NCBI RefSeq assembly: GCF_004745575.1
Contig: NZ_RPEM01000006.1
Coordinates: 30,471 to 94,470 of the forward strand
Reading direction: 5' to 3'
DNA length: 64,000 nt
Source: Pseudotabrizicola sediminis
GTDB lineage: Bacteria; Pseudomonadota; Alphaproteobacteria; Rhodobacterales; Rhodobacteraceae
A model generated the notes under the pieces. That model was given only the letters and a program-made list of their open reading frames with translations, was not told the origin of the DNA and ran no database searches. Below, one piece after another: positions 1 through 64,000 of this stretch (positions are counted from its first letter, which is position 1; the number at the start of each line of letters is the position of its first letter). Position numbers and translations under genes: made by a program.

Positions 1-336
1 CAAAATCGAGGCGCTAATCTCTTAGCGTTTCCCGAACCGCCGTATCTTCAGATTTTCCGACCTTCCACTCCGCTTCCGTTCTGCGTTTCCGCTTCGCTTC
101 GTCTTCGCTTCCGTCCGTCACCGTCGCTGTTTCGCTTCGGTGAGGCAGTATTTACGGCGGGGTGCCGGAACCCGCAAGAGGAAAAAACGCAGGCAGTCGC
201 ATTTTTTTCACAAAAGCCGAAAATCGCGTAAAATCCGGGGGTTGGTGAAACTATCGCCACAAGAAGCGGCGGGTTGTGGCAACTTTCTTGCGCCTCAGTC
301 GGAACATTTCCACGCCTGCGAGGGTTATCCACAGAC
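1..336. other. Left-edge intergenic region, no gene seen
   Basis: I find no credible coding sequence here. The open frames have atypical composition, cover each other and lack ribosome binding sites. A hairpin with arms CGCTAA and TTAGCG around TCTC lies at 12-27 and is followed by TTT, so it may be a terminator for a gene left of the window. Positions about 60-140 are low-complexity with repeated CGCTTC/CGTTTC words. Positions 175-240 are unusually A/T rich for this genome. A TTATCCACA word (325-333) lies just after the msrQ stop; it matches a DnaA box but stands alone. Confidence 0.6.
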
Positions 337-945
337 TCAGGTGCGAACCTTGTGCGGCACTCGAAGCCGCAGCAGCAAAAGTGCCCCTACGGCACCCGCA
401 TACAGCAACGGTTCCAGCGGCCAGCCCTTCACAAGAATCACGAAATGAATCGCCCCGGCCGCTGCGGCCACATAAGCCAGCTGGTGCAAACGTCGCCAAC
501 GGGCCGCCCCCAACCGCCTGATCGCGGCATGTGTCGATGTCACGGCAAGCGGCAGCATCGCCAGCAGCCCGACCATCCCCAGAATGATATAGGGGCGCTT
601 GTACAGGTCACGCAGGATCTCATCCCAGCGCAGGCCCATGTCCAGCACCACCCAGGCCAGGAAATGCATCGCTATATAGAAGAAGGCCATCACCCCCAGG
701 GCCCGGCGGAACCGCAGCAGGTTCAGCCCGATCTTGCGCAAGGGCGTGATGCACAGCGACGCCAGCAGAAACTGCAGCCCCCACAACCCCAGCCGCAGCT
801 CGATCGCCTTGACCGGATCGGCCCCCAGCCGGTTGGTCGCCGCCGCCCAGACCAGCCAGACAAACGGGATCATCGCCCCCACCCAGACCACCCCGGTCGG
901 GATGCGCCGGGCAAGGCTGTTGATGCGGTCCAGTGCAAGCACCAT
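337..945 (-). CDS. msrQ: MsrQ, membrane heme subunit of the periplasmic methionine sulfoxide reductase
   Basis: The 202-residue protein has several hydrophobic helices (about residues 10-35, 48-68, 80-102, 115-135, 150-168 and 175-195). Conserved-looking histidines sit in the helices, for example in AMHFLAWV and HQLAYVAAAAGAIHF. This matches the MsrQ/YedZ ferric-reductase-like family. In that family MsrQ passes electrons from the quinone pool or flavin to the molybdenum subunit MsrP, which repairs oxidised methionine in envelope proteins. It follows msrP on the same strand after 13 bases, the usual msrPQ order. The length is typical. The N-terminus is short and hydrophilic before the first helix. 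Confidence 0.93.
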   Translation of the reverse strand: MVLALDRINSLARRIPTGVVWVGAMIPFVWLVWAAATNRLGADPVKAIELRLGLWGLQFLLASLCITPLRKIGLNLLRFRRALGVMAFFYIAMHFLAWVVLDMGLRWDEILRDLYKRPYIILGMVGLLAMLPLAVTSTHAAIRRLGAARWRRLHQLAYVAAAAGAIHFVILVKGWPLEPLLYAGAVGALLLLRLRVPHKVRT

Positions 946-958
946 CAGGGGCGCGGCC

Positions 959-1864
959 TCAGTAGTCTTTGCTCAGGTCCATCCCGGCATAGAGGCTGGC
1001 CACCTGTTCGCCATAGCCGTTGAACATCAGCGTATCCTCGCGCCCGGCAAAGATACCCGCCCCCACGCGGCGTTCGCTGGCCTGCGACCAGCGGGGATGG
1101 CTGACCTCGGGGTTCACATTGCTGTAAAAGCCGTACTCGCGGGCGTTCTGCATGTTCCATGTCGTCTGCGGCTGGGTGTCGGTCAGGCGGATGCTGACAA
1201 TCGACTTGATCGACTTGAACCCATATTTCCACGGCACAACCAACCGGATCGGGGCGCCGTTCTGGTTCGGCATCGGATCGCCATACAGACCCGTCGCCAG
1301 AATCGTCAGCGGATGCATCGCCTCATCCAGCCGCAGCCCCTCACGGTAAGGCCAGTCCAGCGCGGCGGTCTTTTGCCCCGGCATCTCTTCCGGCCGCACC
1401 AAGGTCTCGAACGCCACATACTTTGCACCCGGCTGCACGCCCGCCTTGTTCAAAAGATGCGCCAGCTCGAACCCGACCCAAGGGATCACCATCGACCAGG
1501 CCTCGACGCAGCGGAAGCGGTAGATCCGTTCTTCCAGCGGGGCCCCTTGCAGGATATCGGCCAGATCATAGCTGCCGGGCCGGTCCACCATGCCGCCGAT
1601 CTCAATCCCCCAGGGGTCGGTCGTCAGCAGGCGGGCGTTGCGGGCGGGGTCGCCCTTGTCCAGCCCGAACTCATAGAAGTTGTTGTAGGTGGTGATCTCG
1701 GACAGCGTGTTGGGTGCGGCATCGGTGGAAAACGCGCTCTTTGCCACGCCGGTCTGTGCCACCGCCGGTGCCGCCAGCAGCGCCCCCGCCCCCGCCATCA
1801 GCTGCCTGCGGTTCATCCATTGCGGCTTTGGCGTCACATCCGACCATTTCAACCCAAGCGTCAT
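959..1864 (-). CDS. msrP: MsrP, molybdopterin catalytic subunit of protein-methionine-sulfoxide reductase
   Basis: This is a sulfite-oxidase-fold molybdoenzyme of the YedY/MsrP family (about 301 residues). The N-terminus has a Tat-like signal ([19 protein letters not shown]), so the folded, cofactor-loaded enzyme should reach the periplasm. The expected molybdenum-ligating cysteine lies in [14 protein letters not shown], followed by a typical [13 protein letters not shown] segment. I chose the ATG at 1864 because AGGGGGAG lies six bases upstream. An ATG at 1870 abuts the same Shine-Dalgarno, and a longer frame starts at 1963 without one. It is operonic with msrQ. The family repairs both sulfoxide diastereomers of methionine in periplasmic proteins after oxidative, notably hypochlorous, stress. 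Confidence 0.93.
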
Positions 1865-2142
1865 TCCCATCTCCCCCTGCTTTGCGCCATACAAGATGGC
1901 AGGCCTGCGCCGAAAATCAAATCCCTCCGGCGCGGGCAGTTTGCGGGCAAATCGGCCCCGCAATGGCTCACGTTACATCACCCGCCGTCACAGGTTGTTG
2001 ACTGGAAAATCCCAGCACCCGCGGCTTAGCGCGCGCCGTGCCTGCGGCAAGCCCGGCTCACCGAAATGTCGCCCTGATCTGATCGCATGGCTGGACCATA
2101 TACAGTAGGCCAATCCAGGCGATGATCAAACGGGAGTGACCT

Positions 2143-2625
2143 ATGATCCGCAGAACCTTTCTTGCCATGACAACTGCTCTGGCCTTTGCCGCACCAGCCT
2201 TTGCTGGCGGCCACAGCAAAGACATTGTCGACACCGCCGTCGCGGCCGGCAGCTTCAACACCCTCGCCGCCGCGCTGACCGCCGCCGGTCTGGTAGACAC
2301 GCTGAAGGGCGAAGGCCCGTTCACCGTCTTCGCACCAACGGATGAGGCGTTCGCCGCCCTGCCCGCAGGCACCGTCGACACCCTGCTCCTGCCGGAAAAC
2401 AAGGATCAGCTGATCGCGATCCTGACCTATCACGTGGTCCCGGGTGCCGTCATGTCGACCGACCTGACCGAAGGCATGACCGCCGCCACCGTCAACGGCG
2501 CCGATGTCACCATCACGCTCGACGGCGGTGCCAAGGTCAACGGCGCCACCATCACCACCGCCGACATCGCAGCTTCGAACGGTGTGATCCACGTGATCGA
2601 CACCGTCATCATGCCACCGATGTAA
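2143..2625 (+). CDS. Secreted fasciclin (FAS1) domain protein
   Basis: The 160-residue protein is a signal peptide (about 1-21, ending AAPAFA) followed by a single FAS1 domain. Both conserved family blocks are visible: [15 protein letters not shown] (H1) and YHVVPG, and near the C-terminus [14 protein letters not shown] (H2). FAS1 domains mediate adhesion or matrix interactions. In bacteria they are usually small secreted proteins of unknown partner. A GGGAGTG Shine-Dalgarno lies at a normal distance from the ATG. The gene is monocistronic and ends in a GC-rich hairpin at 2649-2677. The start choice and domain call are secure; the biological role is not. Confidence 0.93.
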
Positions 2626-2648
2626 TCGGCCCTCTGTAACCAATACTC

Positions 2649-2677
2649 CGGGGGGCGTGCATGCCGCGCGCCCCCCG
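2649..2677 (+). terminator. GC-rich hairpin after the fasciclin gene
   Basis: Arms of nine bases (CGGGGGGCG at 2649-2657 and CGCCCCCCG at 2669-2677) flank an 11-base loop. The tract that follows is only CTTTAAC, so termination would rely mainly on the stem. It lies 24 bases past the stop. Confidence 0.6.
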
Positions 2678-2707
2678 AACCTTTAACAACCCTTTCCGCT
2701 GCGGTAG

Positions 2708-2725
2708 GGCGGGGTTAACCCCGCC
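2708..2725 (-). terminator. Perfect palindromic hairpin downstream of clpB
   Basis: GGCGGGG and CCCCGCC flank TTAA, a perfect 18-base palindrome 15 bases past the clpB stop on the minus strand. There is no T tract. A terminator or mRNA-stabilising 3' hairpin is the simplest reading. Confidence 0.5.
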
Positions 2726-2740
2726 ATCCACCCCATCACG

Positions 2741-5353
2741 TCAGTGCACCACAACCTCCACCGGCCGCACCCGGCGGCTGGCAGAAACCCGATCACCGAT
2801 GGTCAGCCCCTCCAGCCCGGCGCCGACCACCACGGTGGACCCGTCCAGCACATCGCCCGATAGGATCATCTCGGCCAGCGGGTCTTGCAGGTGCCGCTGG
2901 ATCACCCGCTTCAAGGGGCGCGCCCCGAACACCGGGTCATAGCCTTCCTCCGCCAGCCAAGCCCGCGCGGCATCATCCAGCTCCAGCGTAATCTTGCGCC
3001 CTGCCAGCCGCCGCTCCAGCCGCTTCATCTGGATCAGCACGATCCCCGCCATATCGGCGCGGTTCAGCCGGTCAAAGATCACCTGCTCATCCAGCCGGTT
3101 CAGGAATTCCGGCCGGAAGTGCTGGCGCACCGCTTCCATCACTTCCGCCCGTGCCAGCCCCTGATCTGCCCCGTCCGGCAGCTCTGACAAAGCCCGCGCG
3201 CCAAGGTTGCTGGTCAGAATGATCAGCGTCTGCTTGAAATCCACCGTCCGGCCCTGACCATCAGTCAGCACCCCGTCATCCAGCACCTGCAACAGCACGT
3301 TGAACACGTCCGGATGCGCCTTTTCCACCTCGTCGAACAGCACCACCTGATAGGGGCGGCGCCGCACCGCTTCGGTCAGCACCCCGCCTTCATCATAGCC
3401 GACATAGCCGGGCGGCGCGCCGATCAGCCGACTGACCGCGTGTTTCTCCATGAACTCCGACATGTCGATACGGACCATGGCGGCATCATCGTCAAACAGA
3501 TACTCCGCCACCGCCTTGGTCAGCTCGGTCTTGCCCACACCCGTGGGGCCAAGGAACAGGAACGACCCCAGCGGCCGGTTCTCATCGTTCAGCCCCGCCC
3601 GCGCCCGGCGCACCGCGTTGGCCACGGCGGTCAGCGCGGTTTGCTGGCCGATCACCCGCTTGCCCAGCTCTTCCTCCATCCGCAGCAGCTTTTCGCGCTC
3701 GCCTTCCAGCATCTTGGTGGTCGGAATGCCAGTCCAGCGCTCCACCACCTCGGCAATCTGCTCGGGCCGCACGGCTTCGGACACCAGCGCATCGCCTTCA
3801 CGCGCCTCGGCCTCGGCCAGCGATTTCTCCAAGCCCGGAATGGTGCCGTATTGCAGCTCGCCCGCCTTGGCAAAATCACCCTCACGCTTGGCGTGTTCCA
3901 GCTCGGCGCGGGCCTTGTCGAGATGCTCTTTCAGATCGCGCGCCGCTTCCAGCGAATCCCGCTCTGCCTGCCATTTGGCAGTCATCGAGTCGGATTGCTC
4001 TTTGAGGTCGGCCAGTTCCTTTTCAAGCTTTTCTAGACGGTCGCGGCTGGCAGCATCGTCTTCTTTCTTCAACGCCTCGGATTCGATCTGCAATTGCAAG
4101 ATCTGGCGGTCCAGCTGGTCCAGTTCCTCGGGCTTGCTGTCCACCTCCATCCGCAACCGGCTGGCGGCTTCGTCCATCAGGTCGATCGCCTTGTCGGGCA
4201 GGAAACGGTCGGTGATATAGCGGTGCGACAGGGTTGCCGCCGCCACCAGCGCGCTATCGGAAATCCGCACGCCGTGGTGCAGCTCGTACTTTTCCTTGAT
4301 TCCGCGCAGGATGCTGATGGTGTCTTCCACCGTCGGCTCGCTTACCATCACAGGTTGGAACCGGCGGGCAAGGGCCGCGTCCTTTTCCACATATTTGCGG
4401 TATTCATCCAGCGTGGTGGCCCCCACGCAATGCAATTCGCCCCGCGCCAACGCCGGTTTGATCAGGTTGGCCGCATCCATCGCACCATCGGATTTTCCGG
4501 CACCGACCAGTGTGTGCATCTCGTCAATGAACAGGATGATCTCACCCTCGGCCGCCGTCACCTCGTTCAAAACCGCCTTCAGCCGTTCCTCGAACTCGCC
4601 ACGATACTTCGCGCCGGCAATCAGCGCGCCCATGTCCAGCGCCATCAGCTTCTTGTTGCGCAAGGATTCCGGCACATCACCGTCGATGATGCGCAGTGCC
4701 AACCCTTCCGCAATCGCGGTTTTCCCCACGCCAGGCTCGCCGATCAGCACCGGGTTGTTCTTGGTGCGGCGCGACAGCACCTGCATCGTGCGGCGGATCT
4801 CTTCATCGCGCCCGATGATCGGGTCGATCTTGCCTTCCGCCGCCGCCTCGGTCAGGTCACGCGCGAATTTCTTCAGCGCGTCATAGCCCTGCTCGGCACT
4901 CGCCGTATCGGCGGTGCGGCCCTTGCGGATGTCATTGATCGCGGCGTTCAGCTTTTGCGGCGTCACCGCCCCGGCATCGAGGCAGGTCTTGGCAGCCCCC
5001 GGCACCATGGCAAACGCCATCAGAATGCGTTCAACCGGCACAAAGCTGTCACCAGCCTTTTTCGCCAGCTTTTCTGCCTCATCCAGCACCTTCACCAACG
5101 AAGAATCGGTAAAGGGCTGCGCATCGCCCGACACGCGCGGCAGCTTTTTCAGCGCGCCGTCCACGGCATCAATCACCCGCGAAGGTTCCCCACCCGCACG
5201 GCGGATCAGGTTGGCCGCCATGCCCTGATCGTCATCCATGATGGCTTTCAGCAGATGCTCCGCCGTCAGGCGCTGATGGCTTTCGCGCATGGCAATCGTC
5301 TGCGCGGCTTGCAGAAAACCACGCGACCGCTCCGTGAACTTTTCCAGGTTCAT
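2741..5353 (-). CDS. clpB: ClpB ATP-dependent protein disaggregase
   Basis: The 870 residues have full ClpB architecture. There is an N-terminal Clp repeat domain (1-145), a first AAA+ module with Walker A GEPGVGKT (205-212) and Walker B LFIDEMHT, and a long coiled-coil middle domain (about 400-530) rich in Glu/Lys/Arg. A second AAA+ module carries GPTGVGKT. The C-terminal domain includes [14 protein letters not shown]. ClpB works with DnaK to pull polypeptides out of aggregates. The middle domain separates it from ClpA and ClpC. AGGAG precedes the ATG. A sigma-32-like promoter at 5426-5454 fits heat-shock control. Confidence 0.98.
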
Positions 5354-5714
5354 CGGTCATTCTCCTATGTTGGCACCGCTCGTCCGCGCCCAACAGTGGC
5401 ACGCGGAACTCCGGCCTCAGACAAGACATGGGATGCCCCGACGCTTGATGCAAGATTGCCACAAGGGTGCGATGCAAATTCATCATCCGCCGCCGAATCG
5501 CCCCGCTGTCACCATCGTCAATGCCATTGCCCGGCCCCACCCTGCCCGGCAGAGCAATTCCGCCGACACAACCCGGTCTGATCGGCGGGAACCGGTCGTC
5601 GCCCGTCGGGAACAGCCGCAACGGGTTGCGGCCACCGGCAGGGGTGCGGACAACGGGGCAAAGAACAGGCGGGTGCCAGAGCAGCCACACCGCCCCTGCC
5701 GTGAAAGGCCCGCC
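5354..5714. other. Divergent intergenic region between clpB and a hypothetical gene
   Basis: I see no gene here. The part nearest clpB is its leader and promoter. From about 5455 to 5714 the sequence is GC-rich without a supported start or stop pair, and presumably holds the promoter of the rightward gene at 5715. Confidence 0.6.
5426..5454 (-). promoter_or_regulatory. Sigma-32 (RpoH)-like promoter of clpB
   Basis: Read on the minus strand, CTTGCA is followed after 15 bases by TCCCATGT. The heat-shock sigma consensus is CTTGAA, 13-17 bases, CCCCATNT, so the match is 5 of 6 and 6 of 7 defined positions. It lies about 73 bases upstream of the clpB ATG, which leaves a leader of roughly 65 bases. 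ClpB is a classic RpoH target, so position and gene agree. Confidence 0.65.
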
Positions 5715-6134
5715 ATGAATGATCTGTTGCAACCGCTGATCCACAAGGCCGCCGTGCGTGACATCGCGGTCAATGTCGCCCGCACCGGCCTGTCCATCGG
5801 CAGCGAGGCCGAACTGCATCCGCTGCCCGATGGCCGTATCGGGGTGTTTGCCCGGCTGGACCGGCGGTTTCTGGGGCTCATCCCGCGCAAGGTTACCGTG
5901 CTGGTCGGTGTGCTTGGCCCGCAGGCCAGCGCCCTGATCGCCCCGGCGGTGGAACGCGGCGAGCTGTTGCGGGTGCGGATCGTGGGCCTGACGCCCGAAC
6001 ACCTGACCTCGCCCGGCATGGGGCCAGAGGTCCATGTGTCGGTCTGGGGCGATCCGCGCCATATCGCGGTCTGGTCAAATGACGGCTCGGTCTCGACCCC
6101 GCCAGCGCTGAAATCCGAAGGTCCGGTCACCTAA
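5715..6134 (+). CDS. Hypothetical protein
   Basis: This 139-residue protein is not recognised with confidence. It has no signal peptide or membrane helix. The centre reads LHPLPDGRIGVFARLDRRFLGLIPRK in two overlapping strips, followed by an alternating hydrophobic stretch (KVTVLVGVLGPQASALIAP) and then LLRVRIVGL. The pattern of an address-like strand and then a residue carrying 'GLIPR' faintly recalls HIRAN-type small beta domains, but the match is too weak to assign. I chose the ATG at 5715 because GAAAGG lies about eight bases upstream. Its TAA overlaps the stop codon of the convergent gene at 6131. Confidence 0.6.
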   Translation: MNDLLQPLIHKAAVRDIAVNVARTGLSIGSEAELHPLPDGRIGVFARLDRRFLGLIPRKVTVLVGVLGPQASALIAPAVERGELLRVRIVGLTPEHLTSPGMGPEVHVSVWGDPRHIAVWSNDGSVSTPPALKSEGPVT

Positions 6135-6961
6135 CCCGGCAGCGCATAGCGCACATAGGCAAAGGCACTGCCATCGGGTGCCCAGTTCGGCACATTCATC
6201 GTGCCCTGCCCGCCGTTGATCCCGATCAGTCGCTGACGCTTGCCGCCATCAGGGTCCATCCGGCAGATCGCCACCGGCAGGTCGGCGGGGTGGCCCGTGG
6301 TTCCGGGCGGATAGGCCAGATAAATCACATGGCGGCCACAGGGCGACGGGTGCGGAAACCAGTTCACGCAATCATCGGCAAACAGCCTGCGCTGACCCGT
6401 CCCGTCCACCGCCATCACCCAGATCTGCGCGTGGCCATCCCGGTCGCAATTGTAATAGATCAGCGCCCCATCGGGGCTGTAATCCGGCCCGTCGCAATGG
6501 CCTTCACCTTGCGTCAGCCGCGTCTCAGCGCCGCCCAGCGCGGGCATGGTATAGACATCAATCACCGAAGCGTCACGCGCCGCCACATAGGTCAGCGTCG
6601 CCCCATCCGGCGACCAGCCATGCCACCAGCTTGGTGCGCCCGGCGACACCCGGCGCGGCACACCGCCCCCTGCCGCCACCAGATAAATCTCTGACCCGAT
6701 GCCGCGATGATGGCTGGAAAACACCCATGTCCGGCCATCGGGCGAAATGCCATGGTCATTGTTCAGCCGCCCCACGCCATCCAGATCGATCCCCTGCAAG
6801 GCAGGCGCATCCAGCGGCACCCGGAACAACCCGCCCTCCCCGTTCACCAGCAGATAGCCGCCACAGGGCGACCAGTTCGGCGCCTCGATATGCCGGTCGG
6901 TCTGCAGCACGACGCGCGCCGCGCCCCGCGCCATATCCCAGATTTCCAGCGATGACCTCAT
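6131..6961 (-). CDS. TolB-like beta-propeller (PD40 repeat) protein
   Basis: The 276 residues are made of repeats carrying the WD40-like PD40 signature: APNWSPCGGYLLV, GISPDGRTWVFSS, GWSPDGATLTYVA, DYSPDGALIYYNC, HPSPCGRHVIYLA and NWAPDGSAFAYVR. That is about six propeller blades. TolB shares this fold, but this protein lacks a signal peptide and the TolB N-terminal domain, so it is probably cytoplasmic and is not TolB itself. The start overlaps the stop of the upstream gene (ATGA at 6958-6961), so the two are probably co-translated. Its stop codon overlaps that of the convergent gene at 5715. Function is unknown. Confidence 0.85.
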   Translation of the reverse strand: MRSSLEIWDMARGAARVVLQTDRHIEAPNWSPCGGYLLVNGEGGLFRVPLDAPALQGIDLDGVGRLNNDHGISPDGRTWVFSSHHRGIGSEIYLVAAGGGVPRRVSPGAPSWWHGWSPDGATLTYVAARDASVIDVYTMPALGGAETRLTQGEGHCDGPDYSPDGALIYYNCDRDGHAQIWVMAVDGTGQRRLFADDCVNWFPHPSPCGRHVIYLAYPPGTTGHPADLPVAICRMDPDGGKRQRLIGINGGQGTMNVPNWAPDGSAFAYVRYALPG

Positions 6962-7731
6962 TCCCGCGCCTTGGGGGTCAGCAACCTTGCCGGTCGCATC
7001 GCCTCAGCCGCTTTCAGCAGGCCAAAGGTCTGGTTGACGTAATTCACCACCCCACCGATCTTTTCCAGATAGGCGGCCAGCTCCGGCGTGCGCTCTGCCT
7101 CCACCATCTGCACGGCGCGGGATGGGTCTTCACCTTCAAACTGGCAATAAAACAACGGCTCGCCGCGTTTCAGGATGACGTCCTTTTCCGGCTCGTGCCA
7201 TTCAAACGCCCACATCAGCGGGCGCGGCCAGACGTTCAGCGGAAATCGCCCGCCAAAGATCGTACCGGGCAGCGGGTCCTTGCGGTAATGCGCAAACGGG
7301 CCAAGCTGGGTGATGTAACACATCTCATCCGCGATGAAGCAATAGGGCAGCATCAGCTGCACCGTGGGCCGGTCCGGATACCGCCATTCCGCCTCGTTCA
7401 CCAGCGTCAGCAGATCGGCCAGCTTGTTGCCCCGCACCGGGCTGGCGGTGCCAAGCCGGTTGATCAGAACCGCCTTGCCCTTGTCATCCCGCCTGAACCC
7501 AAGATGCAGATCGAACGGGCATTTCACCATGAAATACCGGCTTTCCATCTGAATCACCGCCGGGCAGCGGCTGGCACTTTTGGCATGGGCCTTGTTGGTC
7601 TGGCGAAACAGAATGCGTTCGGGCGGGTCATACATCACCGCGCCCTTGTCAGATGTCAGAAACCAGCCCACCGTCAGCGGACCGGATTTCGGCCCCTCTT
7701 CCGGCCGGTCGAATGTGATCGTGACGTCCAT
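6958..7731 (-). CDS. Hypothetical protein, coupled to the PD40 propeller gene
   Basis: This 257-residue soluble protein is not recognised. It has no signal peptide and no transmembrane segment. It is rich in aromatic and proline residues, with clusters such as WPRPLMWAFEWHEPEKD, QLMLPYCFIADEMCY and GEPLFYCQFEGED. The composition suggests a compact globular domain rather than a membrane protein. The stop overlaps the next start by four bases (ATGA), so it likely forms a two-gene unit with the propeller protein. A scaffold or partner role is only a guess. AAGGACAGGG lies a little far (about 7-13 bases) from the ATG. Confidence 0.75.
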   Translation of the reverse strand: MDVTITFDRPEEGPKSGPLTVGWFLTSDKGAVMYDPPERILFRQTNKAHAKSASRCPAVIQMESRYFMVKCPFDLHLGFRRDDKGKAVLINRLGTASPVRGNKLADLLTLVNEAEWRYPDRPTVQLMLPYCFIADEMCYITQLGPFAHYRKDPLPGTIFGGRFPLNVWPRPLMWAFEWHEPEKDVILKRGEPLFYCQFEGEDPSRAVQMVEAERTPELAAYLEKIGGVVNYVNQTFGLLKAAEAMRPARLLTPKARE

Positions 7732-7798
7732 GCCTGCCCTGTCCTTCGTATCCCGCCGCCAAGGCTCTGCGTTTCGGCGCTTTGCGTCAAGCCGCGCT

Positions 7799-8524
7799 CT
7801 ACCTCAGGCCCGGATCGGCCAGCGCCGCGCACAGATCGCGCAACCGGGCACCATCTGTCCGCCTGCCGATGCGCGCCGCAAACCCGAAATCCACCACCGG
7901 CCCCGAGGCCAGCACCGGGGCCGAGCATGAGGCATGCACCTCGCGCAGCGGCAGGCCCTTGAACGGAGCCAGCGTTTCGGCAGACACCCCGCCCCCCGGC
8001 ATGATGATGATCCGGCGCCGGGCCTGCGCCATAAGGCTGGCCAGACGGTCGCTGCCTTCCGCCGCACGTTTCTCGCCGCCACTGGTCAGAACCCGGTGAA
8101 AGCCCAGCGCAATGGCCTGCTCCAGTGCATCCGAAAAATCCGGCACCAGATCAAAGCAGCGGTTCAGGGTCAGACCCATTTTGGCGGCCCGTGCGATCAG
8201 CAGGCCCAGCACATCGGTATCCAGCCGCCCATCGGGCCGGCTGGCCCCCAGCACAACGCCCTGCAACCCCGCGCTGTACGCGGCCTCGATATCCGTCTCC
8301 ATCAGCGCAATCTCATCCGGGGACCAGACAAAATCTCCGGGCCGGGGCCGGATCATGGCATAGATCGGCACCCCTGCCCCCGCAGCCCGCTGCATCATCC
8401 CGACCGAAGGCGTCAACCCGCCCAGATCCAGCGCCGAACACAGCTCGATCCGCCCGGCCCCGCCGCGCACCGCTTCGGCCAGCCCTTCGGTGGTATCGAC
8501 ACAGACTTCCACCAGAACACTCAT
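7799..8524 (-). CDS. cutC: CutC family protein
   Basis: The 241 residues span a complete CutC TIM-barrel. Visible family blocks are GAGRIELCSALDLGGLTPS, MIRPRPGDFVWSPDE, ALGFHRVLTSGGEKRA and IIIMPGGGVSAETL. CutC was named for copper homeostasis in Escherichia coli, but its biochemical role is unsettled. Here the ATG overlaps the stop of a ROK sugar kinase (ATGA at 8521-8524), which ties it to sugar or amino-sugar metabolism rather than metal handling. No cysteine or histidine cluster typical of a copper site is evident. The family assignment is secure; the function is not. Confidence 0.92.
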   Translation of the reverse strand: MSVLVEVCVDTTEGLAEAVRGGAGRIELCSALDLGGLTPSVGMMQRAAGAGVPIYAMIRPRPGDFVWSPDEIALMETDIEAAYSAGLQGVVLGASRPDGRLDTDVLGLLIARAAKMGLTLNRCFDLVPDFSDALEQAIALGFHRVLTSGGEKRAAEGSDRLASLMAQARRRIIIMPGGGVSAETLAPFKGLPLREVHASCSAPVLASGPVVDFGFAARIGRRTDGARLRDLCAALADPGLR

Positions 8525-9396
8525 CCAAACACCTCCAGTCCCGCTTCGGCAGCCCCGATCAGCCCCGGATCAGGCCGACAGTGCGCCTGCACGATCAGCG
8601 CTGTCTCTGTCTGCCGCAAAATCACCGCGCGCACACGCCGGTCCAAGGCTGTCAGCAGGGCAGGCACATTCGCCAGACCTCCACCAACCGGCACCACCGA
8701 CGCCCCCACCACATTGACCACCAGTGCCATGGGCGGGGTGATAAGGTCCAGCCAAAGCGCGATGGTCTGTGCCGCCGTCGCCGACCCCGTCTCCCAATCC
8801 GACAGGATCGTGGTCGATGGCTCTGCCACGCCATGCAATACAGCGTGCAGCTTTTCCAGACCCCGCGCCCCGCAGACCGCATCCACACAGCCCCGCAAGC
8901 CACAGCCACAGGGCAAATCCCACGGCGCCGCCACCACCGGGCCATGCCCCCATTCCCCGGCATAGCCGCCTGCGCCCTGCACCAGCTGCCCGCCCATCAC
9001 CAGACCGCCGCCAACCCCCGTGCCCAGAATCACGCCAAACACGTTGCGATGCGCCCGCCCCGCGCCCTGCCGCGCCTCGGCCAGCGCAAAGCAATCGGCA
9101 TCATTCAGCACCAGCACCGGCAGGCGCAGCGCAGTGGAGATTTCATCCGCCAGCAGCCGGCCATCGGCGCAAGGAATGTTCGCCACCTTGATCCGCCCGG
9201 TTTCAGGCGCCACCACCCCGGCTATCGAAACCGCCACACCGCGCAGCACATGCCCCTTGGCAAAACCGGCCAGCGCCGTGAGGAACCCGGCAAAATCCGC
9301 CCCCGGCGTCGGACAATCGCCCAGATAGGTCAGGCGGCCCGCCTCGGCCAGTGCCGCCTTGATCCGCGACCCACCGATGTCAAAGCACAGGATCAT
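8521..9396 (-). CDS. ROK family sugar kinase, probably N-acetylglucosamine/glucosamine kinase
   Basis: This 291-residue ROK kinase starts with the phosphate-binding motif FDIGGSRIKAAL. It also shows GTGVGGGLV, the GEWGHGPV block with the catalytic-region histidine, and the ROK zinc motif CGCGLRGCVDAVC. ROK kinases phosphorylate hexoses or amino sugars in the cytoplasm. The exact substrate cannot be read from sequence. A kinase for N-acetylglucosamine is the most likely choice from overall resemblance to Nag[10 protein letters not shown] precedes the ATG. It is the first gene of a two-gene unit with cutC and is divergent from pyrF across 85 bases. Confidence 0.85.
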   Translation of the reverse strand: MILCFDIGGSRIKAALAEAGRLTYLGDCPTPGADFAGFLTALAGFAKGHVLRGVAVSIAGVVAPETGRIKVANIPCADGRLLADEISTALRLPVLVLNDADCFALAEARQGAGRAHRNVFGVILGTGVGGGLVMGGQLVQGAGGYAGEWGHGPVVAAPWDLPCGCGLRGCVDAVCGARGLEKLHAVLHGVAEPSTTILSDWETGSATAAQTIALWLDLITPPMALVVNVVGASVVPVGGGLANVPALLTALDRRVRAVILRQTETALIVQAHCRPDPGLIGAAEAGLEVFG

Positions 9397-9481
9397 CGCG
9401 CCCCCTCTTGCACCCGGCTATGGCTTGACAGCAGTTGCCCGTCACCGCAAGACGCTTGGAACCCAAGATAAGGAGCCTGCC

Positions 9482-10177
9482 ATGTCCGATGATCGCCTGA
9501 TCGTGGCCCTTGACGTGCCCAATGTGGTGCAGGGGCTGGACCTTGCCGCCCGCATCGGCGACGCCGCCAGCTTTTACAAGATCGGCCTTGGCATGCTTAC
9601 GGGGGGCGGCTTTGCGCTGGCCAATGAGCTGAAGCAGGAACACGGCAAGCGCATCTTTCTCGACATGAAGCTGTTCGACATCGGCGCCACGGTCGAAGCG
9701 GCGGTGCGCGGCATCGCGCAATACGACCTCGATTTCCTGACTGTGCACGGCGACCCGCAGGTGGTGCGCGCCGCACAGGAAGGCAAAGGCGGCAGCGGGC
9801 TGAAGATTTTGGCGGTCACCATCCTCACCTCGCTCGACCGCGCCGATCTGGATGACAACTGCATCAAGCCCGGTGACATCCACGCCATCACGCTGGAACG
9901 CGCCGCCCGCGCGCTTGCCGCCGGGGCCGATGGCGTCATCGCCAGCCCGCAAGAGGCCGCCGCGATCCGCGCCCTGCCCGAAGCGGCGGGCAAGCTGATC
10001 GTCACCCCCGGTGTCAGGCCCGCAGGCAGCGCCAGCGGCGACCAGAAGCGCATCGCCACCCCGGCGCAGGCCATTGCCGACGGGGTCGATCACATCGTCG
10101 TCGGCCGCCCGGTCTGGCAGGCCAAAGACCCGGCAGAGGCGGCGCGGCGCGTGCTGGCCGAACTGCCGGCGCGGTAA
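9482..10177 (+). CDS. pyrF: Orotidine 5'-phosphate decarboxylase
   Basis: The 231 residues match PyrF, the last step of de novo UMP synthesis. The catalytic Asp-x-Lys-x-x-Asp signature is DMKLFD (D61, K63, D66), and the phosphate-binding end is visible in TPGVRP and DHIVVGRPVW. I chose the ATG at 9482 because AAGGAG is ideally placed upstream and the protein then starts at the usual point before the first beta strand. A longer frame from 9359 has no such support. The gene is followed by a compact hairpin, so it is probably monocistronic. Confidence 0.97.
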   Translation: MSDDRLIVALDVPNVVQGLDLAARIGDAASFYKIGLGMLTGGGFALANELKQEHGKRIFLDMKLFDIGATVEAAVRGIAQYDLDFLTVHGDPQVVRAAQEGKGGSGLKILAVTILTSLDRADLDDNCIKPGDIHAITLERAARALAAGADGVIASPQEAAAIRALPEAAGKLIVTPGVRPAGSASGDQKRIATPAQAIADGVDHIVVGRPVWQAKDPAEAARRVLAELPAR

Positions 10178-10183
10178 CGGGCG

Positions 10184-10204
10184 CGGGGGCAAAACCCGCC
10201 CCCG
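10184..10204 (+). terminator. Hairpin after pyrF
   Basis: A perfect seven-base stem (CGGGGGC at 10184-10190, GCCCCCG at 10198-10204) surrounds AAAACCC. It begins seven bases past the pyrF stop. The tail has no T run, so efficiency is uncertain. Confidence 0.55.
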
Positions 10205-10233
10205 AATGACCCGCACAGACGTCATGACGTTTG

Positions 10234-10272
10234 CCATACGTCGCCCATACGCAAACCATACGCCCGCCATAC
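10234..10272. repeat. 11-bp-phased CCATAC tandem array, locus A
   Basis: Four copies of CCATAC start at 10234, 10245, 10256 and 10267, exactly 11 bases apart. Most are followed by G, and the intervening bases differ between units. An equivalent array is at 46966-47015. Both share the word ACGTTTGCCATACG and both end in GCCATACCCG. It lies between pyrF and amn, about 110 bases upstream of the amn start. A one-turn spacing suggests protein binding on one DNA face, but a neutral repeat family is also possible. Confidence 0.8.
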
Positions 10273-10379
10273 CCGGAAAACGCGCGGGCTTTCCCCGGTT
10301 CCCCGGCCTTCATCAAGCCTTCACTTGCACGACCCCCCGTCTATCGGCTTATATGCCGGATCATTTGACGAGAGATGTT

Positions 10380-11855
10380 ATGCAAGACGGACCCGCCCCA
10401 CAGACGCCAGACCTGCCCGCAGCGCAGGACTTTACCGACCCCGCCGCCGCCGTTGACCGGCTGGAAGAGCTGTACTCTGCCGCCACCGCCTATCTGGCCG
10501 ATCACTTCAGCGCCACGGTGACAAAGGGCAAACCCCACGCCCGCATCCGTGCCTATTACCCCGAAATCCGCATCCGGGTCACCAGCCACACCAAGACCGA
10601 CTCGCGTCTTGCCTTTGGCTATGTCGCCACCCCCGGGGTCTATTCCACCACTGTCACCCGCCCCGACCTGTTCCGCAACTACCTGATTCAGCAGCTGACT
10701 TTGCTGATGGAAAATCACGGCGTGCCGGTGCAGATCGGGCCATCGGAAACCCCGATCCCGGTGCATTTCGCCGTTGCGAACAACCCGACCGTGTCCGTCC
10801 CGCAAGAAGGCGTGCTGGATTTCAGCCTGCGCGACGTGTTCGACGTGCCGGATCTGGCGACCACGAATGATGACATCGTCAACGGCCAGCGCACCGAAAA
10901 CCCCGATGGCTCGATGCCGCTGGCCCCCTTCACGGCGCAGCGGGTGGATTACTCTCTGGCGCGGCTGGCGCATTACACCGCGACCGATCCGCAGCATTTC
11001 CAGAACCACGTTCTGTTCACTAACTATCAGTTTTATGTGGACGAATTCGAAAGCCACGCCCGCAAGATGCTGGCCGATCCGTCGCAGGGCTACACCGCCT
11101 TTGTCGCCACCGGAAACCAGATCATCACCACGGCGGATGGCGAATTGCAGCCCGTCACCAAGCTGCCGCAGATGCCGACCTATCACCTCAAACGCGCCGA
11201 CGGGCAGGGCATCACACTGGTCAACATCGGCGTCGGCCCGTCCAATGCCAAGACCGCCACCGACCACATCGCCGTGCTGCGCCCGCATGCCTGGCTGATG
11301 GTCGGCCACTGCGCAGGCCTGCGCAACAGCCAGTCGATGGGCGATTTCGTTCTGGCCCACGCCTATCTGCGCGAAGACCATGTGCTGGACGACGACCTGC
11401 CGGTCTGGGTGCCAATCCCGGCGCTGGCCGAGATCCAGATCGCCCTGCAGGAAGCGGTGGCCGAGGTGACCCAGCTGGAGGGGTATGAGCTCAAACGCAT
11501 CATGCGCACCGGCACCGTGGCCACCATCGACAACCGCAACTGGGAGTTGCGCGACCAGTCCGGCCCGGTCAAGCGGCTGTCACAATCGCGCGCCATTGCG
11601 CTGGATATGGAAAGCGCGACCATTGCCGCCAACGGCTTTCGGTTCCGGGTGCCCTACGGCACCCTGCTGTGCGTCTCGGACAAGCCTTTGCACGGCGAAT
11701 TGAAGCTGCCCGGCATGGCCAGCGACTTCTACAAGACGCAAGTGAACCGCCACCTGCAGATCGGCATCCGCGCGATGGAGCGGCTTCGGTTGATGCCGAT
11801 CGAACGCATCCACAGCCGGAAGTTGCGCAGCTTTGAAGAGACCGCCTTCCTATAA
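10380..11855 (+). CDS. amn: AMP nucleosidase
   Basis: The 491 residues have the Amn layout: an N-terminal AMP-nucleosidase domain (about 20-190, with SRLAFGYVATPGVYSTTVTR) and a C-terminal nucleoside-phosphorylase-like domain (about 270-480, with NIGVGPSNAKTATDHIAVLR, MVGHCAGLR and LDMESATIAANG). It hydrolyses AMP to adenine and ribose 5-phosphate, helping set adenylate levels. The length agrees with the family (about 480). I chose the ATG at 10380, preceded by GAGAG. An in-frame ATG at 10353 is possible. The phased CCATAC array lies in its upstream region. Confidence 0.93.
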   Translation: MQDGPAPQTPDLPAAQDFTDPAAAVDRLEELYSAATAYLADHFSATVTKGKPHARIRAYYPEIRIRVTSHTKTDSRLAFGYVATPGVYSTTVTRPDLFRNYLIQQLTLLMENHGVPVQIGPSETPIPVHFAVANNPTVSVPQEGVLDFSLRDVFDVPDLATTNDDIVNGQRTENPDGSMPLAPFTAQRVDYSLARLAHYTATDPQHFQNHVLFTNYQFYVDEFESHARKMLADPSQGYTAFVATGNQIITTADGELQPVTKLPQMPTYHLKRADGQGITLVNIGVGPSNAKTATDHIAVLRPHAWLMVGHCAGLRNSQSMGDFVLAHAYLREDHVLDDDLPVWVPIPALAEIQIALQEAVAEVTQLEGYELKRIMRTGTVATIDNRNWELRDQSGPVKRLSQSRAIALDMESATIAANGFRFRVPYGTLLCVSDKPLHGELKLPGMASDFYKTQVNRHLQIGIRAMERLRLMPIERIHSRKLRSFEETAFL

Positions 11856-11993
11856 CCGCTCATTTTCAACCCCGCCGCGCGGTTTGGGCTTGATTTGCGC
11901 GGCAAAACCCTGTGTAGCGGAACCCGTCGCCGGTAACGGCCAACCACATATCCGGCCCGTCCAATGGCGACGGCCTGCAATAAGGAAAAGAAC

Positions 11994-12284
11994 ATGACGA
12001 TGAAACCGATGACCAAAACCCAGCTCGTTGCCGCTATCGCCGAGACGATGGGCGCCGACAAGAAAACCGCTGGCTCGGCACTGGATGCCATCATCGACGT
12101 GGTGACCCGTGAAGTGGCCGCCGGTGGCGCGGTCACCCTGCCCGGTCTGGGCAAGGTCGCCTGCAAGGCACGGCCAGAGCGTCAGGTGCGCAACCCGGCA
12201 ACCGGCGAAACCATGACCAAGCCCGCCGACAAGCAAGTGAAATTCGCCATCGCCAAGGCACTGAAAGACAGCGTCAACGCCTGA
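11994..12284 (+). CDS. HU/IHF family DNA-binding protein
   Basis: The 96 residues carry the HU/IHF fold. The helical N-terminus is TKTQLVAAIAETMGADKKTAGSAL. Then come the beta region VTLPGLGKVACKARPERQVRNP and the DNA-binding arm tip RNPATGE, followed by KFAIAKALKDSVN. HU proteins bend and compact DNA as dimers. The arm sequence has lysines (MTKPADKQVKF) where canonical HU has the IPA...FKPGK region, so it is a divergent HU paralogue rather than the main HupB. AAGGAAAAG precedes the chosen ATG. It is monocistronic, with a strong terminator following. Confidence 0.9.
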   Translation: MTMKPMTKTQLVAAIAETMGADKKTAGSALDAIIDVVTREVAAGGAVTLPGLGKVACKARPERQVRNPATGETMTKPADKQVKFAIAKALKDSVNA

Positions 12285-12308
12285 TTTTTCAGAACCGAAC
12301 CGTTTTGC

Positions 12309-12334
12309 AAGGGCGCCCAAAGGGGCGCCCTTTT
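12309..12334 (+). terminator. Rho-independent terminator after the HU-like gene
   Basis: A perfect ten-base stem (AAGGGCGCCC and GGGCGCCCTT) with loop AAAG is followed by a short T run (TTTT ending at 12334). It begins 25 bases past the stop. Confidence 0.88.
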
Positions 12335-12440
12335 GCGTACGCCTCTCCGGACAAGTCTGAAACAAATCTCACGCAGCATTTTCTGGCATGTGACCTGCAG
12401 ACGCAGCATGATCCGACCCATCAACACATGGAGAATGGCA

Positions 12441-12527
12441 ATGCGCCTGTCTGATCTGAAACGTCTGGTCGCCAAGGTTACCCTGCCCGCGCCGGTCAAA
12501 CCCCCAGCAGCGGGGCTGGCGTCCTGA
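12441..12527 (+). CDS. Possible 28-residue basic small protein
   Basis: A short frame encodes a 28-residue peptide with an amphipathic basic start (MRLSDLKRLVAKVTLP) and a Pro/Ala-rich end. GGAG sits eight bases before the ATG at 12441; an alternative ATG lies at 12435. It falls in the gap between the HU terminator and the end of the convergent aroC. Without homologues it is only a candidate. Confidence 0.3.
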   Translation: MRLSDLKRLVAKVTLPAPVKPPAAGLAS

Positions 12528-12528
12528 C

Positions 12529-13629
12529 CTAGCCCAGCACGCCGCGCACACCGCCGGTCTGGCCACGGTCCAGCAGCAGGTGGTCCAGCAGCACGCAGGC
12601 CATCATCGCCTCGCCCACCGGCACGGCACGGATGCCGACGCAAGGATCGTGGCGGCCCTTGGTGATCAGGTCAATCTCCTGCCCGCGCTGATTTATCGTC
12701 TGGCGCGGGGTCAGGATGCTGGACGTGGGCTTGACCGCAAAGCGGCAGATCACCGGCTGGCCGGTGGAAATGCCGCCAAGGATGCCACCCGCATGGTTCG
12801 ACAGGAACTCCGGCCCGTTGGCGCCCATCCGGATCTCATCCGCATTATCCACCCCGGTCAGCGTTGCGGCGGCCATGCCGTCACCGATTTCGACCGCCTT
12901 CACCGCATTGATGCTCATCATCGCAGCCGCCAGATCGCTGTCGAGCTTGCCATAGATCGGCGCACCCAGGCCCGGTGGCACACCTTCGGCGATCACCTCG
13001 ATCACCGCGCCGACCGAGTTGTGCGACAGGCGTAGCTCATCCAGATAGGTCGCCCAGTCCACCGCCGCCACAGGGTCGGGGCACCAGAACGGGTTGCTGT
13101 CGACGGTGCTCAGGTCCACCCGGCTCCGGTCAATCGCGCGGGGGCCCATCTGGACCATGTAACCGGTGATCCGCAGGCCTGGCATCAGCGCGGCAAAGGC
13201 GGCGCGGGCGATGCCGCCAGCGGCCACTCGCGCCGCCGTCTCGCGGGCCGAAGACCGGCCACCGCCGCGATAGTCGCGGTGACCGTATTTCTGGTGATAG
13301 GTAATGTCGGCATGACCGGGGCGGAAGGCCTGGGCGATGTCGCCATAATCCTTCGACCGCTGGTCGGTGTTCTCGATCATCAGCTGGATCGCGGTGCCCG
13401 TCGTGCGCCCCTCGAACACGCCCGACAGGATGCGTACCTCGTCGGGTTCTTTCCGCTGGGTGGTGAACTTGTTCTGCCCCGGCTTGCGCTTGTCCAGCCA
13501 GGGCTGGATGTCACTTTCCGTCAGGAGCACGCCCGGCGGGCAGCCATCGACGGTGCAGCCGATGGCTGGGCCGTGGCTTTCGCCCCAGGTGGTCACGCGG
13601 AACAGGTGGCCGAAGGTGTTCAGGCTCAT
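12529..13629 (-). CDS. aroC: Chorismate synthase
   Basis: The 366 residues begin with the canonical [20 protein letters not shown], which includes the first family signature. Further on are GRHDPC near the C-terminus, [20 protein letters not shown] in the FMN/EPSP-binding region, and [13 protein letters not shown]. The enzyme converts EPSP to chorismate in the shikimate pathway, using reduced FMN. The length is standard. AGGGGA precedes the ATG. It ends very close to the small frame at 12441-12527 on the other strand. Confidence 0.98.
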
Positions 13630-13768
13630 GGCGGTCTCCCCTTATGCTGCTGGTTTAGGGGAAAACCGACCGGGAATGAAGGGGGTGGCTTCCGCCTTTG
13701 CGACACCAGACTTTGGTCTGGTCCAGAAGGCGTGGCCCTTGGCCCCGCGCGGCGCTATGCTGGCGGCC

Positions 13769-14791
13769 ATGACCGATGATCTGAAATCCCGCCTGCACAG
13801 CCGCGCCCTTGCAGAGGGGTTTTCGGCCATGCGGGTGACAACGCCGGACGCCATCCCGCTGGCGGCAGAGCGTTTGGCTGCCTTCGTGGCGCAGGGGCGG
13901 CACGGGCAGATGGGCTGGATGGCCGAACGAATGGCATGGCGCGGCGACCCCACGGCGCTTTGGCCGCAGGCGCGCTCGGTGATCATGCTGGCGGAAAGCT
14001 ATGCGCCGGAGGAGAACCCGCTGCCGCTGCTGGAGCTGCGGGACCGGGGCGTGATCTCGGTCTACGCGCAGGGCAAGGATTACCATGATCTGGTCAAGCG
14101 CCGGCTGAAGCGGCTGGGGCGCTGGCTGATTGACCAGGCCGAGTGTGAGATCAAGGTGTTCGTCGACACCGCCCCAGTGATGGAAAAGCCGCTGGCGCAG
14201 GCGGCGGGGCTGGGGTGGCAGGGAAAGCATACCAATGTACTCAGCCGCGATCTGGGCAACTGGTTCTTCCTCGGCGCGATTTTCACCACGCTGGAGCTGC
14301 CCCCGGATACGCCAGAGGTCAGCCATTGCGGGTCCTGCACCGCCTGTCTGACGATCTGCCCGACAGGCGCGTTTCCCGCGCCTTACCAACTGGATGCGCG
14401 GCGGTGCATTTCCTATCTGACCATCGAGCATTCCGGCCCGGTGGATGAGGACCTGCGCGGGTTGATGGGCAACCGGATTTATGGCTGCGATGATTGTCTG
14501 GCGGTGTGCCCGTGGAACAAGTTTGCCAAGGCGGCGCGTGACATCGGCTATGCGCCGCGGCACGGTGCGCCGCCCTTGGCGGAACTTGCTGGACTGGATG
14601 ATGCGACGTTCCGGGCGCGGTTTGCAGGCAGCCCGGTCAAGCGGATCGGGCGTGGGCGCTTTGTGCGCAATGTGCTGTATGCCATCGGCAACTCTGGCGA
14701 TGCGGCGTTGCGCGAAGTGGCGCAGGGGCTGTGCGGCGATGCCGATTCCACAGTGGCCGATGCAGCGCGTTGGGCGGTCGCGCGGCTTTAG
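13769..14791 (+). CDS. queG: Epoxyqueuosine reductase
   Basis: The 340 residues match QueG, which reduces epoxyqueuosine in tRNA to queuosine using cobalamin and two 4Fe-4S clusters. The cluster cysteines are visible as [12 protein letters not shown] (C187, C190, C193, C197) and CDDCLAVCP (C240, C243, C247), with C213 in [10 protein letters not shown]. The cobalamin-domain motif VDTAPVMEK carries the likely catalytic Asp (D133). The chosen ATG has only a weak Shine-Dalgarno, and an in-frame ATG lies 12 bases upstream. Its TAG overlaps the ohrR stop codon on the other strand. Confidence 0.96.
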
Positions 14792-15213
14792 GCACCGCGC
14801 AGATGATCGCGCAGCGTGGTGATCTGATCGCGCAGGCGGGTCAGATCGTCGACCGACAGGCCCGTTTTTTCCAGAACGCAGGCCGGAATATGCGCGGCGC
14901 GGGCCTGCAGCGCCCGGCCCGGTTCGGTCAGCGTGATGTTGACCTGACGCTCATCGCGGTCGTCGCGGGTGCGGGTCACAAACCCGCGCTCTTCCAGCCG
15001 TTTCAGCAGGGGGGTCAGCGTGTTCGATTCCAGCTGCACCTGACGACCCAGTGCGCCGACGGTCTGCCTGTCCTGCTCCCACAGCGCGGTGAGTACGAGG
15101 TATTGCGGGTAGGTCAGCCCCAGATCGTCAAGCAGCGGCTTATAGACATGCTGCATCGCATGGGTGGCTGAATACAGCGCAAAGCAGATCATGTCAGGCA
15201 GGGTAAGTGTCAT
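14788..15213 (-). CDS. ohrR: OhrR, MarR-family organic peroxide sensor
   Basis: The 141-residue MarR-type winged-helix repressor begins with the OhrR hallmark: a reactive cysteine near the N-terminus (C10 in [13 protein letters not shown]) and the partner tyrosines of the YPQYLVL segment. A second cysteine at 112 suggests the two-Cys type, in which oxidation forms a disulfide. The wing region is [16 protein letters not shown]. In this family oxidised OhrR leaves DNA and ohr is induced. It is divergent from ohr over a 106-base region holding two near-identical operator-like repeats. Confidence 0.95.
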
Positions 15214-15232
15214 GCCGATAATATAGTCGTGT

Positions 15233-15307
15233 GCGATTAAATCGCAAGCGGGTTGAACCAGCTCGCCAAAGCGCCTATATGTATCGCATACGATAAAATC
15301 GCAAGCG
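15233..15307. promoter_or_regulatory. Duplicated OhrR operator-like repeat between ohrR and ohr
   Basis: The first element contains a perfect inverted repeat, GCGATT and AATCGC around one A (15233-15245). A 17-base direct repeat, CGATTAAATCGCAAGCG at 15234-15250, recurs as CGATAAAATCGCAAGCG at 15291-15307 with one mismatch. The starts are 57 bases apart. One copy lies near each gene, which fits joint repression of both by OhrR. The exact consensus differs among alphaproteobacteria, so the binding assignment is an inference. Confidence 0.7.
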
Positions 15308-15319
15308 AAAGGAAATCAG

Positions 15320-15748
15320 ATGTCCGTTGATCCGAAATACTGGACCGAAGCTCAGGCCACCGGCGGTGGCCGCAACGGTGTGGCCAAACTGGCCGATGGC
15401 AAGCTGACCGTCACGATGACCAGCCCCAAGGAACTTGGCGGCTCGGGTGCCGGGCATAATCCAGAGGAGCTGTTCGCAATCGGCTATGCCGCCTGCTATC
15501 TGGGCGCGATGCGCTTTGCGGCCACCAGCGAAAAGCTGGGCACCGTGCCCGATGATGCGACCGTAGACGCCCATGTCGGCATCGGCCCGCGCAGCGATGG
15601 CGGCTTTGGCCTGAAGGTGAAACTGGTTGTGAACCTACCGGGGGTCGAGAAAGACGTGGCCCAGAAGATGGTGGAACGCGGCCACTTCATCTGCCCCTAT
15701 TCTAACGCCACCAAAGGCAATATCGACGTGGAAACCGAACTGGCCTGA
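15320..15748 (+). CDS. ohr: Organic hydroperoxide resistance protein (peroxidase)
   Basis: The 142-residue OsmC/Ohr-family thiol peroxidase has both conserved cysteines: the peroxidatic one in AACYLGAMRFAA (C59) and the resolving one in HFICPYSNATKGN (C125). The conserved NPEELFAIGYAAC block precedes the first. The enzyme reduces organic and fatty-acid hydroperoxides in the cytoplasm, usually recycled by lipoylated proteins. AAAGGAAA precedes the ATG. It is divergent from ohrR and presumably repressed by it. Confidence 0.97.
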   Translation: MSVDPKYWTEAQATGGGRNGVAKLADGKLTVTMTSPKELGGSGAGHNPEELFAIGYAACYLGAMRFAATSEKLGTVPDDATVDAHVGIGPRSDGGFGLKVKLVVNLPGVEKDVAQKMVERGHFICPYSNATKGNIDVETELA

Positions 15749-15767
15749 GCCGGTTTGTGCCGCCGCC

Positions 15768-15791
15768 CCGCCCGTGCATTTGCGCGGGCGG
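15768..15791 (+). terminator. Hairpin after ohr
   Basis: CCGCCCG (15768-15774) and CGGGCGG (15785-15791) form a seven-base stem with a ten-base loop, followed by TTGGTCTTGG. The T content is only moderate. It starts 20 bases past the ohr stop. Confidence 0.5.
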
Positions 15792-15847
15792 TTGGTCTTG
15801 GGGTGATTCTGAGGTAGACTGCAGCCCTGATCTCAAGGGAGGACAGT

Positions 15848-16030
15848 ATGCACCGTGACCCTAAAGGCCGCCATCAGGCCGACACCCGCACCCCCAGCAC
15901 CGGCAGCAAGACCGCCCACTTCCTGCGACTGGCGCGCGGCAAACGCGACGGCTTTCACACCAGCCACGCGCCCGCGAGCGCATCGCGGCTGGTGCAATTC
16001 CTGCGCATCGCGCGGGGGCGGACGGCTTAA
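15848..16030 (+). CDS. Small basic hypothetical protein
   Basis: This 60-residue, very basic peptide has a strong GGGAGGA Shine-Dalgarno seven bases before the ATG, better than many genes here. It holds an internal near-repeat: HFLRLARGKRDGF around residues 24-36 and QFLRIARGR near the C-terminus, separated by a Ser/Ala/His-rich linker. It is not recognised. A nucleic-acid-binding or membrane-associated small protein is possible, but nothing proves it. A strong tetraloop hairpin begins six bases past its stop. Confidence 0.6.
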   Translation: MHRDPKGRHQADTRTPSTGSKTAHFLRLARGKRDGFHTSHAPASASRLVQFLRIARGRTA

Positions 16031-16035
16031 TGCAA

Positions 16036-16057
16036 CAGGGTGCCCGAAGGCACCCTG
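16036..16057. terminator. CGAA-tetraloop hairpin shared by convergent genes
   Basis: CAGGGTGCC and GGCACCCTG form a perfect nine-base stem around CGAA. It sits between the stops of the small basic protein (16030) and ilvE (16067) and could serve both directions. Neither side has a good T tract. Confidence 0.65.
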
Positions 16058-16066
16058 CGTGTCAGT

Positions 16067-16933
16067 TCAAGCCCGCACCAGCTTTTCGTAATCCGTAGAC
16101 ACCTGTTTGCACAGCGCGCCGACCTCAAAGTTGTAGTCGCCGATCTGGCCCACTGGCGTCACTTCTGCTGCGGTGCCGGTCAGGAAGCATTGCTGGAACG
16201 ACTCAAGCTCTGATGCCTCGATCCGGCGTTCGATCACCGGGATGCTCATGCCTTGCAGCATGCCAATCACGGTCTGCCGGGTGATGCCGTTCAGGATCGC
16301 ATCGGGGATTGGCGTGTGCACCTCGCCATCCTTGACGAAGAAGATATTGGCCCCCGTCGCCTCGGCCACATAGCCGCGATAGTCGAACATCATCGCATCC
16401 GAACAACCCTTCGCCTCGGCCGCGTGCTTCGACATGGTGCAGATCATGTACAGGCCCGCCGCCTTGGCGGCATGCGGGATCGTGTCGGGCGACGGGCGCT
16501 TCCACTTGGCGATGTCGAGCTTGGCACCCTTGAATTTGGCGTCACCGTAGTAATTGCCCCAGGACCAGACCGCCACCGCCATGCGGATCGGGTTGCGCTT
16601 GGCGGCCACGCCCATATCTTCACCCGCGCCGCGCCAGCACAGCGCCCGCACATAGGCGTCGGTCAGATTGTTGGCTTTCAGCACCGCATCCTTGGCGGCT
16701 TCGATGTCGTCCACGGAATAGGGCAGTTCCATATCCAGCAGTTCGCCCGATTTGCGCAGGCGTTCAGAATGTTCGCGGCTCTTGAAGATCTTGCCGTTAT
16801 AGCACCGCTCGCCTTCAAACACGGCAGAGGCATAATGCATGGCATGGGTCAGGACATGGACATTGGCATCGCGCCAGTCCACCAGCTTGCCATCCATCCA
16901 GATGAACCCGTCACGATCGTCATAGCCTGCCAT
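16067..16933 (-). CDS. ilvE: Branched-chain amino acid aminotransferase
   Basis: The 288 residues are a fold-type IV PLP aminotransferase. Family features are HYASAVFEGERCY, the probable PLP lysine in HAAKAAGLY (K157), the EATGANIFFVKDG block and NGITRQTVI. It interconverts Val, Leu and Ile with their 2-oxo acids. I chose the ATG at 16933, preceded by AGAGGG, which matches the usual N-terminus MAGYDDRDG. A longer frame from 16963 lacks support. It is divergent from petP. Confidence 0.95.
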   Translation of the reverse strand: MAGYDDRDGFIWMDGKLVDWRDANVHVLTHAMHYASAVFEGERCYNGKIFKSREHSERLRKSGELLDMELPYSVDDIEAAKDAVLKANNLTDAYVRALCWRGAGEDMGVAAKRNPIRMAVAVWSWGNYYGDAKFKGAKLDIAKWKRPSPDTIPHAAKAAGLYMICTMSKHAAEAKGCSDAMMFDYRGYVAEATGANIFFVKDGEVHTPIPDAILNGITRQTVIGMLQGMSIPVIERRIEASELESFQQCFLTGTAAEVTPVGQIGDYNFEVGALCKQVSTDYEKLVRA

Positions 16934-16968
16934 GATGCCCTCTTTCTTCACAATGTTGCACAAAACTG

Positions 16969-16981
16969 GTCCGTTTCGGAC
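16969..16981. promoter_or_regulatory. Inverted repeat in the ilvE-petP divergent promoter region
   Basis: GTCCG and CGGAC flank TTT, inside a broader TTGCACAA...TTGCGCAA symmetry. It is about 36 bases upstream of ilvE and 122 upstream of petP. It may be an operator, possibly for the adjacent MarR-type PetP, but this rests only on symmetry and position. Confidence 0.3.
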
Positions 16982-17102
16982 ACAATCTTGCGCAAAGCCG
17001 TAGGCGAGCTAACAGTTGGGCCTTGGAAAGTCAACATCGCTGACATAACTTCACCGTCAGGGTGCTGAAACAACCAGACCGTCAGCGCGAGGGAGGCGAC
17101 CC

Positions 17103-17603
17103 ATGGCAGATCAAACCCCCAGCGGTGAAAACCTGCTGTTTCTGACCGACGAGCAGTTGCGCAAAGGCATTGAGGCGATGTTCTTTGCCTATCGCGGCTT
17201 TACCGCCGACCCCGACCGTATTCTGGAAGGCATGGATTATGGCCGCGCCCATCACCGGGCGGTGCATTTCATTCACCGCAGTCCGGGCACCACGGTATCA
17301 AACCTGCTGACCATTCTGGGCGTGACCAAGCAATCGCTGAACCGGGTGTTGCGCACACTGATCGAGGAAGGTCTGGTCGAAGCGCGGGTGGGGCGGCGCG
17401 ACAAGCGCGAACGCCATCTGCACCTGACGACCAAGGGGCAAGAGCTGGAGCGTGTGCTGTCAGACGCGCAGCGCGCGCGGATGCGGGCAGCGTATCGGGC
17501 CGCAGGTCCGCAGGCGGTGGCCGGATTCCGGCAGGTGCTGGAGGCGATGATGGACCCCGAATTGCGCCGGCAATATCAAGGATTGAAGGAGAGCGGCGCA
17601 TGA
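17103..17603 (+). CDS. petP: PetP-like MarR-family regulator
   Basis: The 166-residue winged-helix regulator has a helix-turn-helix in SPGTTVSNLLTILGVTKQSLNRVLRTL (given here as one helix pair) and a basic wing, ARVGRRDKRERHLHLT. A MarR-type protein overlapping an OmpR-type response regulator is the petPR arrangement described in Rhodobacter capsulatus. There the pair lies directly upstream of petABC and petR is needed for cytochrome bc1 expression. Here the pair is about 5 kb from petABC. The stop overlaps petR by four bases (ATGA). GGGAGG precedes the ATG. Its ligand is unknown. Confidence 0.85.
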   Translation: MADQTPSGENLLFLTDEQLRKGIEAMFFAYRGFTADPDRILEGMDYGRAHHRAVHFIHRSPGTTVSNLLTILGVTKQSLNRVLRTLIEEGLVEARVGRRDKRERHLHLTTKGQELERVLSDAQRARMRAAYRAAGPQAVAGFRQVLEAMMDPELRRQYQGLKESGA

Positions 17604-18295
17604 CCCAGGGTGACGCGCATCTGTTGGTTGTCGATGATGATGAACGTATCCGGGGGCTGTTGCAGAAGTTCCTGATCCGCAATGGCTTTCTGGTGTCGGT
17701 CGCGCGCGATGGCGCGCAGGCGCGGCGGCTGCTGGCCGGGCTGGAGTTCGACATGATCGTGCTGGACGTGATGATGCCGGGGATTGACGGCATCAGCCTG
17801 ACCCGCGAATTGCGGCAAAAAATGCAGACGCCAATCCTGCTGCTGACAGCCAAAGGGGAAACCGCCAGCCGGATCGAAGGGTTCGAGGCCGGGGCGGATG
17901 ACTACCTTGGCAAACCGTTCGAGCCCAAAGAGCTGCTTCTGCGGATCAACGCCATTCTGCGCCGGGTGCCGGTGATCCGCGCCGATGCGGCGCCAAAAGT
18001 GCTGCACCTTGGCCCCGTGCGCTATGACATGGACCGGGGCGAGTTGTGGCGCGGCCCCGATCCGGTACGGCTGACCGCGACCGAGGCGGCGCTGATGCGG
18101 CTGTTTTCGGCGCATCCCGGACATGCCATCAGCCGCGAAAAGCTGGTGGCCGATCTGGGCCGCGACGATGCCGCGCAAGAGCGGGCTGTGGATGTGCAGA
18201 TCACCCGCCTGCGCCGCAAGATCGAGGATGACCCAAAACAGCCGCGCTACCTGCAGACGGTGCGGGGCGAGGGCTATATGCTGCAACCGGACTGA
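17600..18295 (+). CDS. petR: PetR-like OmpR-family response regulator
   Basis: This 231-residue response regulator has an acidic pocket (D12-D14), the phosphoacceptor D56 in IVLDVMMPGIDG, and the switch lysine in YLGKPFEPKELLLRI. The C-terminal OmpR winged helix includes LTATEAALMRLFSAHPG and ITRLRRKIEDDP. No histidine kinase lies nearby. The R. capsulatus petPR operon also encodes a regulator with no obvious linked kinase. In that organism PetR supports transcription of cytochrome bc1 genes. Translational overlap with petP indicates co-expression. Confidence 0.9.
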   Translation: MTQGDAHLLVVDDDERIRGLLQKFLIRNGFLVSVARDGAQARRLLAGLEFDMIVLDVMMPGIDGISLTRELRQKMQTPILLLTAKGETASRIEGFEAGADDYLGKPFEPKELLLRINAILRRVPVIRADAAPKVLHLGPVRYDMDRGELWRGPDPVRLTATEAALMRLFSAHPGHAISREKLVADLGRDDAAQERAVDVQITRLRRKIEDDPKQPRYLQTVRGEGYMLQPD

Positions 18296-18305
18296 CCTTG
18301 CAGGG

Positions 18306-18938
18306 TCAGCCCGCCACCCCGTCCCCGCCATGCCGCCAGATGGCAATCAGCCCGCGCTGCGCCGCATGGTCGGGGTCTTTCTCTGCCGCGGCCGGGCCGT
18401 AGATCTGCACCACCAGCAAGGTAACGCCAGGCCGCTGTGCCAAGGCCGCATCAAACCCCATGGCGCGGTAGACGCCTTCATTGACCGACAGCACGAACAG
18501 CGCACCGGGGGCGGCCTGCGTTTCCAGCTGCGCAATCGCCTCTGGGCCGACATGACCATGAGTGAAGGTGCCCGAAGACACGATCCCGCCATAGGGGCCA
18601 TCAAACGACAGGGGGCGGGTGATATCAGCCTGCCGCAAAGTGCGGTAAAGCCCCTTGGCGCGGGCCGCGTCCAGCATCGCAGGCGACAGATCGACGGCAT
18701 CAATCTCGCCCGCGAACCCCATATCGCGCAGATGCCCGGCCAGCAGGCCAGTGCCCGCGCCAACATCCAGTACCGGCCCGGTGCCGCCATGCGCAAGAAA
18801 GGCCGCCGCAACATGGGCAGGCAGGCGGTAATCAAGGCTGTCGGCAAAACCCGTGTCATAGCTGGCGGCCCATTCGGCATAAAGCCGGGCGCAGTCTTCG
18901 GGGCCGGTCAGTGCGAAGGCGGCGTTCAGATCGATCAT
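18306..18938 (-). CDS. Class I SAM-dependent methyltransferase
   Basis: The 210 residues carry the SAM-binding motif VLDVGAGTGLLAGHL, then the acidic motif IDAVDLSPAMLDAARAKG and a later SGTFTHGHVGPEAI block, typical of UbiE/Methyltransf_11-type enzymes. The N-terminus (CARLYAEWAASYD) resembles small-molecule methyltransferases of the same group. The substrate is unknown. I chose the ATG at 18938, which has GAGGAT closely upstream; longer frames extend into the divergent promoter without support. It converges with petR, 10 bases separating the stops. Confidence 0.88.
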   Translation of the reverse strand: MIDLNAAFALTGPEDCARLYAEWAASYDTGFADSLDYRLPAHVAAAFLAHGGTGPVLDVGAGTGLLAGHLRDMGFAGEIDAVDLSPAMLDAARAKGLYRTLRQADITRPLSFDGPYGGIVSSGTFTHGHVGPEAIAQLETQAAPGALFVLSVNEGVYRAMGFDAALAQRPGVTLLVVQIYGPAAAEKDPDHAAQRGLIAIWRHGGDGVAG

Positions 18939-19013
18939 ATCCTCAGCATGGCGGGTGTGCCCGCGGCGATCAAGTGGGTTGCAGCCGCCGCCGGGCCCGC
19001 CATAGTGGCACCC

Positions 19014-19847
19014 ATGAACACGCTGCTTTCCCTTGGGCACGGCTACAGCGCCGATGCGCTGGCCCGCCTGCTGATCCCGCAAGGGTGGACCGTTATCGGC
19101 ACCACCCGGAACCCCGACAAGGCCGCACGGATGCTGGCGTGTGGCATCACACCGCTGCTGTGGCCCGGCGACCTTGCCCCGGCGCTGGCGCTGGCGACCC
19201 ATATCCTCGCTTCCGCCGCCCCCGATGCGGCGGGCGACCCGTTCCTTCAGGCCTGGCCGTGCATCGCTGACGCAAGGCCGGGGTGGGTCGGCTATCTTTC
19301 GACCACCGGAGTCTATGGCGACCATCAAGGCGGCTGGGTGGACGAGGCCACACCGCTGACCCCGATCAGCCCACGCGGCACCCAGCGGGTTCTGGCCGAA
19401 GAGCAATGGCAGGGCACCGGCCTGCCGGTGCATATCTTCCGGCTGGCGGGCATCTACGGCCCCGGTCGCGGCCCGTTCGAAAAGGTACGCGATGGCTCTG
19501 CGCGGCGGATCATCAAGCCGGGGCAGTTCTTCAGCCGCACCCATGTGGACGATATCGCGCAGGTGCTGGCGGCCTCCATCGCCCGCCCGAATCCCGGGGC
19601 GGCCTATAACGTCTGCGACGATGAACCCGCCCCGCCCGAAGATGTGCTGGCCCACGCCGCCGCCCTGCTTGGCCTGCCCGAACCGCCTGCCGTGCCCTTT
19701 GATCAGGCCGACATGACCCCGATGGCGCGCAGCTTCTATTCCGAATCGAAACGCGTGCAAAACGGACGGATCAAGGACGAGCTTGGCGTGCAGCTGTTGT
19801 ATCCCACCTACCGCGAGGGGCTGGCGGCGCTTCTGACCACCGACTGA
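19014..19847 (+). CDS. NAD(P)-dependent epimerase/YeeZ-like SDR protein
   Basis: The 277 residues form an atypical extended SDR. The Rossmann start is LLSLGHGYSADALARLLIPQG (GxGxxA-like). The middle has YLSTTGVYGDHQGGWVDE, where an STTGVYG block stands for the catalytic region, and RLAGIYGPGRGPFEKV. The C-terminal half resembles NAD-dependent epimerases (SRTHVDDIAQVL, YNVCDDEP). The YxxxK motif is not obvious, so catalysis is uncertain. It is divergent from the methyltransferase across 75 bases. The ATG at 19014 is chosen because the Rossmann strand follows directly. Confidence 0.85.
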   Translation: MNTLLSLGHGYSADALARLLIPQGWTVIGTTRNPDKAARMLACGITPLLWPGDLAPALALATHILASAAPDAAGDPFLQAWPCIADARPGWVGYLSTTGVYGDHQGGWVDEATPLTPISPRGTQRVLAEEQWQGTGLPVHIFRLAGIYGPGRGPFEKVRDGSARRIIKPGQFFSRTHVDDIAQVLAASIARPNPGAAYNVCDDEPAPPEDVLAHAAALLGLPEPPAVPFDQADMTPMARSFYSESKRVQNGRIKDELGVQLLYPTYREGLAALLTTD

Positions 19848-19900
19848 AGCACCGCCGATTGTGCTTGCGCCCGGCGGGGTACGCCTTATCTTTAACAATA

Positions 19901-19995
19901 CCTCGGGGTGCCGGGCGGGTTTTCCGTCGGGCTGAGATGCGCAAGCGGACCCGTTGAACCTGAACCGGATCATACCGGCGGAGGGAAGGTGCGAA
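19901..19995 (+). ncRNA. TPP riboswitch (THI element) upstream of thiBPQ
   Basis: The conserved thi-box elements are in order: CTCGGGGTGCC (P1/P2 side), GCTGAGATGCGCAAGC with the CUGAGA core at 19932-19937, then ACCCGTTGAACCTGAACC and GGATCATACCGGCGGAGGGA. The element ends about 45 bases before the thiB ATG. In Gram-negative bacteria TPP binding to such leaders usually blocks translation initiation, so thiamine uptake should be shut off when TPP is abundant. Confidence 0.95.
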
Positions 19996-20041
19996 GGATG
20001 ACCTCCAAGCCCGACCTGTTCCGTCGCATTTGGAGGAAGAC

Positions 20042-21025
20042 ATGCGAACTTCGATCCTTGCGGCTGGCCTTTCCTGCATCGCCTTTGCGGCGCATGCACA
20101 AACGCCTGTCCTGACTGTTTATGCGGGCGATTACTTCACCTCGGAATGGGGGCCGGGACCGGCCATCGAATCGGGGTTTGAGGCGTTTTGCGGCTGCGAC
20201 CTGCAGTTTTCCACCGGCGATCTGCTGCCCCGGCTGATGCTTGAAGGTGCGCGGACGCAGGCCGATGTGGTGATCGGGCTGAGCACCGATGTGCTGGCGC
20301 GCGCGCGTGAGGCCGGGTTGTTTGCCCCGCACGGGCAGGATCTGGCGGCGCTGACCCTGCCGGTGGACTGGCCGGATGACACCTTTGTGCCGTTCAACTG
20401 GGGCCATACGGCTTTTATCTACGACACCACCCGCATGGCCGAGCCGCCCGCGACGTTGGATGCGATGCGCAGCCTGCCGGACGATGTCACAGTGGTCATT
20501 CAAGACCCCCGCACCTCGATCTCCGGGCTGGCTTTGGTGCTTTGGGTCAAGGCGGTGTATGGCGATCAGGCGGGCGCGTTCTGGGCCGATCTGGCCCCGC
20601 ATATCCTGACCGTGACCAAGGACTGGTCCGAAAGCTATGGCCTGTTCACCAGCGGCGAGGCGGACATGGTACTGAGCTACACCACATCCCCCGCCTATCA
20701 CATCATGGCCGAGGAGGATCTGACCAAACAGGCGGCGATCTTCCCCGAGGGGCATTACTTCATGGCCGAAACCGTGGGCAAAATCGCGGCAACCGATCAG
20801 CCCGAGCTGGCTGACATGTTCATGGCATGGGTGCTGACGCCAGAGTTTCAGAAGGTGATTCCGGCGGCCAACTGGTCCTTGCCCGCAGCATTGCCGCAGG
20901 CTGACTGGCCCGCAGGCTGGTCTGACCTGCCGCTGCCGGAAAAGGTGCTGTTCCTGACGGAAACGCAAGCCGAAGCCCTGCGGGTGGAGGCGGTTGAGGA
21001 ATGGCGCGCCGCGCTGTCGCAGTAA
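20042..21025 (+). CDS. thiB: ThiB, thiamine/TPP ABC transporter substrate-binding protein
   Basis: The 327 residues start with a signal peptide (about 1-20, ending AAHAQ) and continue as a periplasmic iron/thiamine-type binding protein: LTVYAGDYFTSEWGPGP, a conserved FCGCDLQF and VLSYTTSPAYH. ThiB delivers thiamine, TMP or TPP to the ThiPQ transporter. GGAGG precedes the ATG. It is the first gene after the TPP riboswitch, and its end overlaps thiP by 25 bases, so the operon is tightly coupled. Confidence 0.95.
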   Translation: MRTSILAAGLSCIAFAAHAQTPVLTVYAGDYFTSEWGPGPAIESGFEAFCGCDLQFSTGDLLPRLMLEGARTQADVVIGLSTDVLARAREAGLFAPHGQDLAALTLPVDWPDDTFVPFNWGHTAFIYDTTRMAEPPATLDAMRSLPDDVTVVIQDPRTSISGLALVLWVKAVYGDQAGAFWADLAPHILTVTKDWSESYGLFTSGEADMVLSYTTSPAYHIMAEEDLTKQAAIFPEGHYFMAETVGKIAATDQPELADMFMAWVLTPEFQKVIPAANWSLPAALPQADWPAGWSDLPLPEKVLFLTETQAEALRVEAVEEWRAALSQ

Positions 21026-22551
21026 TCGCCATCAGCGTCGCGGCTTTTGTCGCGGCGCTGGTGCTGCTGCCGCTGGCCGCGGTCCTGTGGCGCGCGGGCG
21101 TGTGGCCTGCGCTGGCCCCGGGCGACGGTCAGGCGCTGTGGTTCACGCTGTGGCAGGCGCTGGTGTCGGCGTCCTTGTCCTGCCTGCTGGCGGTGCCGGT
21201 GGCCCGCGCACTGGCGCGGCGGCGGTTCTTTGGCCGTGGCGCGCTGATCACGTTGATGGGCGCGCCGTTTCTGCTGCCGACCATTGTGGCGGTGATGGGG
21301 CTGATCGCGGTGTTTGGCCGGTCAGGTCTGGTCAATCAGGGGCTTGGGGCCATAGGTCTGGCCCCGCTGTCGGTCTACGGCGCGCAGGGGGTGATTCTGG
21401 CGCATGTGTTCCTGAACCTGCCGCTGGCGGTGCGGATGATTCTGCAGGGCTGGCAGACGATCCCGGCCGAGCGGTTCCGGCTTGCGGGATCGCTTGGCTT
21501 TGCCCCTGCACAGGTGGCGCGGCATCTGGAATGGCCGATGCTTCGGTCGGTCGTCCCGGGGGCCTTTGCGGTGATCTTCGTGATCTGCCTGACCAGCTTT
21601 GCCGTGGCGTTGACACTGGGCGGCGGTCCAAGGGCGACCACGGTAGAGCTTGCGATCTATCAGGCGGTGCGATTCGATTTTGATCTGGGCCGGGCAGCGA
21701 TGCTGGCAGGTGTGCAGTTTGCGCTTTGTGCGCTGGTGGCAGTGCTGATCTGGCGCGCGGTGTCAACGCCGGGTTTCGGCGCGGGGCTGGGCCGCGCGCC
21801 AGTGCTGCAGGTGCGCGGCTTGTGGCATGGGCTGGCGGATGCGCTGGCGATTGGCGGTGCGGCGCTGTTTGTGCTGGTGCCCCTGGCGGCTATCGGGCTG
21901 CGCGGGGTGCCGGGCCTGGCAGAGCTGCCTGATGCGGTGTGGCAGGGTGCCGCGCGGTCGGTGGTGGTGGCGCTGGCGTCAACCGCGCTGACGGTTCCGG
22001 CGGCGCTGGTGCTGGCGCTGCGGGTAGCGCGTGGCGGGCGTGGTGCGGGCCTGATGGATGCGGTGGCACTGTTGCCGCTGGCCAGTTCGGGGCTGGTGTT
22101 GGGAACCGGGTTGTTCCTGATGGTGCAGCCCTTCGCCGCGCCGTCGACCCTTGCTCTGCCGGTCACTGTGGCGGTGAATGTCGCGCTGTCACTGCCCTTT
22201 GTCTACCGGCTGCTGCTGCCAGAGGCGCGGGTTCTGCTGTCTGATTACGGGCGGCTGTCGGCCAGTCTGGGCCTGCGGGGCCTTGCGTGGTTGCGGTTGG
22301 TGGCCCTGCCCCGGCTGGCGCGGCCGCTGGGGTTTGGCGCGGGGTTGTCGGCGGCCTTGTCGATGGGCGATCTGGGGGTCATTGCGCTGTTTGCGTCTGA
22401 CCAGACCGCGACGCTGCCGCTGGTGGTGCAGCGGTTGATGTCGGCCTACCGCATTGAAACGGCGGCGGGGGCGGCGCTGATTCTGGTGGGGCTCAGCTTC
22501 GGGCTGTTCTGGGCATTTGATGCATGGGGGCGGCGCTATGCTGCAGTTTGA
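21001..22551 (+). CDS. thiP: ThiP, thiamine ABC transporter permease
   Basis: The 516 residues form about twelve transmembrane helices in two fused permease halves. Each carries an EAA-type loop: ERFRLAGSLGFAPAQVARHLEWPML near 160 (split across two strips) and YGRLSASLGLRGLAWLRLVALPRL near 430. A fused two-domain permease is typical of ThiP and the Fe3+ transporters. Together with ThiB and ThiQ it imports thiamine or its phosphates across the inner membrane. The start lies inside the thiB end and the last bases overlap thiQ. Confidence 0.95.
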   Translation: MARRAVAVIAISVAAFVAALVLLPLAAVLWRAGVWPALAPGDGQALWFTLWQALVSASLSCLLAVPVARALARRRFFGRGALITLMGAPFLLPTIVAVMGLIAVFGRSGLVNQGLGAIGLAPLSVYGAQGVILAHVFLNLPLAVRMILQGWQTIPAERFRLAGSLGFAPAQVARHLEWPMLRSVVPGAFAVIFVICLTSFAVALTLGGGPRATTVELAIYQAVRFDFDLGRAAMLAGVQFALCALVAVLIWRAVSTPGFGAGLGRAPVLQVRGLWHGLADALAIGGAALFVLVPLAAIGLRGVPGLAELPDAVWQGAARSVVVALASTALTVPAALVLALRVARGGRGAGLMDAVALLPLASSGLVLGTGLFLMVQPFAAPSTLALPVTVAVNVALSLPFVYRLLLPEARVLLSDYGRLSASLGLRGLAWLRLVALPRLARPLGFGAGLSAALSMGDLGVIALFASDQTATLPLVVQRLMSAYRIETAAGAALILVGLSFGLFWAFDAWGRRYAAV

Positions 22552-23230
22552 CAGGGTGATGCTGGTGGTTGACGGCTTCCGGCTGCAGGCCGACTGGTCC
22601 GTGCCTGCAGGCGCGCGGGTGGCGGTGATCGGGCCGTCGGGCGCGGGCAAATCGACTCTGCTGTCGGCGGTGGCGGGGTTTCTTGCGCCGCACTCGGGGC
22701 GTGTGCTGTGGCAAGGCACCGATCTGGGGCCGCTGGACCCCGGCGCGCGCCCAGTGACGATCCTGTTTCAGGACCAGAACCTGTTTCCGCATCTGACCCT
22801 GACGCAGAACCTCGGGCTGGGTCTGCGCCCCGATCTGCGGCTGAGCGTGGATCAGACGGCACAGGTCGCGCAGGTGCTGGACCGGGTCGGGCTGTCGGGG
22901 ATGGGCACGCGCAAGCCCGCGCAGCTGTCGGGCGGGCAGATCGGACGGGCCTCGCTCGCGCGGGCCCTCTTGCGCGCGCGGCCTGTGCTGCTGCTGGACG
23001 AACCCTTTGCTGCCCTTGGCCCGGCGCTGAAAGCCGAAATGCTGGCGCTGGTGGCAGAGGTGGCGGCCGAGACCGGGGCGCTGGTGATGATGGTCACGCA
23101 TGACCCCAAGGATGCGCTGGCCTTTGCCGAGCTGACGGTTCTGGTCGCAGACGGGGTGGCACAGGCCCCGCGCGACACGGCGGCGCTGTTTGCCGACCCG
23201 CCCGAGGCGCTGCGCGACTATCTGGGCTGA
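22538..23230 (+). CDS. thiQ: ThiQ, thiamine ABC transporter ATPase
   Basis: This roughly 230-residue ABC ATPase shows Walker A GPSGAGKST, a Q-loop with FQDQNLFPHLT, the signature LSGGQIGRASLARAL (with IG in place of the usual RQ), Walker B VLLLDEPF and the H-loop histidine in VTHDPKDAL. It powers ThiBP. I chose the ATG at 22538, with GGGGGCGG upstream; a start at 22517 would add only seven residues. It overlaps the thiP end by 14 bases and ends just before a shared terminator. Confidence 0.95.
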   Translation: MLQFDRVMLVVDGFRLQADWSVPAGARVAVIGPSGAGKSTLLSAVAGFLAPHSGRVLWQGTDLGPLDPGARPVTILFQDQNLFPHLTLTQNLGLGLRPDLRLSVDQTAQVAQVLDRVGLSGMGTRKPAQLSGGQIGRASLARALLRARPVLLLDEPFAALGPALKAEMLALVAEVAAETGALVMMVTHDPKDALAFAELTVLVADGVAQAPRDTAALFADPPEALRDYLG

Positions 23231-23240
23231 GCGCATGAAA

Positions 23241-23262
23241 AAACCCCGCCGAAGCGGGGTTT
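23241..23262. terminator. Bidirectional terminator between thiQ and petC
   Basis: AAACCCCGC and GCGGGGTTT form a nine-base stem around CGAA, followed by TTTCTT rightward and preceded by an A run, so it works in both directions. It lies 10 bases past thiQ and 22 past the petC stop. Confidence 0.9.
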
Positions 23263-23284
23263 CTTGCTTGGTCAGACCACCAGA

Positions 23285-24136
23285 TCAGGCGATCTTCTTG
23301 CCTTTGACATTCGCCCAAAGCTTCTTGTTGGTCAGATACAGCAGTGTCGACAGCACAATCAGGAAGATCACGGCTTTGAAACCGGCTTCCTTGCGGGCCA
23401 TCATCTTCGGCTCAGCCGCCCAGACGAGGAACGAGGTCACATCCGCCGACATGTTCGACACGGTGGCCGGTGTGCCATCGGCATAGGTCACCAGATCATC
23501 GCTGAGCGGGTTGGGCATTGCGATCCAGCTGCCGGGAACGGTCGAGACACCGTTTTCATCCTTGCAACTGTCCGGCACGCCACCATTCGGGAAGGCCGAA
23601 TTGTAGTAGAACCCATCCACCCCATCTGGCGCACAGGCCGGTTCTTCTTCGGTGTAATGCGTCAGGATCGAGTAGGTATACTCGGCCCCACCAATGCCCT
23701 TGAAGAACTGGCTGATACCAGTGCCGTAGGGCCCGTTAAATCCGGCGCGGGCCTTGGTCATCAACGACAGGTCCGGCGCGCCTTCCATCCCCGACATCGG
23801 GAAATGGTCAGTCGGGACGCCGTCCCGGCTTTCGCCGGTTTCCGCGTCTGTCACCGAAAACTGGGTGGCATAGGCGCGGATCTGGTCTTCCGGCATTTCC
23901 GGCCCACCCGGATCGGACAGGCTGCGGATCGGTACGTATTGCAGACCGTGGCAGGCCGCGCAGACCTCGGTGTAAACCTGCAGGCCGCGCTGAAGCTGGT
24001 TCTGGTCGAACTTGCCGAACGGACCTTCGTGGGCGAAGGCGTAATCGGTGATTTCGGCTGCGCCACCGGCGGCCAGAGCGGCCCCTGCCGAAAGGGCAAG
24101 GGCTGCGGTGGCGGTGAGTGCGATGTTCCTGATCAT
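23285..24136 (-). CDS. petC: Cytochrome c1 of the bc1 complex
   Basis: The 283-residue protein has a signal peptide (about 1-22, ending ALAAGG), the heme c site CAACH in [15 protein letters not shown], and the axial-methionine segment [18 protein letters not shown] single C-terminal membrane anchor ([17 protein letters not shown]) follows. It passes electrons from the Rieske protein to soluble cytochrome c. I chose the ATG at 24136 with AAAGGAA upstream. A GTG at 24157 overlaps the petB stop and would place residues before the signal. It is the last gene of the petABC operon. Confidence 0.97.
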
Positions 24137-24153
24137 GTCAGTCAGTTCCTTTC

Positions 24154-25491
24154 TCACTCAGCCGGTTGCATCGCTGCCGAAGCAGAGGGCGTGGCGTAGT
24201 GGGCATTGAAGTCTTCTTCGATGGTCGCAGGCTGTGGCAGCGGCTTTTCAATCACACCCAGCAGCGGCAGGATGATCAGGAAATAGGCGAACCAATAAGC
24301 CGAAGCGATCAGCGAAATCGTGGCATAGGGTTCTTCTGCGGGCATTGCACCAACCCACATCAGCACCATGAAATCCACGACAAGCAGCGCGAACCACCAT
24401 TTGAACATCGGGCGATACCGGCCCGAGCGCACCGAGGACGTGTCCAGCCATGGGGCCAGCGCCATCACCGCGATGGCACCGAACATGGCCAGCACCCCGA
24501 AGAACTTGGCGTCGACGATGCCGAAGGTAACCCATTCGGCCGCAATCACCACCCAGACGTCACCGGTAAAGGCGCGCAGAATGGCGTAGAACGGCAGGAA
24601 GTACCATTCCGGCACGATGTGCGCAGGCGTCGACAGCGGGTTCGCTTCCAGATAATTGTCCGGGTGGCCCAGATAGTTCGGCATGAAGCCGACAATCGCG
24701 AAGAACACCGCAAGGATCACCGCCAGAGCGAACAGATCCTTCATCACGAAATACGGCCAGAACGGCAGCGTATCACGCTCGGCCTCTTCTTTCGACCCGC
24801 GGCGCACTTCGACCCCGGTCGGGTTGTTGTTGCCCGTGGTGTGGAAGGCCCAGATATGCACGGCAACCAATGCCGCAATCACGAAGGGCAGCAGGTAGTG
24901 CAGCGAGAAGAAACGGTTCAGCGTGGCATTGTCGACCGCAGGTCCGCCCAGCAACCAGGTCTGGATCGGCTCGCCGATGCCAGGAATCGCGCCGAACAGG
25001 CCGGTGATCACGGTGGCGCCCCAGAACGACATCTGACCCCATGGCAGAACATAGCCCATGAAGGCAGTGGCCATCATTGCAAGATAGATCAGCATGCCGA
25101 TGATCCACGTCACCTCACGCGGGGCCTTGTAAGACCCGTAATACAGACCGCGGAAGATATGCAGGTACACGGCAATGAAGAACAGTGATGCGCCGTTCTG
25201 GTGCAGATAGCGCAGCATGTGCCCGCCATTCACGTTGCGCATGATGTGTTCCACGCTTGCAAAGGCATGGTCGACATGCGGCGTGTAATGCATGACCAGC
25301 ACGATGCCGGTCACAATCTGCAGCGCAAGGCAGAACGTCAGGACGATGCCCCAGATCCACATCCAGTTCAGGTTCTTGGGTGTGGGCAGCATCAGTGTGT
25401 CGTACATAAGCCCGACGATGGGAAGGCGCTTGTGCAGCCACTTCTCTCCACCTGTCTTGGGCTCATAGTGGTCGTGCGGAATTCCGGCCAT
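24154..25491 (-). CDS. petB: Cytochrome b of the bc1 complex
   Basis: The 445-residue, eight-helix membrane protein has the conserved heme-ligand histidines in [37 protein letters not shown] and [17 protein letters not shown]. The Qo-site PEWY motif is in [15 protein letters not shown]. It forms the quinol-oxidising and quinone-reducing core of complex III. It sits between petA and petC in the standard order, 12 bases after petA. The length is typical of alphaproteobacteria. Confidence 0.98.
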
Positions 25492-25503
25492 GTGTTTTTG
25501 TCC

Positions 25504-26064
25504 TTATCCGAGCTTGATCGTGGCGTCGTCCACGAAGGACGCGAGCGGGATGTCGAGATTGCGGGGCGCGGGGCCTTTGCGGATACGGCCCGCTTCGTCA
25601 TAATGCGACCCGTGGCAGGGGCAGAACCAGCCGCCGAATTCACCGGCACCATCGCCGATCGGCACGCAGCCCAGATGGGTGCAGACGCCGATCATCACCA
25701 GCCACTCGCCGGCATCGTCGAGCGTGCGATTCGCGTCCGACGCATCGGTGCCGGCCTTGTTGGGGTTGCCCGAGGTCTGATCCGGCAGGTCGGACAGCGC
25801 GGTGGCGCGGGCAGCCTCGATCTCGGCTTCGGTGCGGCGGCGGATAAACACTGGTTTGCCCAGGAACTTCACCGTCAGCTGGGTGCCGGGGTCGACGCTG
25901 GTGATGTCGATGAAGATCGAGGACAGGGCCTGAACATCGGCCGAGGGGTTCATCTGGTTCACAAGCGGCCAGACGGCGGCCCCGGCGGCCACAGCCCCGG
26001 CCCCGGCGGTTGCGTAATACAGGAAATCCCTGCGGGTGCCTGCGTGGTCTTCTGCGTGGGACAC
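25504..26064 (-). CDS. petA: Rieske iron-sulfur protein of the bc1 complex
   Basis: The 186-residue protein has an N-terminal twin-arginine anchor ([20 protein letters not shown]). The two Rieske cluster motifs are CTHLGC and CPCHGSHY, which ligate the 2Fe-2S cluster with two Cys and two His. It accepts electrons from quinol at the Qo site and moves to cytochrome c1. Translation starts at a GTG, with AGGGAGA upstream. It is the first gene of petABC, and its leader holds a perfect eight-base hairpin (26084-26102). Confidence 0.97.
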
Positions 26065-26083
26065 GAGATATTCTCCCTTTCAA

Positions 26084-26102
26084 GGCCACAGGGTCTGTGG
26101 CC
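26084..26102 (-). promoter_or_regulatory. Leader hairpin upstream of petA
   Basis: GGCCACAG and CTGTGGCC flank three bases, forming a perfect stem that ends about 20 bases before the petA GTG and just upstream of its Shine-Dalgarno. It could stabilise the mRNA or modulate translation. No factor can be named from the sequence. Confidence 0.45.
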
Positions 26103-26374
26103 CATAAAGATTTCGGGGCGGTGGTCTCCCACAACCCTGCCAACCGGTTTATTAGCCAAGGCACGCCCCCGCGTCCAGCGGACAATAGAGCGCATGTGAT
26201 ACGGTTTGACCCGTTATTTCACTGCCTGTGGCTGATAAGGCGCGGCTGTCATGTGCTAAGGATGCCGTGTCGTGCACAGGATTCAACCCCCTGCGACAAC
26301 ACGAAGCGCCGAACGGGTGCGGGCGACCAAGGATCTGGCCTGCCAGCGCACCGGTTCCTGGCCCTGACCGCGGG
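26103..26374. other. Intergenic region upstream of petABC
   Basis: No gene is supported here. The region must contain the petABC promoter on the minus strand. I could not place a convincing -35/-10 pair, and I saw no FnrL-type TTGAT-N4-ATCAA site. Confidence 0.5.
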
Positions 26375-26980
26375 TCAGCCCGGTGGCCGTGTGGCCTGCA
26401 TCGACGGGCGGGCGGCGAAGCCGGCCTCCCAGGCGGCCAGCAGCGGGTGATTCATCCGCCAGTGCCGGTCGGCATGGCGGAAATCCAGATACCCCAGCGC
26501 GCAGGCGGTGGCGATCTGGCCCATGTCCAGCTTGCCGTTCAGATGGCCGGTCCAGCGGCTTTCCAGCGCATCAAGCGCACGGCTGATCTTGCCCCATTGC
26601 CCCTCGACCCAGGGGTCAAAGCGTTTGTCTTCCGGGCGGATGCGCTGTTCATAGACCATCAGCAGGGCGGCATCTAGAATGCCATCTGCGGTGGCTTCCA
26701 TGGTCAGGGTATCCCACAAAAGCGGTGCCGCAGGGTACAGGTCTGCCCCGGCCTCTGCGTTCAGAAACTGGCAGATCACCCGGCTGTCATAAAGCGTGGG
26801 GCCGTTGTCCCGCTGCAGCGCGGGGATCTTGCCCAGCGGGTTTTGCTCCACCACCCCGGCATCGGGGGCGACGGGCGTGCCGGATGCCGTCACCATCTCT
26901 ATGTCGGTCAGGCCGGTTTCGGCCATCAGCACCAGAATCTTGCGGACATAAGGCGAGGTGGGGGAGTGATACAGCTTCAT
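26375..26980 (-). CDS. Glutathione S-transferase family protein
   Basis: This 201-residue GST has a thioredoxin-like N-terminal domain (MKLYHSPTSPYVRKILVLM, with the likely active-site Ser/Thr near residues 7-9) and the cis-Pro region NPLGKIPALQ. The E/DSR motif of the glutathione site is YDSRVICQFL. An all-helical C-terminal domain follows. The substrate is unknown. The ATG overlaps the stop of the upstream small membrane-protein gene (ATGA, 26977-26980), so the pair is likely co-expressed. Confidence 0.92.
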   Translation of the reverse strand: MKLYHSPTSPYVRKILVLMAETGLTDIEMVTASGTPVAPDAGVVEQNPLGKIPALQRDNGPTLYDSRVICQFLNAEAGADLYPAAPLLWDTLTMEATADGILDAALLMVYEQRIRPEDKRFDPWVEGQWGKISRALDALESRWTGHLNGKLDMGQIATACALGYLDFRHADRHWRMNHPLLAAWEAGFAARPSMQATRPPG

Positions 26981-27273
26981 TCGATTTCCCGCAGGCGCAG
27001 GCGGGCAATGGCCCCCGCGTCGATTTCATAGGTCTTGCCGCCCATCTGAAAGGTGCGGCGCAGGCGGAACGTGGTGTTGCGCTGGCCTGCCGCACCGCGC
27101 GGGCGGTGCGAGGCCAGGCCCTCGTCCAGATCATCCAGCGCCTCTTCGGCCCGCTGGTCGGTGCGCCCGACCTGCCCATGCCGCCGGATCAGGCGTTGGG
27201 CGACATAGCCAAGGGCCGCAACCGCGCCAAGGCGCAGGGCAAGGGGCAACAGCGGGGCAAGCGGCAGCGGCAT
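26977..27273 (-). CDS. Small hypothetical membrane-anchored protein
   Basis: The protein of about 98 residues has one N-terminal hydrophobic segment (LPLAPLLPLALRLGAVAALGYVA in two parts, about residues 2-24). A polar, charged tail follows, with a DDLDEGLASHRPRGAAG linker and a short beta-like C-terminal unit (FQMGGKTYEIDAGAIARLRLREIE in two parts). It is not recognised. GGAGG lies five bases before the ATG at 27273 and only two before an ATG at 27276, so the former is preferred. It is translationally coupled to the GST gene. Confidence 0.75.
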   Translation of the reverse strand: MPLPLAPLLPLALRLGAVAALGYVAQRLIRRHGQVGRTDQRAEEALDDLDEGLASHRPRGAAGQRNTTFRLRRTFQMGGKTYEIDAGAIARLRLREIE

Positions 27274-27360
27274 CATGACCTCCGGTCGGTTTGGGCGAGT
27301 CTAGGCGGCGGGCGCACGACTGTCCATCCACGCCATGCCGCACGGTGCGGTTCACCGGCG

Positions 27361-27765
27361 CTATGCAGGGGGGTTGGACCGGCGGATCAACGTCAGGCCA
27401 AGCGCCGCGCCGACACCATAAACCAGCGCGGCACCCGGCGACTGAAGCGGCAGCGACAGCGTGACCAACGGCCCCAGAATCGTGCCCGCCCCCGGCATCA
27501 CCAGCGTGCCCGCAATCAGCCCCGCAAAGCCCATCAGCGCCAGCCAAAGCGCCACATCCAGGCCCAGCCCCACCGCGCCCTCACGGCGGGCAAACAGCGG
27601 GAACAACAGCCATTGCGCCAGACCCGCACCAACGATCATCGGCAGCAGCGCGCGGACACCCGCAGCCGTCTCGGGCGGGATGCCATTGGCCAGCACCATC
27701 GCCAGCCCCAGGGTGGCAGCGGCGATAAGGGTGGCAAAAAGCCTTGATCGGGAAAACCGGAACAT
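27361..27765 (-). CDS. Hypothetical four-helix integral membrane protein
   Basis: The 134 residues have about four predicted transmembrane segments (near 8-27, 40-58, 66-92 and 100-128), with Arg-rich ends. It is not recognised. It resembles many small uncharacterised inner-membrane proteins of this family of bacteria. It has no cofactor motif and no obvious neighbour-based role. The start is supported only by the fit of the first helix. Confidence 0.65.
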   Translation of the reverse strand: MFRFSRSRLFATLIAAATLGLAMVLANGIPPETAAGVRALLPMIVGAGLAQWLLFPLFARREGAVGLGLDVALWLALMGFAGLIAGTLVMPGAGTILGPLVTLSLPLQSPGAALVYGVGAALGLTLIRRSNPPA

Positions 27766-27828
27766 GGGCGGACTTTTAGCCGCCGGGCCGCTGGTTGCAA
27801 CCCACTGCCGGCATGACCCCGGCCAAAG

Positions 27829-27863
27829 AAAAAGGCCGCCCGGTTGCCCGTGGCGGCCTTTTT
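27829..27863 (-). terminator. Strong terminator after rpmJ
   Basis: AAAAAGGCCGCC and GGCGGCCTTTTT form a twelve-base stem with an eleven-base loop. The A and T runs make it effective in both directions. It lies 22 bases past the rpmJ stop. Confidence 0.92.
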
Positions 27864-27885
27864 ATGCGTGTCGCTGCAAGCGAAA

Positions 27886-28011
27886 TCAGCCCTGACGGGC
27901 CTTGTAGCGCTTTTGCGTCTTGTTGATCACATAGACGCGGCCCTTGCGGCGCACGACCTGGCAATCACGGTGACGCGTCTTCAGCGAACGGAGCGAGTTG
28001 GCGACTTTCAT
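27886..28011 (-). CDS. rpmJ: Ribosomal protein bL36
   Basis: The 41-residue frame starts [20 protein letters not shown], continues [21 protein letters not shown] and ends at a TGA. This is bL36 of the type common in alphaproteobacteria. It has a single cysteine (C17), so it is the form without the four-ligand zinc site. AAGGAAA lies upstream of the ATG at 28011. It is followed by a strong terminator and preceded by tRNA-Val on the same strand. Confidence 0.97.
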
Positions 28012-28086
28012 GGTCGTCTCTTTCCTTGGTCGCGGCGCATCACGCGCCAGTTGAAAACAATGACCCCCAAGTATGGGGGCGGTGAA

Positions 28087-28161
28087 TGGTGGGCGGTACT
28101 GGGATCGAACCAGTGGCCACTACGATGTCAACGTAGTGCTCTACCGCTGAGCTAACCGCCC
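28087..28161 (-). tRNA. tRNA-Val (anticodon GAC)
   Basis: On the minus strand a full cloverleaf runs from 28161. The seven-base acceptor stem is GGGCGGT/ACCGCCC, the D arm is GCTC..GAGC, and the anticodon stem is CTACG/CGTAG around TTGACAT (anticodon GAC). The T arm is ACTGG-TTCGATC-CCAGT. Discriminator A and an encoded CCA end at 28087. Confidence 0.97.
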
Positions 28162-28348
28162 ACGCTACAGCCGCAATTCCCCCAAAGCCCCAAAGAAAAG
28201 GACGCGGGAGGAACCGCGTCGGTGTGCGGGGGTCTATAGCCAGTTGCGCCCATGGCCGCAAGAGCCTTTCCACCTGCCGCCCCCCGGCAATCTTGGCTTT
28301 TGGCATTTCGGCAAAGCCCGCTATAACGTCAGAGACCGGGAGACAGCA

Positions 28349-29209
28349 GTGCACAGCGAAGCCTTTACCCTTTATCACCCCGCCCGGCGCGAAACGCCGG
28401 TGGTTTTCTCGTCCCCCCACAGTGGCCGGGCCTATCCGCCTGCCTTTCTGGCCGGTTCGGTGCTGGATGCCCATGTGATCCGGTCGTCCGAGGATGCCTT
28501 TGTCGATGATCTGTTCCGGTCAGCCACCGATCATGGTGCGCCCTTGATCGCAGCCAATGCGCCAAGGGCCTATATCGACCTAAACCGCGCGGCAGATGAA
28601 CTGGATGCCGCAGTCGTCGAAGATGTCGTGCGCAGCCCGCACAACCCGCGCGTGGCCTCGGGCCTGGGGGTGATTCCCCGGGTGGTGTCGGGCGCGCGCG
28701 CGATCTATCGCGGCAAGATGCCCCTGGCCGAGGCCGAATCCCGGATTCGCGACCATTGGCACCCCTATCACGCAGCCCTGCGCAGCCTGACCGAAGACAG
28801 CCACGCCCAATTCGGCCAGTCGGTGCTGATTGATTGCCACTCAATGCCGCATGAGGCAATCGAGGCGCATTCCCGCCCCGGTCTTCTGCGCCCCGACGTG
28901 GTGCTGGGCGACCGATTCGGCGCAGCCGCCGCGCGCGACGTGATGGATCATGTCGAAGCCGCCTTCCGCCGCGCCGGGTTGCGGGTGTCGCGCAACGCGC
29001 CCTTTGCCGGGGCCTATATCGCCCAGACCTATGGCCGCCCCTCGCGCGGGTTTCACGTGGTGCAGGTGGAAATCGACCGGGCGCTTTACATGGATGAGGC
29101 GCGAATCGAGCCTCTGCCCGGTTTTGAAGCCTTCCGCGCCCTGATCGCCGGTGTCGTGGCCGAGATTGCCGCAATTGGCCGGCTGCAGGTGCCGCTGGCG
29201 GCAGAATAG
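28349..29209 (+). CDS. N-formylglutamate amidohydrolase
   Basis: The 286-residue protein matches the FGase family: VVFSSPHSGRAYP near the start, SVLIDCHSMPHEA in the middle with a metal-binding-type histidine, GRPSRGFHVVQVEIDRALYM and a C-terminal helix. It hydrolyses N-formyl-L-glutamate to glutamate and formate, as in the end of histidine degradation. No other hut gene is here, so the pathway link is not shown. The start is a GTG at 28349 with GGGAG upstream; the longer frame from 28244 is unsupported. Confidence 0.9.
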   Translation: MHSEAFTLYHPARRETPVVFSSPHSGRAYPPAFLAGSVLDAHVIRSSEDAFVDDLFRSATDHGAPLIAANAPRAYIDLNRAADELDAAVVEDVVRSPHNPRVASGLGVIPRVVSGARAIYRGKMPLAEAESRIRDHWHPYHAALRSLTEDSHAQFGQSVLIDCHSMPHEAIEAHSRPGLLRPDVVLGDRFGAAAARDVMDHVEAAFRRAGLRVSRNAPFAGAYIAQTYGRPSRGFHVVQVEIDRALYMDEARIEPLPGFEAFRALIAGVVAEIAAIGRLQVPLAAE

Positions 29210-29236
29210 GCCGGCTTCTGGCACACCGCGCCGCAA

Positions 29237-29260
29237 AAGGCGGGGACGATACCCCGCCTT
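29237..29260. terminator. Hairpin between convergent genes
   Basis: AAGGCGGGG and CCCCGCCTT form a nine-base stem around ACGATA, 28 bases past the amidohydrolase stop and 14 past the transpeptidase stop. It can serve both directions. Confidence 0.75.
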
Positions 29261-29273
29261 CGGGCATGTGATG

Positions 29274-29975
29274 TCAGTACACGACGGCCACTTCGGGCGG
29301 CCGCTGCGATGGCAGCACCCGCACCGTCACGCCGTGACGCACCCGCTGACGCAGATCGATCACGTCATGATCCAGCAGGCGGATGCAGCCGGATGACACG
29401 CGCTTGCCAAGATACTCCGGCTCGCAAGCTCCGTGAATCCGGTAAAGCGTGTCTATGCCGTTCTGGAACAGATACAGCGCACGCGCGCCAAGCGGATTGC
29501 CCGGGCCCGGGTCCATACCGCCATTCGCCACGGAATACGGCTCCAGATCAGGCTGCCGCGCAATCATGCTTTCCGGCACCTTCCAGCGGGGCCAGCTTCG
29601 GCAGAACTGCAGCCGGGCATCCCCTTGCCAGGCGAACGCCGCAGCCCCCGTGCCCGCGCCGTATCGCATAGCCCGTCCTTCGACGCCCACCAGATGCAGG
29701 AAACCCGCGTTGGGATCGACAACAATGGTTCCGGGCGCCTCCAGCGGAAACGGGTTGGCCACATCCTGACGCCAGAGTTCGGGCGGCACCACGCCTTCCG
29801 GCACCGCAGGAATGGGGTAGGGTTCGGTCGTGATCGCGCCATAATGCGCGGGCAGCGGCGGGAAGCGTTCGGCTTCTGGCGCGACCAGCGGCTGGGGGGA
29901 GGGCTGCGGCTGCATAACGCAGGCCGAAAGCAGCGCGGAGGAGCCTCCGGCCACAAAGAGTCGACGGGTCATCAT
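29274..29975 (-). CDS. L,D-transpeptidase (YkuD domain) lipoprotein
   Basis: The 233 residues begin with a short signal ending LLSAC, a lipobox-like site that would make it an envelope lipoprotein. The C-terminal YkuD domain has the catalytic signature HGACEPEYLGKRVSSGCIRLL, with the nucleophile Cys in SGCIR and the conserved His in IHGACE. Such enzymes make 3-3 peptidoglycan cross-links or attach proteins to peptidoglycan. Two adjacent ATGs (29975, 29972) are possible starts. No clear Shine-Dalgarno is seen. Confidence 0.92.
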   Translation of the reverse strand: MMTRRLFVAGGSSALLSACVMQPQPSPQPLVAPEAERFPPLPAHYGAITTEPYPIPAVPEGVVPPELWRQDVANPFPLEAPGTIVVDPNAGFLHLVGVEGRAMRYGAGTGAAAFAWQGDARLQFCRSWPRWKVPESMIARQPDLEPYSVANGGMDPGPGNPLGARALYLFQNGIDTLYRIHGACEPEYLGKRVSSGCIRLLDHDVIDLRQRVRHGVTVRVLPSQRPPEVAVVY

Positions 29976-30036
29976 GTGTGTGGTCCATATGTGCTGGTGA
30001 TCGTTGGTGACCGCCTGTTCTGCGCGGTCGCGACAC

Positions 30037-30408
30037 TCAGCAGGCCCGGGGCGGGTCCAGTGACCCCGCGGGCTTCACCCCGGCAAGCCTGCTTCCATCC
30101 GCTGGCAGGACAGCATTGGCGACATCCGTCAAATCCGGAGAAAGCGCAGAACCGGGCAGCGCAAGATCCGGCCCGCAAGGCGTGCCGAGCAAAACCGCTG
30201 TCCGACACCGCTTCGGATTTGGCGCGAAAGCCATCCCGTCGCGCAGGTCACCGCCAGTCACGGCAACACCGGCGGAAACCGGCCCTGCATCGGCAAATCC
30301 GGCATCCTGTGGGGGCGCGGATTGCGCAGCCATCGCTCCGGAATAGGCCCCCCATGGCAGGACCGCCAGAACGAGCAGAAGGCGTGCGAAGGATCGAAGC
30401 CAGATCAT
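30037..30408 (-). CDS. Small secreted hypothetical protein
   Basis: The protein of about 123 residues has a signal peptide (about 1-28, with LLLVLAVLPWGAYSGAMAAQ). A Pro/Gly/Ala-rich tail with three cysteines (in KRCRTAVLLGTPCGPD and at the end, PRAC) could form a disulfide. It is not recognised. GAGGG precedes the ATG at 30408, with a TTG three bases upstream as an alternative. The tail contains no known domain, and the C-terminal region is low in predicted structure. Confidence 0.7.
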   Translation of the reverse strand: MIWLRSFARLLLVLAVLPWGAYSGAMAAQSAPPQDAGFADAGPVSAGVAVTGGDLRDGMAFAPNPKRCRTAVLLGTPCGPDLALPGSALSPDLTDVANAVLPADGSRLAGVKPAGSLDPPRAC

Positions 30409-30484
30409 CAACCCTCGCTGAGGGATCGGGCATCGAAGGTCAATGAACCAATTGATCCCGCGACATCAATTCACTGCGACCGCT

Positions 30485-31747
30485 TTATCGCAGCGCGCGA
30501 CCCTTGATGATCGCATCCTTGCCAAACCGGGCGCGAATCGCATCTGCCGCCCGCTCGGCATTCGCACGCTTCCCGGCGTCCGGGTCCAGCAGATCGGCGG
30601 AGCGGTCGGCCTGATCTTCGGGCGCAAGGTCCGAGATGCCCACCCCGATCAGGCGGAACGGGCCACGCGTGCCCGCGTGATCGAACAGACCCCGCGCCGT
30701 GCGGTAGATGCGGTCGGCGATCTGGGTCGGGTCGGGCAAGGCATGACGGCGGGTCAGGATGCGAAACTCCCCCGTTTTCAGCTTCAGCGTCACCGTGCGC
30801 CCGGCCAGCGCCTTGGCCTTGGCCCGGTCCGACACCTGTTCCGACAGCCGCCACAGATGGCCGTCCAGCAGATCGGCGTCCGAGGTATCCTCAAAAAATG
30901 TGGTCTCCTTGGAAATCGACTTCAGCTTTTCGTCCCGCGTCACGCGGCGGTTGTCCTGCCCCCGCGCCAGATGCCACAACCTGTCGCCCATCTGGCCGAA
31001 CCGCGCCGTCAGATCGGCGCGGTCCCAACGCAGCAGGTCTGCAATGGTGCGGATGCCCGCCTGTTCCAGCGACGCCTGCATCGCCGTGCCCACCCCCCAG
31101 ATGATCCGCACCGGTTTCGGGCGCAGAAAGCCTTCGGTCTCTGCCGGACCGATCAGGGAAAACCCGCGCGGCTTATCAAGGTCGGATGCGATCTTTGCCA
31201 GAAACTTGTTATGCGCCAGACCAATGGACCCGGTAATGCCCAGTTCCTCCTCCATCCGCTGGGTCAGACGCGCCAGCAACACCGCGGGCGGCGCGCCATG
31301 CAGGCGGGCGGTGCCGGTCAGATCCAGAAACGCCTCGTCCAGCGACAACGGCTCGATGGCAGGCGTCAGATCCTCCATCATGGCGCGGATCTGGCGGCTG
31401 ACCTCGACATAGCGGGCCATGCGCGGCTTGACGACCACCGCCTCGGGGCACAGCTTCAGCGCCTGAAACATCGGCATCGCCGAGCGCACGCCATGAATGC
31501 GCGCGATATAGCAGCAGGTAGATACCACCCCCCGCGTGCCGCCCCCCACAATCAGCGGCTTGTCGGCAAGGCCGGGGTCATCACGCTTTTCCACCGATGC
31601 ATAAAACGCATCGCAATCCATATGCGCGATGGACAGGGTGAAAAGATCAGGGTGCGCCAGCAGCCGCGGGCTGCGGCAGGCAGGACAGCGGCCCCGCATT
31701 GGGGGCGTGTCAAAGATGGTCAGACAATCGCGGCACAGGGCAGGCAT
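30485..31747 (-). CDS. dinB: DNA polymerase IV with an N-terminal zinc ribbon
   Basis: The 420-residue Y-family polymerase carries the palm motifs [17 protein letters not shown] (metal-binding Asp) and [11 protein letters not shown] (catalytic DE), then the helix-hairpin-helix thumb and a C-terminal little-finger domain. It performs error-prone translesion synthesis. An unusual N-terminal addition has two CxxC pairs (CRDC at 5-8 and CPAC at 21-24), a probable zinc ribbon. The C-terminus lacks a visible beta-clamp motif; [14 protein letters not shown] is the end. The start with the CxxC pairs is preferred. Confidence 0.95.
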
Positions 31748-31865
31748 GATGCGCGATCATAGCCGGTTGCAGGCGTGCCGCACAGGGGCAAAGCGGGAAC
31801 GCCGGGGGCACTTGTGGGTGCCCGCCGCGCAGGAGCCTTTCAGAAAGGTGCAATCGCCATGGACG

Positions 31866-33167
31866 TCAGCGCGCCGGGGCGGCCTGCAGAGCGGGCTGTG
31901 CGGGTTTTACGCGCTTCTGGTAGCGGTCGAACCCAAGGTCGCGGCTTTCAATCTCGGTCGCGTGGCCCGTGACGATATCGGCCAGCAACCGGCCCGACCC
32001 GGCAGCCATGGTCCAGCCCAGCGTGCCGTGGCCGGTGTTAAGGAACAGGTTGGCCATCGGTGACCGCCCGACGATAGGGGTGCCATCGGGGGTCATCGGG
32101 CGCAGACCTGCCCAGAACGTCGCCTGCGACTGATCGCCCGCGCCGCCGAACAGATCCTCCACCGAATGCACCAGCGTGCGCTTGCGCTTGTCCGACAGCG
32201 ACAGATCAAACCCCGCAATCTCGGCCATACCCCCCACCCTGATGCGGTCGCCCAGACGCGTGATGGCAATCTTGTGGGTTTCGTCCATCACGGTCGACAC
32301 CGGGGCACGGCTGGCATCGGTTACCGGAACGGTAATCGAATAGCCCTTCACCGGATAGACCGGCAGGGTGATGCCCAGATCCGCCACCAGTTTCGGCGAA
32401 TACGACCCAAGCGCCAGCACGAAGGCATCGGCGGTCACCTCCCCCTCCGACGTGGTCACACTGGTGATCTTGTCGCCTGTACGGTTCAGGCTGGTGATGC
32501 TGACGCCCTGGCGGAACGTGACACCAATGGCAGCAGCCTTCGCCGCCAGCCCTTGAGTGAACTTGAAGCAATCGCCGGTTTCGTCATTGGGCAGGCGCAA
32601 CCCGCCCATGATCTTGCCCGCCGCATCCGCAAGCCCCGGTTCCACCGCCAGACAGCCCGCCACATCCAGCACCTCGAACGGCACACCGCCTTCGCGCAGC
32701 ACGTCAATATCCTTGTAGGCCGAATCGACCTGCTTTTGCGTGCGGAACAGCTGCAACGTGCCCTGCTGGCGTTCGTCAAAGGAAATGCCGGTGCTGGCGC
32801 GCAGATCGGTTAGGCAATCGCGCGAATATTCCGCCAGCCGCACCATGCGGCCCTTGTTCACCGCATAGGCGGCACTGGTGCAATTGCCCAGCATCTGCAG
32901 CATCCAGCGGATCTTGGCCATGTCCGGCTTCGGGTTCACGATCAGCGGCGCATGCTCCATGAACAGCCATTTCAGCGCCTTCATCGGCACACCGGGGGCC
33001 GCCCAGGGCGCGGAATAGCCGGGGCTGATCTCGCCCGCATTGGCAAAGCTGGTCTCCAGCGCGGCCTCGGGCTGACGGTCGATCACCGTCACCTCATGCC
33101 CGGCCTGCGCCAGATACCAAGCCGAAGTCACGCCGATGACGCCAGAGCCGAGGATGACGATTTTCAT
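31866..33167 (-). CDS. dadA: D-amino acid dehydrogenase small subunit
   Basis: The 433 residues form a DAO-type flavoprotein. The N-terminal FAD motif is [20 protein letters not shown], followed by [21 protein letters not shown]. The central block is [24 protein letters not shown], and the C-terminal FAD contact is [17 protein letters not shown]. It oxidises D-amino acids (classically D-alanine) to oxo acids, feeding electrons to the respiratory chain. I chose the ATG at 33167 with AGAGG upstream. A roughly 270-base upstream region carries an AT-rich stretch (about 33250-33270) that could be an Lrp-type site. Confidence 0.94.
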
Positions 33168-33435
33168 AGAGCGACCTCTTTCGACAAAAATGTTAAGCTG
33201 AACTTGCACCCGCAGCCGGGGGATTTTCTGGCAAAGTTGCCTTCAGATTTCATATTTTTTCGAAGAAATGCCGCCTTTGCAGCCAATAGACGGGATAATT
33301 CCTCGCCTGACCAATAAATGGGCGAAGAATGAACGGCCATTCAAGGCAATGGCGCAAGATTATCCCTGCGCTTGCCTCTGGCCGGTGAACCCGCCATCCT
33401 TACGGCGAAAAAAGATTTGAACAAGGCGTTCTGCA

Positions 33436-34317
33436 ATGGATTTCAACCAGTTTCTGGGCGGCAATGCGGTGCTGCTGGCGATTGCCATCTTCATCATCCT
33501 GTCCATCTTTCTGGGGGTACGGATCGTGCCGCAGTCAGAAAAGCATGTGGTCGAACGCTTTGGCCGCCTGCGGTCGGTTCTGGGGCCCGGCATCAACTTT
33601 GTGGTCCCGTTTCTGGACCGCGTGGCGCACAAGATTTCCATTCTGGAACGCCAGCTGCCCACCGCCAGCCAGGATGCCATCACCGCCGACAACGTGCTGG
33701 TGAAGGTGGAAACCAGCGTTTTCTACCGCATCACCGAACCGGAAAAGACCGTCTACCGCATCCGCGATGTCGACGGCGCGATTGCCACCACGGTCGCCGG
33801 GATCGTCCGGTCAGAGATCGGCAAGATCGAACTGGATCAGGTGCAATCCAACCGCGCGCAGCTGATCGAACGGGTGCGCGAACAGGTCACCGCCATGGTC
33901 GACGACTGGGGGGTAGAGGTGACGCGCGCCGAGATTCTCGATGTGAACCTTGATGAACAAACCCGCGCCGCCATGCTGCAACAGCTCAACGCCGAACGCG
34001 CCCGCCGCGCGCAGGTGATGGAGGCCGAGGGCAAGAAACGCTCGGTCGAGCTGGCCGCCGACGCCGACCTTTATGCCGCCGAACAGCAGGCCAAGGCCAA
34101 GCGGGTGACGGCGGATGCCGAGGCCTATGCCACATCGGCCATCGCCATCGCAATCAAGGAATCCGGGCTGGAGGCGGCGCAGTATCAGCTTGCGCTGGCG
34201 CAGGTCGATGCGCTGGCCAAGGTGGCCCAAGGGCCGGGCAAGCAGACCATTCTGGTCCCCGCACAGGCGCTGGATGCCTTTGCCGATGCGTTCAAGATGC
34301 TGAAAGGCCGCGGCTGA
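33436..34317 (+). CDS. SPFH/band 7 (stomatin-like, QmcA-type) membrane protein
   Basis: The 293 residues have an N-terminal membrane helix (about 12-30, LLAIAIFIILSIFLGV), the SPFH domain (about 35-190) with VPQSEKHVVERFGR, VLGPGINFVVPFLDRV and TTVAGIVRSEIGKIELDQVQSNR, then an Ala/Glu-rich coiled coil (about 190-270). Stomatin-like proteins oligomerise in membrane microdomains and often control proteases. It overlaps an NfeD gene by one base (TGATG), the common SPFH-NfeD operon. Confidence 0.93.
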   Translation: MDFNQFLGGNAVLLAIAIFIILSIFLGVRIVPQSEKHVVERFGRLRSVLGPGINFVVPFLDRVAHKISILERQLPTASQDAITADNVLVKVETSVFYRITEPEKTVYRIRDVDGAIATTVAGIVRSEIGKIELDQVQSNRAQLIERVREQVTAMVDDWGVEVTRAEILDVNLDEQTRAAMLQQLNAERARRAQVMEAEGKKRSVELAADADLYAAEQQAKAKRVTADAEAYATSAIAIAIKESGLEAAQYQLALAQVDALAKVAQGPGKQTILVPAQALDAFADAFKMLKGRG

Positions 34318-34583
34318 TGTGGGCGGTCTGGTGGGTCTGGATCGTCGCAGGCTTCGCCCTTGGCGTGCTCGAAGTGCTGGCCCCGGGCTATATCTTCGTG
34401 GGCTTTGCCATCGGCGCGGTGGTGGTCGGTGCGGGGCTTGGCCTTGGCCTGTTGGGCGGCAGTCTGCCGCTTCTGCTGCTGGTGTTTGCCGTCGCCTCGC
34501 TGGTGGCATGGCTGGTGCTGCGCCGGGTGCTGGGGGTGCGCAAGGGGCAGGTCCGGCTCTGGGACCGCGATATCAATGACTAA
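34317..34583 (+). CDS. NfeD family (YbbK-like) membrane protein
   Basis: The 88-residue protein has three hydrophobic segments (about 4-22, 26-45 and 51-70) and a short charged C-terminus. It is the short NfeD type that lacks the soluble OB-fold domain of larger members. It is encoded directly after the SPFH protein with a one-base TGATG overlap, matching the usual SPFH/NfeD pairing in membrane-quality systems. Its end overlaps the next gene by eight bases. Confidence 0.85.
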   Translation: MWAVWWVWIVAGFALGVLEVLAPGYIFVGFAIGAVVVGAGLGLGLLGGSLPLLLLVFAVASLVAWLVLRRVLGVRKGQVRLWDRDIND

Positions 34584-35502
34584 ACAGGTTCTGGTCCTGA
34601 CGCATGACGATTGCCTGTCGCACGTCACCCCGCCCGGCCACCCCGAGCAGGTGGCACGGCTGGCGGCGGTGGAACGGGGGCTGACCGGCCTGACCGTGGA
34701 CCGGCACCCGGCAACAATGGGCGACGTGGCCGATGTTCTGCGCTGCCATCCGCAGCGCCACATCGACCGCATCAGAAACGCCGTGCCCACGTCGGGCTGG
34801 GCGCAGCTGGATGGCGACACCATCCTGTCGCCGGGATCTTTCAAGGCCGCGATGCGCGGCGTGGGCGGCATCTGTCAGGCGGTCGATCATGTGCTGACAA
34901 CCGGCAGCCGCGCCTTTGTCGCCACCCGCCCGCCGGGCCATCATGCGGAACGCGAAACCGCCATGGGCTTTTGCCTGTTCGGCACCGTCGCCATTGGGGC
35001 CATGCGCGCGCTCGACCACCATGGCCTGAACCGCGTGGCGGTGCTTGATTTCGACGTGCACCACGGCAATGGCACGCAAGACCTTTTGCGGGACGAGGCG
35101 CGGGTGCGCTTTGTCTCCAGCCATCAGATGCCGCTTTATCCGGGCACCGGCCATACCGATGAACGCGGCGCGCACGGCCAGATCTCCAATCTGCCGCTGG
35201 CACCCGGGTCGGGCGGCGCGCAGATGTGGGCGGCGTGGCAGCCGTTGCTGGACGATCTGCGCCACTGGCAGCCCGAACTCATCCTCATCAGCGCGGGCTT
35301 CGATGCCCACCGCGATGATCCCCTCGCCGGCCTGAACTGGACCACGCAGGACTTTGCCCGCCTCACCCGCGCGATCTGCGATCTGGCGGATGAATGCTGC
35401 GCGGGCCGGGTGGTATCGGCGCTGGAGGGCGGTTATGATCTGAACGCATTGGCCGACAGCGTGGCCGCACATGTGACAGAACTGGGAAGGCAGACCGCAT
35501 GA
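34576..35502 (+). CDS. Histone deacetylase family (acetoin-utilisation-like) amidohydrolase
   Basis: The 308 residues carry the HDAC/AcuC fold with its Zn-site motifs: ATRPPGHHAERETAMGFCLF (the paired histidines), VAVLDFDVHHGNGTQ (metal-ligating Asp/His) and LISAGFDAHRDDPLAG (second metal Asp), with ALEGGYD at the C-terminus. Members deacetylate small amide substrates such as acetylpolyamines or acetylated proteins. It overlaps the nfeD and xseB genes. The substrate is unknown, but its fixed place before xseB-ispA-dxs is common in this family of bacteria. Confidence 0.93.
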   Translation: MTKQVLVLTHDDCLSHVTPPGHPEQVARLAAVERGLTGLTVDRHPATMGDVADVLRCHPQRHIDRIRNAVPTSGWAQLDGDTILSPGSFKAAMRGVGGICQAVDHVLTTGSRAFVATRPPGHHAERETAMGFCLFGTVAIGAMRALDHHGLNRVAVLDFDVHHGNGTQDLLRDEARVRFVSSHQMPLYPGTGHTDERGAHGQISNLPLAPGSGGAQMWAAWQPLLDDLRHWQPELILISAGFDAHRDDPLAGLNWTTQDFARLTRAICDLADECCAGRVVSALEGGYDLNALADSVAAHVTELGRQTA

Positions 35503-35750
35503 CCGACAAGCCAGCCGAAAAACCCGTATCCGCCATGACCTTCGAAGAAGCCATGGCCGCATTGGAACAGGTCGTGGGCCAGCTGGAACGCGGCGATGTG
35601 GCGCTTGATGCCTCCATCGCGCTTTACGAACGCGGCGCGGCGCTCAAGGCGCATTGCGAGGCCCGGCTGAAAGACGCCGAAGAAAAGGTAGACCTGATCC
35701 GCGCCGCCGAAGGCCGCGCCATCGGCACCACCCCGGTGGAGGGGATGTGA
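35499..35750 (+). CDS. xseB: Exodeoxyribonuclease VII small subunit
   Basis: The 83-residue XseB has the family core MTFEEAMAALEQVVGQLERGDVALDASIALYERG (split across strips) with a short charged C-terminus. It partners XseA to degrade single-stranded DNA into oligonucleotides. It overlaps the deacetylase-family gene (ATGA, 35499-35502) and the ispA GTG start by four bases, giving a fully coupled chain of genes. Confidence 0.93.
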   Translation: MTDKPAEKPVSAMTFEEAMAALEQVVGQLERGDVALDASIALYERGAALKAHCEARLKDAEEKVDLIRAAEGRAIGTTPVEGM

Positions 35751-36616
35751 GCTTTCCCGACGCTCTGGCGCGCGCGGGCGGGCTGATCCAGTCCCGGCTG
35801 AACCACGCCCTGACCGACAAGGCCGATGAACCGGTGCTCCACGCCATGCGCTATGCGGTGGGTGGTGGCAAACGGCTGCGCGGCTTTCTGGTGCTGGAAA
35901 CCGCCGCCCTGTTTGGCCTGCCACCCGAACGCGCGATCAGTGCTGCGGCGGCGGTGGAATGTCTGCACGCCTACAGCCTTGTGCATGACGACCTGCCCTG
36001 CATGGATGACGACGACCTGCGCCGGGGCCAGCCCACCGTGCATGTGAAATGGGACGACGCCACTGCCGTTCTGGCGGGTGACGCGCTGCAAACCCTCGCG
36101 TTTGAATTGCTGTGCGACCCCGCGCTGGGCACCGGCGATACCCGCATCGCACTGGTTCGGGGCCTGGCGCAGGCGTCTGGCGCAGAGGGCATGGTGCTGG
36201 GTCAGGCGCTGGACATCGCGGCTGAAACCGCAAGCGCGCCGCTGACCCTACCGCAGATCACCCGGCTGCAGGCCGGCAAGACCGGCGCGCTGATCCGCTG
36301 GTCTGCCGAGGCGGGGGCCGTGATTGCAGGCCAAGACCCCGCCCCCTTGCGGGCCTATGCCACCGCCCTTGGCCTTGCCTTCCAGATCGCCGATGACATT
36401 CTGGATGAAACCGGCGACGAGGCGCAGACCGGCAAGCGCCTCCACAAGGATGCAACCGCCGGCAAGGCCACCTTCGTCTCGCTGCTGGGGCTGGACGGCG
36501 CGCGCAAAACGGCGCGTGATCTGGTCGCAGAGGCGGAAGGCCACCTTGCCCCCTATGGCGACCGCGCCAGAACCCTGATAGACGCCGCGCGGTTCGTGAT
36601 CGCGCGCGAAAGCTGA
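35747..36616 (+). CDS. ispA: Farnesyl/geranyl diphosphate synthase
   Basis: The 289 residues form an E-isoprenyl diphosphate synthase. The first Asp-rich motif is HDDLPCMDDDDLRRGQPTVH and the second is FQIADDILDETGDEAQ. The dominant family is IspA, which extends DMAPP with IPP to FPP (or GPP) for quinones and other isoprenoids. Translation starts at GTG 35747, overlapping the xseB stop (GTGA), with GGAGGGG upstream. It lies directly before dxs, so precursor synthesis and chain elongation are co-transcribed. Confidence 0.95.
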   Translation: MSFPDALARAGGLIQSRLNHALTDKADEPVLHAMRYAVGGGKRLRGFLVLETAALFGLPPERAISAAAAVECLHAYSLVHDDLPCMDDDDLRRGQPTVHVKWDDATAVLAGDALQTLAFELLCDPALGTGDTRIALVRGLAQASGAEGMVLGQALDIAAETASAPLTLPQITRLQAGKTGALIRWSAEAGAVIAGQDPAPLRAYATALGLAFQIADDILDETGDEAQTGKRLHKDATAGKATFVSLLGLDGARKTARDLVAEAEGHLAPYGDRARTLIDAARFVIARES

Positions 36617-36625
36617 AGGCAGGAC

Positions 36626-38539
36626 ATGACCGACCGACCCAAAACCCCGCTGCTCGACCGTGTGACCCTGCCTTCCGACATGAAGGCCCTGTCCGACCGC
36701 GAGCTGCGGCAACTGGCCGATGAGCTGCGCGCAGAGACCATCTCGGCAGTCTCGGTCACCGGCGGCCATCTTGGCGCGGGTCTGGGCGTGGTCGAACTGA
36801 CCGTCGCCCTGCATGCCGTGTTCGATGCCCCGCGTGACAAGATCATCTGGGATGTCGGCCACCAATGCTATCCGCACAAGATCCTGACCGGGCGGCGCGA
36901 CCGCATCCGCACCCTACGCGCCGAAGGCGGGCTGTCGGGCTATACCAGACGCTCCGAATCCCCGTACGACCCGTTTGGTGCTGCCCATTCCTCCACCTCT
37001 ATCTCGGCGGCCCTCGGCTTTGTCATGGCCGCCGATCTGGGCGGCGACCCGGGCGATGCGGTGGCCGTCATCGGTGATGGCTCCATGAGTGCAGGCATGG
37101 CGTTCGAGGCCATGAACAACGCGGGCCACCTGAAAAAGCGGCTGTTCGTGGTGCTGAACGACAATGAAATGTCGATCGCCCCCCCGGTCGGCGCCCTGTC
37201 CAGCTACCTCAGCCGCCTTTATGCCGAAGCCCCGCTGCAAGACCTCAAGGCCGCCGCAAAGGGCGCGCTGGGTCTGCTGCCGCCGCCGTTTCAGGAAGGC
37301 GCGCGCCGGGCCAAGGAAATGCTCAAGGGCATGGCCATGGGCGGCACCCTGTTCGAGGAACTGGGGTTTTCCTACATCGGCCCGATAGACGGCCATGATC
37401 TTGACCAGCTGCTGCCGATCCTGCGCACCGCAAAGGCCCGCGCCACCGGCCCGATCCTGCTGCATGTGCTGACCAAGAAAGGCAAAGGCTACGCCCCGGC
37501 CGAAGCCGCGCGTGACCGGGGCCACGCCACCGCCAAGTTCGACGTCCTTACCGGGGTGCAGGCCAAAGCCGCCAGCAACGCGCCCAGCTATACCAAGGTC
37601 TTCGCACAGTCGCTGATCAAGGAAGCCGAGCGTGACGACAAGATCGTCGCCGTCACCGCCGCCATGCCCGATGGCACCGGCCTGAACCTGTTCGCCGACC
37701 GCTTCCCCCGCCGCTGTTTTGATGTCGGCATCGCCGAACAACACGCCGTCACCTTCTCGGCGGGCTTGGCTGCAGGCGGCATGAAACCGTTCTGCGCCAT
37801 CTATTCCACCTTCCTGCAACGCGGCTACGATCAGGTGGTGCATGATGTCGCCATCCAGCGCCTGCCCGTCCGTTTCGCCATCGACCGCGCGGGCCTTGTG
37901 GGCGCCGACGGTGCCACCCACGCGGGCACCTTCGACGTGGCCTTCCTCGCCAATCTCCCCGGCATGGTGGTGATGGCGGCCGCCGACGAGGCAGACCTGG
38001 TCCACATGGTCGCCACCGCCGTCGCGCACAACGATGGCCCCATCGCCTTCCGCTTTCCGCGCGGCGATGGCGTGGGCGTGGAACTGCCTGCGCGCGGCAC
38101 CCCGCTCGAAATCGGCAAGGCCCGCCTCATCACCTCTGGCAACCGCGTCGCGCTGCTCTCGTTCGGCACCCGCTTGCAGGAAACCCTGAAAGCCGCCGAA
38201 AGCCTTGCGCAAAAGGGCCTCGCCCCCACCGTGGTCGATGCCCGCTTCGCCAAACCGCTGGACCGCGACATGATCCTCAACCTCGCCCGCAACCACGAGG
38301 CCCTGATCACCATCGAAGAAGGCGCCATCGGCGGCTTCGGCAGCCATGTGGCACAGCTTCTGGCCGAAGAAGCCATCTTCGACACCGGCCTGAAATACCG
38401 CTCCATGGTCCTGCCCGACACCTTCATCGACCACGCATCCCCCGAGGCGATGTACCGCTCCGCCGGCATGGACGCCGCGAAAATCGAAGAAAAGGTCTTG
38501 CACACCCTCAACATAGCGTCTCTCACGAAACGCGCTTGA
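36626..38539 (+). CDS. dxs: 1-deoxy-D-xylulose-5-phosphate synthase
   Basis: The 637 residues match DXS, the entry step of the MEP isoprenoid pathway (pyruvate + glyceraldehyde 3-phosphate). The TPP motif starts [18 protein letters not shown] (150-152 GDG) and the central [15 protein letters not shown] block is intact. The pyrimidine-binding and C-terminal transketolase domains follow ([13 protein letters not shown]). It is the last gene of the SPFH-nfeD-HDAC-xseB-ispA-dxs chain and the likely flux-setting enzyme for isoprenoids here. Confidence 0.98.
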
Positions 38540-38586
38540 CCCTCATCTGTTCATAAATATCCCGGGGGGTCGTCGGATGTTCGCCA

Positions 38587-38602
38587 CTGGTTCAAGAACC
38601 AG
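38587..38602. terminator. Short hairpin between dxs and a GST gene
   Basis: CTGGTTC and GAACCAG form a seven-base stem around AA. It is nested inside a weaker GC-rich symmetry (about 38562-38632). It lies between convergent genes and may help terminate both, though it has no T tract. Confidence 0.4.
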
Positions 38603-38633
38603 CCGGCGACGGGCAGCGCCCCCGGGGGTGCCG

Positions 38634-39299
38634 TCAGAAATCCAGATCGGCGTAATGCGCCGGTGGCGGGAATCCCGGCACCTGATCGGCCAGCAGGGTG
38701 CGGAAACTGGGGCGCGACTTGATCTTGGCATACCAGTCCTTCACCGTGGCCGACCGGTTCCAGTCCACATCGCTGATGTAATCCAGGCACGACAGATGCG
38801 CGGCGGCAGTGAAATCCGCCAGCGTCATGATATCCCCCGCCAGCCAGCGGCGCTGGTCCAGAATCCATGCCATATAGTCCAGATGAAACTTGATCCGCCC
38901 GGCCCCGAACTTCACGTTCTTCGAATCCGGATAGCCCAGCTTCATCACCTTCTTGTTCACCCGCTCATACAGCAGCTTTGACGTGACCTCGGCATGGAAT
39001 TTGTCGTCAAACCAGGAACAGATCCGCCGCACCTCATAGCGCACCTCCGGATCGCGCGGCATCAGCGCGGGCGTCGGAAAGGTCTCGTCCAGATATTCGC
39101 AGATCGCCTGACTTTCGCTCAGCGTCTTTTGCTCCATCTTCAGGATCGGCACCTTGCCCGCCGGGTTGCGGCGCAGGAAATCGGGGCTGGGCTCCCAATA
39201 CCGCTCTTCAACCAGCTCCACCTCCAGCTTCTTTTCCGCCAGCGTCAGACGCACCTTGCGGCAGAACGGAGAGAGGGGGAAATGGTAAAGGCGGATCAT
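38634..39299 (-). CDS. Glutathione S-transferase family protein
   Basis: This 221-residue GST starts MIRLYHFPLSPFCRKVRLTL, with a CRKV-type active-site Cys/Ser near position 12-13. The glutathione-site block is NPAGKVPILKMEQKTLSESQAIC, given in two overlapping strips. The helical C-terminal domain (ADFTAAAHLSCLDYISDVDW) is typical. It is a different GST branch from the one at 26375. The substrate is not known. It is expressed alone between dxs and the gph-rpe pair. Confidence 0.9.
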   Translation of the reverse strand: MIRLYHFPLSPFCRKVRLTLAEKKLEVELVEERYWEPSPDFLRRNPAGKVPILKMEQKTLSESQAICEYLDETFPTPALMPRDPEVRYEVRRICSWFDDKFHAEVTSKLLYERVNKKVMKLGYPDSKNVKFGAGRIKFHLDYMAWILDQRRWLAGDIMTLADFTAAAHLSCLDYISDVDWNRSATVKDWYAKIKSRPSFRTLLADQVPGFPPPAHYADLDF

Positions 39300-39385
39300 G
39301 CAGCACCCGTGTAAAATTTGTGCAACTGATACAGGCCATGCACCCGGGGTTCAATGCGCAACCGCCCCCGGGGTGGCGAGGCCGG

Positions 39386-40057
39386 TCAGTCTGCGCCGGT
39401 TCCGCGCAGCAGGGCGGCCAGTGCCTCGGGCAGGCTGGCAAAGTCCGAAAACGCCAGCGCATGCGGCAGATCGGCCACCGGGGTCTTGCGATAGCCTTCG
39501 GTGAACAGGGCAAAGGGCACCACCGCCGCCAGCGCCGTTGCCGCATCCACCTCACTGTCACCGACATAAACGGTAGACCCCCCGCCCAAGCCCGCGATAC
39601 AGGCATGCAGCGGTGCCGGATCGGGCTTGGCCACCGGCAAAGAGTCGCCGCCGATCACCACGCTGAAAAACCCCTCCAGCCCCAGATCGCGCAGCCCGGC
39701 GCGCGCCGGGGCCACAGGCTTGTTGGTACAGACCGCCATTTGATGCCCGGCCTGCTGAAACGCCGTCAGCGCCGCCACCACCCCCGGATAAGTCCGGGTC
39801 AGTGCCGAGGACGCGGCATTGTAATGGCCCAGCGTAATCCCGACCAACCGGGGATGCGCGCTTGGGTCCATCCCGCAATGCCGGATCACCCGTTCCACCA
39901 GATTGGGCAGACCAAGCCCGATAAACGAGGTCACCGTCGCCAGATCAAGCGGTGCCTTCCCCTCCCCCGCCAGCATCCGCGCGACAGCGGCATGGATGTC
40001 AGGCGCGGAATCGACCAGCGTGCCGTCCAGATCGAACACCAGATGCGTGCGGCTCAC
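39386..40057 (-). CDS. gph: Phosphoglycolate phosphatase
   Basis: This 223-residue HAD hydrolase has motif I VFDLDGTLVDSAPD with the nucleophile Asp, motif II VCTNKP, the motif III lysine in VAKPDPAPLHA and motif IV YVGDSEVDAATA. A C1 cap follows motif I. It dephosphorylates 2-phosphoglycolate, a DNA-repair or Rubisco by-product. The start is GTG, overlapping the rpe stop by four bases. Pairing with rpe is the usual operon in proteobacteria. Confidence 0.93.
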   Translation of the reverse strand: MSRTHLVFDLDGTLVDSAPDIHAAVARMLAGEGKAPLDLATVTSFIGLGLPNLVERVIRHCGMDPSAHPRLVGITLGHYNAASSALTRTYPGVVAALTAFQQAGHQMAVCTNKPVAPARAGLRDLGLEGFFSVVIGGDSLPVAKPDPAPLHACIAGLGGGSTVYVGDSEVDAATALAAVVPFALFTEGYRKTPVADLPHALAFSDFASLPEALAALLRGTGAD

Positions 40058-40743
40058 CGTGCCGCCTCTGCCGCAGCGCGGATGGCGCGGATGTTGTCGC
40101 CATAGGGCGCCGGGTTGCCCACCGATCCGCCCTTGAACACCGCCGACCCCGCCACCAGCACATCGGCCCCCGCCGCCGCCACCAAAGGCGCAGTCTCCAC
40201 CGTCACCCCGCCGTCAATCTCGATATGCACCGGACGGTCGCCGATCATGGCGCGCAAGCGGCGCACCTTCTCCACCTGGCTGTGAATGAACTTCTGCCCG
40301 CCAAAACCGGGGTTCACCGTCATCACACAGACCAGATCCACCATATCCAGCAGATAGGCCACATCCTCGATTCCGGTGCCGGGGTTGATTGCCAGCCCCG
40401 CCTTGGCCCCGGCCCCGCGAATGGCCTGCAGCGTGCGGTGAATATGCGGCCCGGCTTCCAGATGCGCAGTGATCACATCCGCCCCGGCCTGCGCAAAGGC
40501 CTCGATATACGGATCGACCGGCGCAATCATCAGGTGCACATCCATCACCCCCTTGATGTGCGGGCGGATCGCGGCACAGGTCGCGGGCCCAAAGGTGATG
40601 TTGGGCACGAAATGCCCGTCCATCACATCCACATGCACCCAGTCACAACCCTGCGCCTCGATCGCCGCGCACTCCGCCCCAAAATTCGCGAAATCGGCGG
40701 CCAGAATCGACGGCGCGATCTTGATGTTGCGGTCAAATGTCAT
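40054..40743 (-). CDS. rpe: Ribulose-phosphate 3-epimerase
   Basis: The 229-residue TIM barrel shows APSILAADFANFG, the metal-site motif VHVDVMDGHFVPNITFG, DVHLMI and the phosphate-binding VHIEIDGGV...GADVLVAGSAVF. It interconverts ribulose 5-phosphate and xylulose 5-phosphate in the pentose phosphate pathway. I chose the ATG at 40743, six bases after AGGAGA. The earlier ATG at 40749 abuts it. It is coupled to gph. Confidence 0.97.
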   Translation of the reverse strand: MTFDRNIKIAPSILAADFANFGAECAAIEAQGCDWVHVDVMDGHFVPNITFGPATCAAIRPHIKGVMDVHLMIAPVDPYIEAFAQAGADVITAHLEAGPHIHRTLQAIRGAGAKAGLAINPGTGIEDVAYLLDMVDLVCVMTVNPGFGGQKFIHSQVEKVRRLRAMIGDRPVHIEIDGGVTVETAPLVAAAGADVLVAGSAVFKGGSVGNPAPYGDNIRAIRAAAEAAR

Positions 40744-40832
40744 CTGCATTCTCCTATCAGCCCGTTCAAACTCGCAACCGCTGCCCCCGTCAATGGGGTG
40801 ATCGACGCGCCCCGGCCTTTGCCCGCAGGCGC

Positions 40833-41567
40833 TCACCTGAAACACCCGTCCCGCCCATCCGCCGCAATCGTCTCGGCCCCCGCCATGATCGACCGCGTCC
40901 GGTTGCGCACGAAATTCGACGGGTTCGACGCCGACCGCGCCTTTGGGTCCGGCAGGATCGCCGCCAGCCGCGCCGCCTGCAGCGCGCTCAAGGACCGCGC
41001 ATCGACACCGAAATAATGCTCCGCCGCCGCCTGCACCCCGAACACACCCTCGTCGAACTCTGCAACGTTCAGGTAAACCTCCAAAATCCGTTCCTTCGAC
41101 CAGATCAGCTCCACCGCCGGGGTCAGAACCCCCTCCATCGCCTTGCGCAGCCACGACCGGCCGTGCCACAGGAACACGTTCTTCACCACCTGCTGGCTGA
41201 TGGTCGATGCCCCCCGACTGCCACCTTCCGCCACTGCCGCGCGGATGGCGTTCATGTCGAACCCCCAGTGCAGGCAGAAGTTCGCATCCTCCGCCGCCAC
41301 CGCCGACCGGCCCATCACCGGTGCGATATTGTCAAACGCCACCCAGTCCCGCTGCAATCCACCCACCCGGGCCGATTCCTGCAACTGGTAGATATTGACC
41401 GGCGGGTTGAGGAAGGAAAACAGCAGCACCAGCACCGCAAAAAACCCGGCCACCCCCAGCACGCCCCGCACCGCCCAGCGCAGCACGCGCCTGCGCAGCG
41501 CGCGGGCGGGCACCAGCAGCGGCGCGGCATCAGTGCCCTTGCGGGATTTTCGGGGTGAACTGGCCAT
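40833..41567 (-). CDS. mtgA: Monofunctional biosynthetic peptidoglycan transglycosylase
   Basis: The 244-residue GT51 enzyme has an N-terminal basic region and one membrane helix (about 33-53, GVLGVAGFFAVLVLLFSFL). It then shows the catalytic block AVAAEDANFCLHWGFD with the catalytic Glu, GASTISQQVVKNVFLW, and the second catalytic region LEVYLNVAEFDEGVFGVQAA. It polymerises lipid II into glycan strands without a transpeptidase domain. The length is normal for MtgA. Confidence 0.95.
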   Translation of the reverse strand: MASSPRKSRKGTDAAPLLVPARALRRRVLRWAVRGVLGVAGFFAVLVLLFSFLNPPVNIYQLQESARVGGLQRDWVAFDNIAPVMGRSAVAAEDANFCLHWGFDMNAIRAAVAEGGSRGASTISQQVVKNVFLWHGRSWLRKAMEGVLTPAVELIWSKERILEVYLNVAEFDEGVFGVQAAAEHYFGVDARSLSALQAARLAAILPDPKARSASNPSNFVRNRTRSIMAGAETIAADGRDGCFR

Positions 41568-41619
41568 ACCCCGTTAGGCCTCAAGCGGCGCGCGGGGTCA
41601 AGACGCGACGCGCCAAAGA

Positions 41620-41643
41620 AAAGGGCCCCGCGCGGGACCCTTT
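41620..41643 (-). terminator. Terminator after gltB
   Basis: AAAGGG and CCCTTT flank an inner CCCGCGCGGG self-complementary core with one mismatch. Read leftward it is followed by TTTTCTTT. It sits 19 bases past the gltB stop. Confidence 0.8.
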
Positions 41644-41661
41644 GTTATCTTGCGCCGGACC

Positions 41662-44600
41662 TTACTCTGCCGGAACCTTCACCGCCTCGTCGCTCAGCGG
41701 GTGGGGCAGATGCACCAGCATTTCTGTCGGGCAGACCTGCAGGAAATTGGCCCGCTCCGCCTCCCAGTCCGACAGGATCGCGGCTGCCTTGCGGCTGCCG
41801 GTTTCGCGCGCATGCGCCTCGATCAGACTGCGCAACTGCCGGTCCCAATGCGGATGGCTGACAGCACAGGTGACCAGCGATTCCATGTTGATGAAATCTT
41901 CCGCCACGTCGTCCGGGTCATACAGATAGGCCATGCCCCCGGTCATCCCGGCACCAAAGTTCGCGCCGATCCGGCCCAGAATCACCGCGATGCCGCCGGT
42001 CATGTATTCACACCCGTTCGACCCACAGCCTTCGACCACCACATTCGCACCCGAATTGCGCACGGCAAACCGCTCTCCGGCCCGACCGCTGGCAAACAGA
42101 TAGCCATCGGTTGCGCCATACAGCACCGTGTTGCCGATGATGGTGTTTTCCGACGCCTCCAGCGGCGACGACATCACCGGCCGCACCACGATGGTGCCCC
42201 CCGACAACCCCTTGCCAACATAGTCATTGGCGTCGCCCATCACCTCCAGCTTCAACCCGCGCGCGGCAAAGGCGCCCAGCGACTGCCCCGCATTGCCGGT
42301 CAGCTTCACCGTCAGGTGGTCGGGCTGCAAGCTGTTGCGCATGCCGAACTTGCGCACGATATGGCTGCTGGCCCGCGTGCCTATGGTGCGGTGGGTGTTC
42401 CTCACCGCATAAGACAGCTGCATCTTCTCGCCCTCTTCAAAGAAGCGGGCACCGTCGCGGATGATCTCGGCGTCCAGCGTATCGGGCACCGCATTGCGTG
42501 GCTTGGACCGGTCATAGGTGATCCGGTTCGCCCCATCGACGGTAATCAGCAGGGGGTTCAGGTCCAGATCATCCAGATGCGCCGCACCCCGGCTGACCTG
42601 CGTCAGCAGATCCGCCCGCCCGATGATCTCGTCCAAAGACCGCGCGCCGATCCCGGCCAGCAGTTCGCGCACTTCCTGCGCGTAGAAGGTGATCAGGTTC
42701 ACCACCTTGTCCGCCGTGCCGGTGAACTTGCGGCGCAACTCCTCGTTCTGGGTGCAGACCCCCACCGGGCAGGTGTTGGACTGGCACTGCCGCACCATGA
42801 TGCAGCCCATCGCGATCAACGCGGCGGTGCCGATGCCGTACTCCTCGGCCCCCATCATCGCCGCCATCACCACATCACGCCCCGTGCGCAACCCACCATC
42901 GGTGCGCAGCGTCACCCGGTCGCGCAGGTTGTTCATCGACAGCACCTGATGCGCTTCCGTCAGCCCCATCTCCCACGGCAGGCCGGCATATTTGATCGAC
43001 GTGCCGGGACTGGCCCCGGTGCCGCCATTGTGGCCCGAGATCAGGATGATATCGGCCTTGGCCTTCGCCACGCCCGCCGCAATCGTGCCCACGCCCGACG
43101 ACGACACCAGCTTCACCGTCACCTTGGCGCGCGGGTTGATCTGCTTCAGGTCATAGATCAGCTGCGCAAGGTCTTCGATGGAATAGATATCGTGGTGCGG
43201 CGGGGGCGAAATCAGTGTCACCCCCTTGGTGCTGTGCCGCAGCCGCGCAATCAGCTCGGTCACCTTCATCCCCGGCAGCTGGCCGCCCTCACCGGGCTTG
43301 GCCCCCTGCGCCACCTTGATTTCCAACTCCTCGCAGGCGTTCAGATACTCCGCCGTCACACCAAAGCGCCCCGACGCCACCTGCTTGATCTTGGCGCTTG
43401 GGTTGTCGCCATTCGCCTCGGGCAGGAAATGGGCCGGGTCTTCGCCGCCTTCGCCAGAGTCAGACTTCGCCCCGATCCGGTTCATCGCCACGTTCAGCGT
43501 CTTGTGCGCCTCCGGGCCCAATGCCCCAAGGCTCATGCCCGGCGTGACAAACCGCTTGCGGATCGAAGTGATAGATTCCACCTCCTCAATCGGCACCGGC
43601 TTGCCCAAAGGCTTGATGTCCAACAGGTCACGAATATGGATCGGCGGGTTGGCCCGCATCGCCGCCGTGTACTGCTTCCAGATGTCAAAGCTGGCCCGGT
43701 CGCAGGCCGCTTGCAGCATATGCATGGTCTGCGCTTCCCAAGCGTGCTTTTCACCCGATCGCCGCGCCTTGTAGAACCCGCCAATCGGCAGCACATCCGC
43801 CCCGCCCAGCCAGCCCTTGGCGTGTACCTCTTCCAGCTTCTGCTCGATGCCGGTCAGGCCGATGCCCGAAATCCGGCTGTGCATGCCGGGGAAATACTCG
43901 GCCACCATGGCGCGGCTCAGCCCCACCGCCTCAAAGTTCAACCCGCCGCGATAGCTGGAGATCACCGAAATCCCCATCTTCGACATGATCTTCAAGAGGC
44001 CACCGTTGATCGCGTCACGATACCGCCGCATGGCATCGGTCAGACTGCCATCCAGCAGCCCCCGGCTGATCCGGTCGGCAATGCTGTCCTGCGCAAGGTA
44101 GGCGTTCACCGTGGTCGCCCCGCAACCAATCAACACCGCAAAGTAATGCGGGTCGATACATTCGGCAGACCGCACGTTGACCGAACAGAAGGTCCGCAGC
44201 CCCTTGCGCGTCAGCCAGCTGTGCACCGCTGATGTGGCCAGAATCATCGGCATCGGCACCTTGTCTGCGCCCTGATGCTCATCGCTCAGCACCAGATGGC
44301 TGGCCCCCGAGCGCACGGCATCTTCTGCCTCGGCCCGGATGCGTTCCAGCCCCTGCCGCAGATCGTCAAGCCCCGCCGTCACCGGGAAGGTACAGTCGAT
44401 ATAGGCCACTTGTTCGCCGAAATGCCGGCACATCACGTCGAATTCCGAATTGGCGATGAACGGGCTTTCCAGAACCAGAATCTCGGTCTGGCTGGAGTTT
44501 TCGTCCAGCACGTTCTTCAGGTTGCCAAACCGCGTCTTCAAACTCATCACCCGGCTTTCACGAAGTGAGTCAATCGGCGGGTTTGTCACCTGAGAAAAGT

Positions 44601-46200
44601 TCTGCCGGAAGAAATGCGACAGCGGGCGGTAGATGCTCGACAGCACCGCCGCAGGCGTATCATCGCCCATGGATGCGATCATTTCCTTGCCGTCTTCGGC
44701 CATCGGAGCCAGAACCTGCTCCAGCTCTTCCACCGTGAAACCGGCGGCAATCTGGCGGCGGCGTAGATCGGCACCTTCGAACTGCGCGCGTTCGGGCACA
44801 TCATGCAGCAGGCTGTTCAGGTCGATGACCTTTTCGATCCACTCGCCATAAGGGTTTGACGCCGCGAGTTTGTCCTTCATCTGCGCGTCGTGATAGAGCT
44901 TGCCCTCGGCCATATCGACCGCAATCATCTGTCCCGGTCCCAGCGCGCCCTTTTCGCGGATGGTGGATTCGTCCACCGGCACCATCCCCGCCTCGGACCC
45001 GGCGATCAGCAAGCCGTCACCCGTGACCACATAGCGCATGGGGCGCAAGCCGTTGCGGTCAAGCCCGCCACAAACCCAGCGGCCATCGGTCATCGCCAGC
45101 GCCGCAGGCCCGTCCCAAGGCTCCATCACCGCATTGCAATAGGCATACATATCGGCCCAGGCTTTCGGCATGTCGGTCGTGGTCTTGCTCCACGCCTCGG
45201 GCACCAGCATGGTCTTCGCCATCGGGGCCGACCGGCCCGACCGCACCATCACCTCGAACACCGCATCCAGCGCGCCGGAATCCGACGTGCCCGACGGGAT
45301 GATCGGCTTGATATCCTCCGCCGCGTCGCCAAAGTTGTTCGACGCCATGCGGATTTCATGGCTTTTCATCCAGTTGACGTTGCCCTTCAGCGTGTTGATC
45401 TCGCCGTTATGGGCCAACATGCGGAACGGCTGCGCCAGCCACCACTGCGGGAAGGTATTGGTGGAATACCGCTGGTGATAAATCGCAAACGCAGACTCGA
45501 ACCGGTCATCCATCAGGTCGGGGTAGAACACCGCAACCTGCTCGGCCAGCATCATGCCCTTGTAGATGATGCTGCGGCACGACAGGCTGCACAGGTACAG
45601 CCCTTGAATCTGCGCCGCCACCGCCGCCTTCTCGATCCGACGGCGGATGATATACAGCTCGCGCTCGAACTGTTCCTGATCGATGTCCTTTTCACAGCGG
45701 ATCAGAATCTGCTCAATCTCGGGGCGCGTCGCATTGGCCTTGTCGCCCAGCACAGACGTGTCCACCGGCACATGCCGCCAGCCATAGATATAGTGCCCCA
45801 TCCGCAGCACTTCGGCCTCAACAATGGTGCGGCAACGCTCCTGCGCGCCAAAGTCGGTGCGCGGCAAAAACACCTGCCCCACGGCGACCAGCTTGTTGAT
45901 GTCCGGCTCGTGCCCGGTGCGGCGGATCACGTCGTAGAAAAACTTGACCGGGATCTGCACATGAATGCCCGCGCCGTCGCCGGTCTTGCCATCGGCATCC
46001 ACAGCACCCCGGTGCCAGATGGCCTTCAGCGCATCAATCCCCGACTGCACCACCTTGCGGCTGGGCTTGCCAGAAATCGCCACCACCAGACCGACACCGC
46101 AGGACGAATGCTCGTCATCGGCCTTGTACAGCCCGTTGGCGTCCATCCAGGCGCGCTTTTCCTCTTCGGCCTTTACCCAGGCGTCGTCATAGATGGTCAT
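41662..46200 (-). CDS. gltB: Glutamate synthase (NADPH) large subunit
   Basis: The 1512 residues have the full GltB layout. The N-terminal class II glutamine amidotransferase has its nucleophile Cys at C34 in SSCGVGLVVA; this becomes the N-terminus after propeptide cleavage. A central domain, an FMN/2-oxoglutarate synthase domain (GGTGASPGTSIKYAGLPWE) and the 3Fe-4S cysteines in GCIMVRQCQSNTCPVGVC follow. The C-terminus is the GXGXG beta-helix domain. With GltD it makes two glutamates from glutamine and 2-oxoglutarate. I chose the ATG at 46200 with AAGGA. The gene starts inside the end of the secreted-protein gene at 46187. Confidence 0.98.
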   Translation of the reverse strand: MTIYDDAWVKAEEEKRAWMDANGLYKADDEHSSCGVGLVVAISGKPSRKVVQSGIDALKAIWHRGAVDADGKTGDGAGIHVQIPVKFFYDVIRRTGHEPDINKLVAVGQVFLPRTDFGAQERCRTIVEAEVLRMGHYIYGWRHVPVDTSVLGDKANATRPEIEQILIRCEKDIDQEQFERELYIIRRRIEKAAVAAQIQGLYLCSLSCRSIIYKGMMLAEQVAVFYPDLMDDRFESAFAIYHQRYSTNTFPQWWLAQPFRMLAHNGEINTLKGNVNWMKSHEIRMASNNFGDAAEDIKPIIPSGTSDSGALDAVFEVMVRSGRSAPMAKTMLVPEAWSKTTTDMPKAWADMYAYCNAVMEPWDGPAALAMTDGRWVCGGLDRNGLRPMRYVVTGDGLLIAGSEAGMVPVDESTIREKGALGPGQMIAVDMAEGKLYHDAQMKDKLAASNPYGEWIEKVIDLNSLLHDVPERAQFEGADLRRRQIAAGFTVEELEQVLAPMAEDGKEMIASMGDDTPAAVLSSIYRPLSHFFRQNFSQVTNPPIDSLRESRVMSLKTRFGNLKNVLDENSSQTEILVLESPFIANSEFDVMCRHFGEQVAYIDCTFPVTAGLDDLRQGLERIRAEAEDAVRSGASHLVLSDEHQGADKVPMPMILATSAVHSWLTRKGLRTFCSVNVRSAECIDPHYFAVLIGCGATTVNAYLAQDSIADRISRGLLDGSLTDAMRRYRDAINGGLLKIMSKMGISVISSYRGGLNFEAVGLSRAMVAEYFPGMHSRISGIGLTGIEQKLEEVHAKGWLGGADVLPIGGFYKARRSGEKHAWEAQTMHMLQAACDRASFDIWKQYTAAMRANPPIHIRDLLDIKPLGKPVPIEEVESITSIRKRFVTPGMSLGALGPEAHKTLNVAMNRIGAKSDSGEGGEDPAHFLPEANGDNPSAKIKQVASGRFGVTAEYLNACEELEIKVAQGAKPGEGGQLPGMKVTELIARLRHSTKGVTLISPPPHHDIYSIEDLAQLIYDLKQINPRAKVTVKLVSSSGVGTIAAGVAKAKADIILISGHNGGTGASPGTSIKYAGLPWEMGLTEAHQVLSMNNLRDRVTLRTDGGLRTGRDVVMAAMMGAEEYGIGTAALIAMGCIMVRQCQSNTCPVGVCTQNEELRRKFTGTADKVVNLITFYAQEVRELLAGIGARSLDEIIGRADLLTQVSRGAAHLDDLDLNPLLITVDGANRITYDRSKPRNAVPDTLDAEIIRDGARFFEEGEKMQLSYAVRNTHRTIGTRASSHIVRKFGMRNSLQPDHLTVKLTGNAGQSLGAFAARGLKLEVMGDANDYVGKGLSGGTIVVRPVMSSPLEASENTIIGNTVLYGATDGYLFASGRAGERFAVRNSGANVVVEGCGSNGCEYMTGGIAVILGRIGANFGAGMTGGMAYLYDPDDVAEDFINMESLVTCAVSHPHWDRQLRSLIEAHARETGSRKAAAILSDWEAERANFLQVCPTEMLVHLPHPLSDEAVKVPAE

Positions 46201-46900
46201 GGCTGGAATCCTTCTGGCTGGGGACGGCACGTGTCATCAAGGGGTCGCAATCGAACAAAGGCTCTGTCGCTTCAAATCCGGGTTCGCCGGGGAACATGAA
46301 CTCCACCGGGCTGCCGTCCGTCGGCAGGAAGTCCCCGTCCGGGCCGCGCCATTCCGACGGGCCGGAAAAGAACATCCGCATCTCGGGGTGAATGTATTCG
46401 CGGCCGCGCGATTGGCGCAGGACCACACCGGTCTGGTCGGTTTCGGTAAATTCGAACTGGGTTTCCTTCAGCGTCACGCCGTCAATCGTCACGCTCCGTC
46501 CGGTCAGCGTGTCAAAGCCGTTGACCCGCGTGCGCTCGCCATTGTCGCGGCTCAGATTGAACTGGAACGTATCGGTGCCGCTGGACAACAACTCGCTGAA
46601 CGATGCCGGGTCCACCGGGTCGGCATCGAGGGTCTGGCGCACCACACCGTCTCCCAGATCATAGCTTTCGATCCATTCGGCCTCATGGTTGATCCGGCTA
46701 AGGAAGAACGGCCCCTGCTGGTCAAAATCGGCACGCCATTTGTCACCGGCGGGATCGGCGCTGCACGTGTAGTGGTTCGACACCCGGCACTGCCGCGACT
46801 GCACGGTCAAATAGGTGGTGCAGCCCTCGGGCGGGCTGAATGCCCCGGCAACGGCAGGGGCGGGCAGCAGGGCTGCAACGATCAGCATCTGTTTCAACAT
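46187..46900 (-). CDS. Secreted hypothetical protein between gltD and gltB
   Basis: The protein of about 237 residues is not recognised. It has a signal peptide (about 1-19, ending PAVAGA) and four early cysteines (in PPEGCTTYL, SRQCRVSNHYTCS and DCDPL near the end). An all-beta-looking body follows (for example LKETQFEFTETDQTGVV and GREYIHPEMRMFF). No lipobox and no membrane helix are seen beyond the signal. GGAGG lies nine bases upstream of the ATG at 46900. The 3' end overlaps the gltB start by 14 bases, so it is co-translated with glutamate synthase. Confidence 0.82.
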   Translation of the reverse strand: MLKQMLIVAALLPAPAVAGAFSPPEGCTTYLTVQSRQCRVSNHYTCSADPAGDKWRADFDQQGPFFLSRINHEAEWIESYDLGDGVVRQTLDADPVDPASFSELLSSGTDTFQFNLSRDNGERTRVNGFDTLTGRSVTIDGVTLKETQFEFTETDQTGVVLRQSRGREYIHPEMRMFFSGPSEWRGPDGDFLPTDGSPVEFMFPGEPGFEATEPLFDCDPLMTRAVPSQKDSSHDHL

Positions 46901-46919
46901 CAACCCTGTCCTCCGATCA

Positions 46920-46936
46920 GGTCAGCCTTGCTGACC
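46920..46936. promoter_or_regulatory. GGTCAGC-N3-GCTGACC inverted repeat upstream of the gltB unit
   Basis: Perfect seven-base arms GGTCAGC and GCTGACC with a three-base spacer lie 20 bases upstream of the 46900 start. The inner arms and spacing match the perfect element in front of gltD (GTCAGC-N3-GCTGAC at 48518-48532). It also satisfies the T-N11-A pattern used by LysR-type regulators. Confidence 0.65.
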
Positions 46937-46965
46937 TGCGCCCGATATCCCGCCTGCACACCTTA

Positions 46966-47015
46966 CCCTACGTCCGCCATACGTTTGCCATACGCACATC
47001 AGACGCCGGCCATAC
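46966..47015. repeat. 11-bp-phased CCATAC tandem array, locus B
   Basis: Unit starts lie at 46966 (CCCTAC), 46977 (CCATAC), 46988 (CCATAC), 46999 (TCAGAC, degenerate) and 47010 (CCATAC), each 11 bases apart. The array shares ACGTTTGCCATACG and the terminal GCCATACCCG with the array at 10234. It falls just past the gltD stop codon, between gltD and the secreted-protein gene. Confidence 0.8.
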
Positions 47016-47018
47016 CCG

Positions 47019-48470
47019 TTATTCCGCAGCCACAGCGCCGGTCTGCGCCAGATATCCGATGATCGCATCCGCCGCCTCGCGCCCGTCACGAATGGCCCAG
47101 ACCACCAAGGACGCCCCGCGGACAATGTCGCCCGCCGCATAAACGCCGGGCAGGCTGGTCGCATGGGTGCGGAAATCGGCCTTGATCGTGCCCCAGCGGG
47201 TCACCGCCAGATCGGGCACGCCCCACAGTGTGGGGATCTCTTCGGGTTCAAAGCCCAGCGCCTGAACCACCAGATCGGCGCCCTCCACATAGTCGGCACC
47301 CTCAATCAGTTCCGGCATCTGGCGACCCGTCGAATCCGGCTGCCCAAGGCGCATTTTCTGCACCATCACGCCGTCGACCGCATCCCCGGCGGTAAAGCCC
47401 TTCGGCGCAGAAAGCCAAACAAACTCAACGCCTTCTTCCTCGGCATTCTGCACTTCGCGCTGGCTGCCCGGCATGTTCGCCCGGTCGCGGCGGTACAGGC
47501 ATTTGACCGAAGTCGCGCCCTGACGAATGGCCGTGCGCACACAATCCATCGCCGTGTCGCCACCACCGATCACCACCACCCGCTTGCCTTCCGCATTCAG
47601 CTCGCCCGAGTCGAACTCTGGCACATCGTCGCCAAAGCTCTTGCGGTTGCTGGCGGTCAGGTAATCCAGCGCCCGCACCACACCGCGCGCGCCCACGCCG
47701 GGCGCCTCGATGTCGCGCGATTTGTAAACGCCGGTGGCGATCAGCACCGCATCATGCTGGCCGCGGATCGCGTCAAAGCTGATATCGACGCCCACCGAAC
47801 AGTTCAGCACGAACTGCACGCCCCCCAGCTCAAGCTGTTCAATCCGTTGCATCACAACGGGTTTTTCCAGCTTGAACCCCGGAATCCCATAGGTCATCAA
47901 CCCGCCCGCGCGGTCATAGCGGTCATAGACCGTCACCTGATAGCCCTGGCGGCGCAGCACATCGGCGGCGGCAAGCCCCCCCGGCCCGGCCCCGATGATG
48001 GCAACGCTTTCGCCGCGTTCAACTGCGGGCTTGATCGGCTTCACCCAGCCGTTTTCCCAAGCCATATCGGTGATGTATTTCTCAACCGACCCGATGGTCA
48101 CCGTCCCATGGCCCGACTGTTCGATCACGCAATTGCCTTCGCACAGCCGGTCCTGCGGGCAGATGCGGCCGCAGATCTCGGGAAAGGTATTGGTGGCCTG
48201 GCTCAGCTCATAGGCTTCCTGCAACCGGCCTTCGGCCGTCAGCCGCAGCCAGTCGGGGATATTGTTGTGCAGCGGGCAATGCGACTGGCAATAGGGCACG
48301 CCACACTGGCTGCACCGCGCGGCCTGTTCGGCGGCCTTCTCGGTCGCGAACTCGCGGTAAATCTCATGGAAGTCCTGATTGCGTAACGTAGCCGGGCGCT
48401 TTTCGGGCGTCTCTTTGGCGACGGTCACGAATCTTAGCATTTTCTGCGTGGCCAAGGCTGCGTCTCCCAT
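47019..48470 (-). CDS. gltD: Glutamate synthase (NADPH) small subunit
   Basis: The 483 residues have the GltD cysteine clusters CSQCGVPYCQSHCPL and CGRICPQDRLCEGNC, the FAD motif AIIGAGPGGLAAADVLRR with GGLMTYGIPGFKL, and an NADPH site VVVIGGGDTAMDCVRTAI. GltD transfers electrons from NADPH to GltB. I chose the ATG at 48470. TTG and ATG alternatives up to 48506 would extend it by about 12 residues. Three GTCAGC-containing repeats lie just upstream. Confidence 0.95.
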   Translation of the reverse strand: MGDAALATQKMLRFVTVAKETPEKRPATLRNQDFHEIYREFATEKAAEQAARCSQCGVPYCQSHCPLHNNIPDWLRLTAEGRLQEAYELSQATNTFPEICGRICPQDRLCEGNCVIEQSGHGTVTIGSVEKYITDMAWENGWVKPIKPAVERGESVAIIGAGPGGLAAADVLRRQGYQVTVYDRYDRAGGLMTYGIPGFKLEKPVVMQRIEQLELGGVQFVLNCSVGVDISFDAIRGQHDAVLIATGVYKSRDIEAPGVGARGVVRALDYLTASNRKSFGDDVPEFDSGELNAEGKRVVVIGGGDTAMDCVRTAIRQGATSVKCLYRRDRANMPGSQREVQNAEEEGVEFVWLSAPKGFTAGDAVDGVMVQKMRLGQPDSTGRQMPELIEGADYVEGADLVVQALGFEPEEIPTLWGVPDLAVTRWGTIKADFRTHATSLPGVYAAGDIVRGASLVVWAIRDGREAADAIIGYLAQTGAVAAE

Positions 48471-48517
48471 GCGGATATCGGGTTCGCTTTCATAGCCAAC
48501 CCCCAAAGGGAATAAAA

Positions 48518-48606
48518 GTCAGCAGTGCTGACCTTATTTGCGCTTTTTTAGACCTTTGGTCAGCTGTGTTGATATTTTCTTGGCAAAATAGGTCAGCACA
48601 CAGTAC
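48518..48606. promoter_or_regulatory. Cluster of three GTCAGC operator-like repeats upstream of gltD
   Basis: The first element is a perfect inverted repeat, GTCAGCA and TGCTGAC around G (48518-48532). Imperfect versions start at 48559 (GTCAGCTGTGTTGAT) and 48592 (GTCAGCACACAGTAC), 41 and 33 bases further on. All three keep T-N11-A. The same element precedes the gltB unit, which suggests one regulator for both halves of glutamate synthase, perhaps of the LysR (GltC-like) class. Confidence 0.6.
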
Positions 48607-48614
48607 CTATGTCC

Positions 48615-49415
48615 CTATGCACCCGCCGAAAGCGCAATCACAGCAATGGTTCCGACAATGATTCGCCACCAGCCGAACACCGCATAACCATGCCGCCCAA
48701 CAAACCCGAGCACCGCCCGCACCACAAGCACGGCAGAGACAAAGGCCACGGCAAAACCCACGGCGATATCGGCCATTGCCGAAAAATCCAGCAAATCACG
48801 GGATTTGAACAGGTCATAAGCAACCGCAGCCCCCATGGTCGGCAGGCTGAGCAGAAACGAAAACTCTGCCGCCGCCCGTTTTTCAACGCCCAGCATCAAG
48901 GCCCCTACAATCGTGGCCCCAGACCGCGACACCCCTGGAATCATTGCGACACATTGGCAGATCCCGATCACAAGCGCCTTGCGCAAAGGCAGCCCAGTCG
49001 CATCAAAATGCACCGGCGGCGGGGCAATCCGGTCAATCATCAGCAGGATAACCCCGCCAACAATCAGCATCACCGCGATCAGCATCGGCGTGTCAAACAG
49101 CACCGTCTTGATGAAATCATGCGCCAGCAACCCAATGAACACCGCCGGCAGAAATGCGATCAGCAAGGACAGCAGGGACCGCATCGCCGCCGGATCGGTC
49201 CGCGCCCGCAAGGCAAGCCCGGTCAGCTTGGCCGCATAAAGCGAGATCAGCGCCAGAACGGCCCCCAGCTGGATCACAACTTCAAACGTGTTTCCGGGGC
49301 TGTCAAAGCCAAGGAAATGGCCCGCCAGCAACAGATGCCCGGTCGATGACACCGGGATGAATTCGGTCAGGCCTTCAAGAAGACCAAGAACTGCCGCAAG
49401 AAAGATATTGTCCAC
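48615..49415 (-). CDS. uppP: Undecaprenyl-diphosphatase
   Basis: The 266-residue membrane protein of the UppP/BacA family has eight or more helices. Its two catalytic regions are [19 protein letters not shown] (with E/S/T/H) and [13 protein letters not shown]. It recycles undecaprenyl diphosphate to the monophosphate carrier for cell-wall and glycan synthesis. The start is a GTG at 49415 with AAGG upstream. It follows the NDUFA9-like gene after four bases, so the two are one unit. Confidence 0.96.
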
Positions 49416-49419
49416 AAAA

Positions 49420-50406
49420 TCAGGCCTTTTTCAGGTTCTTCGCCGAATTCTTGATCGCGGCATACTGGCCCGAGGGGCGGTAGCGCCACAAATATTCAGG
49501 CAGGACCGAGTCGATAGAGGTGGGGGTAATGCCAAGCTGGGCAAAACCCATGGCACCATCCGCCACCACATTGTCGCGCGCAAGGTTGCGGACCTGATCA
49601 CGGGTCAGCGTCTTGTTCTCAAACAGGCCCACTGTCAGCGTTTGCAGCAGATCGAACGCGCCACCCATCAGGCGCGCCACAAAAAACGGCACATTCACAA
49701 TCAGACGGCGGCGCTGGACCACGGCCAGCATCTTCTGCATCAGCTCGCGGAAGCTGGCCACATCGGGCCCGCCAAGCTCATACACGCCGGGTGCTGCCTG
49801 CCCATTTGCAGCCAGCACAGCGGCCTGCGCCACATCATCCACATAAACCGGCTGAAAGCGCGTGTCCGCCCCCACAACCGGCAGCACCGGCGACAGTGTG
49901 GACATACCGGCAAAGCGGTTGAAGAACTGATCCTCGGTGCCAAAAATCACCGACGGGCGCAGAATGACGGCCGTCGGATAGGCGGCCAGAACCGCCGCCT
50001 CGCCTTCGGCCTTGCTGCGGGCGTATTCACTGTCGCTGGCGGGGTCGGCCCCGATCGCCGACATCTGCACCAGATGCGGCACAGCAAGTTCGGTGGCAAT
50101 CCGGGCCACCCGCGCAGCCCCCTGTGCCTGCACCGAGTCGAAGGTATTCTTGCCCGACCGGTTCAAAATTCCCACACAGTTGATCACCGCATCTGCGCCG
50201 GTCATCACCGCGCGCACGCTGGCATCATCCCGGATATTGCACAGCACAGGTTCCACCTGACCGGGCACCCCATAGGGCCGGACGAACAGCGCATCATTGG
50301 GGCGGCGCACCGCGACCCGGACGCGCCAGCCATCCTTGGCCATGCGCCTTGCAATGTAACGGCCCACAAAACCCGAACCGCCATAGATGGTGACAAGCTT
50401 GCCCAT
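49420..50406 (-). CDS. NDUFA9-like NAD(P)-binding protein (complex I-associated SDR)
   Basis: The 328-residue extended/atypical SDR has the Rossmann motif [17 protein letters not shown], then [34 protein letters not shown] and [16 protein letters not shown]. The C-terminal half resembles the NDUFA9 subunit of mitochondrial complex I, which is found in alphaproteobacteria. It is thought to stabilise or associate with complex I rather than do catalysis. I chose the ATG at 50406, preceded by AAAGGGG. It is operonic with uppP. Confidence 0.88.
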
Positions 50407-50571
50407 GCGCAGGACCCCTTTCGGCCAGACGAAATCTGAAACTTCCATAGCTTTCACGCCCTCTGCGGGCAAGATGAAAGGCCGCCGCACCCATTCTGCG
50501 AATTTTGAAAATCCTTGCATCCGCCCCGTTGACACCCCCGCATTGGCCGCATAGAAGCCGCCTACACCATC

Positions 50572-50656
50572 GCCCAGATGGCGGAATTGGTAGACGCACT
50601 GGTTTCAGGTACCAGCGCTGCAAGGCGTGGAGGTTCGAGTCCTCTTCTGGGCACCA
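50572..50656 (+). tRNA. tRNA-Leu (anticodon CAG)
   Basis: The class II tRNA has a long variable arm. The acceptor stem is GCCCAGA/TCTGGGC, the anticodon stem CTGGT/ACCAG encloses TTCAGGT (anticodon CAG), the variable arm is CGCTGCAAGGCGT and the T arm is GGAGG-TTCGAGT-CCTCT. It ends with an encoded CCA. Confidence 0.97.
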
Positions 50657-50661
50657 AATTC

Positions 50662-50691
50662 AAAACGGCCGTCCTTCGGGACGGCCGTTTT
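50662..50691 (+). terminator. Terminator after tRNA-Leu
   Basis: AAAACGGCCGTCC and GGACGGCCGTTTT form a perfect thirteen-base stem around TTCG, ending in a T run. It starts six bases past the tRNA. Confidence 0.94.
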
Positions 50692-50719
50692 CATTTGACC
50701 CGCCGTTTTCATTTGACCC
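50684..50719. repeat. Perfect 18-bp tandem duplication overlapping the tRNA-Leu terminator
   Basis: GCCGTTTTCATTTGACCC occurs twice head-to-tail (50684-50701 and 50702-50719) without mismatch. The first copy includes the 3' arm and tail of the terminator. The repeat lies 45 bases upstream of the RNase D-like GTG start, so it sits in that gene's leader or promoter zone. Confidence 0.9.
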
Positions 50720-50763
50720 ATAGCCTGCTAGAGCGGCACATCTTCTTGAAAAAGGGTCCCTCC

Positions 50764-51378
50764 GTGACGATTCACCTGCACCAGAATGACCTGCCCGATG
50801 GCCTTTCCCTTGGCCCCGTGGTGGCAATTGATACGGAAACCATGGGTCTTGACCCCCGCCGCGACCGTTTGTGCGTGGTGCAGCTGTCTGACGGCGCCGG
50901 CGATGCGCATCTGGTGCAGATCGCCCTTGGCCAGACCAGTGCGCCAAACCTCGAACGCCTGCTGACCGACCCTGACACCCTGAAGCTGTTCCACTTCGGG
51001 CGATTCGACGTGGCCGCGCTCAAAAAGGCTTTCGGCGTCACGACCCAGCCGGTCTGGTGCACCAAGATCGCCTCAAGGCTGATCCGAACCTTTACCGACC
51101 GCCATGGGCTGAAATATCTGCTGCTGGAACTGGTTGGTGTGGACGTGTCAAAGCAACAGCAGACCAGCGACTGGGGTGCCGAAACCCTGACCGATGCGCA
51201 AAAGGATTATGCGGCGTCAGATGTCCTCTACCTGCACGCCCTCAAGGCCGAGCTTGAAAAGCGGCTGGCCCGCGAAGGCCGCACCGACCTGGCGAACCGG
51301 CTGTTTGCCTTTCTGCCAACCCGGGCGGAACTGGATCTGATGGGCTGGGACGAGCCCAATGACATCTTCCATCACTAG
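50764..51378 (+). CDS. RNase D-like 3'-5' exonuclease domain protein
   Basis: The 204-residue protein has a DEDD exonuclease domain. ExoI is VVAIDTETMGLDPRRDRLCVVQ (given in two strips; DxE), ExoII is LFHFGRFDVAALKKAF (the Asp), and ExoIII is DWGAETLTDAQKDYAASDVLYL (YxxxD). It lacks the HRDC domains of full RNase D, so it is the short form common in alphaproteobacteria. It probably trims RNA 3' ends. The start is a GTG at 50764; no strong Shine-Dalgarno is seen. Confidence 0.92.
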   Translation: MTIHLHQNDLPDGLSLGPVVAIDTETMGLDPRRDRLCVVQLSDGAGDAHLVQIALGQTSAPNLERLLTDPDTLKLFHFGRFDVAALKKAFGVTTQPVWCTKIASRLIRTFTDRHGLKYLLLELVGVDVSKQQQTSDWGAETLTDAQKDYAASDVLYLHALKAELEKRLAREGRTDLANRLFAFLPTRAELDLMGWDEPNDIFHH

Positions 51379-51462
51379 GCGGCGGGCCGCCGAGGGCAGG
51401 ACGGGGCAGGTTGGTCTTATCCTTCGCGCCCTGTACCCTTTGGCAAACACGGGCTGCGCCAG

Positions 51463-52068
51463 ATGATGCAAGCAGATTTTCACACGCGGTTGATCGGCTG
51501 GCTCAAGGTGATCCTGCCGCTCTTGGCGCTTGTGATCCTGTCGACCTTGTTTCTGGTGGCGCGGACCATCAACCCTGACGATGCCCTTCCCTATGCCGAT
51601 GTCGATGTGGAAGAGCGCCTGCGCGAACCCCGGATGACCGCACCGACATATGCCGGGCTGACCAGCGACGGTGCCGCCCTGACCATCAGCGCGGATGAAG
51701 CCCGGCCGGCGGCGGCTGATGGCGCAGGGGCCAGTGCAAGCGCGCTGAACGGGCTGCTCGAAACACCCGATGGCGGCTCAACCCAGCTGGTGGCCGGCGC
51801 AGGCCGGGTGGACCCTGCGGCGCGACAGATCCTGTTGTCGGACGGGGTGACGGTGATATCCTCGACCGGATGGACAATCGTGGGCGACCGACTGACCGCT
51901 GATATGGACACCACAGACATAGCGCTGCCCGACCCAGTCACCGCCACCGGTCCGGCGGGGGTGGTCACCGCCGACACAATGCGCCTGACCCAGGATGGCA
52001 CACGCAATGGTGCCTATCTTCTGGTTTTCAACGGGACGGTAAAGCTGATATACCAGCCGGTAAATTGA
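51463..52068 (+). CDS. lptC: LptC, LPS export periplasmic bridge component
   Basis: The 201 residues have an N-terminal membrane anchor (about 13-33, WLKVILPLLALVILSTLFLV) and a periplasmic beta-jellyroll, with PYADVDVEERLREPRM and GLTSDGAALTISADEARP. It fits LptC, which links the inner-membrane LptBFG transporter to periplasmic LptA. The following lptA and lptB genes support the call. The N-terminal two ATGs are adjacent; 51463 is used. Confidence 0.9.
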   Translation: MMQADFHTRLIGWLKVILPLLALVILSTLFLVARTINPDDALPYADVDVEERLREPRMTAPTYAGLTSDGAALTISADEARPAAADGAGASASALNGLLETPDGGSTQLVAGAGRVDPAARQILLSDGVTVISSTGWTIVGDRLTADMDTTDIALPDPVTATGPAGVVTADTMRLTQDGTRNGAYLLVFNGTVKLIYQPVN

Positions 52069-52096
52069 CCAGATGATCCATTATTGCAGGCATCCC

Positions 52097-52585
52097 ATGA
52101 TCCATTTCTTGCGCGCCCTTGGTCTTTTGGCCATCCTTTCCGGCCCGGCCACCGCGCAACAGGCCGACATCCGCTTTGGCGGCCTGCAACAGGACACCAC
52201 CTTGCCGGTTGAGGTCACGTCAGACTCGCTGTCGGTGGATCAGGCCAGCGGGGCGGCGGTGTTCACCGGCAATGTCACGGCAAAACAGGGCGAAATGCGC
52301 CTGACCGCCGGAACGATCCGGGTGGAATACGCCGAAGGCAACCAGGGCATCGACAAGCTGATCGCCAGTGACGGGGTCACGCTGGTCAGCCCGACCGACG
52401 CCGCCGAAGCGACCGAGGCGGTCTATACCATCGCAAGCGGCAATGTGGTGATGACGGGCAATGTCTTGCTGACCCAGGGCGGTGCCGCAATTTCCGGCGA
52501 AAGGCTGACCGTCAACCTGACGGACGGGACCGGCACCATGACTGGACAGGTGAGGACGATTTTCACCCCGGGTGGTGCCCCTTGA
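52097..52585 (+). CDS. lptA: LptA, periplasmic LPS transport protein
   Basis: The 162 residues have a signal peptide (MIHFLRALGLLAILSGPATAQ) and an OstA-type beta-jellyroll: VEVTSDSLSVDQASGAAVFTGNV, given as one strand pair, and TAGTIRVEYAEGNQGIDKLIA, typical of LptA repeats that form a periplasmic bridge. I chose the ATG at 52097, which gives a clean signal peptide; a start at 52073 would add eight residues before it. Its stop overlaps the lptB TTG start (TTGA). Confidence 0.93.
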   Translation: MIHFLRALGLLAILSGPATAQQADIRFGGLQQDTTLPVEVTSDSLSVDQASGAAVFTGNVTAKQGEMRLTAGTIRVEYAEGNQGIDKLIASDGVTLVSPTDAAEATEAVYTIASGNVVMTGNVLLTQGGAAISGERLTVNLTDGTGTMTGQVRTIFTPGGAP

Positions 52586-53343
52586 CCCCCACCCCATCCC
52601 TGTCCGTGACCACCGGCAGCGCAGGTCTGGTGATCCGCTCCCTGCGCAAAAGCTACAAGAAGCGCCCCGTGATCCGGGATGTATCGATGCATCTGAACCG
52701 GGGCGAGGTTGTGGCCCTGCTGGGACCGAACGGCTCGGGCAAGACCACCTGCTTTTATGCCATTGCCGGGCTGGTCACCCCAGAAGGCGGGCAGGTCATT
52801 ATCGACGGCAAGGATGTGACCGCCCTGCCGATGTATCGCCGCGCCCGGCTCGGCATCGGTTATCTGCCGCAAGAGGTCAGCATTTTCCGGGGGCTGTCGG
52901 TCGAAGACAACATCCTTGCCGTGCTGGAAATCACCGATCTGGACCGGCACAAGCAACGCGAACGGCTGGAAGAGCTGCTGTCGGAATTTTCCATCACCCA
53001 CCTGCGCCGTGCGCCTGCCTTGGCGCTGTCGGGGGGCGAACGCCGGCGCGTGGAAATCGCGCGCTGTCTGGCGGCCAACCCGAAATATCTGCTGCTCGAC
53101 GAACCCTTTGCCGGGGTCGACCCGATTGCGGTGGGCGAAATCCGCAGCCTTGTGCATGATCTGAAATCGCGCGGCATCGGCGTGCTGATCACCGACCATA
53201 ACGTCCGGGAAACGCTGGAAATTGTGGACCGCGCCTATATCCTGCACGACGGCCATGTGCTGATGAGCGGCACCACGGATGAGGTGGTGCGCGATGAAAC
53301 CGTGCGCCGGGTCTATCTGGGGCAAAATTTCCGCATTTCCTGA
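52582..53343 (+). CDS. lptB: LptB, ATPase of the LPS export complex
   Basis: The 253-residue ABC ATPase has Walker A GPNGSGKTT, LPQEVSIFRGLSVEDNILAV, signature LSGGERRRVEIARCL, Walker B YLLLDEPFAGVDP and an H-loop in ITDHNVRETL. The SIF(R)GL block is characteristic of LptB. It powers extraction of lipopolysaccharide from the inner membrane. Translation appears to start at TTG 52582, overlapping the lptA stop, with GGTGG upstream; a GTG at 52606 is a shorter alternative. Confidence 0.95.
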   Translation: MTPTPSLSVTTGSAGLVIRSLRKSYKKRPVIRDVSMHLNRGEVVALLGPNGSGKTTCFYAIAGLVTPEGGQVIIDGKDVTALPMYRRARLGIGYLPQEVSIFRGLSVEDNILAVLEITDLDRHKQRERLEELLSEFSITHLRRAPALALSGGERRRVEIARCLAANPKYLLLDEPFAGVDPIAVGEIRSLVHDLKSRGIGVLITDHNVRETLEIVDRAYILHDGHVLMSGTTDEVVRDETVRRVYLGQNFRIS

Positions 53344-53368
53344 CTGTCATCAGATGACAGTCTGATGA
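53342..53368. promoter_or_regulatory. Near-perfect palindrome at the lptB stop, before hpf
   Basis: GACTGTCATC and GATGACAGTC flank a single A (53342-53362), a perfect 21-base inverted repeat. It overlaps a second inverted pair, TCATCAG and CTGATGA (53347-53368). It begins on the last base of the lptB stop region. A TTGACA (53377) with the weak -10 candidate CAAATA (53402) follows, so it may be a terminator for lptB or an operator for hpf. Confidence 0.5.
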
Positions 53369-53574
53369 CGATTCGGTTGACAAGTCCGGTCTGCCTGTCG
53401 CCAAATACACGGGATGCGTGCAACAACCCGCCCTGTGCCAGACCTGCCCCGCGGCCGCCTTCCGGCCCCGCCACCTTGCAGATGCGCCGCGCGTCCCCAT
53501 GTCAAAGAGAGAAGACCTTTGGTGCCGCGCACCCTGCCCGGAGCCAGAGCAAGAAGCCCCGCGGAGGAGACATA

Positions 53575-54150
53575 ATGCGTTATCAGATCAGTGGAAAACA
53601 GATCGACGTCGGCGAAGCCCTTCAGACCCATGTAAAGTCCGAACTTGGCGAGGTGGTCGAGAAATACGCCCAGCGACCCACCGAGGCTGTCATCGTCTTT
53701 TCCCGCGTGGCGCACGAATATGTGTGCGAAACCGTGATCCATCTGTCCACCGGGCTGACCGCACAGGCCAAGGGCCATGCGACGGAAATCTACGCAGCCT
53801 TCGAATCCTGCCGCGAAAAGATGGACAAGCAGCTGCGGCGCTACAAACGCCGGATTCGCAACCACCATTCTGCCCGTACGACACCTGTTGAATTCGGCGG
53901 GGCATCCTCGTATATCCTCGCCCCAACCGAGGACGCCGAGGATGTGGAGCCTGACAGCCTTCAGCCCATCGTGATCGCCGAGATGGAGACGAAGATCCCT
54001 TCGATCACCGTCGGCGAAGCCGTGATGCAGCTGGAACTCAATGGCAACCGGATGCTTGTCTTCCGCAACGAAGGGCACGGTGGGGTGAATGTGGTCTATC
54101 GCCGCGACGACGGCAATATAGGCTGGATCGACCCGCGCAACAGCAAGTAA
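53575..54150 (+). CDS. hpf: Long-form ribosome hibernation-promoting factor
   Basis: The 191 residues have the N-terminal HPF/YfiA domain (MRYQISGKQIDVGEALQTHV and LRRYKRRIRNHH) and a C-terminal dimerisation domain (FRNEGHGGVNVVYRRDDGNIGW), the long form that makes 100S ribosome dimers. It inactivates ribosomes in stationary phase. GGAGGAGA lies upstream. It lies between lptB and ptsN in the standard alphaproteobacterial order. Confidence 0.94.
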   Translation: MRYQISGKQIDVGEALQTHVKSELGEVVEKYAQRPTEAVIVFSRVAHEYVCETVIHLSTGLTAQAKGHATEIYAAFESCREKMDKQLRRYKRRIRNHHSARTTPVEFGGASSYILAPTEDAEDVEPDSLQPIVIAEMETKIPSITVGEAVMQLELNGNRMLVFRNEGHGGVNVVYRRDDGNIGWIDPRNSK

Positions 54151-54186
54151 GGGCAGCGCAACGGCTGTTCGGGAACACGACCGTCC

Positions 54187-54651
54187 ATGGATCTAGCAAA
54201 GCTAATTACGCCCGGCGCCGTTCGCGTCGTCGGGCAGATCACCAGCAAAAAGCGTCTTTTCCAGGAATTGGGAGAGATGGTCGCCTCAAGCTACAGGCTC
54301 ACGGCGGGCGTTGCGGTGGACGGATTGCAGGAACGCGAAAGCCTTGGCCCCACCGGTGTGGGCCATGGCATCGCCCTGCCCCATGCGCGGCTGCAGGATC
54401 TTGACCGTATCGTGGGCGTGTTCATCCGGCTGGAAAAACCGCTGGATTACGACAGCGTGGATCGCCAGCCGGTCGACCTGATCTTCGGCCTGTTCGCGCC
54501 CAAGGATTCCGGGGTCGACCACCTCAAGGCACTGGCGCTGGTCAGCCGCACCATGCGCGACCAGAACGTGGTGGCCAAACTGCGCGCCAACAGCGACCCG
54601 GCCAAGCTGCACGCCATCCTGACCGAATCCCGCACCCCGCAAGCGGCCTGA
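54187..54651 (+). CDS. ptsN: PtsN, nitrogen-related EIIA phosphoprotein
   Basis: The 154-residue EIIA-Ntr/fructose-type domain has the phosphorylated histidine in GHGIALPHARLQDLDR, with the conserved GLFAPKDSGVDHLKALALVSR block. It is the terminal phosphate acceptor of the regulatory PTS, which links nitrogen, potassium and carbon status. It follows hpf closely, the common gene order in alphaproteobacteria. There is no rpoN here, although rpoN often lies between lptB and hpf in related genera. Confidence 0.95.
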   Translation: MDLAKLITPGAVRVVGQITSKKRLFQELGEMVASSYRLTAGVAVDGLQERESLGPTGVGHGIALPHARLQDLDRIVGVFIRLEKPLDYDSVDRQPVDLIFGLFAPKDSGVDHLKALALVSRTMRDQNVVAKLRANSDPAKLHAILTESRTPQAA

Positions 54652-54670
54652 CGGCTGCAGGGGCCGCGCC

Positions 54671-54861
54671 TGTGTCATTTTCGACGGCGACGGCGTGCTG
54701 GCCATAGCGCTGGCGGCGCGCGGGGTCATCATCGACCTGCCTTATGTCGCGCGCCACTTTCTGGGGCGCGGCTATCCGGTGGTGATGGCGCAGATCCGGG
54801 CCGGGCCCGGTCTGGACCTGCCCCCAGGCTGTGAAGACGATGACCGCGCAGCCCGATGTAC
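54671..54861 (+). pseudogene. HAD-family phosphatase remnant of a polyol operon
   Basis: The frame from 54671 reads CVIFDGDGVL, then DLPYVARHFLGRGYPVVMAQ and IRAGPGLDLPPG. This is the HAD motif I and the start of the cap as in sugar-alcohol-operon HAD phosphatases. Compared with an intact protein, the residues after DGVL (expected DS...ARV) are missing by roughly fifteen, and the rest is lost after about residue 60. It has no start codon or Shine-Dalgarno of its own. Confidence 0.75.
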
Positions 54862-54896
54862 TTGTACCGCAGCCCCGCCAACCTGTTGCCGCATGA

Positions 54897-54995
54897 GTCA
54901 TCGGCAGCCCGAAAGTGACCGCGGTCGACAGGGCAGAAGCTGCAAAGCCCGGTGCCAACACCATCGGCATCCGGCCCGAACACATCAGAACCTGA
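54897..54995 (+). pseudogene. MalK/SmoK-type ABC ATPase remnant
   Basis: The frame at 54897 encodes [20 protein letters not shown] and then [12 protein letters not shown] before a TGA. GSPKM/V followed by GIRPEH is the signature end-region of sugar/polyol ABC ATPases (MalK, UgpC, SmoK). About 30 residues survive; the Walker motifs and most of the protein are gone. It is sandwiched between the HAD and dehydrogenase fragments. Confidence 0.75.
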
Positions 54996-55261
54996 TCGCG
55001 CATGGTATCAACGTCAACGCCCTTGCGCCCGGCGTTGTCGATGGCGACCATTGGGACGGGGTGGATGCCTTCTTTGCGAAGCATGAGGGCAAACCCCCGG
55101 GCCAGAAAACGCGCGAAGTGGCAGGCGCCGTGCCAAAGGGGCGCATGGGCACCGCCACCGATCTGACCGGCACGGCGATTTTCCTTGCCACGCCCGAGGC
55201 GAAATGCATCGTTGCCCGGTGCTTTGGTGCCGATGGCGGAAAACGGGATGGCCTGACATGA
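54989..55261 (+). pseudogene. Sorbitol dehydrogenase (PolS/SmoS-like SDR) 3' remnant
   Basis: The frame encodes the C-terminal ~90 residues of an [42 protein letters not shown] and GRMGTATDLTGTAIFLATPE. This is the C-terminal third of L-iditol/sorbitol dehydrogenases of polyol operons. The Rossmann motif, catalytic YxxxK and the start codon are absent. It runs directly from the ATPase fragment. Its stop overlaps the ATG of mtlK, and that junction is the only part of the original order still in working form. Confidence 0.8.
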
Positions 55262-56703
55262 CACTTCCCCCCCAAGTCCAGATGCCCGGCTATGACCGCG
55301 CCGCACTGACCCCCGGCATCGTTCACATTGGTCTGGGCAATTTTCACCGCGCCCATATGGCGGTGTACCTTGATGACTTGATGGCCATGGGTCTGGCGCA
55401 GGACTGGGCCATTCTGGGGGCCGGTGTGCGCCCCCCCGATGCGCAGATGCGCGCGGCGCTGATGGCGCAGGACTGTCTATCCACGATCATCGAGCTGGAC
55501 CCCAAGGGCCGCACCGCCCGCCGCGTCGGGGCCATGACCGGGTTCATCGAAGTACAGCCCGACAATGCAGCCCTGATCAAAGCGATGACCGATCCCGCCA
55601 TCCGCATCGTCAGCCTGACGGTCACCGAGGGCGGTTATTTCATCAACGCCGCCACTGGGCAGTTCGACCCCGAAGCCGCAGAAATCCGGCACGACGCTGC
55701 ACACCCCGCCACCCCGAAAACCGCCTTTGGCGCAATTCTTGCGGCACTCCGCGCGCGCAATGCGGCAGGCACCGCCCCCTTCACCGTGCTCAGCTGCGAC
55801 AACCTGCCCGGCAACGGCCACGTCACGCAATCGGCCATTGTGGGCCTCGCCCGCCTGTCAGACGCAGGCTTTGCCGACTGGGTACAGGCCAATGTCGCCT
55901 TCCCCAACGGCATGGTCGACCGCATCACCCCCGCCACCGGCCCGCGTGAGCGCGCAATGGCGGCCGAGTTCGGGCTAGCGGATGACCCCGTCCCGGTCAC
56001 CTGCGAGCCCTTCCGCCAGTGGGTGCTGGAAGACCGCTTCCCGCAAGGCCGCCCGCCGCTGGAACGGGTGGGTGTGACCTTCACCGATAACGTCCACGCC
56101 CATGAAGCGATGAAGATCCGCATCCTGAACGGCGGCCACGCCACCATCGCCTATCCGGGCGCGCTGATGGATGTGGACTATGTGCATGAGGCGATGGCCA
56201 ACCCGCTGATCAGCGGCTTTCTGGACAAGGTGGAACGTGAGGAGATTATTCCTTACGTCGCCCCGGTGCCCGACATCGACCTCTATGCCTATTACGACAC
56301 AATCCGCGCCCGCTTCAGCAACGCGCAGGTGGCCGATACCGAACGCCGCCTGTGTTTTGACGGATCGAACCGGCAGCCGAAGTTCATCATCCCCTCCCTG
56401 CGCGATGCTCTGACAGCGGGTGGCAAAATTGACGGTCTGGCGCTGGTCTCGGCCCTGTGGTGCCGTTATTGCGCAGGCACCACCGACTCTGGCGCTGTGA
56501 CCCCACCGAACGATCCGGACTGGCCCCACCTGCAGCAGCTGTCCCTGACGGCCAGAACTGATCCGCCGGTCTGGATCGCGCAAAAGGCCACCTACGGCGA
56601 TACCGGCGCAGACCCGCGCTTTGCCTCCGCCTTCGCCGAGGCGCTGAACGCGCTTTGGGCAGACGGCACGGCGAAGACGCTGCAGCGCTATCTTGGCGGC
56701 TGA
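55258..56703 (+). CDS. mtlK: Mannitol 2-dehydrogenase
   Basis: The 481-residue long-chain polyol dehydrogenase has the Rossmann start VHIGLGNFHRAHMAVYLDDL, DNLPGNGHV in the middle and the conserved catalytic region with the KIRILNGGHATIAYPG block. It oxidises D-mannitol (and often D-arabinitol) to fructose with NAD. Length and motifs look intact, unlike its neighbours. It overlaps the PolS remnant at ATGA. The 3' end overlaps the convergent sulfotransferase by 16 bases. Regulation is not visible. Confidence 0.9.
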   Translation: MTLPPQVQMPGYDRAALTPGIVHIGLGNFHRAHMAVYLDDLMAMGLAQDWAILGAGVRPPDAQMRAALMAQDCLSTIIELDPKGRTARRVGAMTGFIEVQPDNAALIKAMTDPAIRIVSLTVTEGGYFINAATGQFDPEAAEIRHDAAHPATPKTAFGAILAALRARNAAGTAPFTVLSCDNLPGNGHVTQSAIVGLARLSDAGFADWVQANVAFPNGMVDRITPATGPRERAMAAEFGLADDPVPVTCEPFRQWVLEDRFPQGRPPLERVGVTFTDNVHAHEAMKIRILNGGHATIAYPGALMDVDYVHEAMANPLISGFLDKVEREEIIPYVAPVPDIDLYAYYDTIRARFSNAQVADTERRLCFDGSNRQPKFIIPSLRDALTAGGKIDGLALVSALWCRYCAGTTDSGAVTPPNDPDWPHLQQLSLTARTDPPVWIAQKATYGDTGADPRFASAFAEALNALWADGTAKTLQRYLGG

Positions 56704-58115
56704 CCCCAGTCGGCAAAGCCAAAGGCCAGATAGTCCCGCGCATAAGCCTCGCGCGCGGCAGCCTCCACCTCGGCACTGTAGATGTCGCGCAGCGGCATGA
56801 AATCATGCGCGGGCGCGGGGGGCAGCGGCGGGGCAGCCTCCCCCACCTCCGCCAAAAGAAAGCTCAGCCCTGCCGTCAACCCATCTTCGCGCAGCACCAT
56901 ATCCGGCCCCTGAAACCCCGCAAAGCCCTGAAGAATGGCTGACTGGCTGGCCCAATGCACATCGACGCGGGCGGATGTCTGGCCCGACAGGTTCAGCCTG
57001 ACCCAAGCCAGAAACCCGATGAACCCGGCCCGGTGCGCCGCCGCATCGGCATAATCCGCCCCCGGTGCGGGCAGGTCCAGCTTGTGGATCTTGCCCATCT
57101 GCTCGCGGATCTGGGCAAAATCGCCGGACAGGATCTGCGCACAAAACGCCTCATGCGCCCGCGCCACCGGATGGCGCAGCACGGTGAAGGACCGGTGTCC
57201 GGGCCGCGCCTTCTTCCACTGCCGCAGGGTCTTTTGCGTAAACCCGCCCTCAACCCCGCCAAAGCCCTGCAACCACCCCGTCACCTGCGCCACCGGCCCC
57301 CCCGGCACCGGCATATACAAAAGCCCCACACGCCGGGCGGCTACAAACTGCGGCACCATCGGTGCACGGCGCGGCTCGAAATTCGGGGTGCGCCCCAGAT
57401 TGAACCGGTCCATCCGCGCCAAGCTGCGTTCCATCTCCTCCGGGTTCACAACCTTCTGGGCAATCTCTTCGGGGTTTTGCTTTTTCAGACTGGCATCCAG
57501 CCCCGCCAGGCCCTCAACCCCCAGAAAGCTGGCCAGCCCGTTCAGCACATCCAGATCGTTGATATCTTCATAATCAATGTAGAACGCCGTCTGCCCGCTG
57601 ACCTGCAACGCGTGCATCAGCTGCACCTGAAACGCCTGCAACGCGGTCACATGCGCCTCGAACTCGGCCGCGTCGAACCGCACCTGCGCGGTTTTCGGGG
57701 CCTTCGCCCCGGTCAGCTTCCATTGCCCGGTCGCCTGCGCGATCTTCCAGCTGACATAGCTTTCCAACGGGTTGCGGGTCAGGATGATCTTGGCGCACAG
57801 CTTATCCTCCAGCACTGGCTGCAACACGCGCGGGTCATGGTCGTGAAAATACCGGAACCCCGCCACCCCACCCGTCTGCGCCCGCATGGTGCGGATCAGC
57901 GCCATCGGGTTCGCCTCGCGGTCGGCCATGGAAAATCCGAACAGGCTGGTCTGGTTCAGCTTGCCGATGAAATAGGGGTTGAACACCTCGCCATGGCACA
58001 CCACCCCCGGCATCGCGTTCAGGTTGGCCTCAAGAAAATTCGACCCGGTCCGCATTTCCGCAAACATGACAAAGCTGTCGAACCGCCTGCCCATTTCCTT
58101 CACCAGCCCACTCAC
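56688..58115 (-). CDS. Two-module sulfotransferase
   Basis: The 475 residues appear to contain two sulfotransferase modules. Module 1 (about 15-250) has the PAPS-binding loop EMRTGSNFLEANL (18-34) and a 3'-phosphate motif KIILTRNPLESYVSW (109-123). Module 2 (about 262-475) repeats the pattern with LLYMPVPGGPVAQVTGW (265-281, lacking the usual Lys/Thr of the loop) and SFTVLRHPVARAHEAFC (309-325), and ends YARDYLAFGF. It follows a GT14-like gene with a GTGA overlap. The start is GTG 58115; ATG 58094 is an alternative. The acceptor is unknown; a carbohydrate is likely from context. Confidence 0.85.
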   Translation of the reverse strand: MSGLVKEMGRRFDSFVMFAEMRTGSNFLEANLNAMPGVVCHGEVFNPYFIGKLNQTSLFGFSMADREANPMALIRTMRAQTGGVAGFRYFHDHDPRVLQPVLEDKLCAKIILTRNPLESYVSWKIAQATGQWKLTGAKAPKTAQVRFDAAEFEAHVTALQAFQVQLMHALQVSGQTAFYIDYEDINDLDVLNGLASFLGVEGLAGLDASLKKQNPEEIAQKVVNPEEMERSLARMDRFNLGRTPNFEPRRAPMVPQFVAARRVGLLYMPVPGGPVAQVTGWLQGFGGVEGGFTQKTLRQWKKARPGHRSFTVLRHPVARAHEAFCAQILSGDFAQIREQMGKIHKLDLPAPGADYADAAAHRAGFIGFLAWVRLNLSGQTSARVDVHWASQSAILQGFAGFQGPDMVLREDGLTAGLSFLLAEVGEAAPPLPPAPAHDFMPLRDIYSAEVEAAAREAYARDYLAFGFADWGQPPR

Positions 58116-59809
58116 TTCACCAGATAAGGGCGCCCGCGGCGCGTCGACCGGGCCGCCGGGTCATCGCCCACCGGAAAATCGCCCATCAGCACCGGCTGCA
58201 TCCCCTGATTGCGCAGGTTCTGCAGGAACTGGCCAAAGCCGGTCAGATCGGCCATGCGCGGGGCCTCGGTCAGCCGCCGCCCCTGCCGTGGGCCGATCTC
58301 GTCAATGATGGTCTGCAAAGGCTCCATCGGGTTTTCAATGAAATCGGCCAGCGACCAGACCCGCACCCGCGCCTTGGTATAGGGTCCGCGCAGGATGTTC
58401 AGAAACTCCTGCTCCACCTTCTGCAACCGCGCCGCCTCGCGCCGTATATCCCCGAAATTCTGGTTGGAATGGAACAGCGGTACCGCCCATGCGCCTGAGA
58501 TGACCGAGATCTGCGCATTGCCGTCCAGCGCCACGAACCAGTTCAGATCCTGCGTATCCCCCGGCCCGAACTGAAAGCACTGCCGTTCCCCCCGCGTGTT
58601 CCAGATCAGGCTGGTCAGGAAACTTTTCGGATTGTAGTCGCGCACCTTCGCGCTGTCGCACAGCGCACCGTTGTAAACCGTCTCCCCCCCGGCGAAATGC
58701 ACGCGGTCCGGCGCAAACAGATGGCCGTGCACCCGGGTTCCGCTGGCCTTTGACAGCCAGATTTCAAAATTCTCGAACACCTCGGCAAAGCCGCAGAACA
58801 CCGAATACGGGCCCGCCGTGCGCCCGTTTTCGTAGTTTTCATTCGGAAACCGGCTTTGCATATACAATCCCGGTCGCCCCTTCACCCGCCGCTCCACCGC
58901 CTTGGCAAACAGCCGGTCGATCTTGCCGGGGTTCGGCTCGGCGGCGGCCTGACCAGTGCGGTCATCCGACAGGAACGTGCCATAAAGCTTCACCGCATCA
59001 GGCCAGATCTTGCGGGCGACAAAGCAGTCTGACCGGCGCAGCAACTGCAGGTGATCGTCATAAAAGATATGCGGTTTGCCCTGAAAATCGAACTTCGACA
59101 GGGTCAGCGACCGGCTTTCCACCGTGCTCGACACCTGCCGCACCAGCGTCTGGAAATAGCTTTCATCGGGAATCCAGACCTTTTGGAAATAGCGGTCAAT
59201 CGCCGCCCGGTCGGGATGTTCCAAGATGGCAGACAGGGTCTGCCGCGTCAGGCACCACCACTGGCTGCCCAGATGCGGCACCAGTTCCGCCGGGATCTTG
59301 CGGCGGAACCCCACCTTGCGCTGCAGTTTGACGTAGGTATCAAACCACCACTTCTGTTTGCGCCAGCTGAACGGAAACCGCAGGGTAAACCGTTCAAAAT
59401 CAAGGCCACCAACAGTCCAGCCCACATCTTCGGTGGTGACGCTTTCGATGAAATCGGTCTTGGGCCGCCCCGCCAGATAGGCGCGCAACTCTTCCACCGG
59501 GCGCAGGGGCAGGCACGAACCAGAGGCCAGAAACACATGCCGCACCTGCGCAAAGTCGCGCAGCATGACCGTCGCCGCTTCCTGACTGGCGGCCACAATG
59601 CCCCAGGTGCCCCATTCGCAGGCGTGACGACCCGAAAACCGCACATTGGACAGATCGGCCAGATCGGCGACCAGCTGGGCGTAGGGCTTGGCCGCCACCC
59701 GCCGGTCCACATGAATGACAACCGGACACTCGCGCTCGGCCCAATGCCGCGCGACCTGCGCGGCACGGTCCAGCGCCGTATGGCACAGCATCACAAAGCC
59801 GACCGTCAT
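58112..59809 (-). CDS. GT14 (core-2/I-branching-type) glycosyltransferase with a long unassigned C-terminal domain
   Basis: The 565 residues start with a core-2/I-branching (Branch) fold: FVMLCHTALDRAAQVARHW, HVFLASGSCLPLRPVEEL and GSQWWCLTR, which would add a beta-1,6 branch, typically of GlcNAc, to a glycan. The C-terminal ~270 residues (from about 300) carry no motif I recognise. They include YMQSRFPNENYENGRTAGP and LTSLIWNTRGERQCFQFGPG, which suggests a second, beta-rich domain. It overlaps the upstream GT2 gene and the downstream sulfotransferase. Confidence 0.82.
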   Translation of the reverse strand: MTVGFVMLCHTALDRAAQVARHWAERECPVVIHVDRRVAAKPYAQLVADLADLSNVRFSGRHACEWGTWGIVAASQEAATVMLRDFAQVRHVFLASGSCLPLRPVEELRAYLAGRPKTDFIESVTTEDVGWTVGGLDFERFTLRFPFSWRKQKWWFDTYVKLQRKVGFRRKIPAELVPHLGSQWWCLTRQTLSAILEHPDRAAIDRYFQKVWIPDESYFQTLVRQVSSTVESRSLTLSKFDFQGKPHIFYDDHLQLLRRSDCFVARKIWPDAVKLYGTFLSDDRTGQAAAEPNPGKIDRLFAKAVERRVKGRPGLYMQSRFPNENYENGRTAGPYSVFCGFAEVFENFEIWLSKASGTRVHGHLFAPDRVHFAGGETVYNGALCDSAKVRDYNPKSFLTSLIWNTRGERQCFQFGPGDTQDLNWFVALDGNAQISVISGAWAVPLFHSNQNFGDIRREAARLQKVEQEFLNILRGPYTKARVRVWSLADFIENPMEPLQTIIDEIGPRQGRRLTEAPRMADLTGFGQFLQNLRNQGMQPVLMGDFPVGDDPAARSTRRGRPYLVK

Positions 59810-60810
59810 GCCCAGTTCCCCTTGGACATCAGACCCAGAATCTCCAGCTGACGCCAGTTGATATATTTCTCACTCCACTTGCACCACATCTCGGGGTGGC
59901 TGGACAGGCCCTTCAGGTAGGCCTTGTATTCCGCACTGGCCGCATAATGCTGGCTGCGCATCAACTCTTCCTCGGCCTTGGCGGCAAAGGTGTCCAGAAA
60001 TTTGGCGTGCAGCAACACGCCAGACGCCTTTTCCCCACCCCATTCATCAAAGGCAAGGTTCAGCCCGCGCGGCAGCATCATATGGGTGGAACTGATATAG
60101 GCATAGGACCGGTGCCATTTCACCAAAGGGATCTTGTTCAGCGCGGGGGCGCCTTTGGGCGTGTCATCAAAGAAAATCCGGCTGCGCGGCCCGCCCTGAA
60201 TCCACAGGTTGCCATAGGCCGGGTTGCGGCTGATCTGATAATTGCCAGAGTCGAACCATTGCGCAATCTCGAACGGGTCCTGCCCTTCACGATAGGTCTG
60301 TTCGGTGATCGGCCCCTTGGGGTACATGTCCAGCAACAGCGCCGAAAATGTGCGGATCTGCGTCGTGTCCAGCCAGTCGGTCAGCGCGCGGATGGGCCTG
60401 GTTTCGCAAAACGGATAGACAAAGAACTCATCCGGGTCGACAGTCAGGCACCAGTGGCCATGGCCATAGCGGCGGAGCAGATGGCTGATCCAGTCCATCC
60501 CGAAACGGCTGTTCTTGTATCCCGCCTCAGTCCGCCACAAGGACACATCCGGCTGGTCGCGCAGAAACTCCAGCGAACCGTCGGTCGATCCGTTGTCGAC
60601 CATGAAAAAATGGCTCACCCCCAGATCGCGGTAATAGCGCAGGAAATAGGGCAGCCTGATCTTTTCATTGCGCAAGGTGGTAAAGGCAAAGATCGCAGTC
60701 TCGGCCTGCCCGGCCGACCGGTCCGCCACCAGCGTCAGATCGCGGCTGCTGGCCCATGCCCGAAAGAGCAGGCGCCTGCGATGCCACCGTAGCCGGTAAG
60801 AAGACAGCAT
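59806..60810 (-). CDS. Glycosyltransferase (GT2-like, PF13704-type) paralogue A
   Basis: The protein of about 334 residues has the GT2-like fold. LRNEKIRLPYFLRYYRDLG and FFMVDNGSTDGSLEFLRDQ form the nucleotide-binding N-terminus, and CLTVDPDEFFVYPF carries a DxD-like metal motif. The C-terminal half ends NWRQLEILGLMSKGNW. Its neighbour at 60946 is a paralogue with the same blocks. The donor and acceptor sugars are unknown. I use the ATG at 60810; a TTG lies six bases upstream. Confidence 0.85.
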   Translation of the reverse strand: MLSSYRLRWHRRRLLFRAWASSRDLTLVADRSAGQAETAIFAFTTLRNEKIRLPYFLRYYRDLGVSHFFMVDNGSTDGSLEFLRDQPDVSLWRTEAGYKNSRFGMDWISHLLRRYGHGHWCLTVDPDEFFVYPFCETRPIRALTDWLDTTQIRTFSALLLDMYPKGPITEQTYREGQDPFEIAQWFDSGNYQISRNPAYGNLWIQGGPRSRIFFDDTPKGAPALNKIPLVKWHRSYAYISSTHMMLPRGLNLAFDEWGGEKASGVLLHAKFLDTFAAKAEEELMRSQHYAASAEYKAYLKGLSSHPEMWCKWSEKYINWRQLEILGLMSKGNWA

Positions 60811-60945
60811 CCCCAAGACTGAAACCCGCCCCCCTGAAACCCTCGTTCCTCATCTGGCGCGATTGCGTGCATCGCACCAGCAAAATTGATACCAAAGCGC
60901 GAACAATTTTGCCGTATTGGCCGGATTATCGCAGATATGCGCCCG

Positions 60946-61992
60946 TCAGACCCACCCGCCGCGCGACATCAGGCCCAGCGCCTCCAGCCGCCGCCAGCTG
61001 GTCAGCTGCTCTGATGCTGCCGTGTGCAGGACCGGATCTGCCATTACGGCATCATAATACCGGTCATACAGCGTGCTGTTGGTGAAATGCTCTTTCCGGT
61101 CTTTTTCCTCGGCCGATTTGGGGATGATTTCGGGCAGGAACTTGGTGTGCAACAGCAGGCCGGAAATCCGTTCGCCCCCCCCATTCGCAAACACCGCGTT
61201 CATCCGGGGCGGCAGCAGGTCATGGGTGGAATTCACGTAAGCATAGCGCCGGTTCCAGTACACCAACGGAATCTTGTTCATCGTGGGTGCACGGCGGGGA
61301 TCGTTCTGAAAGAACATCCGTGCCCTTGGGCCGCCCTTGATGGTCAGGTTTCCGGTGCGATCCTGCACCCGCAACCCGTAATTGCCCGGATCAAACCAGC
61401 GCAGCACCGTCAGCGGATCATCCCCGGCGGCGATCTGCGCCTGCGACAGCGGCCCCTCGGGATACAGGTCCAGCATCATCGCTGCCATCGCGGGCAACCC
61501 CTGATCTGCCAGCCATCCGGTCAAGGCCGGCAGATTGCGCGTCTGCCAATAGGGGTAGATCAGCAACTCATCGGCGTCCAGCGTCAGACACCAGTGTCCG
61601 TGCCCGTGGCGCATCTGCAGCCACGTCACCCAATCCAGCCCGAACCGCGCCCGCTTGTAGCTGTCCTTCGTCGTCCACAGCGACACATCGGGCTGCGCTG
61701 CCAGCAGGTCGCGCGTGCCGTCGGTGCTGTCATTGTCGACGATCAGAAAGTGGTCCACCCCCAGCTTGCGGTGATGGTCAAGAAAATGCGGCAGGCGCAG
61801 CGCCTCGTTGCGCACGGACATGAAGCACAAAATATCGTCCCGCCCGATTGCGCCACTGCGGTCCTTGACCGCCCGCAGCGCATGGCGGCTGCGAAAGGCG
61901 CGCCACAGGTTGCGCCGCCGCCGTGTCCGCAAGGCGTAGGCCCGCCAGGCCGATGACATCAAAGCCAACAGGGACTGGACAGGCCCGGTCAA
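60946..61992 (-). CDS. Glycosyltransferase (GT2-like, PF13704-type) paralogue B
   Basis: The 348-residue paralogue of the preceding gene keeps the same order: MSVRNEALRLPHFLDHHRKLG, FLIVDNDSTDGTRDLLAAQ, CLTLDADELLIYPYW (DxD) and a conserved C-terminus ending EALGLMSRGGW. The two differ enough to suggest different donors or acceptors rather than a very recent copy. It lies just after galU (10 bases) on the same strand. The start appears to be TTG 61992, with AAGG nine bases upstream; an ATG at 61959 has no Shine-Dalgarno. Confidence 0.83.
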   Translation of the reverse strand: MTGPVQSLLALMSSAWRAYALRTRRRRNLWRAFRSRHALRAVKDRSGAIGRDDILCFMSVRNEALRLPHFLDHHRKLGVDHFLIVDNDSTDGTRDLLAAQPDVSLWTTKDSYKRARFGLDWVTWLQMRHGHGHWCLTLDADELLIYPYWQTRNLPALTGWLADQGLPAMAAMMLDLYPEGPLSQAQIAAGDDPLTVLRWFDPGNYGLRVQDRTGNLTIKGGPRARMFFQNDPRRAPTMNKIPLVYWNRRYAYVNSTHDLLPPRMNAVFANGGGERISGLLLHTKFLPEIIPKSAEEKDRKEHFTNSTLYDRYYDAVMADPVLHTAASEQLTSWRRLEALGLMSRGGWV

Positions 61993-62002
61993 ACCAGGTG
62001 CC

Positions 62003-62896
62003 TTACTGCGCAGCTTTCTGCAACGCGACCATATCGTTCAGATAGGCCCCGAATTCATCGCGCAGATCGGGCCGTGCCAGACCAAAGGCAACCGTCGCCT
62101 GCAGGAACCCTGCCTTAGACCCGCAATCATAGCGCTGACCGCGGAAGCGATAGCCGTAAACCTTGCTCTTGCCGATTTCTTCGGCAATCGCATCGGTCAG
62201 CTGGATTTCCCCGCCCACGCCCTGCTTGATCTTGTTCAGGTTGGTCATCACCTGCGGCGACAGGATATAGCGCCCGATCACCGCAAGGTTCGATGGCGCG
62301 GTGCCTGCGGCCGGCTTTTCAACCATGCCCTTGGCCTCGACGATCGAGCCCATGTCTTCGGCAATATCCAGCACGCCATAAGACGAGGTTCTGTCCGGCG
62401 CCACTTCCATCGCGGCCACCATGTTACCGCCGGTTTCGGCATAGGCCTCGATCATCTGGGCCAGACAGGATTTTTCAGCGGCAATCACGTCATCGGGCAG
62501 CAGCACGGCAAAGGGCTCATCCCCGATCAGACGGCGCGCGCACCACACCGCATGCCCCAGCCCCTGCGGGCGGTTCTGGCGGATATAGGCAATGGCACCG
62601 CTGTCCATGTTGGTGTCTTTGAGAATTTCCAGCAAATGATCCTTGCCGGCTTTGCGCAGGGCCGATTCCAGCTCTGGCGCGACGTCAAAATAATCTTCCA
62701 GCGCCGATTTCCCGCGGCTGGTCACAAAGATGAATTCCTTGATCCCGGCGGCGCGCGCCTCGTCAATCGCGTACTGGATCAGAGGGCGATCCACCAGCGT
62801 CATGATTTCCTTGGGAATAGACTTGGTGGCCGGTAGAAAACGCGTTCCAAGACCGGCGACCGGAAACACCGCTTTGGTAACTTTTTTATGCTTCAT
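62003..62896 (-). CDS. galU: UTP-glucose-1-phosphate uridylyltransferase
   Basis: This 297-residue GalU starts MKHKKVTKAVFPVAGLGTRF, the nucleotide-binding signature, then TKSIPKEIMTLVDRPLIQYA, LPDDVIAAE and QRYDCGSKAGFLQATVAF. It makes UDP-glucose for glycan synthesis. Its position at the head of the glycosyltransferase/sulfotransferase group gives a donor supply for that pathway. I chose the ATG at 62896, after a modest GAGCGAG Shine-Dalgarno. Confidence 0.95.
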   Translation of the reverse strand: MKHKKVTKAVFPVAGLGTRFLPATKSIPKEIMTLVDRPLIQYAIDEARAAGIKEFIFVTSRGKSALEDYFDVAPELESALRKAGKDHLLEILKDTNMDSGAIAYIRQNRPQGLGHAVWCARRLIGDEPFAVLLPDDVIAAEKSCLAQMIEAYAETGGNMVAAMEVAPDRTSSYGVLDIAEDMGSIVEAKGMVEKPAAGTAPSNLAVIGRYILSPQVMTNLNKIKQGVGGEIQLTDAIAEEIGKSKVYGYRFRGQRYDCGSKAGFLQATVAFGLARPDLRDEFGAYLNDMVALQKAAQ

Positions 62897-63034
62897 AACA
62901 CTCGCTCTTTTTTTGCCCGCCACACCTGACAGATCACTTTCTACTTATATACATCAATCGCAGGACCAAAGAATGGCAAAACTATGGTATGCCGACAAGA
63001 CCGGCATCCCGACGCTTATCCCTGCAGCGTAACA

Positions 63035-63844
63035 TCAATTTGACGCCCCTTGTTTGTGCAGTCGGACTCCGGGTGCATGGGCGATGAAAAACGGGTTTTC
63101 CCAGCCCGGTTTGCCGTAGGCCAGCACCGAATGATCATCAAGGCGCACAACATGCCCGCCCGCCCCGCGCAGCACCGCGTCACCGGCGGCCGTGTCCCAT
63201 TCCATCGTCCGGCCCAGACGCGGATACAGATCCGCCTCGCCGGTCGCGACAAGGCAGAACTTCAGGCTGCTGCCCGCGCTGGTCATGTCTTTCACCCGGT
63301 AGGCCGCGATATAGGCATCGGTCGCCGCATCACGGTGCGATTTTGACGCCACCACCATCAGGGCGGCATTGTCCGGGGTGGCGACAGACAGAGCCGTCAC
63401 CGGCCCCGCATGATCCTTGTCAAACGGCCCGCTTTCCTCCACTGCGCGGCCATCGGGCAGCGTATAGAACAGCCGCCCCTTGGCCGGCGCATAGACCACG
63501 CCCCGCAACGGCACGCCGTCTTCGACATAGGCGATGTTCACCGTGAAATCGCCCCGGCGCTGCACGAATTCCTTGGTGCCGTCCAGCGGGTCCACGATCA
63601 GAAAGGTGCTGGCCGTCAGCGCATGGCTATCGGCCTGCTCTTCGGTGATCAGCACCACATCCGGAAACGCCGCGCGCAGGCCAGCCGAGATGATGGCATC
63701 CGCCGCTTCATCGGCTTCCGTCACCGGGCTGGCATCGCTTTTCGACTTCACCTCGAACTCCGGACCGTCATAGACCGCCATGATCCGGTCGCCCGCCTCC
63801 AGCGCCAGGCCACGCATCACCCGTGTCAGATGGTCGAAATCCAC
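63035..63844 (-). CDS. cysQ: 3'(2'),5'-bisphosphate nucleotidase
   Basis: The protein of about 269 residues belongs to the inositol-monophosphatase-like family. The metal sites are ITEEQAD (Glu), VDPLDGTKEFVQRRGDFTVN (Asp, DPLDGT) and LGRTMEWDTAAGDAV (Asp near the C-terminus). CysQ clears PAP (3'-phosphoadenosine 5'-phosphate), the by-product of sulfate activation and of PAPS-dependent sulfotransferases. The GTG at 63844 is preceded by GGAGG at a good distance; the longer frame from 63985 has none. It lies upstream of galU on the same strand. Confidence 0.93.
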   Translation of the reverse strand: MDFDHLTRVMRGLALEAGDRIMAVYDGPEFEVKSKSDASPVTEADEAADAIISAGLRAAFPDVVLITEEQADSHALTASTFLIVDPLDGTKEFVQRRGDFTVNIAYVEDGVPLRGVVYAPAKGRLFYTLPDGRAVEESGPFDKDHAGPVTALSVATPDNAALMVVASKSHRDAATDAYIAAYRVKDMTSAGSSLKFCLVATGEADLYPRLGRTMEWDTAAGDAVLRGAGGHVVRLDDHSVLAYGKPGWENPFFIAHAPGVRLHKQGASN

Positions 63845-63983
63845 GTCCGCCTCCGATTCTGCGCGGCACCCGGCGCAACAGTTGCTTAAAATCCAAGCTG
63901 GCTTTATCATCGCTTGCAAGGAGACAGCAAGATTTCCGTCGGTATGGCAAGGGGTTCCAGTGATAACCCCAATGAGGGCAGAC

Positions 63984-64000
63984 ATGTTCCGACCCGCAGT
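63984..64000 (+). CDS. Possible 5' end of a rightward gene, cut by the window
   Basis: ATG at 63984 is followed by TTCCGACCCGCAGT to the edge, with GAGGG nine bases upstream. This may be the start of a divergent gene. Only about five codons are visible, so no product can be named. Confidence 0.25.

Follow-up and report, generated by a model that had tools for sequence, protein, structure and literature searches.

In the SlmA/SBS and Noc/NBS systems, binders of the TetR and ParB families occupy dispersed, palindromic single sites that are sparse near the terminus and are not known to be oriented relative to replication; matS, the site of MatP, is likewise a short palindrome. Tandem direct repeats at an 11-bp pitch occur in PhoB-type and ParR-type operators, whose reach is limited to a few promoters at most or to a single plasmid centromere, and many ribbon-helix-helix (RHH) regulators have an operator upstream of their own gene. 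How alphaproteobacteria without MatP or SlmA couple chromosome layout to replication and division is, to our knowledge, an open question. MatP of Escherichia coli, an RHH protein, acts at more than 20 chromosomal sites in the Ter region (PMC12756933). ZapT of Caulobacter crescentus, a DNA-binding protein of another alphaproteobacterium for which a bridging role between chromosome and division has been proposed, gave 10 ChIP peaks that lie mostly inside ORFs, are ter-biased and carry no consensus motif (PMC7188993). For the type II toxin-antitoxin system BrnT/BrnA, a report on Brucella abortus describes a BrnAT complex that binds its own promoter (PMC5086665).

The arrays described here have the 11-bp tandem pitch of PhoB and ParR operators, but form a chromosome-wide, oriented family. 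Two of them lie in the window, a 64-kb stretch of a Rhodobacteraceae genome (G000) of the same genus as Pseudotabrizicola formosa:

9482–10177, + strand, pyrF, orotidine 5'-phosphate decarboxylase (Pfam PF00215, 171 bits), precedes array 1
10210–10281, + strand, array element 1: GCACA box, palindrome ACGTCATGACGT and four CCATAC units (model R1, 68.9 bits, filters off)
10380–11855, + strand, AMP nucleosidase gene (Pfam PF10423, 188.9 bits), after array 1
46187–46900, − strand, the other neighbor of array 2, a gene without a Pfam family at E≤0.001
46953–47025, + strand, array element 2: GCACA box and five units at 11 bp (R1, 54.2 bits)
47019–48470, − strand, probable gltD, glutamate synthase small subunit (Pfam PF14691 and PF07992), whose stop codon abuts array 2

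The first-pass annotation had reported four CCATAC words at 11-bp steps from 10234 and five units, two of them degenerate, at the same step over 46966–47015. Both series are present, with CCATAC starting at 10234, 10245, 10256 and 10267 in array 1 and, in array 2, CCCTAC at 46966, CCATAC at 46977 and 46988, TCAGAC at 46999 and CCATAC at 47010. The placement of both arrays between genes was also confirmed (pyrF and the AMP nucleosidase gene; the 46187–46900 gene and gltD). The 11-bp units stand as described, but the full element proved longer, taking in the GCACA box and, in array 1, the palindrome at 10219–10230, 5' of the CCATAC units. The name gltD is suggested by the domain make-up and a nearby 1522-aa ORF (41662–46230). 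Array 2 lies directly behind this gene in an orientation opposite to the gene strand; since it is on the + strand and both its neighbors are on the − strand, arrays 1 and 2 differ in direction relative to genes.

In general, the element spans ~70 bp, with four to six units at an 11-bp pitch and a small palindrome alongside (ACGTCATGACGT here). Composition alone would speak for chance phasing in C-rich intergenic DNA, a reading refuted by the counts: the window has 4 exact CCATAC-N5-CCATAC pairs and none arose in any of 200 first-order Markov copies of it, and the whole genome has 29 such pairs against a single instance of the reversed control pattern. Allowing up to two mismatches brings the window's count to 8, where dinucleotide shuffles average 2.65 and 1 of 100 reached 8. 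Across 752,470 bases of the window's genome, a sample that includes the window and consists mostly of stretches selected around arrays, CCATAC/CCAGAC spacings of 11, 22 and 33 bp occur 42, 25 and 11 times, versus at most 5 for each other distance from 5 to 60 bp and 6, 2 and 2 for the reversed control at 11, 22 and 33 bp. Furthermore, 377 of 395 family genomes are without a match (E≤1e-6), so the phasing is not a general property of C-rich intergenic DNA. An absence of further arrays and chance-like phasing had been named at the outset as signs of coincidence; arrays recur elsewhere in the genome and in relatives, and the phasing exceeds chance. Viral sequences contain at least 120 CCATACG-N4-CCATACG matches, as expected by chance with 14 fixed bases.

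The alternative raised by the first-pass annotation, a genome-wide repeat family, was borne out by the exact pairs and by 29 model matches in the window's genome at E≤0.001. The R1 model gave 32 matches there; 26 were used as arrays (25 above 40 bits, one at 32.4 bits), all intergenic. The six left out are L056–L059, which score 30.6 to 14.3 bits and fall in predicted ORFs, and two still weaker matches. The 29 pattern matches correspond to 22 places, 19 of which entered A2 (L004, L024 and L029 were omitted). An RNA element was rejected, since RNAalifold found 0 consensus pairs over 19 array copies and none of the three Rfam matches in the window falls at an array.

A family-wide search at E≤1e-6 found matches in at least 18 of 395 genomes, a lower bound because the filters were stricter and the model came from one genus; six of the 18 have 1–3 matches each, and the R1 rescan covered the others. 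Two related genomes hold 29 matches each, the complete genome G195 at least 51 arrays, and rescanned members of other Rhodobacteraceae genera 9–60. A search of genome and relatives for such 11-bp arrays, with their gene context, had been proposed at the outset. The position of array 1 (locus L032) is kept in another genome of the genus. At the position of array 2, another genus (G137, locus L225) has an array in the same orientation behind a gltD that is 82% identical. Between genera, neighbor pairs keep side and orientation in 39 of 39 cases (about nine places). The 117 array rows compared include 11 duplicates of the same array (two possibly distinct, of like sequence), leaving ~106 distinct arrays; a simple gene finder put 7 of these, and 4 of 20 in G171, inside predicted ORFs.

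Repeats of the REP or MITE type, mobile now or in the past, would also be dispersed and intergenic, and the arrays are absent under the model from 9 of the 16 genomes in the window's genus, although two of these nine (G005 and G009) carry the CGTRCA version discussed below. Such an origin is very improbable: the element lacks a conserved hairpin and terminal inverted repeats (0 pairs), its units vary in sequence at a constant pitch, different genera have positions and orientation in common, and the candidate binder gave no match in phage and only two distant BrnA matches on Salinibacter plasmids.

That candidate is a BrnA-family RHH protein; in 21 genomes, drawn from about ten genera, 57–106 bp separate its gene match from an array match. 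The window's genome has the gene at:

Contig C23:257015–257437, candidate RHH gene of the BrnA family, outside the window

A DNA-binding protein of matching distribution had been proposed as the thing to look for, and the RHH protein fits: it occurs in 19 of the 20 genomes with at least eight arrays, and its gene adjoins an array in 18 of the 20 (one weakly). G002, with 8 arrays, has no RHH match in its genome, and the match in G148 is weak and without a known adjoining array. Of 33 genomes with fewer arrays of this kind or none, 20 encode the protein as well, several of them with a changed array word. The BrnA domain PF14384 scored 32.5–66.6 bits against a cut-off of 26.1 in four of four proteins; at E≤1, Pfam returned only BrnA_antitoxin and one sub-threshold DUF3022, and no MatP. 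The single-sequence fold is poor (pLDDT 46), so that the RHH fold rests on Pfam. The best match to a solved structure, TraC (E=0.053), is not an RHH protein and was rejected. ZapT, which has no known motif, was likewise set aside as the binder.

The candidate shares the BrnA RHH domain with BrnT/BrnA but differs from that system: no BrnT is found among the 6 small ORFs beside the gene in G000, the protein begins with an additional region that contains an invariant PxxW and ends in a variable tail, and it would act at dispersed sites as well as at its own operator. Behind the RHH gene, 4 of 26 loci carry toxin-antitoxin-type genes of other families (PIN and HicB-like in G046 and G051, Phd/YefM and ParE in G292, a Panacea-domain gene in G171), so in some lineages the protein may have its place among toxin-antitoxin systems; these gene maps cover 26 of 27 RHH loci and were compared by clustering, not against a BrnT model. 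In many of the RHH loci read, a phased array stands upstream of the start codon, and the protein likely binds and represses its own promoter. The fixed 11-bp pitch also fits the earlier suggestion of multimeric binding along one helix face, as far as can be judged from sequence. Overall, the RHH protein and the arrays are very probably a protein/site pair.

A further indication comes from genomes in which the word has changed. Five genomes have a different 11-bp-phased word in the RHH operator, GTTCATG in G061 and CGTRCA in G058, G051, G005 and G009, and their dispersed arrays use that same word. GTTCATG has 11 matches at 10 places in G061, one being its own operator, against 0 for the control; over 39 genomes it gave nothing in 35, and the reversed control occurred 5 times in 4 genomes. 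CGTRCA has 29 matches in G058 (2 control) and 12, 9 and 3 in G051, G005 and G009 (0 control each), with nothing in 32 of 41 genomes, and the RHH gene lies behind one CGTRCA array in each of the four. Two genomes depart from this pattern: G362 has a changed operator and no dispersed array with its word (2 overlapping own-operator matches, 2 control), and G020 has 3 CGTRCAM matches and no RHH gene. The palindrome at the fixed end is kept despite the word change (GTTCATG...GTTCATGCGAACG in G061; CGTGCACA...CGTGCATACG in several G051 arrays). The first residue of the predicted DNA-reading strand is Lys in 21 of 22 proteins with GTATGG, GTCTGG or GTCTTG operators, Arg in four of four with CGTRCA and in the single GTTCATG case, and His in two of two with CGTGGT; it tracks the word and is a candidate specificity residue. 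The CGTRCA class needs at least two changes on a tree built without the G013 and G129 proteins, the operator classes of G396, G287 and G056 being uncertain. Together with the adjacency of gene and array, this co-change of word and residue is strong in silico evidence for the protein/site pair.

The orientation of the arrays follows local GC skew, a proxy for fork direction, in 22 of 26 arrays in G000, 19 of 20 in G171 (selected from 40) and 9 of 10 in G061; the GTATGG strand is the G-rich one, presumably the leading strand. Skew in G000 was measured in a centered 20-kb stretch, with array C56:142387 counted as disagreeing; inclusion of the weak row L142, which disagrees with the skew, gives 22 of 27. 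In G061 the skews are weak and the sample is small, and by third codon positions 7 of 10 agree. Words of CCATACG composition favor the C-rich strand 1.44–1.48 fold, so part of the orientation bias is possibly compositional; the G061 test is composition-neutral (neutral words, e.g., GTTCATGC), but small.

The main rival to a chromosomal role holds that the arrays are ordinary operators of an autoregulated BrnA/RHH transcription factor with a regulon of 10–60 genes. An array upstream of the RHH gene itself would be expected of such a factor, the Donghicola R1 matches L174, L181, L183, L192 and L197 end 14–48 bp before a start codon, and the Donghicola placement, for example before a HAD-hydrolase-like gene, recurs in the window's genus. 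Against it, orientation tracks GC skew and not gene strand: in the 22 tandem intergenic regions of G000, 13 arrays point with the genes and 9 against them. Among the ~106 distinct arrays, 45 agree with both neighbors, 34 oppose both, 7 lie between divergent genes, and 12 lie between convergent genes, without an obvious promoter to control. Nor do the neighbors have a common theme, ranging over pyrF, AMP nucleosidase and gltD (by Pfam) and HAD-hydrolase-, nucleoside-phosphorylase- and ABC-transporter-like genes (by eye); a regulon defined by gene class was rejected on this ground and on the mixed orientation. We consider the operator reading unlikely, if still a serious competitor.

The strand polarity in three genomes and the asymmetric architecture, direct repeats that end in a palindrome at a fixed end and keep this form across the word change, would also suit directional signals to a machine that travels along the DNA (replication fork, FtsK-like translocase or SMC), with an RHH filament acting in one travel direction only. 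This is less likely again. In GTATGG genomes, word composition already accounts for part of the polarity, nothing ties the arrays directly to a motor, and 8–60 sites are few for a KOPS-like pointer.

The reading we prefer, at a probability of about 0.5, is that the arrays are cooperative RHH sites of an autoregulated, replication-polarised chromosome-organising system, working in the manner of MatP/matS without being a member of it. Given the protein/site pair, a chromosome-scale role is somewhat favored. Each 11-bp unit would take one RHH dimer, all on the same helix face, and the palindromic end unit would serve as the symmetric anchor. From the array just upstream, the protein may repress or tune its own gene, and it would occupy some 8–60 dispersed intergenic arrays that tend to one direction relative to replication. 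Most likely it would organise or mark the chromosome, be it for segregation, for nucleoid structure or for coordination with division, forks or translocases; regulation of neighboring genes is the less likely role. The RHH protein and the tens of chromosomal sites resemble MatP/matS; the 11-bp-phased multi-unit arrays, their chromosome-wide spread and their polarity with respect to GC skew do not.

More tentatively, an antitoxin-type RHH protein may have been domesticated into a chromosome organiser in Rhodobacteraceae, forming oriented filaments at tens of ancient, replication-polarised sites, with words and protein switched together more than once. Each lineage would then have its own site language, Lys-type for GTATGG and Arg-type for CGTRCA and GTTCATG, within the same architecture. 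A literature search for the array words and related systems found no description (for GCCATACG, among the matches listed), and arrays and candidate binder point to an undescribed chromosome-scale system. It offers a defined candidate protein and a countable site set in named species (Pseudotabrizicola, Donghicola), with a strand polarity that needs explaining, and a natural experiment in the evolution of DNA recognition, in which site sets and candidate binder have more than once moved to a new word in step. If an antitoxin fold does serve dozens of chromosomal targets, 'BrnA antitoxin' annotations would take on a broader meaning.

As to place on the chromosome, the lowest cumulative skew on contig C56 of G000 falls at 282 kb, versus a turn near 140 kb, so that origin placement is not firm there, and the GC skew in G195 is too weak to place origin or terminus. 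Distances from the parS cluster to the window's arrays are 89 and 126 kb. In P. formosa, the one genome concerned, a 919-kb stretch around the skew turn-over taken as the terminus is free of arrays (P=0.006, weak array C1:29876 left out). In being dispersed and sparse near the terminus, the arrays resemble SBS and NBS, from which they differ in being multi-unit and oriented; matS sites, in contrast, lie in the Ter region, and the P. formosa arrays leave the presumed terminus empty.

The window carries two arrays of CCATAC-type units, which read GTATGG on the other strand. Re-reading the window sequence bore out both locations proposed by the first-pass annotation, together with the exact 11-bp pitch, and the exact double unit occurs four times in the window versus none in 200 Markov copies. 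R1, a sequence-only model of the array element, finds two elements in the window, the next match having E=0.9:

10210-10281: array 1
46953-47025: array 2

An alignment of 19 copies, all from the window's own genome, gives a ~70-bp consensus, approximately GCGCACA-n-ACGTCATGACGT-nn-GCCATACGnnnGCCATACGCnnACCAGACGCnnAnCATACC; it comprises a GCACA box, a palindrome and repeated units with the core CCATACG or CCAGACG. The position of the palindrome is sometimes taken by a CCCTACG/CCATACC unit, and RNAalifold found no consensus base pairs in the element.

The suggestion that the arrays belong to a genome-wide repeat family was upheld in the window's own genome (G000; 4.04 Mb in 86 contigs, the window lying in contig C56), in which the exact pair occurs 29 times versus once for the reversed control. 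R1 has 29 matches there at E<=0.001, and the 26 arrays used for analysis are all intergenic by a simple gene finder. CCATAC/CCAGAC words are spaced preferentially at 11, 22 and 33 bp, with no peak elsewhere. R1 copies are present in 7 of 16 genomes of the genus: 29 each in G000, G004 and Pseudotabrizicola formosa (G010), 8-9 in four genomes and zero in nine. A scan of named genomes returned 33 stretches, from Pseudotabrizicola, Donghicola (three species and a close MAG), a Pseudorhodobacter strain, a Rhodobacter MAG and one chance-like match in Peribacteria; R1 counts are 13-16 in Donghicola and its close MAG and 21 in the Rhodobacter MAG. Family-wide, a strictly filtered search at E<=1e-6 has matches in 18 of 395 genomes, representing 16 of 351 genera; six of the 18 have just 1-3 matches. 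A full rescan gave 9-60 copies in 8 of these 18, many of the arrays consisting of four or five clean GCCATACG units. In the Rhodobacter MAG (G046, contig C88, ~3036-3186), a single intergenic region holds two adjoining array elements.

Comparison of flanking genes indicates that array positions are old. Between genera, side and orientation are kept in 39 of 39 neighbour-protein pairs, which represent about nine places, one being the candidate binder gene described below and two resting on 35-38% identity and possibly involving paralogues. Array 2 of the window is one of the nine, abutting gltD in the same orientation in G137, a genome of another genus (gltD 82% identical). Within the genus, a counterpart at the same place in another genome was found among the loci fetched for 12 of the 26 G000 arrays, a lower bound since the arrays of other genomes were fetched in part. 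In three genomes of the genus, arrays lie ~24-25, 66-67, 87-96 and 124-135 kb from the parS cluster on one side, the nearest facing opposite to the other three. At locus L035 and at three Donghicola loci (L066, L067, L069), the array directly precedes the start of a HAD-hydrolase-like gene shared by the two genera; the genes on its far side differ.

The strand of an array is tied to local GC skew and not to gene strand. Thirteen G000 arrays lie on the same strand as their genes, 9 on the opposite strand, 2 between divergent and 2 between convergent genes. A count over ~106 distinct arrays in 19 genomes, in which merging may have fused two pairs that are in fact different, gives 45 arrays in agreement with both neighbours, 34 opposed to them, 7 between divergent and 12 between convergent genes, 7 inside predicted ORFs and 1 lacking a neighbour. 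The CCATAC strand is C-rich at 22 of 26 arrays in G000 (the four exceptions have skews of -0.014 to -0.045) and at 19 of 20 in G171, with the same result when 2 kb per side is excluded; in G061, the GTTCATG strand, assigned by analogy with GTATGG, is G-rich at 9 of 10. Two-sided binomial P values are 5e-4, 4e-5 and 0.02, respectively, to be read with the caution that words of the same composition already favour that strand 1.44-1.48 fold. The G061 unit, GTTCATGC, is neutral in composition; that genome has weak skews, and third-position skew agrees at 7 of 10 arrays. In bacteria, the G-rich strand is usually the leading strand; if so here, GTATGG is directed from the origin towards the terminus. 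The cumulative skew of C56 turns up near 140 kb (~26 kb from parS), later falls and reaches its minimum at 282 kb. dnaA is on a different contig, and the origin is not firmly placed. Contig C7 of P. formosa has no array between 490 and 1409 kb, around the skew turn-over near 850 kb (P=0.006 for a gap that long with 28 random sites and five contigs treated as one circle); a gap in a single genome does not suffice to establish terminus avoidance.

A DNA-binding protein of matching distribution, as the first-pass annotation had envisaged, has a good candidate. Clustering of proteins around arrays yielded one recurrent small protein adjoining the array in four genera whose other neighbours differ. 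It has 140-176 residues, and its sole Pfam family above cut-off is BrnA_antitoxin, which we take to be a ribbon-helix-helix (RHH) family; its PHROGs match is to an antitoxin family, and neither NCBIfam nor PADLOC gave a match. A profile built from four of these proteins matches 39 of 53 genomes scanned: 19 of the 20 with at least 8 arrays and 20 of the 33 others, some of the latter weakly. The one array-rich genome without it, Pseudotabrizicola alkalilacus (G002, given as 100% complete), keeps 8 arrays; either these persist without a binder or the gene was lost in a contig gap. In 21 genomes, from about ten genera, 57-106 bp separate the RHH gene match and an array match (15 via R1, five via changed words and G362 with its own operator only). 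In G195 and G103, inspection by eye places the array ahead of the start codon, as it does weakly in G396. The array reads GTATGG in the direction of the gene. In G000, no BrnT neighbour of the RHH gene was found. The divergent upstream gene is a DEAD-box helicase in 8 of 26 mapped loci (by Pfam in G000), and toxin-antitoxin-type genes of other families lie downstream in 4 of 26; this minority may hint at the origin of the RHH protein:

L388 (G046) and L386 (G051): PIN and HicB-like genes directly after the RHH gene
L370 (G292): Phd/YefM and ParE genes directly after it
L390 (G171): Panacea-domain gene directly after it

The protein is absent from plasmids beyond two distant BrnA matches, and no match was found in phages.

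Array word and operator, the array upstream of the RHH gene, have changed together in five genomes. In some genomes that have the RHH gene, R1 arrays are few or absent and the upstream array uses a different word at the same 11-bp pitch.

Changed operator words (assigned by eye) and inverted end units
Operator GTTCATGC: G061
Operator GTCTTG: G362
Operator CGTRCAC: G005, G051, G009
Operator CGTGGT: G003, G015
End unit CGTCATGACG: window's genome
End unit GTTCATGCGAACG: G061
End unit CGTGCATACG: several G051 arrays

Dispersed arrays were searched as GTTCATG-type triples, against a reversed control, and as CGTRCAM pairs, likewise against a control. The triples gave 11 matches at 10 places in G061, its own operator being one, against a control of 0; elsewhere there were 2 in G362 (its own operator; 2 in the control) and 1 each in G171 and G043, with zero in 35 of 39 genomes and single control matches in G292, G018 and G056. 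The pairs gave 29 matches in G058 (control 2), 12 in G051, 9 in G005 and 3 in G009 (control 0 each), 3 in G020, which lacks the RHH gene, and 1 each in G171, G018, G022 and G053; 32 of 41 genomes had zero, and 9 more control matches fell in 8 other genomes. In G058, G051, G005 and G009, the RHH gene sits directly behind one such array, the G058 operator having been read only after its match; two of these genomes, G005 and G009, are from the window's own genus. The architecture, direct units and then an inverted end unit, outlasts the change of word. The operator of G362 (C3:244508-244547) consists of four GTCTTG units at 11 bp; no dispersed arrays of that word were found there by pattern, and this genome possibly represents an operator-only stage.

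RHH proteins read DNA with a strand, here predicted as K-x-T-x-W/R, and comparison of protein and operator sequences suggests that its first residue is a possible code for the operator word. Lys occupies this position in 21 of the 22 proteins whose operator is GTATGG, GTCTGG or GTCTTG (the exception, G287, has an unclear operator), Arg in 4 of 4 with CGTRCA and in the single GTTCATG case, and His in 2 of 2 with CGTGGT, the classes having been assigned by eye and close relatives being non-independent. On the RHH tree, the CGTRCA class requires at least two changes, with G058 on a long branch.

The arrays, their pitch and conservation, their adjacency to the RHH gene, the joint change of word and the orientation statistics are direct observations from sequence. 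In the mechanism we propose to account for them, each unit would be occupied by one RHH dimer, the dimers would form a cooperative filament along the array, and the protein would autoregulate its own gene. Arrays and protein together may serve a chromosome-scale role, which we prefer to a regulon, at about even odds, because orientation is set by skew, the neighbouring genes share no theme, arrays occur between convergent genes and places are fixed over the long term. Searches of open-access papers turned up no account of these arrays, nor of any BrnA protein that has dispersed sites.

Two further features were seen in the window, the second of which could be an integration-site mark:

19894-20003 (+): TPP riboswitch (Rfam RF00059, 69.9 bits), upstream of an ORF starting at 20042
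50684-50719: perfect 18-bp tandem duplication (GCCGTTTTCATTTGACCC x2), ~30 bp behind the tRNA gene at 50572-50653
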